39,387 bases of DNA from Gammaproteobacteria bacterium (lineage in GTDB: Bacteria; Pseudomonadota; Gammaproteobacteria; DAOVJZ01): contig JAOUJV010000009.1 in the NCBI GenBank assembly GCA_029882995.1, forward strand, positions 1-39,387, in the 5' to 3' direction. The notes beneath the pieces are model-generated. The model ran no database searches, was not told where the DNA came from, and was given only the letters and a program-made list of their open reading frames with translations. The translations under genes and the position numbers were made by a program. The stretch's first letter is position 1. The number at the start of each line of letters is the position of its first letter. Shown here one piece after another: positions 1 to 39,387 of this stretch.

Positions 1-1
1 A

Positions 2-646
2 TGGGATAAAAATAGCCCTCTTCCTCCTCCTAAATGGATAGAAGAAGAAATTTCAAAATTTACGCAGTCTGTTGAATACTTAATAAGTGGCAAACGCGGA
101 AAATGTATTGACATGCTGTCTACCATCAGAGATGCTGAATTTACAAACTGGTATATTGAACATGGACAAATGTCTGGTAAACATCGAAAAAACCTTTTAG
201 GAATAAAAAAGCCAGAATTGTTAAAAGAAAACCTCCGAGACCCACTAAGAGCACCAAAAAAATTTCAGAATGAGGTATTTGCTCGGGACAATTATCATTG
301 CCGCTACTGCGGATCAAGACTTATTTCACAAAAATTCATTAAGTTATTTATACAAGCACTTGACTCGGATATTTTTAAAAGAGGCAAAACCAACCTCACT
401 ACTCATGGAATAATTCATGCAACTTGGCCTGTTGCTGACCATGTAATACCCTGGAATATTGGTGGTAAAACAAACCCTGATAATCTAGTGAGTTCTTGTG
501 CCACATGCAACTATGGAAAAGATGGTTATACATGTGAGCAATTAGGTATACTTAACCCATTCGAACAGCCTCCTGTTGCTGACGATTGGGATGGACTTAT
601 ATCTAAAGAGCTACATATTAAATCGTATAACAATGTGCTTAAATAA
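2..646 (+). CDS. HNH endonuclease family protein, 5' truncated by the window edge
   Basis: The ORF given from 113 stays open in frame back to position 2 (WDKNSPLPPPKWIEEE...). Contains RDNYHCRYCGSRL...VADHVIPWNIGGKTNPDNLVSSCATCNYGKDG, an HNH core with two CxxC pairs. Confidence 0.8.
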   Translation, partial: WDKNSPLPPPKWIEEEISKFTQSVEYLISGKRGKCIDMLSTIRDAEFTNWYIEHGQMSGKHRKNLLGIKKPELLKENLRDPLRAPKKFQNEVFARDNYHCRYCGSRLISQKFIKLFIQALDSDIFKRGKTNLTTHGIIHATWPVADHVIPWNIGGKTNPDNLVSSCATCNYGKDGYTCEQLGILNPFEQPPVADDWDGLISKELHIKSYNNVLK

Positions 647-695
647 AGTGCTCCGCACGGGATGCATAAAAAGCATGTGCCATTTATTTATAACG

Positions 696-1124
696 TTAAA
701 CTTTTTTTACTTCCCCTGACTTTAAATATTGACTGTAGTCACCCAGTATTTCTGCATGATCAAAAACCAGTTTCGGCAGGTTATCAAGTGAAAACACGTC
801 CAGGTGCTTGGCATCATCGGCAGCTCTGGGTGTACCGCTTGCTTCTGCAATATAAACCGCACTGATGGTATGACCACGTGGATCGCGTTTGGGATCAGAA
901 TAGCAACCCAGAAGGGTTTTGAGTTTCACATCGAGTGAGGTTTCCTCCATTGCTTCACGTACTGCGGCCTGTTCAAGCGTTTCACCGATATCGACAAACC
1001 CGCCCGGTATGGCCCAGCCGAAGGGTTCATATTTTCTTTCAATCAGGACAAAAGGTCTTCCCGGTTTATCGACAAGTTCAATAATGGTATCAACAGTAAT
1101 GGCAGGTGTTTCGGGTCTGGGCAT
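696..1124 (-). CDS. NUDIX hydrolase
   Basis: Nudix box [26 protein letters not shown]. Confidence 0.92.
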
Positions 1125-1169
1125 GGTATAGTTATACCACTTTATTTTGTGTTTGTTGATATTGTTTTA

Positions 1170-1535
1170 ATGATTACCTTGACCCCACAACTGGTTTCCC
1201 TGTCCCGCATTGGTTTGATTGTTTGCCTTGTTATTGTGACGGCATTGACTGTGTTGCCGTTACAGGAATTTCCTCCTGCTGAAAACATCAATGACAAGGT
1301 GAGTCATTTGCTGGCATTTCTTGCATTGGCGATGGTGGCTGATTATTCATTTCCAAAAAGCGGATTTATAATTCCCAAAGGTTTACCATTGCTGGCCTAT
1401 GGTATTGGTATCGAGATTGTGCAGTCTTTTATTCCCTACCGTAGTTTCTCTGTTCTGGATATGGTTGCCGATGCTGCAGGGTTACTGGTTTATATGTTAC
1501 TTATTCCCGTTCTAAATCGTATTATTATCAGATAA
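1170..1535 (+). CDS. VanZ-like family membrane protein
   Basis: Short multi-TM protein with NDKVSHLLAFLALAMVADYSFP and GIEIVQSFIPYRSFSVLDMVADAAG, typical of VanZ-like proteins. Confidence 0.75.
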   Translation: MITLTPQLVSLSRIGLIVCLVIVTALTVLPLQEFPPAENINDKVSHLLAFLALAMVADYSFPKSGFIIPKGLPLLAYGIGIEIVQSFIPYRSFSVLDMVADAAGLLVYMLLIPVLNRIIIR

Positions 1536-1550
1536 AAAAGAGTGAATAAA

Positions 1551-2033
1551 ATGAAGAAAACAATCATTGTATTTTTAATATCGAGTCTCGCTTATGCAGT
1601 ACAGGCGGCTGAGGATAAACCCGAAAACACATTGGGATTATCAGACAGTGTCAGTGTTTTACTGAAAGCAGAAATGAATGAAATAAAAAAAGGCATGGAA
1701 TCACTGGTGTTTGCGATGGCTTCCGGTAACTGGAAACAAATACAGGAAACCGGTCACCGGATTAAACACAGTTACATAATGAAAAACAAACTGACAGAAT
1801 CACAGAAACATGAGCTGCATGCAAAACTGCCTGCCCAGTTCAGGGAGATTGATAAAAAGTTTCATTATTATGCCGGTATGCTTTCACATGTGGCAGAAGA
1901 AAGGGATATTGAACTGGTTAATTTCTATTTTGCCAAAATGAACGAGTCTTGCATGCACTGTCATTCAAAATTTGTTACAAACCGGTTTGAGGGTTTCAGG
2001 CAGGGTAACAAGCATGAGCAGCATGACCATTAG
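1551..2033 (+). CDS. Periplasmic c-type cytochrome-like protein (single heme)
   Basis: Signal peptide MKKTIIVFLISSLAYAVQA; one CMHCH heme motif near the C-terminus; His-rich tail. Confidence 0.7.
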   Translation: MKKTIIVFLISSLAYAVQAAEDKPENTLGLSDSVSVLLKAEMNEIKKGMESLVFAMASGNWKQIQETGHRIKHSYIMKNKLTESQKHELHAKLPAQFREIDKKFHYYAGMLSHVAEERDIELVNFYFAKMNESCMHCHSKFVTNRFEGFRQGNKHEQHDH

Positions 2034-2140
2034 TATATAATTTTGGTGATTTTCTTGATCAAGAGCAAGGTTCTGGCCAGATTCAGGCTTAAAATTGGTC
2101 AGGCAAGTGGGGCGAAATTTTAGTAAGGAGTATACAGGCT

Positions 2141-2710
2141 ATGAAAAATAAGTATGTAATGGTATTGGCTGGCATTTTGTCTATATCACTGGTGTCGTGC
2201 GCTACAACACCAAAACCTGATATGAAGATGCTTAAACAAGAGGCTGTCAGTATCGTCAAGAAATTTGGTGGTACTTTAAAACCGCAGCTCGGGAAGGCAC
2301 TTAAATCTGGCGGTCCGGTTCATGCGATTGAAGTTTGCTCTAAAAAAGCGCCTGAAATTGCAGACAAGTTAAGTGCGGAAACAGGCTGGTCAGTAAAACG
2401 GGTCAGTCTCAAGGCGCGTAACAGTAAAACGGCCATACCGGATGAATGGGAAAGAAAAATCCTGAAACAATTTGATGAGCGTCAGGCCAGTGGGGAACCT
2501 GCTGAAAGAATTGCATATGCTGAAATTGTGGATGGTCGTTACCGATTTATGAAGGCTCAAGGTGTGGAAGCTGTTTGCCTGAATTGTCATGCGGCTAATA
2601 TTAAAACCGAAGTTGAGGCTGCTTTAAAACAGCATTACCCGGATGATAATGCACGCGGCTATTCGCTTGGCCAAATTCGTGGTGCATTCAGCCTTTCAAA
2701 GGATCTGTAA
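2141..2710 (+). CDS. DUF3365 (Tll0287-like) heme-binding lipoprotein
   Basis: Lipobox-like LVSCATT; CLNCH motif; KxFGGTLKPQLGKALKSGGPVHAIEVCSKKAP pattern of the DUF3365 family. Confidence 0.78.
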   Translation: MKNKYVMVLAGILSISLVSCATTPKPDMKMLKQEAVSIVKKFGGTLKPQLGKALKSGGPVHAIEVCSKKAPEIADKLSAETGWSVKRVSLKARNSKTAIPDEWERKILKQFDERQASGEPAERIAYAEIVDGRYRFMKAQGVEAVCLNCHAANIKTEVEAALKQHYPDDNARGYSLGQIRGAFSLSKDL

Positions 2711-2730
2711 ACCACCTTGTGGATAAAACA

Positions 2731-2755
2731 AAAAACCCGCCTATGGCGGGTTTTA
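2731..2755. terminator. Rho-independent terminator hairpin
   Basis: AAAACCCGCCTATGGCGGGTTTT immediately after the DUF3365 gene; could act for both converging genes. Confidence 0.8.
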
Positions 2756-2786
2756 AATTTAAACTTCTTTATTACCTGGGAGCGGT

Positions 2787-2954
2787 TTATTTTATTTTTG
2801 CTTCCTTGTACATCACATGCTGACGCACAACAGGATCAAATTTTTTCATTTCAAGCTTTTCTGGTTTGGTACGCTTGTTTTTTGAAGTGGTATAAAAGTG
2901 TCCGGTGCCAGCACTGGAGACCATTCTGATTTTTTCACGTGCACTCTTTGCCAT
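2787..2954 (-). CDS. rpmG: 50S ribosomal protein L33 (not in the supplied ORF track)
   Basis: Manual translation: [55 protein letters not shown] (55 aa, cysteine-free form), next to rpmB. Confidence 0.95.
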
Positions 2955-2965
2955 GATCTGTCTCC

Positions 2966-3202
2966 TTAAACCTTCTCACCACGTGCGCGGATTTTATCCA
3001 GCACAGTGTCGATACCAAGCTTGTCGATAATACGCATGCCGTTGGAACTGACGCGTAGTTTTATATAACGCTTTTCAGCTTCTACCCAGAAACGATGCAT
3101 ATGCAGGTTTGGCAGAAAACGGCGGCGTGTCTTGTTGTGTGCATGCGATACGTTGTTCCCTGACATAGGACGCTTGCCTGTCACCTGACATACTCTGGAC
3201 AT
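2966..3202 (-). CDS. rpmB: 50S ribosomal protein L28
   Basis: [34 protein letters not shown]...; start placed at the MSRV methionine (78 aa). Confidence 0.97.
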
Positions 3203-3328
3203 TTTAACTAACTCCTCAAAACCGGTTATTCTATTCACGCCCCTCTGGACGCAGAGCCGTGCTTTATACCAGAGTCCCCCAAAAGTTACAAGCAGCGAGA
3301 TCGGCCGGATGTCCTATCCTGTTGATTT

Positions 3329-4003
3329 TTATATCAATCCATATTCAGCAAAGGAATAGGCCGGACCATCTCCGATAATCAGGTGATCCAGCACCCGGAT
3401 ATCGACCAGCGCCAGCGCCTCTTTCAATCGGCGTGTCAGGTGCTTGTCGGCCTCACTCGGTTCCGAAATCCCTGAGGGATGATTATGGGCAAAAATCATG
3501 GCGGCCGCGTTATGAACCAGCGCTTGCTTGACGACTTCACGCGGGTGCACACTGGCACCATTTAATGTGCCTCGGAAAAGCTCTTCGCAGTGGATGACTC
3601 GATGCCGGTTATCCAGATACAGGCAGGCAAAGACTTCATGCGGCAAGTCACGCAGGCGTGCAGTCAGGTAACGGCTAGTGGTCTCGGGACTGTTCAGGGT
3701 GTCACCGTGTTGCAGGGTTTCATACAGGTGGCGGCGCGCCATTTCGAGCACGGCCTGAAGCTGGATGTATTTGGCATCACCGAGTCCGTGGCTTTGGCAA
3801 AATCGATCACGATCGGCATTAAGCAGGGCGCGCAGACTGCCATGCTCTACCAGAAGTTCACGCGCCAGATCAACGGCGGTCTTGCCACGTACACCGGTAC
3901 GCAGGAAAATGGCGAGAAGTTCGGCATCCGAGAGTGCGGACGGGCCGCGGGTGAGGAGTTTTTCGCGCGGGCGTTCGGCCACAGGCCAGTCAGTGATGGG
4001 CAT
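3329..4003 (-). CDS. radC: RadC family protein (JAB/MPN domain)
   Basis: [27 protein letters not shown] and [14 protein letters not shown]. Confidence 0.95.
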
Positions 4004-4109
4004 AATTTAACCTCCATGTTAAAAATATGATGTATTTCAATTTATTACATATAAAGTTAGTGCTTACTAACTGAACATCCTGTCCATAATGGATTACACT
4101 GTACCCTAT

Positions 4110-5351
4110 ATGAAAAGATTGACCAATAAACACATCGTGTTGGGCGTGACCGGCAGTATCGCCGCCTATAAGAGCGCTGATCTGGTACGCAAACTCAAAA
4201 CAGCGGGTGCCGAGGTGCATGTGATCATGACCAAAGGCGCGACCGAGTTTATTACCCCCCTGACTATGCAGGCAGTCTCAGGCAATGAGGTACACCAGAG
4301 CTTGCTGGACGAAAAGGCAGAAGCCGGGATGGGCCATATCCAGCTTGCACGTTGGGCTGATCTGGTACTGATAGCACCTGCCAGTGCTGATTGTTTGTCG
4401 AGGTTAGTGCTGGGTCGAGGCGATGATTTACTGGGCGCTGTATGTCTGGCATCAACATCACCATTGGCGGTTGCACCAGCCATGAATCAGGCCATGTGGA
4501 AAGATCCGGCAACACAGGAGAATGTGGCGAAATTAAAAACCCGTGGGATTCATATACTGGGTCCGGCGGAAGGTGAGCAGGCTTGTGGTGATACCGGTCC
4601 TGGCCGGATGCTCGAACCGGATGATCTGGTAACGGAAGTAGAAGGCTTGTTCGAGAGCGGCATCCTGTCTGGTGTGAAAGTGATGGTGACGGCCGGCCCG
4701 ACTCAAGAGGACATCGATCCGGTGCGCTTCATCAGTAACCGCAGTTCGGGCAAGATGGGTTATGCATTGGCACAAGCGGCGGTTGAGGCCGGTGCGGAAG
4801 TGATTCTGGTGAGCGGCCCGACCAGTTTGCCAATACCGGACAGAACAAGACGCATTGATATACGTTCTGCACGTGAAATGCATGATGCCGTACATGCGGA
4901 AATCAAGGATATTGATATTTTTATTGGTGCAGCGGCTGTGGCTGATTATCGACCAATTGAAGCAGAAGCCGGCAAGATCAAGAAAGATAGCGACACATTA
5001 ACATTACAAATGACCAAAACAGAAGACATTCTGGCTTCCGTTGCCGGTCTTAAAGACAGACCTTATATGGTAGGTTTTGCTGCTGAGACGGATAATCTGG
5101 AAGCCAATGCACTTAAAAAGCTGAATGCCAAACAGCTTGATATGATTGCCGCCAATCGGGTGGGAGAGGATCCTACAGGTGGAACACTGGGATTCGAGAG
5201 TGATGAAAATGCATTGAGCGTGTTCTGGCAGGATGGCAATAAGGAATTGAGCCGTATGCCTAAATCACAATTAGCTCGAATTCTGGTTGAATTGATTGCC
5301 CGTCGTTACAAGAGTGAGCACAATATTATTCGGCCCGAATCCTTCGGCTAG
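4110..5351 (+). CDS. coaBC: Bifunctional phosphopantothenoylcysteine decarboxylase/phosphopantothenate-cysteine ligase
   Basis: KHIVLGVTGSIAAYKSADLVRKL, APAMNQAMW, TAGPTQEDIDPVRFISNRSSGKMGYALA. Confidence 0.96.
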   Translation: MKRLTNKHIVLGVTGSIAAYKSADLVRKLKTAGAEVHVIMTKGATEFITPLTMQAVSGNEVHQSLLDEKAEAGMGHIQLARWADLVLIAPASADCLSRLVLGRGDDLLGAVCLASTSPLAVAPAMNQAMWKDPATQENVAKLKTRGIHILGPAEGEQACGDTGPGRMLEPDDLVTEVEGLFESGILSGVKVMVTAGPTQEDIDPVRFISNRSSGKMGYALAQAAVEAGAEVILVSGPTSLPIPDRTRRIDIRSAREMHDAVHAEIKDIDIFIGAAAVADYRPIEAEAGKIKKDSDTLTLQMTKTEDILASVAGLKDRPYMVGFAAETDNLEANALKKLNAKQLDMIAANRVGEDPTGGTLGFESDENALSVFWQDGNKELSRMPKSQLARILVELIARRYKSEHNIIRPESFG

Positions 5352-5448
5352 CCTCGGGACAGAGCAATTCAGACTTGGCCAGCCAAGGCCAGTTTCGGTT
5401 ATAGTTAGTACCTTATAAAAATATAACAACGCAAAAGCAGGTAGGACC

Positions 5449-5904
5449 ATGACAAAAATCCAGCTCAAGATCCTTGATTCCCGTATTGGTAATGAATTTC
5501 CTGTCCCCGACTATGCCACTGACGGCTCGGCCGGGATGGATTTACGTGCCTGTGTCGATGAACCACTTGAGCTCAAGCCAGGCCAGACAGAACTTATTCC
5601 GACCGGTATGGCGATCCACATTGATGATCCGACACTGGCTGCAGTGATTTTGCCGCGCTCGGGTTTGGGTCATAAGCATGGCATTGTCCTTGGCAATCTG
5701 GTTGGACTTATTGATTCGGATTATCAGGGGCAACTATTTGTGTCCTGCTGGAATCGGGGTGATACCACTTTTACCGTTAATGCCGGTGAACGCATTGCCC
5801 AACTTGTGTTTGTACCGGTAGTTCAAGCTGCATTCGAAGTGGTCGATAACTTTGATGAATCACTGCGTGGTGTAGGTGGATTCGGGCATACGGGCACGCA
5901 ATAA
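5449..5904 (+). CDS. dut: dUTP diphosphatase
   Basis: [50 protein letters not shown]. Confidence 0.97.
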
Positions 5905-5921
5905 CGGAGCTAACGGACTTC

Positions 5922-8492
5922 ATGGCCAAACAAAAAGAAACCAAAGCCGCAGACAATAAAAAACAAAGCAAACCGGAAAGCACCAAGGGACTGATCACCA
6001 TTGATCGTCTGGTAATGCGTACTTTCCTGATTGCATCGATTTTGCTGGCAATCGCCACTGCGGCTACGCATTTCATGAGCGCCCTGCGTGCCAATGATTT
6101 CAGAACACAACAAACCACGATCACCGCAAATGGTCTGGCAGGTCAGGCCAGTGCCATTATTAATAGCTATAACGGGATAATGAATGCATTGGCAAATGAT
6201 GCCGGCGTCGTCAGTGCCATTGCGAGTGACTCTGCCAGAACAGCAAAGGAACAGGAACTCAGTGCCTTGTTTCCTTCAGCTGCAAGAATCAAATTACTCA
6301 CCACTGGTCCACATGAAGTGGATAACACAATAACACCACAACTGGGTTATGCCTGTATCGCGATGGTAGAACAGGCGGAAAAACAAAAAGGGATAGTGTC
6401 AGCCGAAGTGCATCAGTTAGGTAACACACATCAGCATATCGATCTTGTTCAACGCATCATGTCATCTGACGGACAAACTGTGGCCGGTACCCTGCTGATC
6501 AGTTTAAAAGTGCCTGAATTTAAAAATGTAATAGGTAAAACAAATCTTGGCTCCGGTTATATGGAACTGCGTCAATATACAGGGAATGAATTTGTTGCCC
6601 TGATCAAGAATGGTAATAACAGTCTGGCGTCGAGCGATCCGGATGCAATAGTCAATGTCGCGGGAACCACATGGAAAGTAGCTTACTGGGGTGAGGAAAT
6701 GAACTGGAGCCTGTTGTCACCGGAACAGACAATGGTCTGGGGCGTGATACTGGGTTCTGTGTTGTTACTTGCCATGGTTTCGTTTGCATTCAAGAAAACA
6801 TTGAACAACACCATACGTAATGATCTGGTTGTGATTATTAATCTCGTCAAGGACATTGCATCAGGAAAACTAAAATCAAATTACAACGTACGTTTGTACG
6901 GTTTCCGTGGCGCGATTGAAAACCTGATCCGTATGGCGCCGGAGTTTGGTGTCAGAAATGCAGCACCAAAGATACAGACACATGCACCATCAGTAGATGA
7001 ACCATCTGACAACGATATTGAAGAAGCATCACTCGAACCGGAAGAAGTCGCACCGGATTTAATTTTTCAGGACAAGGCAGGTATACAAGTGGAAGAAGTA
7101 GATGAATCAGGAGCAGTTGCCAAAGTGCCTGCAAGTATTTTCAAGGCTTATGATATTCGCGGTATTGTAGGGGATACGCTGACACCGGCAATTGCCCGTG
7201 AAATAGGACGTGCGATTGGCAGTGAGGCCTACGAGCGTGGGCAACAAAGTATTATTGTTGCACGTGATGGTCGCTTGTCTGGTCCCAAGATCATTGAAAA
7301 CCTGATTAAGGGTTTGCGTGAAACCGGGCGTGATGTCATTGATATCGGTATGGTACCGACACCGGTTCTGTATTTTGCAACACAATACCTGAACACCGGT
7401 TCCGGCATCATGGTTACCGGCAGTCACAACCCGCCGGATTATAATGGTTTCAAAATGGTATTGCGTAATGAAACATTGTCTGGCGAAGCAATTCAGGGTC
7501 TGCGTAAACGTATTGAGGCCGGTAACTTTTTAAGTGGTGATGGCGGTCTTGAAAGTGTTGATGTCGTCAATGATTATCTTGAACGCATTACCAGTGATAT
7601 CAATCTTGCCCGTCCGATGAAAGTTATTCTGGATTGCGGAAATGGTGTGGGTGGATCGGTTGCGCCACGTTTGTTACAGGCATTGGGTTGTGAACTGACT
7701 GAACTGTATTGTGAAGTGGATGGCAACTTCCCGAATCACCATCCTGATCCGAGTGATCCGAAAAATCTACTGGACCTGATCAAGGCAGTAAAGGAACAGG
7801 GCGCTGATGTCGGTCTGGCACTGGATGGTGACGGTGATCGTCTTGGTGTGATTGATGCCGATGGCAATGTGATCTGGGCCGATCGTCAGATGATGTTATA
7901 TGCAAAAGATGTATTGTCACGTAATGCCGGCGCCATGATCATTTATGACATCAAGTGCACGAACAATCTGGGCACCGTTATCCAGCAGGCCGGTGGCACA
8001 CCGTTAATGTGGAAAACCGGTCATTCCTTTATCAAGGCCAAGTTGGCTGAAACCGGTGCGTTACTGGCCGGTGAAATGAGCGGACACATTTTCTTCAAGG
8101 AACGCTGGTTTGGTTTTGATGATGCACTCTATACGGCTGCGCGTTTACTTGAAATTCTGGCAGCGGACAAACGTACCTCAACAGAAATTTTTGCAAGCCT
8201 GCCATCTGCTGTCAGTACACCGGAACTCAAGGCCGATACAACGGAAGGTGGACAATTTACCTTTATTGAAAAATTTGTTGCACAGGCCAGTTTTGAAGGT
8301 GCCGTGCTGACCACTATTGACGGACTGCGTGCCGATTTTGAAGATGGCTGGGGATTGGTGCGTGCTTCCAATACAACCCCGTGTCTTGTGATCCGGTTTG
8401 AAGCCAAGACACCACAGGCACTGAAACGTATTCAGGAAGAATTCCGCAAATCAATGCAGGCAGTGGATTCGAGTCTCAGCTTGCCGTTTTAA
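5922..8492 (+). CDS. algC: Phosphomannomutase/phosphoglucomutase with N-terminal membrane/extracytoplasmic domain (long AlgC type)
   Basis: C-terminal PMM/PGM: FKAYDIRGIVGDTL, MVTGSHNPPDYNGFKM, LALDGDGDRLGVID. N-terminal region of about 390 aa has two TM segments. Confidence 0.93.
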   Translation: MAKQKETKAADNKKQSKPESTKGLITIDRLVMRTFLIASILLAIATAATHFMSALRANDFRTQQTTITANGLAGQASAIINSYNGIMNALANDAGVVSAIASDSARTAKEQELSALFPSAARIKLLTTGPHEVDNTITPQLGYACIAMVEQAEKQKGIVSAEVHQLGNTHQHIDLVQRIMSSDGQTVAGTLLISLKVPEFKNVIGKTNLGSGYMELRQYTGNEFVALIKNGNNSLASSDPDAIVNVAGTTWKVAYWGEEMNWSLLSPEQTMVWGVILGSVLLLAMVSFAFKKTLNNTIRNDLVVIINLVKDIASGKLKSNYNVRLYGFRGAIENLIRMAPEFGVRNAAPKIQTHAPSVDEPSDNDIEEASLEPEEVAPDLIFQDKAGIQVEEVDESGAVAKVPASIFKAYDIRGIVGDTLTPAIAREIGRAIGSEAYERGQQSIIVARDGRLSGPKIIENLIKGLRETGRDVIDIGMVPTPVLYFATQYLNTGSGIMVTGSHNPPDYNGFKMVLRNETLSGEAIQGLRKRIEAGNFLSGDGGLESVDVVNDYLERITSDINLARPMKVILDCGNGVGGSVAPRLLQALGCELTELYCEVDGNFPNHHPDPSDPKNLLDLIKAVKEQGADVGLALDGDGDRLGVIDADGNVIWADRQMMLYAKDVLSRNAGAMIIYDIKCTNNLGTVIQQAGGTPLMWKTGHSFIKAKLAETGALLAGEMSGHIFFKERWFGFDDALYTAARLLEILAADKRTSTEIFASLPSAVSTPELKADTTEGGQFTFIEKFVAQASFEGAVLTTIDGLRADFEDGWGLVRASNTTPCLVIRFEAKTPQALKRIQEEFRKSMQAVDSSLSLPF

Positions 8493-8628
8493 TATTGCAG
8501 GGTGGTCTCATCTGGAACCTCAAAGGGATTCAAGATTAGATCGTTGCTTCACACACCGATAAATCATCTGTTTTCGACAACCTTGCCATGAAGGTCTAAA
8601 ATGCAGGGCTATTGTGAAACATCCATAA

Positions 8629-9540
<912 letters not shown>

Positions 9541-9561
9541 AAACAACAGGGGGGCTTGGTC

Positions 9562-10182
9562 ATGCAATTATTAGCCGGCACTACCGAACACCGTGGTACA
9601 CGTCGTCAACAAATTCTGGAAGCACTTGCCAGAGAACTGGAAGTCAATCCGGGATCAAGAATCACCACCGCCAGTCTGGCGAAATCCGTCGGCGTTTCTG
9701 AAGCCGCACTTTATCGACACTTTTCCAGCAAGGCACGTATGTTTGACGGGCTGATTGAATTTACCGAAGACACGGTTTTCGGTTTAATCAATAAAATTCT
9801 GTCAGATGATTATGATGCGATAAAGCGCTGCCACAAGATCTGCAATCTGCTACTGACATTCTCCGAGCGCAATCCTGGCATTACCCGTATCCTGATGGGT
9901 GATGCACTGGTTGGTGAAACCAGCCGGTTGCGATCGAGGGTAAGCAAACTGTTTGATCGACTGGAAACCCAGTTCAAGCAAATCCTGCGTGAGGGGCAAC
10001 TGCATTCAGAAATTGCACCGGATTCACAGGTGCAGGTTGTTGCGGAATTACTGGTCTCTGTTGTGGTGGGACGACTTAATCAGTATGTGCGCAGTGAGTT
10101 TATGCACAAACCGACAGAACGCTGGGAAGAACAATGGTATATGTTGTCAGCCGGTATTAATGCTGTGCAACATCCCCTTTAA
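9562..10182 (+). CDS. slmA: Nucleoid occlusion factor SlmA (TetR family)
   Basis: RRQQILEALARELEVNPGSRITTASLAKSVGVSEAALYRHFSSKARMFDGLIEF; located in the dut/pyrE neighbourhood. Confidence 0.93.
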   Translation: MQLLAGTTEHRGTRRQQILEALARELEVNPGSRITTASLAKSVGVSEAALYRHFSSKARMFDGLIEFTEDTVFGLINKILSDDYDAIKRCHKICNLLLTFSERNPGITRILMGDALVGETSRLRSRVSKLFDRLETQFKQILREGQLHSEIAPDSQVQVVAELLVSVVVGRLNQYVRSEFMHKPTERWEEQWYMLSAGINAVQHPL

Positions 10183-10831
10183 GTTCATTAAAGCGTTCGA
10201 TGTCACTTTCAAACTGAAGTTTGATGTCTTCCTTTTCCTTTTGTTTTTCATCAATCAGATCTTTCTGACGATCAATCTTGCCCTGCGTTAAATCCATGTC
10301 TTCCTGTAATACCTTGGGCAATGGTTTGCCGGTACGTTCATAGTGAGCGGCCTGTGTCTTCAAACCTTCCATTGCTTTCACCAGACTTGCTATTTTGTCA
10401 TTGGCGAGCTTAATGCTGGAATCGACAGCGCGTATTTTGCCATCGCGCGCCATTATCATGTCGTCGGTATTACTGTAAGTACTTAGCAGGGCATGATCAT
10501 ATCTTGCCTGTAATTCCGCTTTCTTTTTATTGGACTGTTCAATTGCCTTCAGGCGTGCCGCCTCTTTCAGTTCTTCAACAGTCTTGGCTCTTTCAACCTT
10601 GTCGACAACACGACCTTCCACATTCACTTCTTCGTGCCCCTTTTGTGCATATTCCGGTGGCACGACATTACCGCATTCACGAATGCCTTCCTTGTTGGTC
10701 CAGCACTTGAAAGTTTTTTTACCGGAAGAATTGGCCTGTGAAATCTGTGCAACACCAAACATAAAGATTGCAGTTACAAGAAGGGAAAAAATCTTTTTTA
10801 GACGTCTGCTTTTGAACATGATATACACCAT
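10157..10831 (-). CDS. DUF4124-like secreted coiled-coil protein
   Basis: Signal peptide; KTFKCWTNKEGIRECGNVVPPEYAQKGHEEV resembles DUF4124; long charged coiled-coil. Confidence 0.65.
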   Translation of the reverse strand: MVYIMFKSRRLKKIFSLLVTAIFMFGVAQISQANSSGKKTFKCWTNKEGIRECGNVVPPEYAQKGHEEVNVEGRVVDKVERAKTVEELKEAARLKAIEQSNKKKAELQARYDHALLSTYSNTDDMIMARDGKIRAVDSSIKLANDKIASLVKAMEGLKTQAAHYERTGKPLPKVLQEDMDLTQGKIDRQKDLIDEKQKEKEDIKLQFESDIERFNELKGDVAQH

Positions 10832-10876
10832 AACTAATTACATTAATTGATTATAGAGGAACGTACACACAACAAC

Positions 10877-11632
10877 ATGGATTACCTTGATCAATTACTG
10901 TTGTTTATCATTTCCCTGATTGCCAATGCCTTCTCGGCCTTCTCCGGTGGCGGTGCCGGCCTCATCCAGTTGCCTGCACTCATCTTCCTTGGGCTTCCCT
11001 TTGGTATTGCTCTCGCCACCCATAAAGTTGCCTCTATAGCTTTAGGTATCGGCGCCACAATACGTCACTTGAGGGAAAAATCACTTGGATTTCCGCTGGT
11101 TATCACCATGTTGGTATCCGGTGTCCCCGGCGTCATCCTCGGTGCCAGCCTGATTTTGCAAGTGCCTGAACGCATGGCAGAAATCGCTCTCGGTGTTTTG
11201 ACCATGGGATTGGGATTATATTCCTGGTTCAATCCCGGGCTTGGCCAAAACCATGAACCACGTCACGAAAACAGGATGGGATATTTTATCGGCGGCAGCG
11301 TCCTGTTTGGTATTGGCATACTGAATGGATCACTCACTTCCGGCACCGGCTTGTTTGTCACCATGTGGCTGGTGCGCTGGTTTGGTCTTGATTACAAACG
11401 CGCCGTTGCATATACACTTGTTATGGTCGGCACTACATGGAACGGTACCGGCGCACTCACACTCGGTATCCTCGGTGAAATTAAATGGACATGGTTACCG
11501 GCGTTATTGCTTGGATCATTAATTGGTGGTTATGTTGGGGCGCACATGGCAATTAAGAAAGGGAATAAGTGGATCAAGAGGGGATTCGAAGTTGTGACAT
11601 TGTTGATTGGGGTTAAGTTGATTATTGGTTAG
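10877..11632 (+). CDS. TauE/SafE-family sulfite exporter-like permease
   Basis: Multi-TM; NAFSAFSGGGAGLIQLPALIFLGLPFGIALATHKVASI and a C-terminal GGYVGAHMAIKKGNKWIKRGFE. Confidence 0.85.
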   Translation: MDYLDQLLLFIISLIANAFSAFSGGGAGLIQLPALIFLGLPFGIALATHKVASIALGIGATIRHLREKSLGFPLVITMLVSGVPGVILGASLILQVPERMAEIALGVLTMGLGLYSWFNPGLGQNHEPRHENRMGYFIGGSVLFGIGILNGSLTSGTGLFVTMWLVRWFGLDYKRAVAYTLVMVGTTWNGTGALTLGILGEIKWTWLPALLLGSLIGGYVGAHMAIKKGNKWIKRGFEVVTLLIGVKLIIG

Positions 11633-11642
11633 TTTTTTTATT

Positions 11643-11665
11643 CCTTCCCCCTTTATGGGGGAAGG
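11643..11665. repeat. Perfect 9-bp hairpin CCTTCCCCC-TTTAT-GGGGGAAGG
   Basis: Follows the TauE/SafE stop; no plus-strand T-run, but an A/T-rich tract on the minus-strand side. Confidence 0.7.
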
Positions 11666-11690
11666 TTAGGATGGGGGTATAAAAGGTTTA

Positions 11691-11996
11691 CCGACTTTGT
11701 CGGCGCTTAATTTCTTATGCGGGGATTCGCCCCCGCACGACGAAACACTTTTCTCTTGGGTGCGCAAGAGAAATACCCACAGGGCACAAGAGTATTCAAA
11801 AGAGAAGGGTGCCCAACGTCACAGAAATCTCCTCGTTGTACAGTCCAAATCCAGATGAATCACAACTCGCGCGCGAGCCTTCGGCTCACACCGGCTCGAA
11901 CAAGGTGATTCATTATTTCTGGATTTGGACTGTACAACGAGGCTGTGCCGGATGGGATGGAACTATCGTCTGCTTTCGGCCAACAGCGGACATTCA
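11691..11996 (+). repeat. Multi-hairpin composite element, copy 1
   Basis: H1 CCGAC-TTT-GTCGG (11691-11703); H2 TGCGGGG/CCCCGCA (11718-11737); H3 TTTCTCTTG/CAAGAGAAA (11750-11773); H4 25-bp perfect arms 11831-11855/11918-11942 plus TGAATCAC/GTGATTCA; H5 TCTGCTTTCGGCCAACAGCGGACATT. Confidence 0.85.
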
Positions 11997-12065
11997 GGAA
12001 TATTGGTGCTTTTCCACCCCACCCATGTTTGTAGTGGCGAATTTAAGTACTAAGTTGACTGGCTG

Positions 12066-12533
12066 TTAGTTAAACAATGCATTACTTATTAAGCCCGCTA
12101 GGGCTCCAAAGCTTAAACAAATTGCAAACCCGAAAAAACCATCGATAACTAAAGTGCGATAATAAATTCCTTTTTCAGTAAATTCTTTTTTTCGCCAACC
12201 ATATAAAGGGTCAAAAAATTTAAACCTTGGAAGTTCCGGTTTCATTTCACTGTGCATCTTTAGTAGATTTAAAGACAATCTAAAAAAGAAAAAAACAGTC
12301 AAAAACCAGCTTAGTACAAAGCTTGCAAGAATACTTATTCCTGATAAAAGTTTTAACCCAGAGATAGCTATATATTCAACGATACTTTGATTTTCGTATA
12401 TATTCTTCCAAAATAACACCAATAGCACGATTGAAATAATTATCGTTATTATCAGGATATAAATAGAAAGCCTTTTGAGAAGATAAAGTATATTTTTTTT
12501 ATTTACTAACGGCTTTCCAAAAAATCCATTCAT
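12066..12533 (-). CDS. Small multi-TM membrane protein, function unknown
   Basis: ORF with several hydrophobic segments and an upstream AGGATG RBS; accessory region. Confidence 0.65.
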   Translation of the reverse strand: MNGFFGKPLVNKKNILYLLKRLSIYILIITIIISIVLLVLFWKNIYENQSIVEYIAISGLKLLSGISILASFVLSWFLTVFFFFRLSLNLLKMHSEMKPELPRFKFFDPLYGWRKKEFTEKGIYYRTLVIDGFFGFAICLSFGALAGLISNALFN

Positions 12534-12554
12534 TTTTCATCCTGTTAAATAGAG

Positions 12555-12583
12555 TGACTACTTTCGGCCAGAAGCTGACGTTC
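12555..12583 (+). repeat. Solo H5-type palindrome (TGACTACTTTCGGCCAGAAGCTGACGTTC)
   Basis: Resembles the H5 module of the composite element; lies between two accessory genes. Confidence 0.6.
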
Positions 12584-12593
12584 AACAGTTAAC

Positions 12594-13085
12594 CTAAGGG
12601 GCATGCTTTTGGCTTGTTTTTTTGCACTGTAAGATTTCTTGTAATCTCTTGTGATGTTCTGTTTTATCTACGCCCTTTGGCGTACTATTGATTTTATCGA
12701 TTAATGCAGCAGCCTCTAATGTGTACTTGCAACCTGCTGTAGCAATAACGCGGCACTGCCAAAAATAGTTCATTCGTTGTTCCCATTGAGAATGCGTTAC
12801 CCTATTAGGCTCTAGTTTGGATACTAAGTTTACACAATGTGTTTCTGCGTCCTTCTTTCTTTTAATGCATTCACTCTCTGTAATTCCGTATTCTGCAACT
12901 TCCTTTGGGCTACACTGGGTAAAATTATCAACTCCGATAATATTTACCAGATTCTCCCTGAAAAGGGTATATTCTTCCTCTGCGAAGGACTCAGCCGAAA
13001 AGAAGATTAGTAATAACGCAAGTAGTCTCATTTTTTGCACACTAGCGATTAGTATATCAGCAAATCTTGACGATGAATTCACCAC
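12594..13085 (-). CDS. Secreted Cys-containing hypothetical protein
   Basis: Signal-peptide-like MRLLALLLIFFSAESFAEEEYT internal to the ORF (the true start may be near 13031); several Cys residues. Confidence 0.55.
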   Translation of the reverse strand: MVNSSSRFADILIASVQKMRLLALLLIFFSAESFAEEEYTLFRENLVNIIGVDNFTQCSPKEVAEYGITESECIKRKKDAETHCVNLVSKLEPNRVTHSQWEQRMNYFWQCRVIATAGCKYTLEAAALIDKINSTPKGVDKTEHHKRLQEILQCKKTSQKHAP

Positions 13086-13104
13086 ATTTTTTATTAATAT
13101 ACTT

Positions 13105-13160
13105 AATGTCTGCTTCGGGTCGCTTTCCGACCTGTCGCTTACCGGCCAGAAGCAGACATT
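13105..13160. repeat. Double H5-type palindrome with perfect 12-bp arms AATGTCTGCTTC/GAAGCAGACATT
   Basis: Arms at 13105-13116 and 13149-13160 with an inner GGTCG-CTTTC-CGACC; overlaps the stop codon of the 13159-13704 gene. Confidence 0.85.
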
Positions 13161-13704
13161 ATCTGTAAAGGTTTTCTTTTTGGCTCTCAGCCTTAATCAC
13201 TCTTTTTTCGATTGGATCCACAATGGCAGTAGTTGTCAGGGCAATACATATAAATCCAAAAAATAAAACAGCATATTTGCTTTTAAACAATGTTTCTTTG
13301 GAGCTAAAGTATTGCCAAAGCATCCCAATAAAGAATCCTGGCGCCGTTGCAAGTGCGCCACCATGCCACATATCTGGCAGGAGCTCTCCAGTGGGAGTCT
13401 TCATAACTGATACTATGGTTCCAATAACTTGACAAATTCCAACCACCAATAGAATTCTCCATATTGGCTTAATCATATTCCACTGCTTTTTTAATGAAAT
13501 ATGCTGCTTGTCGGTAAAGAAAAGAATTGTGTATAGAATTAAACTAATATTCCCTATTATTAAAAAAGCAGTACTCGTATATTTTAGAATTTTTACTTCC
13601 GGATAATAGTAAACATTTATATGATGCGTTATAAACATCAATAAAACGGATATTAATGCTATCAACATGCAATATCCTATTAGTGGTAATTTTCCTTTTT
13701 TCAT
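13159..13704 (-). CDS. Multi-TM membrane protein, function unknown
   Basis: ORF of 181 aa with several hydrophobic segments. Confidence 0.65.
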   Translation of the reverse strand: MKKGKLPLIGYCMLIALISVLLMFITHHINVYYYPEVKILKYTSTAFLIIGNISLILYTILFFTDKQHISLKKQWNMIKPIWRILLVVGICQVIGTIVSVMKTPTGELLPDMWHGGALATAPGFFIGMLWQYFSSKETLFKSKYAVLFFGFICIALTTTAIVDPIEKRVIKAESQKENLYR

Positions 13705-13724
13705 GGTTTTATTATTTTAGACTC

Positions 13725-13754
13725 AATGTCCGCTTTGGGTCGAAAGCAGACTTT
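13725..13754 (-). repeat. Solo H5-type palindrome AATGTCCGCTTTGGGTCGAAAGCAGACTTT
   Basis: GTCCGCTTT/AAAGCAGAC stem with one mismatch; opposite orientation to the copy 1 H5. Confidence 0.75.
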
Positions 13755-13762
13755 TGATGTTT

Positions 13763-14407
13763 CTACTTTATGCCGTATTTTTCCCTGTATGACTGAATCG
13801 CATCTAATGATCCTGACATATGTGATTTTGTTTTGAGGTATTCGATCAGGTTTTCGAGTTTGATGATGCTGGCAACTCTTAGGCCATACATTTGTTCGAC
13901 TTCTTGAATGGCGGAGGTATTTTTCTGGCCGACTTCTTGTCTGTCGAGTGCGATTAAGACACCGGCAGTTTTTGCGCCTTGCAGTTTGATGATGTCGACG
14001 GATTCGCGTACTGATGTGCCGGCAGAGATCACGTCATCAACGATTAATACTTTTCCTTTGAGTTCTGATCCAACAATGATGCCGCCTTCACCATGGTCTT
14101 TGGCTTCTTTACGGTTGAATGCGTAGGGTATGTCGCGGTGGTGGTTTTCAGCCAATGCGATGCTCATGGTGGAGACGAGTGGGATACCTTTGTAGGCAGG
14201 GCCATAGACCATGTCGTATTCGATGCCGGAGTGGATGATGGCTTCGGCGTAGTATTTGCCGAGCTTTGCCAGACTGCCGCCGGTGTTGAACAGGCCGGAG
14301 TTGAAAAAGTAGGGACTGATGCGTCCGGATTTGAGTGTGAATTCGCCAAAACGCAGGACGTTGATGTCGAGGGCAAATTCGATAAATTCATATTGATAAT
14401 CTTGCAT
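13763..14407 (-). CDS. pyrE: Orotate phosphoribosyltransferase
   Basis: [21 protein letters not shown] and [21 protein letters not shown]. Confidence 0.96.
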
Positions 14408-14487
14408 GAATATTCCTGAAACGAAGGTAAATAAGTGAAAACTCCGTTATTATACGTAAAAAAACAATAAGGCAGGAAAAAGATTTA

Positions 14488-15261
14488 ATGCGTGTAATCA
14501 GTGTTAATACCAACGGTATTCGGGCGGCGGCGAAAAAAGGTTTTTTTGAATGGTTGGCACGGCAAAAGGCCGATGTGGTGTGTATTCAGGAGACCAAGGC
14601 GCAGGAGCATCAGCTTTCTGACGGTATTTTTAAACCCAAGGGGTTTCATTGTTATTACTTCGATGCCGAGAAAAAGGGCTACAGCGGTGTGGCGATTTAC
14701 AGCAAAAAAGAGCCGGATAAGGTCACCAACGGGCTCGGTTGGGGACGCATGGATTCGGAAGGTCGCTGGATTCAGGCCGATTTTGGCAAGTTGAGTGTGG
14801 TGTCATTTTATTTGCCTTCCGGCTCTGCGAGTGAAGAACGTCACGCCGATAAAATGAAATTCATGAAACGGCTGGAAAAGGATCTGCTTGCCATGCGCCG
14901 CAAAAAACGTGAATACATTATTTGCGGTGACTGGAACACAGTGCATAAGGAAATAGATATTAAAAACTGGAAGAGTAATCAAAAGAATTCCGGTTGTACG
15001 CCCGCCGAACATGAGTGGCTCGATTGGTTATTCGGCAAGGCCGGGTTTGTCGATGCATTTCGTGTGGTGAACCAGAAACCGGATCAATATACCTGGTGGT
15101 CAAATCGCGGTAATGCGCGCGCGAACAACGTGGGTTGGCGTATAGACTATCATGTAATAACACCGGGACTTAAAGACAAGGTATTAAAGGCGTCAGTTTA
15201 TAAAGAAAAATGGTTTTCGGATCATGCGCCATTGACGATTGATTACGATTACAAATTATAG
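14488..15261 (+). CDS. Exodeoxyribonuclease III family protein (ExoIII/Crc-like)
   Basis: MRVISVNTNGIRAAAKKGFFEWL, VCIQETKAQ, CGDWNTVHKEIDIKNWKSNQKNSG, SDHAPLTIDYD. Confidence 0.93.
   Translation: MRVISVNTNGIRAAAKKGFFEWLARQKADVVCIQETKAQEHQLSDGIFKPKGFHCYYFDAEKKGYSGVAIYSKKEPDKVTNGLGWGRMDSEGRWIQADFGKLSVVSFYLPSGSASEERHADKMKFMKRLEKDLLAMRRKKREYIICGDWNTVHKEIDIKNWKSNQKNSGCTPAEHEWLDWLFGKAGFVDAFRVVNQKPDQYTWWSNRGNARANNVGWRIDYHVITPGLKDKVLKASVYKEKWFSDHAPLTIDYDYKL
15224..15260 (+). repeat. 37-bp perfect direct repeat, left copy (3' end of the exoIII gene)
   Basis: ATGCGCCATTGACGATTGATTACGATTACAAATTATA, identical to 15869-15905. Confidence 0.97.
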
Positions 15262-15297
15262 AAAGGGAAGTAATCAGGATATTTAAAGAGGAAAGGA

Positions 15298-15849
15298 ATG
15301 GATACATATAAGATTAAGGAACCTGATGACAAGTTAATTATTCTTAGAGAGCGTTATCTGATTATACGTATCCTGCGATTATTGATATTGCCTGCTGGAT
15401 TATATATAGCTGTTCTGGGGAGTGATGCCACATCATTATTAAGATTTCCCGATCTGTTTACTCGTATCTTTGGTGTTGGGATGGCATTGGGAGGAGCCTA
15501 TATGTTTCTGGTGTCCGTGGTTACGATAGATAAGAAGAATAATAAGGTAATTGTAGAGAAGAAATGGATGTACTCTAGATTCAATCAACAGGAGTGGCAA
15601 TTTTCAATTTTTACTATTGTCAATGTTTGTGAATGGGTCGGTCAAGGTAACGAAGTTTTTAATACTCCTCAAGGGGCAAGAGCAACATTTGACGATATTT
15701 TTTTACAAGGTGAGAATGCAAAACTTCATTTAGCCAGAGTTAGGAAGACAAGATTAATAGGTGCTGGACAAGCAGAGGCACTAGCCCAGAGGATTGCTGA
15801 CTATACCAATTTGCCACTGGAAAAAACTTATTTAGAGAAAGCGCCATGA
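15298..15849 (+). CDS. Two-TM membrane protein of unknown function
   Basis: 183-aa ORF with an N-terminal hydrophobic hairpin, lying between the two copies of the 37-bp repeat. Confidence 0.65.
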   Translation: MDTYKIKEPDDKLIILRERYLIIRILRLLILPAGLYIAVLGSDATSLLRFPDLFTRIFGVGMALGGAYMFLVSVVTIDKKNNKVIVEKKWMYSRFNQQEWQFSIFTIVNVCEWVGQGNEVFNTPQGARATFDDIFLQGENAKLHLARVRKTRLIGAGQAEALAQRIADYTNLPLEKTYLEKAP

Positions 15850-15868
15850 AACCAGTAGTTATCAAGTT

Positions 15869-15905
15869 ATGCGCCATTGACGATTGATTACGATTACAAA
15901 TTATA
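15869..15905 (+). repeat. 37-bp perfect direct repeat, right copy
   Basis: Identical to 15224-15260; runs into TAAATG, the start of the MFS gene. Confidence 0.97.
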
Positions 15906-15906
15906 A

Positions 15907-17259
15907 ATGATAAAAACCCTGCACAGTTGGCAAGAGGCATTACGTGTTTACCTGAAACCGCGTGTGATCACCATGCTGTTTCTGGGCTTCTCTGCCGGTC
16001 TGCCTTTTTTATTGGTGTTCTCAACCTTATCGGCATGGCTGACGGATGAAGGTCTGACACGCAGTGCGATTGGTTTTTTCAGCTGGGTCGGGATTACGTA
16101 TTCTATAAAGGTATTCTGGTCGCCGGTGATTGATCGCCTGCCGTTATTTCCATTTACGCATTTACTTGGCCAGCGCCGTGGCTGGATTTTGCTTGCACAA
16201 ATCGGTATTGCCTGCGGTTTGCTCGGCATGGCGTTTTCCGATCCGAATCAAAACCTGACAGCGGTTGCGTTGTTTGCATTACTGGTCGCGTTTTCTTCTG
16301 CGACACAGGATGTGGCGATTGATGCCTATCGTATTGAAGCAGTAGAAAAGGAACTGCAGGGTGCAATGGCGGCAAGTTATATTTTCGGTTATCGCGTGGC
16401 ATTGCTGGCGGCCGGTGCCGGTGCGTTTTATATTGCCGACTTTACCAATTGGCAAACAGCTTACATATCAATGGCAGGGTTGATGTTGGTTGGCATTGTT
16501 ACCGTGTTATTGATTGCAGAGCCGGAGCGAAAAGTCAGTAATGAAACCATGATGCAGGAACAGCGTGTGATTGACTACATGGAACGGTCTGCGCATTTAC
16601 CGGATTATGTGCGTACCGCTGTTTCGTGGTTTATTGGTGCAGTCGTCTGTCCGTTTATCGATTTTTTCAAACGTAATGGTTCATTGGCATTGGTGATTTT
16701 GTTACTGGTCGGTGTCTATCGTATCAGTGATATTACGATGGGTGTGATGGCCAATCCGTTTTATCTTGATCTGGGTTTCAGCAAGGTGGAGATTGCCAAT
16801 GTCAGTAAAATATTCGGTTTCTTCATGACCATCTTTGGTGCCGGTCTGGGCGGTATACTGGTGGTACGTTATGGCATTATGCGGCCGCTGTTACTCGGTG
16901 CGATCATGGTATCGGCGACTAATTTGTTGTTTGCGTATATGGCGAGTGTGGAACCCAACCTGACTTTGCTGGCCATTGTGATCAGCGCAGATAATTTAAG
17001 CGGTGGTCTGGCCGGTGCCGCGTTTATTGCCTATCTTTCCAGTCTCGTTAATACTGCCTATACCGCAACCCAGTACGCCTTGTTCAGTTCCTTAATGACA
17101 CTGCCGGCAAAATTCCTCGGCGGTTTTTCCGGTATTGTGGTTGATAGTCAGGGCTATGCCTTCTTTTTCATTTACGCATCATTGGTGGGTATCCCTGCTA
17201 TTTTACTGGTGCTTTATCTAATGAAAAAAAATAATGTCGACAAAGAACTAAATAAATAA
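15907..17259 (+). CDS. AmpG-family MFS transporter
   Basis: 12-TM-like; LGFSAGLPFLLVFSTLSAWLTDEGLTRSAIGFFSWVGITYSIKVFWSPVIDRLPL and SSATQDVAIDAYRIE. Confidence 0.9.
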   Translation: MIKTLHSWQEALRVYLKPRVITMLFLGFSAGLPFLLVFSTLSAWLTDEGLTRSAIGFFSWVGITYSIKVFWSPVIDRLPLFPFTHLLGQRRGWILLAQIGIACGLLGMAFSDPNQNLTAVALFALLVAFSSATQDVAIDAYRIEAVEKELQGAMAASYIFGYRVALLAAGAGAFYIADFTNWQTAYISMAGLMLVGIVTVLLIAEPERKVSNETMMQEQRVIDYMERSAHLPDYVRTAVSWFIGAVVCPFIDFFKRNGSLALVILLLVGVYRISDITMGVMANPFYLDLGFSKVEIANVSKIFGFFMTIFGAGLGGILVVRYGIMRPLLLGAIMVSATNLLFAYMASVEPNLTLLAIVISADNLSGGLAGAAFIAYLSSLVNTAYTATQYALFSSLMTLPAKFLGGFSGIVVDSQGYAFFFIYASLVGIPAILLVLYLMKKNNVDKELNK

Positions 17260-17262
17260 TCT

Positions 17263-17964
17263 ATGCACGATCACAGTACCATGGTAATGGACGAGATCAC
17301 GCTGGCAGCGGCGTTTCTTGTTGGTCTGTTTGGCAGTACTCATTGTGCCGGTATGTGCGGCGGGATTGTGAGTGCATTAACAATTGGTTTACCTGAAACC
17401 GTGCGTGGTCGTGTCATGCGCATGTTGCCGTTTGTGCTTTTATATAATATCGGTCGTGTTGGCAGTTATGCTGTTGCCGGTTTACTGGTGGCCGGTATTG
17501 GTTCACTGGTTGTCGATATGGTGGATATCAAGGCGCTGCGTTTTTATGTCGCGCTGTTTGCCGGTGGTTTTATGATCATACTGGGCTTGTATATTGCCGG
17601 TTGGTGGCAGGGGCTTTTAAAAATAGAAAACCTCGGTGGCCATGTCTGGAAACACATTGAACCGGTTGGCAGAAAATTTTTACCCATTAAAAATTATCAT
17701 GGCGCATTAATAGCCGGTGTTATCTGGGGCTGGATCCCGTGCGGTATGGTTTACACTGCGTTAGTTTGGACACTCACCGCCAGTTCATCCACACAAGGCG
17801 CATTACTCATGGTGAGCTTCGGACTCGGCACCGTCCCTGCCATGTTATTCATGGGACTTGCGGCCGGCAAACTGGTGGGGACATTACAAAAGCCACTGGT
17901 GAGGCATATCGCAGGTGTAACGGTTATTGCGTTTGGAATTTATAGTTTGTGGCGTGTCTTGTAA
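17263..17964 (+). CDS. UreH/DsbD_2-type transmembrane protein (sulfite exporter TauE/SafE family annotation)
   Basis: FLVGLFGSTHCAGMCGGIVSALT and WGWIPCGMVYTALVWTL. Confidence 0.85.
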   Translation: MHDHSTMVMDEITLAAAFLVGLFGSTHCAGMCGGIVSALTIGLPETVRGRVMRMLPFVLLYNIGRVGSYAVAGLLVAGIGSLVVDMVDIKALRFYVALFAGGFMIILGLYIAGWWQGLLKIENLGGHVWKHIEPVGRKFLPIKNYHGALIAGVIWGWIPCGMVYTALVWTLTASSSTQGALLMVSFGLGTVPAMLFMGLAAGKLVGTLQKPLVRHIAGVTVIAFGIYSLWRVL

Positions 17965-17967
17965 GGA

Positions 17968-18570
17968 TTATTTTCTGCTAAACCGATAAAGTGCCAGCTC
18001 ACCAAACAGATTCGGTAATACTCTCATAGTGGTACTGGTCTTGTGTTCAGCTGTTACCACTTCACGTTGCAGAATTTTTATATTTTTATCCCGACACAGT
18101 TGCTCAAAGTCACTCAGAGTACAAAGGTGAATATTGGGCGTGTTGTACCATTCATAGGGGATCGCACCATAGACCGGCATATGACCGCCAAGTGCAATAT
18201 GCAGGCGTGCCCTCCAGTGACCGAAGTTGGGGAAGGTGACAATACCTTCACGACCAACACGCAGCATTTCTTCAATGAGTTTATCCGGATGATAAATGGC
18301 CTGCAGTGTCTGGGTCATGACAACATAATCAAATGACTCTTCATCAAAGTCAGACAGGCCGGCATCAAGGTCGGTCTGGATTACGTTGAGATCTTTTTTC
18401 AGACATTCCAGAATTTTGTTGGTATCAATTTCGAGACCATAGCCATTAACACCGTGTGCATCACGCAGGTGTTTTAACAGTGTGCCATTACCACAACCCA
18501 GATCGAGTATTCGACTGTTAGGTTTGATCCAGTCGCTGATAATGGCAAGGTCGCGTCTTAATTCAGTCAT
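17968..18570 (-). CDS. metW: Methionine biosynthesis protein MetW
   Basis: RILDLGCGNGTLLKHLRD; adjacent to metX. Confidence 0.93.
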   Translation of the reverse strand: MTELRRDLAIISDWIKPNSRILDLGCGNGTLLKHLRDAHGVNGYGLEIDTNKILECLKKDLNVIQTDLDAGLSDFDEESFDYVVMTQTLQAIYHPDKLIEEMLRVGREGIVTFPNFGHWRARLHIALGGHMPVYGAIPYEWYNTPNIHLCTLSDFEQLCRDKNIKILQREVVTAEHKTSTTMRVLPNLFGELALYRFSRK

Positions 18571-18571
18571 G

Positions 18572-19705
18572 TTATTTCACATTCGCCATATAGGCTGAGA
18601 AAGTATCCATGTAATAAGGTATTTTCATCAAAAAGGCATCATGTCCCTGATCGGCTTCCACTTCGATATAACTGAAGTCCTTGTCGTTATCATGTAGTGC
18701 CTTCACGATCTCTTTTGAGCGTTCAGGTGCGAAACGCCAGTCAGTGGTAAATGAAATCACCAGTGATTTGGTTTTGATATGCGCCAGTGCCTTGGTCAGA
18801 TCATTATCGTAGTCGATTGCCGGATCAAAATAATCCAGTGCCTTGGTCATTAACAGGTAGGTGTTGGCATCAAACCGGTCAACAAATGACTGACCCTGAT
18901 AACGCAAGTAACTCTCGATCTGAAACTCGACATCAAATCCGTAATTAATTTTACCTTCACGTAATTCACGTCCGAACTTGCCGCGCATGGCGTCATCCGA
19001 CAAATAGGTAATATGGCCAAGCATGCGCGCGATCATCAGACCGCGTTTGGGCACGGTATTGTGTTCGTGATAGCGGCCTTCATAAAACTCCGGATCCGTC
19101 ATGATGGCCTGACGTGCCACCTCATTAAAGGCAATGTTCTGTGCTGACAAACGCGGTGCAGCGGCGATAATGACGCTGTGGCGTAGTCGATCCGGAAAAT
19201 CAATCGCCCACTGTAGTGCCTGCATGCCGCCAAGTGATCCACCAACGACGGCAGCAAACTGATCAATACCGAGTGCATCAGCCAGTCGTGCCTGACTGCG
19301 CACCCAGTCTTTCACTGTGACAATGGGGAAGTCGGGACCATAGGGCTTGCCGGTTTCCGGATTGATGCTCATTGGTCCGGAAGAACCACTGCAGCCACCC
19401 AGATTATTTGAACAGACAACAAAGAAGCGATTGGTATCAATCGGTTTGCCCGGTCCGATACAGTTTTCCCACCAGCCGGGTTTCTTGTCTTCCATGCTGT
19501 GATAACCGGCGGCATGGTGATTACTGCTCAAGGCGTGGCAAATCAGGACAGCATTGGACTTGTCGGCATTGAGCTGACCATATGTTTCATAAATGAGCTC
19601 GTATTCCTTTAATTCACGTCCGCAGTCGAGCGCCAGCGGCGACTCAAACTTCTGTACGCTGGGACTGACAATACCAATGGAATCGGCAGGAATAGTGTCT
19701 GGCAT
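18572..19705 (-). CDS. metX: Homoserine O-acyltransferase (MetX family)
   Basis: [44 protein letters not shown]. Confidence 0.95.
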
Positions 19706-19797
19706 TTTGGGGCAGATCTGCTCTTGTTATCTAAGAGATAAGTCTAAGGTAGCAAGCCCGATCGGGCAAGAAGAGAGATCGTATCTGAAATGGAGTT

Positions 19798-21747
19798 CTA
19801 GGCGGTAGCGGCGATTTCGACTTCCGGTTCCAAAGGAAACTCAATCGCGTTGAGAATGCCTTCGATTGTTGCCAGCTGCTCATTCAATCCGGCAATATCA
19901 GTCTCCAGTTCCTTGATTTTGACATCCAGTGTTTCATGTGACTCACTGATCTTGCGCAGGCTGGCAAGACGTTTGTCCATGGCATCCTTGTGTTCCCTGA
20001 TTTGCAGAACCAACGGGTTCATTACAATCTTGGCCCAGTTATCTGCATCTTTCTGTGCGCTGTAGAAGGTATTGCGTGCATGACTGGCCATAGAGATAAA
20101 GAATTTTTTAATCACAAAATATTTTTCAGTCATGGCAGTGACCGGGCTCTTTCTGAATTCCTCTGCCTCTTCATACAGTTTATCCAGTTCCAGTTTGTAT
20201 TTGGTAATGGAAAAGACAGTTGGTTTTACAGCCACCATGTCATGTTCTTCATGAAATTTTTTATAAATAGCCAGTACTTCATCACGAATCTTGTCTGCCT
20301 GCATTTTGGCATTGTCCATGTTGTCACGCGCACCATCGAATACAGTTTTCATACCGGCTTTGAGACCATGTGTTGTCCAGCTGTCGGCCATATCACCACG
20401 AGCCTGCGCAATTAATTTATCAATTTCGCTTACACTGAGTGATGCCATCAGTCCCTGTGCCTTTTGTTTTAATGCGGTATGACTGACCTGAAAACTTTGC
20501 AGGTTCTTTTGGTAGACAACCTGTTCTTCACGTGTGGTCTTCATCAGGTGCTGAATCATATCCATATTTTTACCACTCAGGCTTTCCAGTTCCTTCTTCT
20601 GTTTATCAGCCTCTTGCAGTCGCGATACAATGATACCGCGTGAATCCTGCACCATAGCACCGATATTATTAACAATATTATTTCGAACAATGGTTTGTTT
20701 ATGCGGTATTACGTTTTCAGCCAGTGATGTTTCAAGCTCGAGTAAACGTGATTGCTCCAGCAGAGGTTGATCGTGTTTTACCTTTGCAATCAGGCCTTTT
20801 TGTGCAGACAGTGGAAACATGCTATCAGCAGTAATACCCAGCATTTTTGCTGCATCGGTAGATTGTTTACTGATAGTTTGTGCAATAGCGCTTTCACCCT
20901 TGAGTTCATCCCACAAGGTATCGATCTTGTTCATTACGACCATCAATCCCTTTTCATGCACATTCCGGAATGAACGAATATAGTTGTTCCACATGTCCAT
21001 ATCGGATTTGGTAACACCGGTATCAGCAGCCAGAACAAACAGCACAGCTTGTGCATTAGGCAACATGTTAACGGTCAGTTCCGGTTCGTTACCCAGTGCG
21101 TTCAGTCCGGGAGTATCCAGAATGACCAGACCCTGTTGTAACAAGGGATGCGGGAAACTGATCAGGGCATGACGCCACATGGGAATTTCAACTTCTTCAC
21201 CACCGCCAATGGTTTCATGATGTTCTTCATCATATAGACCGAGTCGCAATGCTTCCTCGACCGGTACTCTTTTAGTCTTGACGATTTCCTTGAACACATC
21301 CGCCATCTCATCCGGATAGTCAGTGTTCAGAGTATGCTTTTGCCAGGCCAGTGGATCCTGTTTGTATTCGGCGATACTTTTTTCTTCGGCACGTGTTTCA
21401 ATCGGTAACAGACGCAGATAGGCATCATCACTTTTATCATCATAGAAAAGTTCTGTCGGACACATGGTGGTACGTCCTGCCTCGGAAGGGAGCAGACGAC
21501 GTTTGTACGCGGCAAAGAAAATCGCGTTAATCAGTTCTGTTTTACCACGGGAAAATTCTGCAACGAAAGCGACAGTGACACGATCCGACTTAAGCGTTTC
21601 GAGTAATTCATAAATGCGCAAATCTGTGTCAGTGGATTCAAGCCCCTGATCATCGAGCCACTTCTTGTATTTTTCAATTTGCAGTACCAGACTGGACTTC
21701 CATTCTGAGTAGTCCTCGATACGGCGGGAAAAATCGGTCATTTCCAT
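19798..21747 (-). CDS. Bacterial dynamin-like GTPase
   Basis: G1 AEFSRGKTELINAIF, G3 LDTPGLNALG, G4 VMNKIDTLWDE, followed by long coiled-coil. Confidence 0.88.
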   Translation of the reverse strand: MEMTDFSRRIEDYSEWKSSLVLQIEKYKKWLDDQGLESTDTDLRIYELLETLKSDRVTVAFVAEFSRGKTELINAIFFAAYKRRLLPSEAGRTTMCPTELFYDDKSDDAYLRLLPIETRAEEKSIAEYKQDPLAWQKHTLNTDYPDEMADVFKEIVKTKRVPVEEALRLGLYDEEHHETIGGGEEVEIPMWRHALISFPHPLLQQGLVILDTPGLNALGNEPELTVNMLPNAQAVLFVLAADTGVTKSDMDMWNNYIRSFRNVHEKGLMVVMNKIDTLWDELKGESAIAQTISKQSTDAAKMLGITADSMFPLSAQKGLIAKVKHDQPLLEQSRLLELETSLAENVIPHKQTIVRNNIVNNIGAMVQDSRGIIVSRLQEADKQKKELESLSGKNMDMIQHLMKTTREEQVVYQKNLQSFQVSHTALKQKAQGLMASLSVSEIDKLIAQARGDMADSWTTHGLKAGMKTVFDGARDNMDNAKMQADKIRDEVLAIYKKFHEEHDMVAVKPTVFSITKYKLELDKLYEEAEEFRKSPVTAMTEKYFVIKKFFISMASHARNTFYSAQKDADNWAKIVMNPLVLQIREHKDAMDKRLASLRKISESHETLDVKIKELETDIAGLNEQLATIEGILNAIEFPLEPEVEIAATA

Positions 21748-21916
21748 AGTTTTTCCAGTAAATTCAGTAAGTAACAGCTATACCCGTTATATCGAGTCAT
21801 ACGGGGTAAAACTGAAGTAAATCAGCTAAAAACGGTGCCGTAGTGTGAACCTTGCCTCACTTTTCAAGGGGTAAAATGCAGTCGGGGAGTTGTTTTGGCG
21901 CCGGTATACGCAGGCG

Positions 21917-22495
21917 TTATCCGGCAAAACTGCGTGCAAGTGCAACGATGGGTGGTATGACCAGCATCTTGGCAATTTGCAATGCCAGCAGGGCGGCAAT
22001 GGGTGACAGATCAAATCCGGCAATAGGCGGGATCAATCGACGGAACGGGCCGAGTACCGGTTCAGTCAGGCTGTAAAGTATTGCAGTGATCGGGTTGTAG
22101 CTGCCGGGATTGATCCAGCTCAGAATAACCTGAATCAGGATACCAAAAACAAATATATTGAAAACCAGAGAAACTGTTTCAGCGACTGCCAACACCAGTA
22201 ACATCCCGATGGTAAACATGCCGCTGGATAGCAAACCGATCACGCTGAGTTTGATTAATTGTAATACGATCAGCAAGACAACACATGATGTATCTATTTT
22301 ACCCACGGAGGGAATGACGCGTCGTAAGGGGATGAGCAGCGGACTTGTTACCTTGACAATAAATTGTGATAACGGGTTATAAAAATCAGCACGGATTAAT
22401 TGAAATATAAAACGCAGCATCACAACCAGTATGTAAAGATCAAACAGGGTTGAGATAAGAAACACAAGGGGATTGGTCAGATAATCATTGCCCAC
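21917..22495 (-). CDS. YggT family membrane protein
   Basis: Two repeats of the YggT type: FIFQLIRADFYNPLSQFIVKVTSPLLIPLRR and ILSWINPGSYNPITAILYSLTEPVLGPFRRLIPPI. Confidence 0.93.
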   Translation of the reverse strand: MGNDYLTNPLVFLISTLFDLYILVVMLRFIFQLIRADFYNPLSQFIVKVTSPLLIPLRRVIPSVGKIDTSCVVLLIVLQLIKLSVIGLLSSGMFTIGMLLVLAVAETVSLVFNIFVFGILIQVILSWINPGSYNPITAILYSLTEPVLGPFRRLIPPIAGFDLSPIAALLALQIAKMLVIPPIVALARSFAG

Positions 22496-23322
22496 TATTT
22501 TTCTCCAAACTCTTTTGCCAGTTCTTTTGAACGATTAGCCGCTGCTGTCAGTGCATCGGCAAATAATGTTTCCAGCCCACCGGATTGTAATGTATTGATA
22601 GCCTGTTCAGTTGTGCCACCGGGCGAAGTAACACGCTGACGTAATTCAGCAATGTCTTCAGCACTTTCCAGTGCCATTTTGGCCGCACCCAGTGCGGTTT
22701 GTAATGTCAGCAGTCGTGCTGTTTTTTGCTCCATTCCCAGCGTAGTGGCCGCTTTTTCCATTGCCTCCATGACATAAAAGAAATAGGCCGGTCCACTGCC
22801 GGAAAGGGCGGTCACAATATCCATCATGGCTTCATCATCCAGCCAGAGTGCCAGACCCACAGCACGTAAAATACTTTCAGCCAGATTACACTGTTCTTCA
22901 GAAACATAGGTATTGGCAAAAAGGCCGCTGGCACCGGTTTGTATTAATGCAGGTGTATTAGGCATGACCCGTACAATGGCAACATTACCACCCAGCCAAG
23001 TTTGTAAATCTTTTTCACGGATACCGGCGGCAACAGAGATGACAAGCGGTTTTCTGGTTTGTATTGAATCGGTAATACCAACAATAACTTCATGCATAAC
23101 TTGTGGTTTAACACACAACACAACCACATCGGCATTGGTAACTGCTTTGTTGTTATCCGGAGTGGTGTTAATGGAAAACCGGTTGGCAAGGTAATCCAGT
23201 TTGCCCTGATTCAAATCAGTGACCCACAGGTTTCCGGGCGGACAGCCATCTGCGATCAAACCGCCAATCAGGCTGCTTGCCATGTTGCCACCACCAATGA
23301 ATGCAATCGTGCTGTTTTTCAT
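22495..23322 (-). CDS. proC: Pyrroline-5-carboxylate reductase
   Basis: IAFIGGGNMASSLIGGLI, VMPNTPALIQTGASGLFAN, LSGSGPAYFFYVMEAM, TSPGGTTEQAI. Confidence 0.96.
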   Translation of the reverse strand: MKNSTIAFIGGGNMASSLIGGLIADGCPPGNLWVTDLNQGKLDYLANRFSINTTPDNNKAVTNADVVVLCVKPQVMHEVIVGITDSIQTRKPLVISVAAGIREKDLQTWLGGNVAIVRVMPNTPALIQTGASGLFANTYVSEEQCNLAESILRAVGLALWLDDEAMMDIVTALSGSGPAYFFYVMEAMEKAATTLGMEQKTARLLTLQTALGAAKMALESAEDIAELRQRVTSPGGTTEQAINTLQSGGLETLFADALTAAANRSKELAKEFGEK

Positions 23323-23419
23323 ATGATTAAGATACAGGATTTATGATTAGAGTTGTAGGTGCATTCTGATCAATTTAGCTCTCCGCTTTGAAAATGAGAG
23401 AAATCGCCGGAAGAAAAAA

Positions 23420-24112
23420 TTAACCTTGTTTTTTGGGTCTTTCACCAAATATATCTGTTCCAATCCGAACGATAGTTGCCCCCTCGGCAATGGCTGCTTC
23501 CATGTCGCCTGACATACCCATGGACAGGGTATCCATTTCCATACCCTGTTGATTGGATTGTTCCAGCAGTTCCCGTAGTTTTCGAAAAGGTTTCCGCTGT
23601 TGTTCAAAATCAGCACTGTATTCCGGAATGGCCATTAGCCCACGCAATTTGATGCCGGGTATCTGCATGACATCACGCGCAATGGTTATCACCGTATCAG
23701 GTGAAATGCCTGATTTACTTTCTTCGCCACTGATATTGACCTGCAGGCAGATATTGATGGGATCAAGAGAGTCGGGACGTTGTTCTCCCAGACGACGTGC
23801 GACCTTGATGCTGTTAACACCATGTGCCCAGTTGAAATGTTCTGCAATCTGACGAGTCTTGTTAGATTGGATTGCGCCGATGAAATGCCAGTCCAGATCC
23901 AGATCAGATAACTGCTCCATTTTATCGAGTGCTTCCTGCAGGTAGTTTTCGCCAAACCAGGTCTGGCCAGCCGCATGCGCCTCACGGATTTTTTCAGCCG
24001 GATGCACCTTGCTAACGGCCAATAATTGAACAGAATCAGGCGAACGACCATACTTTTCCTCTGCCTGTTTTATTCGATTAGTGACTGATTTTAATCGGGA
24101 TTTTGTATTCAA
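23420..24112 (-). CDS. YggS-family PLP-binding/homeostasis protein
   Basis: LLAVSKVHPAEKIREAHAAGQTWFGENYLQEA, WHFIGAIQSNK, LSMGMSGDMEAAIAEGATIVRIGTDIFG. Confidence 0.95.
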   Translation of the reverse strand: MNTKSRLKSVTNRIKQAEEKYGRSPDSVQLLAVSKVHPAEKIREAHAAGQTWFGENYLQEALDKMEQLSDLDLDWHFIGAIQSNKTRQIAEHFNWAHGVNSIKVARRLGEQRPDSLDPINICLQVNISGEESKSGISPDTVITIARDVMQIPGIKLRGLMAIPEYSADFEQQRKPFRKLRELLEQSNQQGMEMDTLSMGMSGDMEAAIAEGATIVRIGTDIFGERPKKQG

Positions 24113-24192
24113 TATTATCTTCTATACTTAATTTGTTCGTTTCTGAGCCGATAAGAATGGAACTATCGAAATAATATAACAGGGGATCTTCA

Positions 24193-25230
24193 ATGGATAT
24201 CGCTGAATTACTCGCATTTAGTGTCAAAAATGGCGCATCCGATTTACATATGTCAGCTGGCTTACCGCCCATGATTCGTGTCGATGGTGACATTCGCCGT
24301 ATTAATGTGCCGCCAATGGAGCACAAGGAAGTTCATGCGCTGATTTATGACATTATGAATGATAAACAACGCAAGGACTATGAAGAATTTTTTGAAACCG
24401 ACTTTTCATTTGAGATACCTGGTCTTGCCCGTTTCCGTGTCAATGCATTCAACCATAATCGGGGTGCCGGTGCGGTATTTCGTACCATTCCTTCCAATAT
24501 TCTGACGCTGGAAGAACTCGGTTGTCCGCCTGTATTCAAGACCATTGCAGATAACCCGCGCGGGATTGTACTGGTAACCGGTCCAACCGGTTCCGGTAAA
24601 TCAACAACGCTGGCCGGTATGGTCAACTACAAGAACGAAACCGAGTATGCGCACATACTAACTGTCGAGGACCCGATCGAATTTGTGCACCAGAGTAAAA
24701 AATGTCTGGTGAACCAGCGCGAAGTGCATCGTGACACACTTGGATTTAACGAGGCACTGCGTTCCGCATTACGTGAAGATCCGGACATTATTCTGGTGGG
24801 TGAAATGCGTGACCTTGAAACAATTCGACTGGCACTGACCGCGGCTGAAACCGGTCACCTTGTATTCGGTACACTGCATACCAGTTCAGCAGCCAAAACC
24901 ATTGACCGTATTGTTGACGTGTTTCCGGCAGCTGAAAAAGACATGGTACGTTCCATGTTGTCTGAATCATTGCGTGCAGTAATTTCGCAAACCCTGCTTA
25001 AAAAGATTGGTGGTGGTCGTGTTGCTGCACACGAGATCATGATCGGGACACCGGCGATTCGAAACCTGATTCGTGAAAATAAGATCCCGCAAATGTATTC
25101 TGCTATCCAGACCGGTCAATCTGTTGGCATGCAGACACTCGATCAGTGCTTGCAGGAGCTCGTGCAAAAAGGCACAGTGAGCAAGTCCGATGCGCAAATG
25201 CGGGCTGCAAACAAGGATGCATTCGGTTAG
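24193..25230 (+). CDS. pilT: Type IV pilus retraction ATPase PilT
   Basis: GIVLVTGPTGSGKSTTLAGMVNY, HILTVEDPIEFVH, ALREDPDIILVGEMRDLETIRLALTAAETGHLVFGTLHT. Confidence 0.96.
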   Translation: MDIAELLAFSVKNGASDLHMSAGLPPMIRVDGDIRRINVPPMEHKEVHALIYDIMNDKQRKDYEEFFETDFSFEIPGLARFRVNAFNHNRGAGAVFRTIPSNILTLEELGCPPVFKTIADNPRGIVLVTGPTGSGKSTTLAGMVNYKNETEYAHILTVEDPIEFVHQSKKCLVNQREVHRDTLGFNEALRSALREDPDIILVGEMRDLETIRLALTAAETGHLVFGTLHTSSAAKTIDRIVDVFPAAEKDMVRSMLSESLRAVISQTLLKKIGGGRVAAHEIMIGTPAIRNLIRENKIPQMYSAIQTGQSVGMQTLDQCLQELVQKGTVSKSDAQMRAANKDAFG

Positions 25231-25271
25231 TATTATTTTACAGCCCTTAAGGCACGGAGCCGGTAACCATG

Positions 25272-26408
25272 ATGCGACTAGATGCAATGCTCAAACTGAT
25301 GGTGGAGAAGAATGCATCAGATTTGTTCATTACTGCCGGTTTGGCACCCAGTGCCAAAATCCACGGTGAAATTGTTCCCATTTCAAAAGAACCCCTGAAG
25401 CCGGAAGAGACACGAGATCTCATCATCAGTATCGTACCTGAATATCTCAAGGTGCCGTTTATTGAAACCAGTGAAGCCAATTTTGCAATCAGCCGACCTG
25501 GCATTGGCCGTTTCCGCGCCAGTGCATTTCAACAGCGTAATAACTACGGGATGGTGTTACGTAAAATAGAAACCGTGATTCCAACATTGGAAGAACTGCA
25601 TTTACCGAAAATACTCGAAGAATTTTCAGTCATTAAACGAGGTCTGGTTTTGTTTGTAGGTGCAACCGGCACCGGTAAATCAAGTTCTCTGGCAGCCATG
25701 ATTGGTCATCGTAACCGGCATGGTAAAGGCCATATCATTACCATAGAAGATCCGATTGAGTTTGTTCACAATCACAATCAATGCATTATTACCCAACGCG
25801 AAGTCGGAATAGATACGGCTTCCTATGAAGTGGCATTGAAAAACACATTGCGACAGGCACCGGATGTTATTTTAATTGGTGAAATTCGATCGCGCGAAAC
25901 AATGGAACATGCAATTACATTCGCGGAGACCGGGCACTTGTGTCTTGCTACCTTGCATGCAAACAATGCCAATCAGGCACTGGACAGAATCATTGCTTTC
26001 TTCAGTGAAGACAGACGTGATCAGCTCTTGCTTGATTTGTCTCTGAATCTGAGAGCCATCATTGCACAACAATTAATTCCATCAATAGATAGAGAATCAC
26101 GCTGGCCGGCTGTTGAAATACTGATTAACACACCACTGGTTGCTGATTATATTCGTAAAGGGGATCTGCATCTGATTAAGGATGTGATGAAGAAATCAAG
26201 AGAGCTGGGCATGATCACTTTCGATCAGGCGCTGTTTGAAATGTATAAGCAGGGAACCATTACCAAGGAAGATGCATTGAAACATGCTGACTCTGCCAAT
26301 GAGTTGCGACTCGCGATTAAGCTGGATAAGGATGCGGGCACTGGAACAACACTAAGCGGTGATGTGGGTCTGTTGGATGATTCCATTGAAAATATGCGCC
26401 GGAGATAG
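25272..26408 (+). CDS. pilU: PilT-like ATPase PilU
   Basis: LVLFVGATGTGKSSSLAAMIGHRN, ITIEDPIEFVHNHNQCIITQREVG; directly after pilT. Confidence 0.94.
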   Translation: MRLDAMLKLMVEKNASDLFITAGLAPSAKIHGEIVPISKEPLKPEETRDLIISIVPEYLKVPFIETSEANFAISRPGIGRFRASAFQQRNNYGMVLRKIETVIPTLEELHLPKILEEFSVIKRGLVLFVGATGTGKSSSLAAMIGHRNRHGKGHIITIEDPIEFVHNHNQCIITQREVGIDTASYEVALKNTLRQAPDVILIGEIRSRETMEHAITFAETGHLCLATLHANNANQALDRIIAFFSEDRRDQLLLDLSLNLRAIIAQQLIPSIDRESRWPAVEILINTPLVADYIRKGDLHLIKDVMKKSRELGMITFDQALFEMYKQGTITKEDALKHADSANELRLAIKLDKDAGTGTTLSGDVGLLDDSIENMRRR

Positions 26409-26475
26409 ATTGCCAATGATTGCATCTATCCATGAGTAACTCATTGTATTTATTATTATTATTTAAAATCTGATT

Positions 26476-26492
26476 TGTCAGATAATTTTACA
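26476..26492 (+). promoter_or_regulatory. Candidate upstream activator site 1 (TGTCAGATAATTTTACA)
   Basis: 15 of 17 positions match the site at 26621-26637; imperfect dyad TGTCA...TTACA. Confidence 0.45.
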
Positions 26493-26620
26493 CCTAATAT
26501 AAACTAGTCCAGTCTACCATTTTCACCTTTATATATAACTAACATACTGTTTTATATAGAAACAATCTATTATAAGTTGCTGATATATAAGTATTTACTA
26601 ATATTCTTTGGGAAAACAGT

Positions 26621-26637
26621 TGTCAGAAAACTTTACA
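26621..26637 (+). promoter_or_regulatory. Candidate upstream activator site 2 (TGTCAGAAAACTTTACA)
   Basis: Same orientation as site 1; about 75 bp upstream of the sigma-54-like element. Confidence 0.45.
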
Positions 26638-26711
26638 GATCGTAAGCAAAAAACCAGATGGAGTGAATAATCAGTTATATAACCTATTGTTTTAAAAGTA
26701 ATTATTATTTT

Positions 26712-26727
26712 AGGCATGTTAATTGCA
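26712..26727 (+). promoter_or_regulatory. Candidate sigma-54 (-24/-12) promoter AGGCATGTTAATTGCA
   Basis: GG-N10-GC spacing, close to TGGCAC-N5-TTGC; about 95 bp upstream of the VPLPA-CTERM start codon. Confidence 0.5.
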
Positions 26728-26820
26728 CTAGAGATATAAATTTTATTAAAGAAAACCACATGAAAGAATATTAATAATCTGGAAATTGTGGGGAGTGTTG
26801 TCAGGTTTTGGAGGAGTAAT

Positions 26821-27426
26821 ATGTCGGTTATTAGAAAAAATATATATGCCTTATTGGGCCTGATGTTGTTCGTGGTGGCGGGCAACACCAATGCCATATC
26901 AGTAAATTACATAAGTTATAAGATTACAGGTGAGGTGGTTAGCGCAGGTTCTAACCCGTTTGGGCTGGTTGACGGTAGTCTGGTTACCGCTACAGGTATA
27001 ATTAGTGATGTCGGATCGGGTTATCAGATAGTCGAAGGCTCCTTGATTGGTGGCGATGCGACAGGCACATTGGCATTCGGTGCTGGTATGGAGAATACCA
27101 TGACCATTACTGTTGGTAATACAGTCTTTGATGCTTCAAATGATGTTAATTTTGGTACAGGTTCACCGACATTTCATTTAACCAGTGGTGTACTGGATGG
27201 ATTTGAGATACTTATGTCAGCCGGAGTGAATGGTGCAACTGATAATTTCTACTCTTCTTTACCCGTTGGTGAAAGTGTTTTCCGATTTGGTGATAATGAT
27301 ACATTTGTTGGTTACTGGAATACAGGAATTGAAATTATTAATCCAAACCCGGTTCCGGTTCCGGCTGCTGTCTGGTTGTTCGGCTCGGGTCTTCTGGGCT
27401 TGATTGGTTTTGCCAGACGCAAATAA
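26821..27426 (+). CDS. VPLPA-CTERM (PEP-CTERM-like) sorting domain protein
   Basis: Signal peptide; C-terminal NPVPVPAAVWLFGSGLLGLIGFARRK (motif, TM, basic tail). Start at ATG 26821 after GGAGGAG. Confidence 0.9.
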   Translation: MSVIRKNIYALLGLMLFVVAGNTNAISVNYISYKITGEVVSAGSNPFGLVDGSLVTATGIISDVGSGYQIVEGSLIGGDATGTLAFGAGMENTMTITVGNTVFDASNDVNFGTGSPTFHLTSGVLDGFEILMSAGVNGATDNFYSSLPVGESVFRFGDNDTFVGYWNTGIEIINPNPVPVPAAVWLFGSGLLGLIGFARRK

Positions 27427-27451
27427 TCAGAAATAAAATAACCGACATAAA

Positions 27452-27480
27452 AACGACAGCCAAGGCTGTCGTTTTTTTTT
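27452..27480 (+). terminator. Rho-independent terminator
   Basis: AACGACAGC-CAAG-GCTGTCGTT followed by a T-run. Confidence 0.9.
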
Positions 27481-27621
27481 AGATAGTTTGTACAAAAGTC
27501 TTTTCTTCTAATACTGCGTCAAAATTTAGCTCAAAATGCTCATTTACTAACGTGTAAACTCCGCTTTTTCGCTTATTTTTTCCTTGTCTTAAAAGAAAAT
27601 CCAATTCGTACAAAGCTATCT
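27481..27621. repeat. About 140-bp imperfect palindromic intergenic element
   Basis: Ends AGATAGTTTGTAC...GTACAAAGCTATCT; inner TTTTCTT/AAGAAAA and TTTAC-TAACGT-GTAAA. Confidence 0.7.
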
Positions 27622-27645
27622 ATATGTGCTAGCTTTGATAAATCG

Positions 27646-28512
27646 TTATCCAAAAACAGTATCTCCTTTGAACACAGGTCCATCCACACATACCCGTTTC
27701 ATCGCCATACCATTGTCTGTTTGAACGGGTACGGTACAACCGGCACAGCCACCGACACCACAGGCCATGAATTCTTCCAACGAGAGTTGTGATGGGAGAG
27801 AATATTCTTTGGCCAATTTGGCAACGGCTTCCAGCATTGGGTGCGGTCCACAGGAAAATATTTCCACTTCACCGCGCTGTTGTTCATCCAGTGCATTGAG
27901 CCATGTGCGTGCGAGATCAGTAACGTAGCCATTAAAACAACCGGGATAATCCTGCAGGCTGGCAAGACGACATGGGATACCCCAGTCTTCCATTAATGGC
28001 ATGGTGCCAATCACACCTTCCGGTATGCCGGGTAATATAAATTGTGATGGTTGTTGTTTGAATGGAAAAGGGACTTCCGAACCCAGTATAACAAAAGGCT
28101 GGTGCGTTTTTTTCTTGCGTAGTTCATCAGCAATAAAAATCATGGGCGGCATACCAACACCACCACCAATCAAAAGTGGTCGGGTTTTATTTTCATTGAA
28201 TGTAAAGCCATTCCCAATAGGACCCAATGTGCTGAGTTTTTCACCTGGCTTTCTTTGTGCCAGCAAGCGTGTCCCGTTACCAACCGCCTTATAGAGCAAA
28301 TCTACCCACCCGGCGTTGCTGTCAACACGCATAATGGAAATCGGGCGGCGCATCGGTAAAGCCGGATCGCAGGTGATATGCATAAAACTGCCCGGTTTGG
28401 CGTGCTGCGTACATTTGGGCGCATGGATACGCAAAACATACTGATCGCCAGCAAAACTTTCATGAGAAAGTATTTCAGCATTTTCGAGAAAAATAGTGGC
28501 GCGATGTGACAT
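27646..28512 (-). CDS. pyrK: Dihydroorotate dehydrogenase electron transfer subunit-like (FAD/[2Fe-2S])
   Basis: MRRPISIMRV, LIGGGVGMPPMIFIADEL, C-terminal CGVGGCAGCTVPV...CVDGPVF iron-sulfur motif. Confidence 0.88.
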   Translation of the reverse strand: MSHRATIFLENAEILSHESFAGDQYVLRIHAPKCTQHAKPGSFMHITCDPALPMRRPISIMRVDSNAGWVDLLYKAVGNGTRLLAQRKPGEKLSTLGPIGNGFTFNENKTRPLLIGGGVGMPPMIFIADELRKKKTHQPFVILGSEVPFPFKQQPSQFILPGIPEGVIGTMPLMEDWGIPCRLASLQDYPGCFNGYVTDLARTWLNALDEQQRGEVEIFSCGPHPMLEAVAKLAKEYSLPSQLSLEEFMACGVGGCAGCTVPVQTDNGMAMKRVCVDGPVFKGDTVFG

Positions 28513-28567
28513 ATTAAAAACGTTAAATTAAGTGGAAACGATAGTTAAAAATATTCCAGCCTGAAAT

Positions 28568-29842
28568 TTATTCACCAAATACCAGTCGACCTTTGTGCAG
28601 GGTATGCGTGACCTTGCCCTTGAACTCCCAGCCAATAAAGGGTGAGTTCTTGCCACGACTTGTCATGGTTTCTGCGTTCAATTGCCAGCTTTTATCCGAA
28701 TCAAAAATACACACATCGGCTTGACCACCTTCACTTAAGGTGCCTGCATCAATGTTCAGGATTTGTGCCGGTTTGCAAGTTATGCTGGCCAGCATATTAC
28801 TTAAGGTCATTACACCCTCATCGACCAGTCTTAATCCAAGTGGCAGCAGGGTATCAAGTGATGAAATACCCGGTTCAGCCAATGCAAACGGGGTCAGTTT
28901 GGCATCCAGTTCATGTGGTTGGTGGTCAGAACAAATGGCCGCAATTGCTCCCTTGGCAATACCATCGCGCAAGCCGTCACGATCTCGCTGTGAGCGCAGA
29001 GGCGGTTCAACAAAACCATTGGTATTGTAATCGCCCAATTCCATTTCAGTCAGGAACAGGTGATGGGCAGTGACATCAGCACTGATTGGATGTCCATCAT
29101 GAATGGCACGACCGACCATCTGGACTGCACGTGCAGTTGAAAGATGATTAAAGTGGACGCGTACACCGGTTTCTGCTGCCAGTGCAATATAAGTGGCAAC
29201 GGCAACCGTTTCTGCTGCCTGCGGAATACCTCTTAACCCAAGACGTGTGCTCAACTCACCTTCATGTGCTGTGCCGCCATCCCGCAAAACCGGATCTTCA
29301 GGTTGTATAAAGACAGTTAAATCAAATGTCGCTGCATATTCCATGGCGCGGCGCATAATCACCATGTTCTCAATCGGGTGCATGGCATTACTGACACCGG
29401 TACAACCGACTTCCTTAAGGGCGGCCATTTCACTTAAACGACTTCCGTCCAGCCCCTGAGTCAGCGCACCAAGAGGTAGAATCTGTGCATAGCCATAATG
29501 TTCGGCACGATCATAAATGGATTCAAAAACAGCCTGTGTATCAATAACCGGTTGGGTATCGGGTGGACAGCACAGTGTCGTAATCCCATTACTGGCCGCG
29601 GCCAGTGTTTCACTTTTTATTGTTGCCTTGTGTTCCTGACCCGGTTCACGCATGCGGGCACATAAATCAACCAGACCGGGACAGACAATCTTACCTTTTG
29701 CATCAATAGTTTTTTCGGCATCAAATCCGGCGGGCATTTTCCCAACCGATAAAATTTTTCCGTCAGCAATATAAACATCATGTTTGGCATCTATATTATT
29801 GGCCGGGTCAATCACATGTCCGTTTTTTATGATGAGTTTCAT
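28568..29842 (-). CDS. pyrC': Dihydroorotase-like protein, probably catalytically inactive PyrC'
   Basis: Dihydroorotase fold motifs ([20 protein letters not shown]), but the HxH metal motif is replaced: [15 protein letters not shown]. Overlaps pyrB. Confidence 0.85.
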
Positions 29843-30828
29843 GATGCATGCTCCTGACCATGACGATTTCCCATGATCATGGCCATGATTGCCATACGTA
29901 CTGCAATGCCGTTTGTTACCTGTTCAAGAATGACCGAATGTGTTCCATCTGCTACTTTTGAATCCATTTCGACACCACGATTAATCGGGCCGGGGTGCAT
30001 CACCATGACATCCGGTTTGGCGAACTGAAGTTTTTCTTCGGTCAGGCCATAAAGGTGGAAGTATTCATGCTCACTCGGCAAAAAGGCACTGGTCATGCGT
30101 TCACGCTGTAAACGTAGCATGATAATGACATCCACATCCTTAATACCTTCACATAAATCGTGATAAACATGCACACCGAGTTTTTGTACATCACGCGGTA
30201 ATAATGTCTTGGGAGCAACCACCCTGATTTCAGCCGCACCGAGAGTTGATAGTGCATGAATTTGTGAACGTGCAACACGTGAATGCATGACATCACCGAC
30301 AATGGCGATACGTAAATTGTTAAATTCCTTTTTATGACGACGAATCGTAAACATATCCAGCATTGCCTGTGTCGGGTGGGCATGTCGTCCATCACCGGCA
30401 TTGATAATACGTAAATGAGGTGCCACATGTTGAGCAATGAAGTGAGCGGCACCGCTATTGTTGTGTCGAACCACAAACATGTCGCAGTTCATGGCCTCAA
30501 GATTACGCAGTGTATCCAGCAGGGATTCACCCTTGGAGGTCGCAGAAGTATTGATATTCAGATTGAGTACGTCTGCCGACAGGCGCTTGGCCGCAACTTC
30601 AAATGTGGTACGGGTGCGAGTACTGGCTTCGAAAAACAGGTTGGCGACAGTGACACCACGCAGAAGCGGAACTTTTTTAATGGCCTGTTCAGCCACACTG
30701 GAGAAGGATTCGGCGGTATCGAGAATTTCGGTAAGAAGATCGGATTTGAGGCCCTCGATCGTCAAGAAGTGGCGAAGGCGCCCGTTTGAATCTGTTTGCA
30801 GTTTGCCTGAGGCTTTCTTTGGGTCCAT
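29839..30828 (-). CDS. pyrB: Aspartate carbamoyltransferase catalytic subunit
   Basis: [56 protein letters not shown]. Confidence 0.97.
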
Positions 30829-30929
30829 TTATACCTACCGCGGCTATTCTAGTTGAGGCGCGGCCGGGTTTCCATAGCAATTTTAAAAAACAGGAAAATT
30901 AATCGTGTCGGGATGTGGTTTTGGTCAAC

Positions 30930-31433
30930 TCAGACCTTCTGGATAATCAGGCTCAGATTGTCCGGGCCATTGAGCTTGATGTGTTCATTTGCGGCCAGTT
31001 CTACATGTTTCCCGGTGATATTGGCCTCAATCGGGAGTTCACGGCCACTGCGTTCCACCAGTGTAACCAGATACACCGCTGCCGGACGACCATAATCAAA
31101 CAGTTCATTCATGGCGGCACGGATAGTGCGGCCTGTGTGCAGGACATCATCGACCAGAACAATATGCCGATTATCCAGATTGAAAGGTAGTTTGGATGGT
31201 TTAACCTGCGGGTTAATACCAATACGGCTAAAGTCATCACGGTAAAACGAGATATCAAGCAGTCCGAGCGGTTCCTTGATGGCCAGCATGGTATGTAGTT
31301 CTTTCGCCACCCAGGCCCCACCGGTATGAATACCGATCATGAGTGGATCGCTGATCGACTTTTCCTTAAGCAGCTGCTTCAGATCGAGTGTAATTTTGTC
31401 CAGCAATTGCTGGGTTTCTGTATCATTGCTCAT
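30930..31433 (-). CDS. pyrR: Bifunctional pyr operon regulator/uracil phosphoribosyltransferase PyrR
   Basis: ISFYRDDFSRIGINPQVKPSKLPFNLDNRHIVLVDDVLHTGRTIRAAMNELFDYGRP. Confidence 0.95.
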   Translation of the reverse strand: MSNDTETQQLLDKITLDLKQLLKEKSISDPLMIGIHTGGAWVAKELHTMLAIKEPLGLLDISFYRDDFSRIGINPQVKPSKLPFNLDNRHIVLVDDVLHTGRTIRAAMNELFDYGRPAAVYLVTLVERSGRELPIEANITGKHVELAANEHIKLNGPDNLSLIIQKV

Positions 31434-31852
31434 GTATGTAATCCGTTTTCATTTAGCCATGTCTGCAAAATGAGTTGTGCCGCTATTTCATCGGTTTGAT
31501 GCTGTGCACCTTTATCCTGTTTTATCTGTTCTGCCTCTATAGATGACAGTCGTTCATCAATCCAGATAACATCCAGATTGTAACGCCCATTTAGCTGATT
31601 GCCAAAGCGGCGTGCCTTTTTACACATGTTACTTTCAGTACCATCCATATTAAGTGGCAAGCCGACAATAAACAATGCAGGTTGCCATTGTTCAACCAGT
31701 TGACTGATCCCGTCCCAGTCCGGTGCTCCCTTGACTGTTTTGAGTGTTGTCACTGGGGCTGCAGTCGCTGTTACTTCCTGTGCAACTGCAACACCAATAC
31801 GTTCTTCGCCATAGTCAAAACCAAGTATGGTACGTGCTGATGTTGTATTCAT
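31430..31852 (-). CDS. ruvX: Holliday junction resolvase RuvX/YqgF
   Basis: LGFDYGEERIGVAVAQEVTATAAPVTTLK, VGLPLNMDGTESNM, WIDERLSSIEAE. Confidence 0.95.
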   Translation of the reverse strand: MNTTSARTILGFDYGEERIGVAVAQEVTATAAPVTTLKTVKGAPDWDGISQLVEQWQPALFIVGLPLNMDGTESNMCKKARRFGNQLNGRYNLDVIWIDERLSSIEAEQIKQDKGAQHQTDEIAAQLILQTWLNENGLHT

Positions 31853-31865
31853 GCAGTGAGCAGAA

Positions 31866-32429
31866 TCAGGCGTGACCCATATCGCCGGAGATCAGTTTCA
31901 GGTCAACACCAATAACAGAAGCGGCGGATTCCCAACGTTTGTCATACGCGGTATCAAAAATGATATCGATATTGGCAGGGCCAGATAGCCAGGCATTCTC
32001 GCTGATTTCATATTCCAGCTGACCTGCTTCCCAACCGGCATAACCGAGTGCAATCAAAAATTTTTCCGGTCCCTTGCCTTGCGCAATGTCTTCAATAATA
32101 TCACGTGAAGTGGTTACCGCCAGTTCATCCGAAATGGGCATGGTGGATTCCCAGTCACCATCAGGCTTGTGCAAAACAAAACCGCGTTCGACTTGTACCG
32201 GGCCACCATAATAGACATGTTTTTTTTCCAGCTCCTTGTCTTTGGTTTCAATTTCCATGTGTTTGAACACCTCACCCAAATCAATATCCAGTGGGCGATT
32301 GAAAACAACACCCATTGCTCCCTCATCATTATGCTGACATATCAGCGTAACTGTGTGATAGAAATTCGGGTCCTCAAGAGCCGGCATGGCAATAAGAAAA
32401 TGACCAGTCAGATCTGTCGTTGCATCCAT
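31866..32429 (-). CDS. YqgE/AlgH family protein
   Basis: LTGHFLIAMPALEDPNFYHTVTLICQHNDEGAMGVVFNRPL. Confidence 0.95.
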   Translation of the reverse strand: MDATTDLTGHFLIAMPALEDPNFYHTVTLICQHNDEGAMGVVFNRPLDIDLGEVFKHMEIETKDKELEKKHVYYGGPVQVERGFVLHKPDGDWESTMPISDELAVTTSRDIIEDIAQGKGPEKFLIALGYAGWEAGQLEYEISENAWLSGPANIDIIFDTAYDKRWESAASVIGVDLKLISGDMGHA

Positions 32430-32474
32430 ATATGAATAGTATCCTGTAGTCAGCCGTAACTGGCAAGCACCACT

Positions 32475-33362
32475 TTAGCGGCTTCTCAGACTGTTATTAT
32501 CGAGGAATTGCCAGGTTCTTGATATCACCAGTACATCCACATCCTTGCGTATATTATCAGGGAACGGGGCAAACGGAGCGGCCAGCCTCACAATCCGGAT
32601 AGCGGCGTCATCCAGTATCTTGTTGCCGGAAGAACGACGAAGTGTAATGTTATTCACCGTGCCATTGGCATTCAGTACAACATCCATTAACAGGTTGCCG
32701 GTCAGATTACGTTGTTTGGCGGCTTCCGGATAATTGATGTTACCAATGCGTTCTACCTTGGCACGCCACGCCTCCATATAACTGGCGTATTTGTATTCAC
32801 GTGTGTTGGCGGCAATGCGTTTACTGCGCAAGTTGCTCGAATGCATTTGCTGGCGCTCATTCATTTCCGCATTCAGACTGGCGACTTCCATGCTGCTGCT
32901 GATCAATTCACGTGCATTGGGCAAACGCTTTTTTTCAACCTGCTGGTTTTTTTCCTTTATACGGGTATTGATGTCATAAGAATCACGTTTTGTTGTCAAT
33001 GTGTTTTTGATCAACTGTTGTTTGCGTGGTGTTGCCTGCATGGCAGGACGAAATGCCTCGGCACGATCCGGTACTGGCGCGGTAAACGGTTTGGCTGTCG
33101 GACTGGTGGGGCGTAATTTATTTTTGGTATTACCGCCACCAATCTGGTTTACCTGTGCGAGATAGTCTTCCTTAACAGGTGCCTGCTCGCTCTTGCTATG
33201 CACCAGAGTGATTTCCAGCGGTGGTGATTTGCCGGATGATTTGTCCTTTAATACTGTAAAGGTAATTCCCAGAATCACAATTGCATGCAGGATGACGGCA
33301 AACAGCAACGTCATCCCGAGGCGGTCATCCGGTGTTACTTGTGTTGTTTGTGCTACTGACAT
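32475..33362 (-). CDS. TonB family energy-transducer-like protein
   Basis: N-terminal TM; C-terminal NYPEAAKQRNLTGNLLMDVVLNANGTVNNITLRRSSGNKILDDAAIRIVRLAAPFAPFP. Confidence 0.9.
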   Translation of the reverse strand: MSVAQTTQVTPDDRLGMTLLFAVILHAIVILGITFTVLKDKSSGKSPPLEITLVHSKSEQAPVKEDYLAQVNQIGGGNTKNKLRPTSPTAKPFTAPVPDRAEAFRPAMQATPRKQQLIKNTLTTKRDSYDINTRIKEKNQQVEKKRLPNARELISSSMEVASLNAEMNERQQMHSSNLRSKRIAANTREYKYASYMEAWRAKVERIGNINYPEAAKQRNLTGNLLMDVVLNANGTVNNITLRRSSGNKILDDAAIRIVRLAAPFAPFPDNIRKDVDVLVISRTWQFLDNNSLRSR

Positions 33363-33885
33363 CCTGAGTTTGTATTCTATTTAATAGTGTTCCGGCAATT
33401 ATACCTGTCAAAATCCCGGCCAAAACAGCCGCAGTCATAAATAAGGGTAGCATTTTAAACATGGCCGGGTGAGGTAAAAACAGCAGATATGCCATGAAAA
33501 ACTGTCCTGCCATGTGGGCACAGGCAGCAAACACGGCATAACTGACTGCACCAAAGCTGATAAAGGGTAATATGGTGTTTAACTGACTCAAAACAACCAG
33601 TACTACCACACTCGCTGTCGCTCCGGTCAGGCTCAACATGAATGTGGGCGATAAAAACGTACCCAGCACTATACTCCCGATCAATACCCTTAATAGAGAC
33701 ACCCAGATCGCCGTTTTTATCCCGTAACGTACCAGCACCACAACGGTGATGATATTCGCCAGACCGGGTTTGATACCGGGCAGGGGAGTGGGGAGCGTAC
33801 TTTCCAGCACATGAATCGTAACAGCAAGTGCTGTCAGCCAGGCGATGAGGTGATCTTCACGGGTAGTGGTGAGAGTCAGGTTCAT
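33325..33885 (-). CDS. Gx transporter family / heptaprenyl diphosphate synthase component I-like membrane protein
   Basis: LESTLPTPLPGIKPGLANIITVVVLVRYG. Start set at MNLTLTTTRED; the ORF upstream of that runs into repeat sequence. Confidence 0.88.
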   Translation of the reverse strand: MNLTLTTTREDHLIAWLTALAVTIHVLESTLPTPLPGIKPGLANIITVVVLVRYGIKTAIWVSLLRVLIGSIVLGTFLSPTFMLSLTGATASVVVLVVLSQLNTILPFISFGAVSYAVFAACAHMAGQFFMAYLLFLPHPAMFKMLPLFMTAAVLAGILTGIIAGTLLNRIQTQDVSSTNNTSNTG

Positions 33886-33904
33886 GGGGGTTATTATAGT
33901 GGGT

Positions 33905-34200
33905 GTCACTGCGTGACGGCTTGATTTTTTATGCGGGGATTCGCCCCCGCGCGACGAAATACTTTTCTCTTGCGCACCCAAGAGAAAAGTATTCAAAAGA
34001 GAAGGGTGCCCAACGTCACAGAAATCCCCTCGTTGAACAGTGAAAATCCAGATGAATCACAACTCGCGCGCGGCCTGCGGCCACACCGGCTCGAACAGGG
34101 TGATTCATTATTTCTGGATTTTCACTGTGCTACTCGGCTGTGCCGATGGGAGAGAAAAACATCAAGTACTTTACTTCTGCTTACGGCCAATAGCGGACAT
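33905..34200 (+). repeat. Multi-hairpin composite element, copy 2
   Basis: H1 GTCAC-TGC-GTGAC (33905-33917); H2 GCGGGG/CCCCGC (33932-33951); H3 ATACTTTTCTCTTG/CAAGAGAAAAGTAT (33959-33992); H4 ACAGTGAAAATCCAGA/TCTGGATTTTCACTGT (34037-34052/34113-34128); H5 TCTGCTTACGGCCAATAGCGGACAT. Confidence 0.85.
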
Positions 34201-34265
34201 TTAACATGTTTAGCTAAGAGGCCGCACGGTTAGCGTGGTCCTACTCCTTAAGCGCATTGTTATGC
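34199..34265 (-). other. Candidate integron attC recombination site
   Basis: Minus strand: GCATAAC AATGCGCTTAAGGAGTAGGACCACGC TAAC CGTGCGGCCTCTTAGCTAAACAT GTTAAAT. Terminal core-like sites, imperfect palindrome, 3 nt after the stop of the upstream gene. Confidence 0.55.
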
Positions 34266-34268
34266 GAT

Positions 34269-34664
34269 TTAGCTCTCAAATTCATTCTTTACATCTTCCC
34301 TCAGAAGAACATATATCAAAAATATTGGTACCATTAAAAGTGATATATAGAAAGATATGTTACCTATCCCTTCAACGACCGAATTAGTTGATGAATTAAA
34401 ATCTATAACCGCAAGCATTACCATACATAGAAATCCAATAATGAGAATACCTAAAATAGATTTTCGCGCCCAATTTTTCCCTTTCCATATAAAGGCAGAA
34501 AGAAACACTGCAAGTATCCCTGTTAATATAAGAAGGATGTGAATTAAAGGCATAATCGAATTATCTGTTATTTCAAGATTTGTTGTTAGGATTGCGCCGC
34601 CTAACGAGAAACTTGAACCCGAAATACCGAAAAATAATGCTAGCGCCTTACGCCAAGAATTCAT
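34269..34664 (-). CDS. Small four-TM membrane protein, function unknown (cassette-like gene)
   Basis: 131-aa ORF with about four hydrophobic segments; GTTATGC 12 nt upstream of the start and an attC-like site just after the stop. Confidence 0.65.
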   Translation of the reverse strand: MNSWRKALALFFGISGSSFSLGGAILTTNLEITDNSIMPLIHILLILTGILAVFLSAFIWKGKNWARKSILGILIIGFLCMVMLAVIDFNSSTNSVVEGIGNISFYISLLMVPIFLIYVLLREDVKNEFES

Positions 34665-34769
34665 ATTTTGTTACCCGCATAACTATAAGTAGACCCCCTA
34701 AATGGGGTGAAAGAATACGTTATATGTGAGATATATAATACGGCGTCTCCCAAGCTATTTAAAGAACGA

Positions 34770-35064
34770 CTGTCTGCTATGGGTCGACATCGGTCATTTA
34801 TGTTACCAGTATTTTGGTTTTTTATCCCGTCAGATGAAGCCGAGCATCGCAGACAAAATCAGAAGAAGCAATCACCCTGTTCGAGCCGGTGTGGCCGCAG
34901 GCCGCGCGCGAGTTGTGATTGCGCTGATTTTGGCGAGAAGCGCAGGGAATTGTGCGGAGCACAACAAGTCTTCGGGAAAATGGTTTTGGGTACTTTTGCC
35001 GAAACAAAAGTACCCCGTGGTGTGGGCACGGAAAGCCCACATATGAAACCGTCGCGTTAGCGAC
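34770..35064 (-). repeat. Multi-hairpin composite element, copy 3 (inverted)
   Basis: H1 GTCGC-GTTA-GCGAC (35051-35064); H2 TGTGGGC/GCCCACA (35021-35041); H3 GGGTACTTTTG/CAAAAGTACCC (34988-35015); H4 CAAAATCAG/CTGATTTTG (34854-34862/34924-34932) around the same core; H5-like TGTCTGCTATGGGTCGACATCGGTCATT. Confidence 0.82.
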
Positions 35065-35072
35065 AAAAGAAA

Positions 35073-35432
35073 TTAAAAATTAATGGCATCAAATTCCTGA
35101 TGCCTATTCCCAATTGAAATCGAAACTCCATTCGGTAAACATGCCGCTACATCATTGGTATCTTCCAGCCAGCCGGAGTGAATACAGATTTTATTCGGGC
35201 ACGGAGAGTTGATAAAGCGTGCCTTGTTATTATTTATTTCAATGATATTTTCCCCCATTGGCCCCTTTACATTTATAGTTTTGTTTTCAGACAGGGGTAG
35301 AATAATTTTTTTATTATCGTAAGTGGATATGATGACATTGGTCGCAGTGTCATTGGTTGACCAGTATTTAATATACAGCCATGGCAGGGCACACAGGGCA
35401 AGGATGACTACAATGTAGTCGGTGCGTGTCAT
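35073..35432 (-). CDS. NusG domain II-containing protein
   Basis: N-terminal TM; INSPCPNKICIHSGWLEDTNDVAACLPNGVSISI. Confidence 0.88.
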   Translation of the reverse strand: MTRTDYIVVILALCALPWLYIKYWSTNDTATNVIISTYDNKKIILPLSENKTINVKGPMGENIIEINNNKARFINSPCPNKICIHSGWLEDTNDVAACLPNGVSISIGNRHQEFDAINF

Positions 35433-36469
35433 AGCGGTTCACTGATGGTGATTTCCGGTTGTGTGTCAGTGACAAACCGGATGCGTTTTTGCATGGCAGG
35501 GTTCATGTGGATATGACCATGTTTATCAATGAGCATGACATATTTTATGTTCATTTGTCTGGCAATGGCATGCCATTGTTCAGGACCGGCAATAAACAAA
35601 GCGGTGGCGGCGGCATCGGCGGTGGCGCCGTCGCTGTGTATTACTGTGACCGAGGTGGTTTTATCTGCCGGGTAACCGGTGCGCGGATCAATAATATGGT
35701 GATAACGTTTTCCTTCGTGATCAAAAAAGCGTTCGTAGTCACCAGAGGTGAAAATGCTTTCATCACCTTGCATTTCAATGGAGGCCAGTATGCTGTTGTT
35801 GCGAGGATGACGTACACCAATACGCCAGTTACGATCGCCTTTTTTACCAATGGCACGTAAATCACCACCGGCATTGATAATGGCATTGTCTATTCCGAGT
35901 TTACGCAAATTCTCAATACCCACATCAATACCATAACCCTTGGCGAATGCACCCATATCAAGAAGCATTGCCGAATTTCGGGAACGCATGGTAATACCAT
36001 TGAGTTCCAGATCATCCATGGTCGGGTTTTGTTTTACCAGTTCATGTATGGTTTTTTGATCAGGGAGTTTTGTGGGCAAGTCATTACTGTGAAAGCCCCA
36101 TGCACGAATCAGGTTGCCAATCGCGGGATTAAACAGGTGATTACTTTGATCGGAAAGGGCAGTGGCTTTTTGTATGACAGGCAGCATCGAAGGTGCGATC
36201 GTAAAACTGGCAGTAGTGGGTAACAGGTTATTAATACGTCCCAGTGCACCGGGTTGCCATGCATGCCATGCTTCATGCATGTACTTGAAATCATCTTCAA
36301 TAATTTTGAAGGCATTATTGGCTGTGTTTTTATCAACACCAACAATAGAAATATCAATAATGGTACCAAAGACCAGTAAACGCTGATTATGGATTTCAGG
36401 TTGGCGGGAGCAGGCAGACAGTAATAGTGTCAGTAAAATCAGTAAAGGAATAAAACGGTCTGACAACAT
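35429..36469 (-). CDS. apbE: FAD:protein FMN transferase (ApbE family lipoprotein)
   Basis: Lipobox LLSACS; MLLDMGAFAKGYGIDVGIENLRKLGIDNAIINAGGDLRAIG; HIIDPRTGYPA. Confidence 0.95.
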   Translation of the reverse strand: MLSDRFIPLLILLTLLLSACSRQPEIHNQRLLVFGTIIDISIVGVDKNTANNAFKIIEDDFKYMHEAWHAWQPGALGRINNLLPTTASFTIAPSMLPVIQKATALSDQSNHLFNPAIGNLIRAWGFHSNDLPTKLPDQKTIHELVKQNPTMDDLELNGITMRSRNSAMLLDMGAFAKGYGIDVGIENLRKLGIDNAIINAGGDLRAIGKKGDRNWRIGVRHPRNNSILASIEMQGDESIFTSGDYERFFDHEGKRYHHIIDPRTGYPADKTTSVTVIHSDGATADAAATALFIAGPEQWHAIARQMNIKYVMLIDKHGHIHMNPAMQKRIRFVTDTQPEITISEPL

Positions 36470-37416
36470 CAGTGATTCAGTTTTTTCTCGATAACATCCA
36501 TTAATTGCCCGCCAATATCAAGACCAAAAATGGCATCAAGTTCACGTATACAGGTCGGGCTGGTAATGTTGATTTCTGTCAGGTAGTCACCAATGACATC
36601 GATACCGGCAAACAGAATACCTTTTTCTCTCAACACGGGTGCAAGCGCTTTACAAATACGCTGATCGTTTTCACTGAGTTCAATACCAACACCTTTTCCA
36701 CCGGCGGCAAGATTACCTCGCAATTCTCCTTCAGCCGGAATACGTGCCAGTGCGTAGGGTACGGATTCACCATCAATCATTAAAATACGCTTGTCTCCTG
36801 ACTTGATTTCAGGAATGAACTTCTGGCACATGGCATAGCGTGTACCGTGGGCTGTCAGGGTTTCAATGATAACGGCAATGTTTAAATCATTTTGTGTAAC
36901 ATGAAAAATGGATTCACCGCCCATACCGCCGAGAGGCTTTAAAATAATTTCCTGTTGTTCATTTAAAAATTCACGGATGTCTTCTGCCTCGCGTGAAACC
37001 AGTGTCGGTGGTGTCAGATCGCTAAAGCACAGGGTGAACATTTTTTCATTGGCATCACGTAAGGCCTGCGGTTTGTTGACGATCAGTGTGCCTTTGGCTT
37101 CAGCCTGTTCCAGCAGATAAGTGGTATAGATATATTCCATATCAAAAGGCGGATCTTTACGCATGAGAACAACATCCAGTTCATGCAACGGAAAGGAATG
37201 TTGTTTGCCAAGCTCAAACCATTGCTGTGGATCATCAGTGACAGACAGTTCCCGGTAATGGGCAGTGACAGTGTTATTCTGATAGGACAGATCATTCTGG
37301 GTCATATAAAAAAGTTTCCAGCCGCGTGCCTGTGCAGCCAGCAACATGGCAAAGGTGCTGTCCTTCTTAATATTAATGGACTCTATCGGGTCCATGATGA
37401 CACCGAGCTTGATCAT
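36469..37416 (-). CDS. gshB: Glutathione synthetase
   Basis: MDPIESINIKKDSTFAMLLAAQARG, MRKDPPFDMEYIYTTYLLE, KPLGGMGGESIF, GIDVIGDYLTEINITSPTCIREL. Confidence 0.97.
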   Translation of the reverse strand: MIKLGVIMDPIESINIKKDSTFAMLLAAQARGWKLFYMTQNDLSYQNNTVTAHYRELSVTDDPQQWFELGKQHSFPLHELDVVLMRKDPPFDMEYIYTTYLLEQAEAKGTLIVNKPQALRDANEKMFTLCFSDLTPPTLVSREAEDIREFLNEQQEIILKPLGGMGGESIFHVTQNDLNIAVIIETLTAHGTRYAMCQKFIPEIKSGDKRILMIDGESVPYALARIPAEGELRGNLAAGGKGVGIELSENDQRICKALAPVLREKGILFAGIDVIGDYLTEINITSPTCIRELDAIFGLDIGGQLMDVIEKKLNH

Positions 37417-38723
37417 GTGTTTTTACTTTTATGTTCAGCCAGTTCGCGTGCAGCAGCCAGTAATGCCAGTCGGGCGATAACACCGTAGGCATAAAACCGA
37501 TTGGGATTGGCATCCGGTGATTTATTCAGGTCAGGCGTATTACAGGATTCAACAAAAGCCAGTGGTTCAAAATGCATACCTGGTGCATTCAGGTTTTCAT
37601 TTGCACCTCGGCCAGTATGTACACGGTAAAAACCGCCGACCACAAAACGATCCATCATATAGATAACCGGCTCAGCGACGGCCTGTTCCGGCCCCCATGT
37701 CTCGAAGGTATAAACACCTTCCTGAATAATGACCTGACTTACATTTTGACCGGCCTTGGAGGCGGACATTTTGGTGCGCTGTTTGCGGTTCAGATCGTAA
37801 ATTTCCTCACCACTGTGTACGGTCATGATACCCATGCCATACGTGCCGGCATCGGCCTTGATAATGACAAAGGGTTTGGCGTCCAGACCATGTTCCTTGT
37901 ATTTGTCCTTGATGGCCTTGAGCAGGGCATCTGCATTACGTGCCAGACAATCTTCCCCTTCACGCTTTTTAAAATCTATTTCGCCACAGTTGCGGAACAA
38001 GGGGGTGATGAGCCAGGGGTCAATATTGATTAACTTAGCGAATTCCTCAGTAATTTCCCGGTAATAATTGAAATGAGAAGATTTGAGCCGATTAGACCAG
38101 CCAAGTTCGATTGGTGGCATAACCATCTGATTATCAAGGTTTTCCAATATGTCTGGCCGTCCTCCGGACAGGTCGTTGTTCAATAGCACCATACAGGGGA
38201 AGAATCCGGGTACACCGACCTTGTTGTTTTCACGTATCAATGGCTCCAGTTTGATGCTGCGACCACTGGGTAAAGGGAAGTCTTTGGGTTGCTCAAGTTC
38301 TTGAATTAATGAGCCGATACGTACTTCAAACCCAGCTTTTATAAGGATTTCCTGCAGGGTCGCAATACTTTCGAAATAGAACTGATTTCGGGTGTGGCTT
38401 TCAGGGATCAGAAGCACCTTTCTGGCCTTCGGGCAGGCATGCTCAATCGCCAGTTGGACGGCCTGAATACACAGGGGCAAAAAGTCAGGGTTCAGATTGT
38501 TAAAACCGGCGGGGAACAGGTTGGTATCAACCGGTGCCAGTTTAAAGCCAGCGTTGCGCAGATCAACCGAGGCATAAAAAGGAGCAGGGGTATTGAGCCA
38601 TTGCTGACGGAACCAGGCCTCAATATCGGCCTGTTGGGAAAGTAAGTGCGACTCTATCTGTAGCAATGGACCGGTTAGAGCAGTAGTCAAATGAGGCACA
38701 GAATGGAGATGTTCAATACTCAT
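37413..38723 (-). CDS. gshA: Glutamate-cysteine ligase, Acidithiobacillus (gshA_ferroox) type
   Basis: FVIIKADAGTYGMGIMTVHSGEEI and QEGVYTFETWGPEQAVAEPVIYMMDRFVVGGFYRVH; adjacent to gshB. Confidence 0.9.
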   Translation of the reverse strand: MSIEHLHSVPHLTTALTGPLLQIESHLLSQQADIEAWFRQQWLNTPAPFYASVDLRNAGFKLAPVDTNLFPAGFNNLNPDFLPLCIQAVQLAIEHACPKARKVLLIPESHTRNQFYFESIATLQEILIKAGFEVRIGSLIQELEQPKDFPLPSGRSIKLEPLIRENNKVGVPGFFPCMVLLNNDLSGGRPDILENLDNQMVMPPIELGWSNRLKSSHFNYYREITEEFAKLINIDPWLITPLFRNCGEIDFKKREGEDCLARNADALLKAIKDKYKEHGLDAKPFVIIKADAGTYGMGIMTVHSGEEIYDLNRKQRTKMSASKAGQNVSQVIIQEGVYTFETWGPEQAVAEPVIYMMDRFVVGGFYRVHTGRGANENLNAPGMHFEPLAFVESCNTPDLNKSPDANPNRFYAYGVIARLALLAAARELAEHKSKNT

Positions 38724-38876
38724 AACGGTTTATGTCCGGAAAGGGATTCAGTATCAGGTACATGTTAGCGCACTTTTTGTACAAACAGGTAACAAGATAA
38801 TACAGGTTTTACCCGTTCAGTACAGATGAAAATTAACCAGGGACAGATTTAATTTACCAAGGGTTGTTATTTTTAC

Positions 38877-39329
38877 ATGAGTTCGGTTTTAGATGAAGGT
38901 TTCAACACCAAGGATGCTCTTGAAGGGGATAGTGTGACGGAACAGAATGGATTTGACGGGTTGAAAGTTATGGTGATCGACGATAGCAAGACAATTCGTC
39001 GAACAGCAGAAACACTGTTGAAAAAAGCAGGATGCGACGTGATCACAGCAGTAGATGGTTTTGAGGCATTATCCAAGATAACAGACAGTCATCCAGATAT
39101 TATTTTTGTGGATGTAATGATGCCACGCCTTGATGGCTATCAAACATGTGCATTGATCAAACATAACCGGATTTTCAAAAAGACGCCGGTCATTATGTTA
39201 TCAAGCAAAGACGGTTTATTTGACAAGGCACGTGGAAGAATTGTTGGCTCTGAACAGTATCTGACAAAACCTTTTACCAAAGATGAATTGCTAAGTGCAA
39301 TTCAGAAACATGTAGTTGAAAACAGTTAA
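38877..39329 (+). CDS. pilG: Response regulator PilG (type IV pilus chemosensory)
   Basis: KVMVIDDSKTIRRTAETLLKKAGCDVITAVDGFEALSKI, FVDVMMPRLDGYQTCALIK, YLTKPFTKDELL. Confidence 0.92.
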   Translation: MSSVLDEGFNTKDALEGDSVTEQNGFDGLKVMVIDDSKTIRRTAETLLKKAGCDVITAVDGFEALSKITDSHPDIIFVDVMMPRLDGYQTCALIKHNRIFKKTPVIMLSSKDGLFDKARGRIVGSEQYLTKPFTKDELLSAIQKHVVENS

Positions 39330-39353
39330 TAGAAGTAAACAGGAGAACTAATA

Positions 39354-39387
39354 ATGGCACATATACTGGTAGTGGACGATTCCCCGA
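39354..39387 (+). CDS. pilH: Response regulator, 3' truncated by the window edge (probably PilH)
   Basis: MAHILVVDDSP after an AGGAG RBS, directly downstream of pilG. Confidence 0.7.
   Translation, partial: MAHILVVDDSP

Follow-up and report, generated by a model that had tools for sequence, protein, structure and literature searches.

The window, a stretch of 39,387 nucleotides of DNA that makes up positions 1 to 39,387 of contig JAOUJV010000009.1 of a gammaproteobacterial assembly (GCA_029882995.1), contains three copies of a repeat built from hairpins, here named c1 (11691..11996, + strand), c2 (33905..34200, +) and c3 (34770..35064, -). Five modules, H1 to H5, follow one another in each copy. 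In c1, H1 is the hairpin CCGAC-ttt-GTCGG (11691..11703, +), H2 pairs TGCGGGG with CCCCGCA (11718..11737, +) and the H3 region (11750..11814, +) comprises the stem TTTCTCTTG/CAAGAGAAA, an insertion, a purine linker and GGGTGCCC. H4 of the same copy (11831..11942, +) is a 25-bp arm with TGAATCAC/GTGATTCA, a conserved core and a TTATT bulge, and H5 (11969..11994, +) is a separate REP-like palindrome. Copy c2 has H1 as GTCAC-tgc-GTGAC (33905..33917, +), H2 at 33932..33951 (+) and, at 33958..34011 (+), an H3 pseudoknot with a stem of 13-15 bp, the purine linker CAAAAGAGAA and a loop that pairs GCACCC with GGGTGC past the linker. Its H4 arms and core occupy 34037..34128 (+), and its H5 (34176..34201, +) adjoins an attC-like sequence. 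On the opposite strand, c3 carries H1 as GTCGC/GCGAC (35051..35064, -), H2 as TGTGGGC/GCCCACA (35021..35041, -), the H3 stem GGGTACTTTTG/CAAAAGTACCC (34988..35015, -), H5 at 34771..34795 (-) and an additional hairpin, HpB (TTGTG/CACAA; 34950..34964, -), that lies in a predicted three-way junction. The H4 unit of c3 (34839..34943, -) is modelled as GCGCTTCTCGC-s1-s2-AACTC..GCTCGAACA-s2'-TTCTT-s1'-TCTGCGATGCTCGGC, with the 5-nt bulge TTCTT at 34863..34867 (-). An open reading frame for a hydrophobic, cassette-like product of 131 amino acids lies between c2 and c3 (34269..34664, -).

The original prediction had described the hairpins H1, H2, the H3 stem, the H4 arms around a conserved core and H5, and all of these sequences are found at their claimed coordinates in all three copies, as is a 5-nt bulge at the same place in each (TTATT, TTATT and TTCTT in c1, c2 and c3). 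It was also right that no protein of the window explains the repeat. Parts of the description need revision. The three copies are real, but they are not the whole set, since the genome (G000; a draft of 2.42 Mb in 175 contigs, 99.98% complete) contains eight or more H4 units in addition to truncated ones. H5 is present as described but forms a repeat of its own, with many solitary occurrences; the same holds for a leading GAGGGG palindrome, which is likewise found alone. A helix between the H3 loop and downstream sequence, which makes H3 a pseudoknot, was missing from that description. The copies fall into two subtypes that differ in the sequences flanking the H4 arms: in subtype A (c1 and c2) the H4 arm is long and ends CCTCG.., and in subtype B (c3 and a copy on C33), which is the class-wide form, GCGCTTCTCGC..CGATGCTCGGC surround the arm. 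All three copies fold more stably than dinucleotide-preserving shuffles, with an energy of -130.1 kcal/mol for c1 as RNA (z -8.3), -101.0 for c3 as RNA (z -4.7) and -62.8 for c2 as DNA (z -6.7).

A gapped pattern combining both outer sequences of subtype B occurs in 7 of 369 gammaproteobacterial genomes, and a reversed control pattern in none. Among the matches listed, nearly all share the anatomy with different stem sequences; one locus (L060) has no AACTC core. For the H4 unit, a covariance model (R1) was seeded with five compatible units from three genomes because MAFFT misplaces AACTC in alignments of distant units. R1 matches c3, which is also one of its seeds, at 34839-34943 (-) with 115 bits, and it recovers the subtype A copies c1 (11836-11938, +) and c2 (34030-34138, +) as well as units in many other families. 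All 12 chosen genomes contain units, and non-seed units reach E-values of about 1e-26 (G149) and, in a family that supplied no seed, about 2e-20 (G122). In a class-wide sample, R1 at E<=1e-4 detects units in at least 43 of 370 genomes and at least 37 of 272 genera, a lower bound because about ten candidates were scored per genome; the E-values are rough, with a chance expectation of about 0.04 genomes. The genus-mate G001 has at least four units and G072 has 32, of which the nine inspected have unrelated flanks. The covariance-model search of this genome and its relatives that the original prediction had proposed is thus positive, with eight units here and matches in 43 of 370 genomes. A phylum-wide scan, of a sample whose composition is not stated, gave matches from the same class only.

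The proposed comparison with Rfam indicates that this is not a known family of that database: none of its 4227 covariance models gives a gathering-level match in the window, and no relevant match appears at E<=5 on five distant loci. Exact-core scans of viral and GTDB contigs return the genus-mate and three isolated stretches, which consist of the short search pattern alone and are missing the unit architecture. No match is found for c2 among plasmids and phages, for a full G149 element among plasmids or for the class-wide unit pattern among viral contigs, and a literature lookup by sequence strings found no relevant paper. The repeat is real, widespread and unnamed within Rfam and the searchable literature.

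The original prediction described paired substitutions over several independent stems, and these are borne out on a much wider alignment. Across 98 aligned units (88 distinct), 92.4% of stem cells pair, compared with 58.9+-0.8% when partners are shuffled and 35-43% when they are slid, and both sides change at all 21 modelled pairs, with 568 versus 157 double-change cells. Because that alignment was fitted to the model, a second, alignment-free test takes segments by fixed positions and anchors and shuffles partners among 43 representatives less than 80% alike. Here s1 gives 8.42 versus 4.33 and s2 6.5 versus 4.09, neither control reaching the observed value in 300 shuffles; both the aligned and the alignment-free test are uncorrected for phylogeny, for which the slid control corrects in part. 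The apical hairpin of H4, also predicted to covary, does so (4.88 versus 3.78, not reached in 300). That a folded structure is maintained fits these data, since the bulges and internal loops are conserved together with the stems; the maintained form may be RNA, single-stranded DNA or a cruciform, all of which had been named.

The kinds of base pair found in the stems bear on this choice. RNA stems normally evolve through G-U pairs. Among 58 deduplicated units, s1 has 491 Watson-Crick and 12 A-C cells and just 2 G-U cells (2 of 493 paired cells, 0.4%), and s2 has 386 Watson-Crick, 9 A-C and 8 G-U cells (8 of 394, 2.0%). The short helix 1 (TCGC/GCGA) has 170 Watson-Crick, 9 A-C and 17 G-U cells (9.1%). 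Set beside that usual behaviour of RNA stems, the near lack of G-U in s1 and s2 suggests that their pairing is maintained at the DNA level and not by ordinary RNA evolution. Where units are 85-95% alike apart from their stems, double changes are at least as frequent as single ones, which also speaks against an RNA.

Covariation limited to Watson-Crick pairs could have another source in templated correction of one arm by the other. In the strictest form of this idea, template switching copies arm onto arm and the repeats are passive palindromes whose fold is under no selection. Template switching is a documented source of compensatory stem changes (PMC8794818). It would account for the both-sided, block-wise changes between c3 and the C33 unit (6 double and 1 single, in copies otherwise 91.5% identical), and the long outer P1 arms of G080 vary between units. 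Arm copying should, however, erase the spacer lengths, the AACTC/GCTCAAACA internal loop and any bulge that is asymmetric, yet all of these persist across families. It also leaves unexplained a pseudoknot helix that is not nested in a palindrome arm and the convergent pairing of units described below, and the units most alike outside the stems (95-100%) show 2 single and 0 double changes. Passive template switching is accordingly held to be distinctly improbable as the whole explanation, and a maintained single-strand shape with Watson-Crick stems is favoured because the bulges and internal loops persist.

The pseudoknot lies in H3. The H3 loop is complementary to a GGnnnCC run directly past the purine linker, with pairings that include GCACCC/GGGTGC in c2, GGCCACC/GGTGGCC in G149, CGCCC/GGGCG in G345 and AGCG/CGCT in the C33 copy; the helix is lost in c1 and a few others. 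In 29 distinct cases this loop-downstream helix averages 4.79 bp versus 3.31+-0.17 with partners shuffled (0 of 5000), so that H3 is a pseudoknot of the H type, with covariation in its loop helix as well. The linker sequence reads as a mirror of the stem's purine arm (8.10 versus 6.44+-0.29), with a reciprocal swap in G121. A direct-repeat match is weaker yet also above chance (7.43 versus 6.39) because the cores are nearly mirror-symmetric, and base triples between linker and stem are for that reason proposed conditionally. The stem lengths and the linker of 9-10 nt suit the strand read from H1 to H5 and fit H-type geometry; the reverse strand was rejected as the pseudoknot strand, since it would require a third loop of zero length. 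H-type pseudoknots with a purine-rich third loop are known from viral frameshift sites, from which H3 differs in being part of a repeat.

A conserved pseudoknot argues against a simple cruciform. Together with its purine linker it also looks RNA-like, and it is counted against a reading as mobile DNA. The repeat could be a structured non-coding RNA or 3'-UTR element that is transcribed with the upstream gene, folds as a pseudoknot and three-way junction, and acts on termination, stability or a bound protein, its spread being incidental. The covarying H3 helix, a purine linker that mirrors the stem arm as in base-triple pseudoknots, the conserved loops and bulges and the 9% G-U in helix 1 are all consistent with this possibility. 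So is gene position, since 51 of 68 scored units lie 3' of a neighbouring gene on the same strand. Against an RNA stand the G-U counts of s1 and s2, the excess or parity of double changes and the lack of an Rfam match. The inverted pairing is a further difficulty, since RNA transcribed through both members of a pair would contain one of them in antisense orientation. The RNA explanation is considered unlikely on this balance.

Units usually face each other as inverted pairs, an arrangement that the original prediction did not notice, nor did it notice the breadth of the repeat across the class. Of neighbours less than 3 kb apart, 32 are convergent, 1 is divergent and 0 are tandem by hand count, and the divergent pair, in G089, has hemE between its units and does not count as a cargo pair. 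Whole elements (L101, L103, L104, L105, L161 and L162) have inverted ends of about 200-266 bp with 76-90% identity. Paired units are separated by a spacer of 45-400 bp or by passenger genes over 0.7-2 kb; these genes are ORFans in G000, G035, G023, G166 and G080. A pair in G398 encloses a gene for a 367-aa FRG-domain protein (PF08867, 1e-18; PADLOC PDC-S15, 8e-41). No transposase or recombinase is found inside the examined pairs. The outer edges of the pairs run into other palindromes, with no clean target-site duplication by eye, and solo units such as c1 exist; these points, too, weigh against mobile DNA.

The c2/c3 locus offers the single clear case of presence and absence at an orthologous site. 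At the corresponding site of G001 (C53), the flanking genes are conserved (84% and 81%), and between them stand a c2-like unit and a middle gene unrelated to the 131-aa reading frame, but no c3. In both genomes GCATAACTATAAGTAG lies upstream of the middle gene and resembles GGCATAACTATAATTAG beside the integron integrase on C8 of G000, and an attC-like half follows the middle gene. The middle of the locus is read as a probable integron relic. Such a relic would explain the gene swap without the element, and the c2/c3 pair is therefore not taken as evidence for cargo carriage.

Another alternative is a kinship with attC: the units might be related to such sites or act as secondary targets, folding as single-stranded DNA on which the integron integrase swaps small ORFan genes. 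As in attC, the arms are variable yet complementary and extrahelical bases are conserved, and attI-like and attC-like sequences flank the very gene that differs in the genus-mate. A complete integron integrase is encoded by 17 of the 23 positive genomes, among them G000 (on C8), compared with 4 of the 14 negative ones (Fisher p 0.015), a comparison that is small, uncorrected and confounded by phylogeny, with negative genomes not randomly chosen. However, R1 finds no units in ten integrase loci, the cassette junctions of the C8 array in G000 read by eye as ordinary attC-like sequences rather than units, and six positive genomes have no complete integrase. The units are also inverted and without visible R or L boxes, whereas attC sites are direct. 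The integron explanation is regarded as very improbable.

Among known systems, REPINs and BIMEs resemble the repeat in being intergenic, palindromic and multi-copy, in forming inverted hairpin-ended doublets (here 32 of 33 close neighbours are convergent) and in preferring the 3' ends of genes. REPs are, however, 20-40 bp long (PMC3733652), in contrast to units here of about 300 bases with a pseudoknot and a bulged arm. The GTAG/CGTC tag of such short palindromes is not found, as H4 ends in GCGCTTCTCGC and CGATGCTCGGC; H2 on the other strand begins CGTC, in that one module only. The inverted ends of pairs are the terminal inverted repeats expected of short non-autonomous MITEs. QMITE1 and QMITE2 of Coxiella are similar in length (150-400 bp), inverted ends, transcribable hairpins, intergenic location and lack of an internal transposase. 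QMITE1 has 21-28 nt terminal inverted repeats and short direct repeats, and no orthologues are reported in other genomes (PMC5896051). In the present repeat it is the fold, not the sequence, that is conserved over many families. Mobile insertion cassettes combine MITE ends with passenger genes. They are comparable in having inverted ends around passengers and no transposase (the FRG-domain gene of G398 and the ORFans of G035, G023 and G166), but here multi-hairpin units take the place of IS-derived terminal repeats, and no IS relative was found. The most likely overall kind is a MITE- or REPIN-like element with long folded inverted ends, usually at the 3' ends of genes.

On balance, the repeat is probably, by a modest degree of confidence, a non-autonomous mobile DNA element of gammaproteobacteria whose ends are inverted, folded multi-hairpin units. 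Each end would consist of H1, H2, the H3 pseudoknot, HpB and the bulged H4 arm; a full element would be two convergent units separated by 0 to about 2 kb, and solo units would be remnants or halves. In favour of this reading are the shared anatomy and its wide occurrence, covariation with almost no wobble in s1 and s2, the convergent pairing, whole elements with inverted ends, copies at many unrelated sites, the frequent position 3' of a same-strand gene and the absence of c3 from G001. An enzyme encoded elsewhere may recognise the folded single strand through the bulges and the AACTC internal loop and move the pair into the 3' ends of genes, in which case its mode of action would resemble that of a REPIN or of a MITE with hairpin ends. 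Stem sequences could drift freely if shape is what is read, and arm-templated DNA repair may help to maintain their Watson-Crick pairing. The RAYT transposase (Y1_Tnp) was rejected as the mover. Of the 23 positive genomes 20 contain it, as do 8 of the 14 negative ones, but it is not required, because none is found in three positive genomes (G000, G072 and G080), and the one fully read RAYT locus (L052) is not flanked by units.

One fold shared by at least 37 sampled gammaproteobacterial genera would represent a broad structured intergenic element that is missing from Rfam. The repeat is also a natural test case for selection on RNA shape, selection on single-stranded DNA hairpins and template-switch repair, which standard covariation statistics cannot separate. 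A bolder proposal, offered tentatively as possible rather than probable, is that this is a widespread element whose ends are read by shape, as bulged hairpin and pseudoknot, by a putative recombinase, and that it transfers small passenger genes, among them a candidate for defence, from one gammaproteobacterium to another. If the pairs do move cargo, they would constitute a new route by which ORFans and defence genes spread.

The locus holding the second and third window copies (c2 and c3) of the roughly 300-base multi-hairpin unit carries an attC-like half at 34199-34269, which adjoins H5, the REP-like palindrome, of c2, and an attI-like sequence at 34677-34692 that matches its counterpart next to an integron integrase on contig C8 of the same genome. 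That integrase is complete (locus L214; TIGR02249, 3e-141) and is accompanied by two or more cassettes as well as the attI-like site. The c2/c3 locus resembles an integron from which the integrase gene has disappeared.

On the minus strand, pyrE (14407-13763) is followed by three small ORFans arranged serially with H5 palindromes between them (11968-13751), one of these spacers being a double H5. Similar ORFans on contig C33 of this genome are also serial and are spaced by the same double H5. In genome G398, an FRG-domain gene that is a candidate for defence (PDC-S15) lies between two inverted units (positions 1-2901 of locus L162, contig C63).

Several copies of the unit in genome G072 (loci L059, L065, L069, L073, L074 and L076) start immediately after the intrinsic terminator of the upstream gene and bear a terminal TTCATCGCG..GGCGGGAAA, with an inverted repeat of the same at the opposite end in some. 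Each of the units at L058, L064, L078, L079 and L112 (genomes G080 and G175) is enclosed by its own near-perfect palindrome of 15-29 bp, the outer sequence of which varies from unit to unit. Some elements (L105 and L162) have the common GTCATTCC..GGAATCCA palindrome at their outer edge, which suggests that several repeat families are nested.
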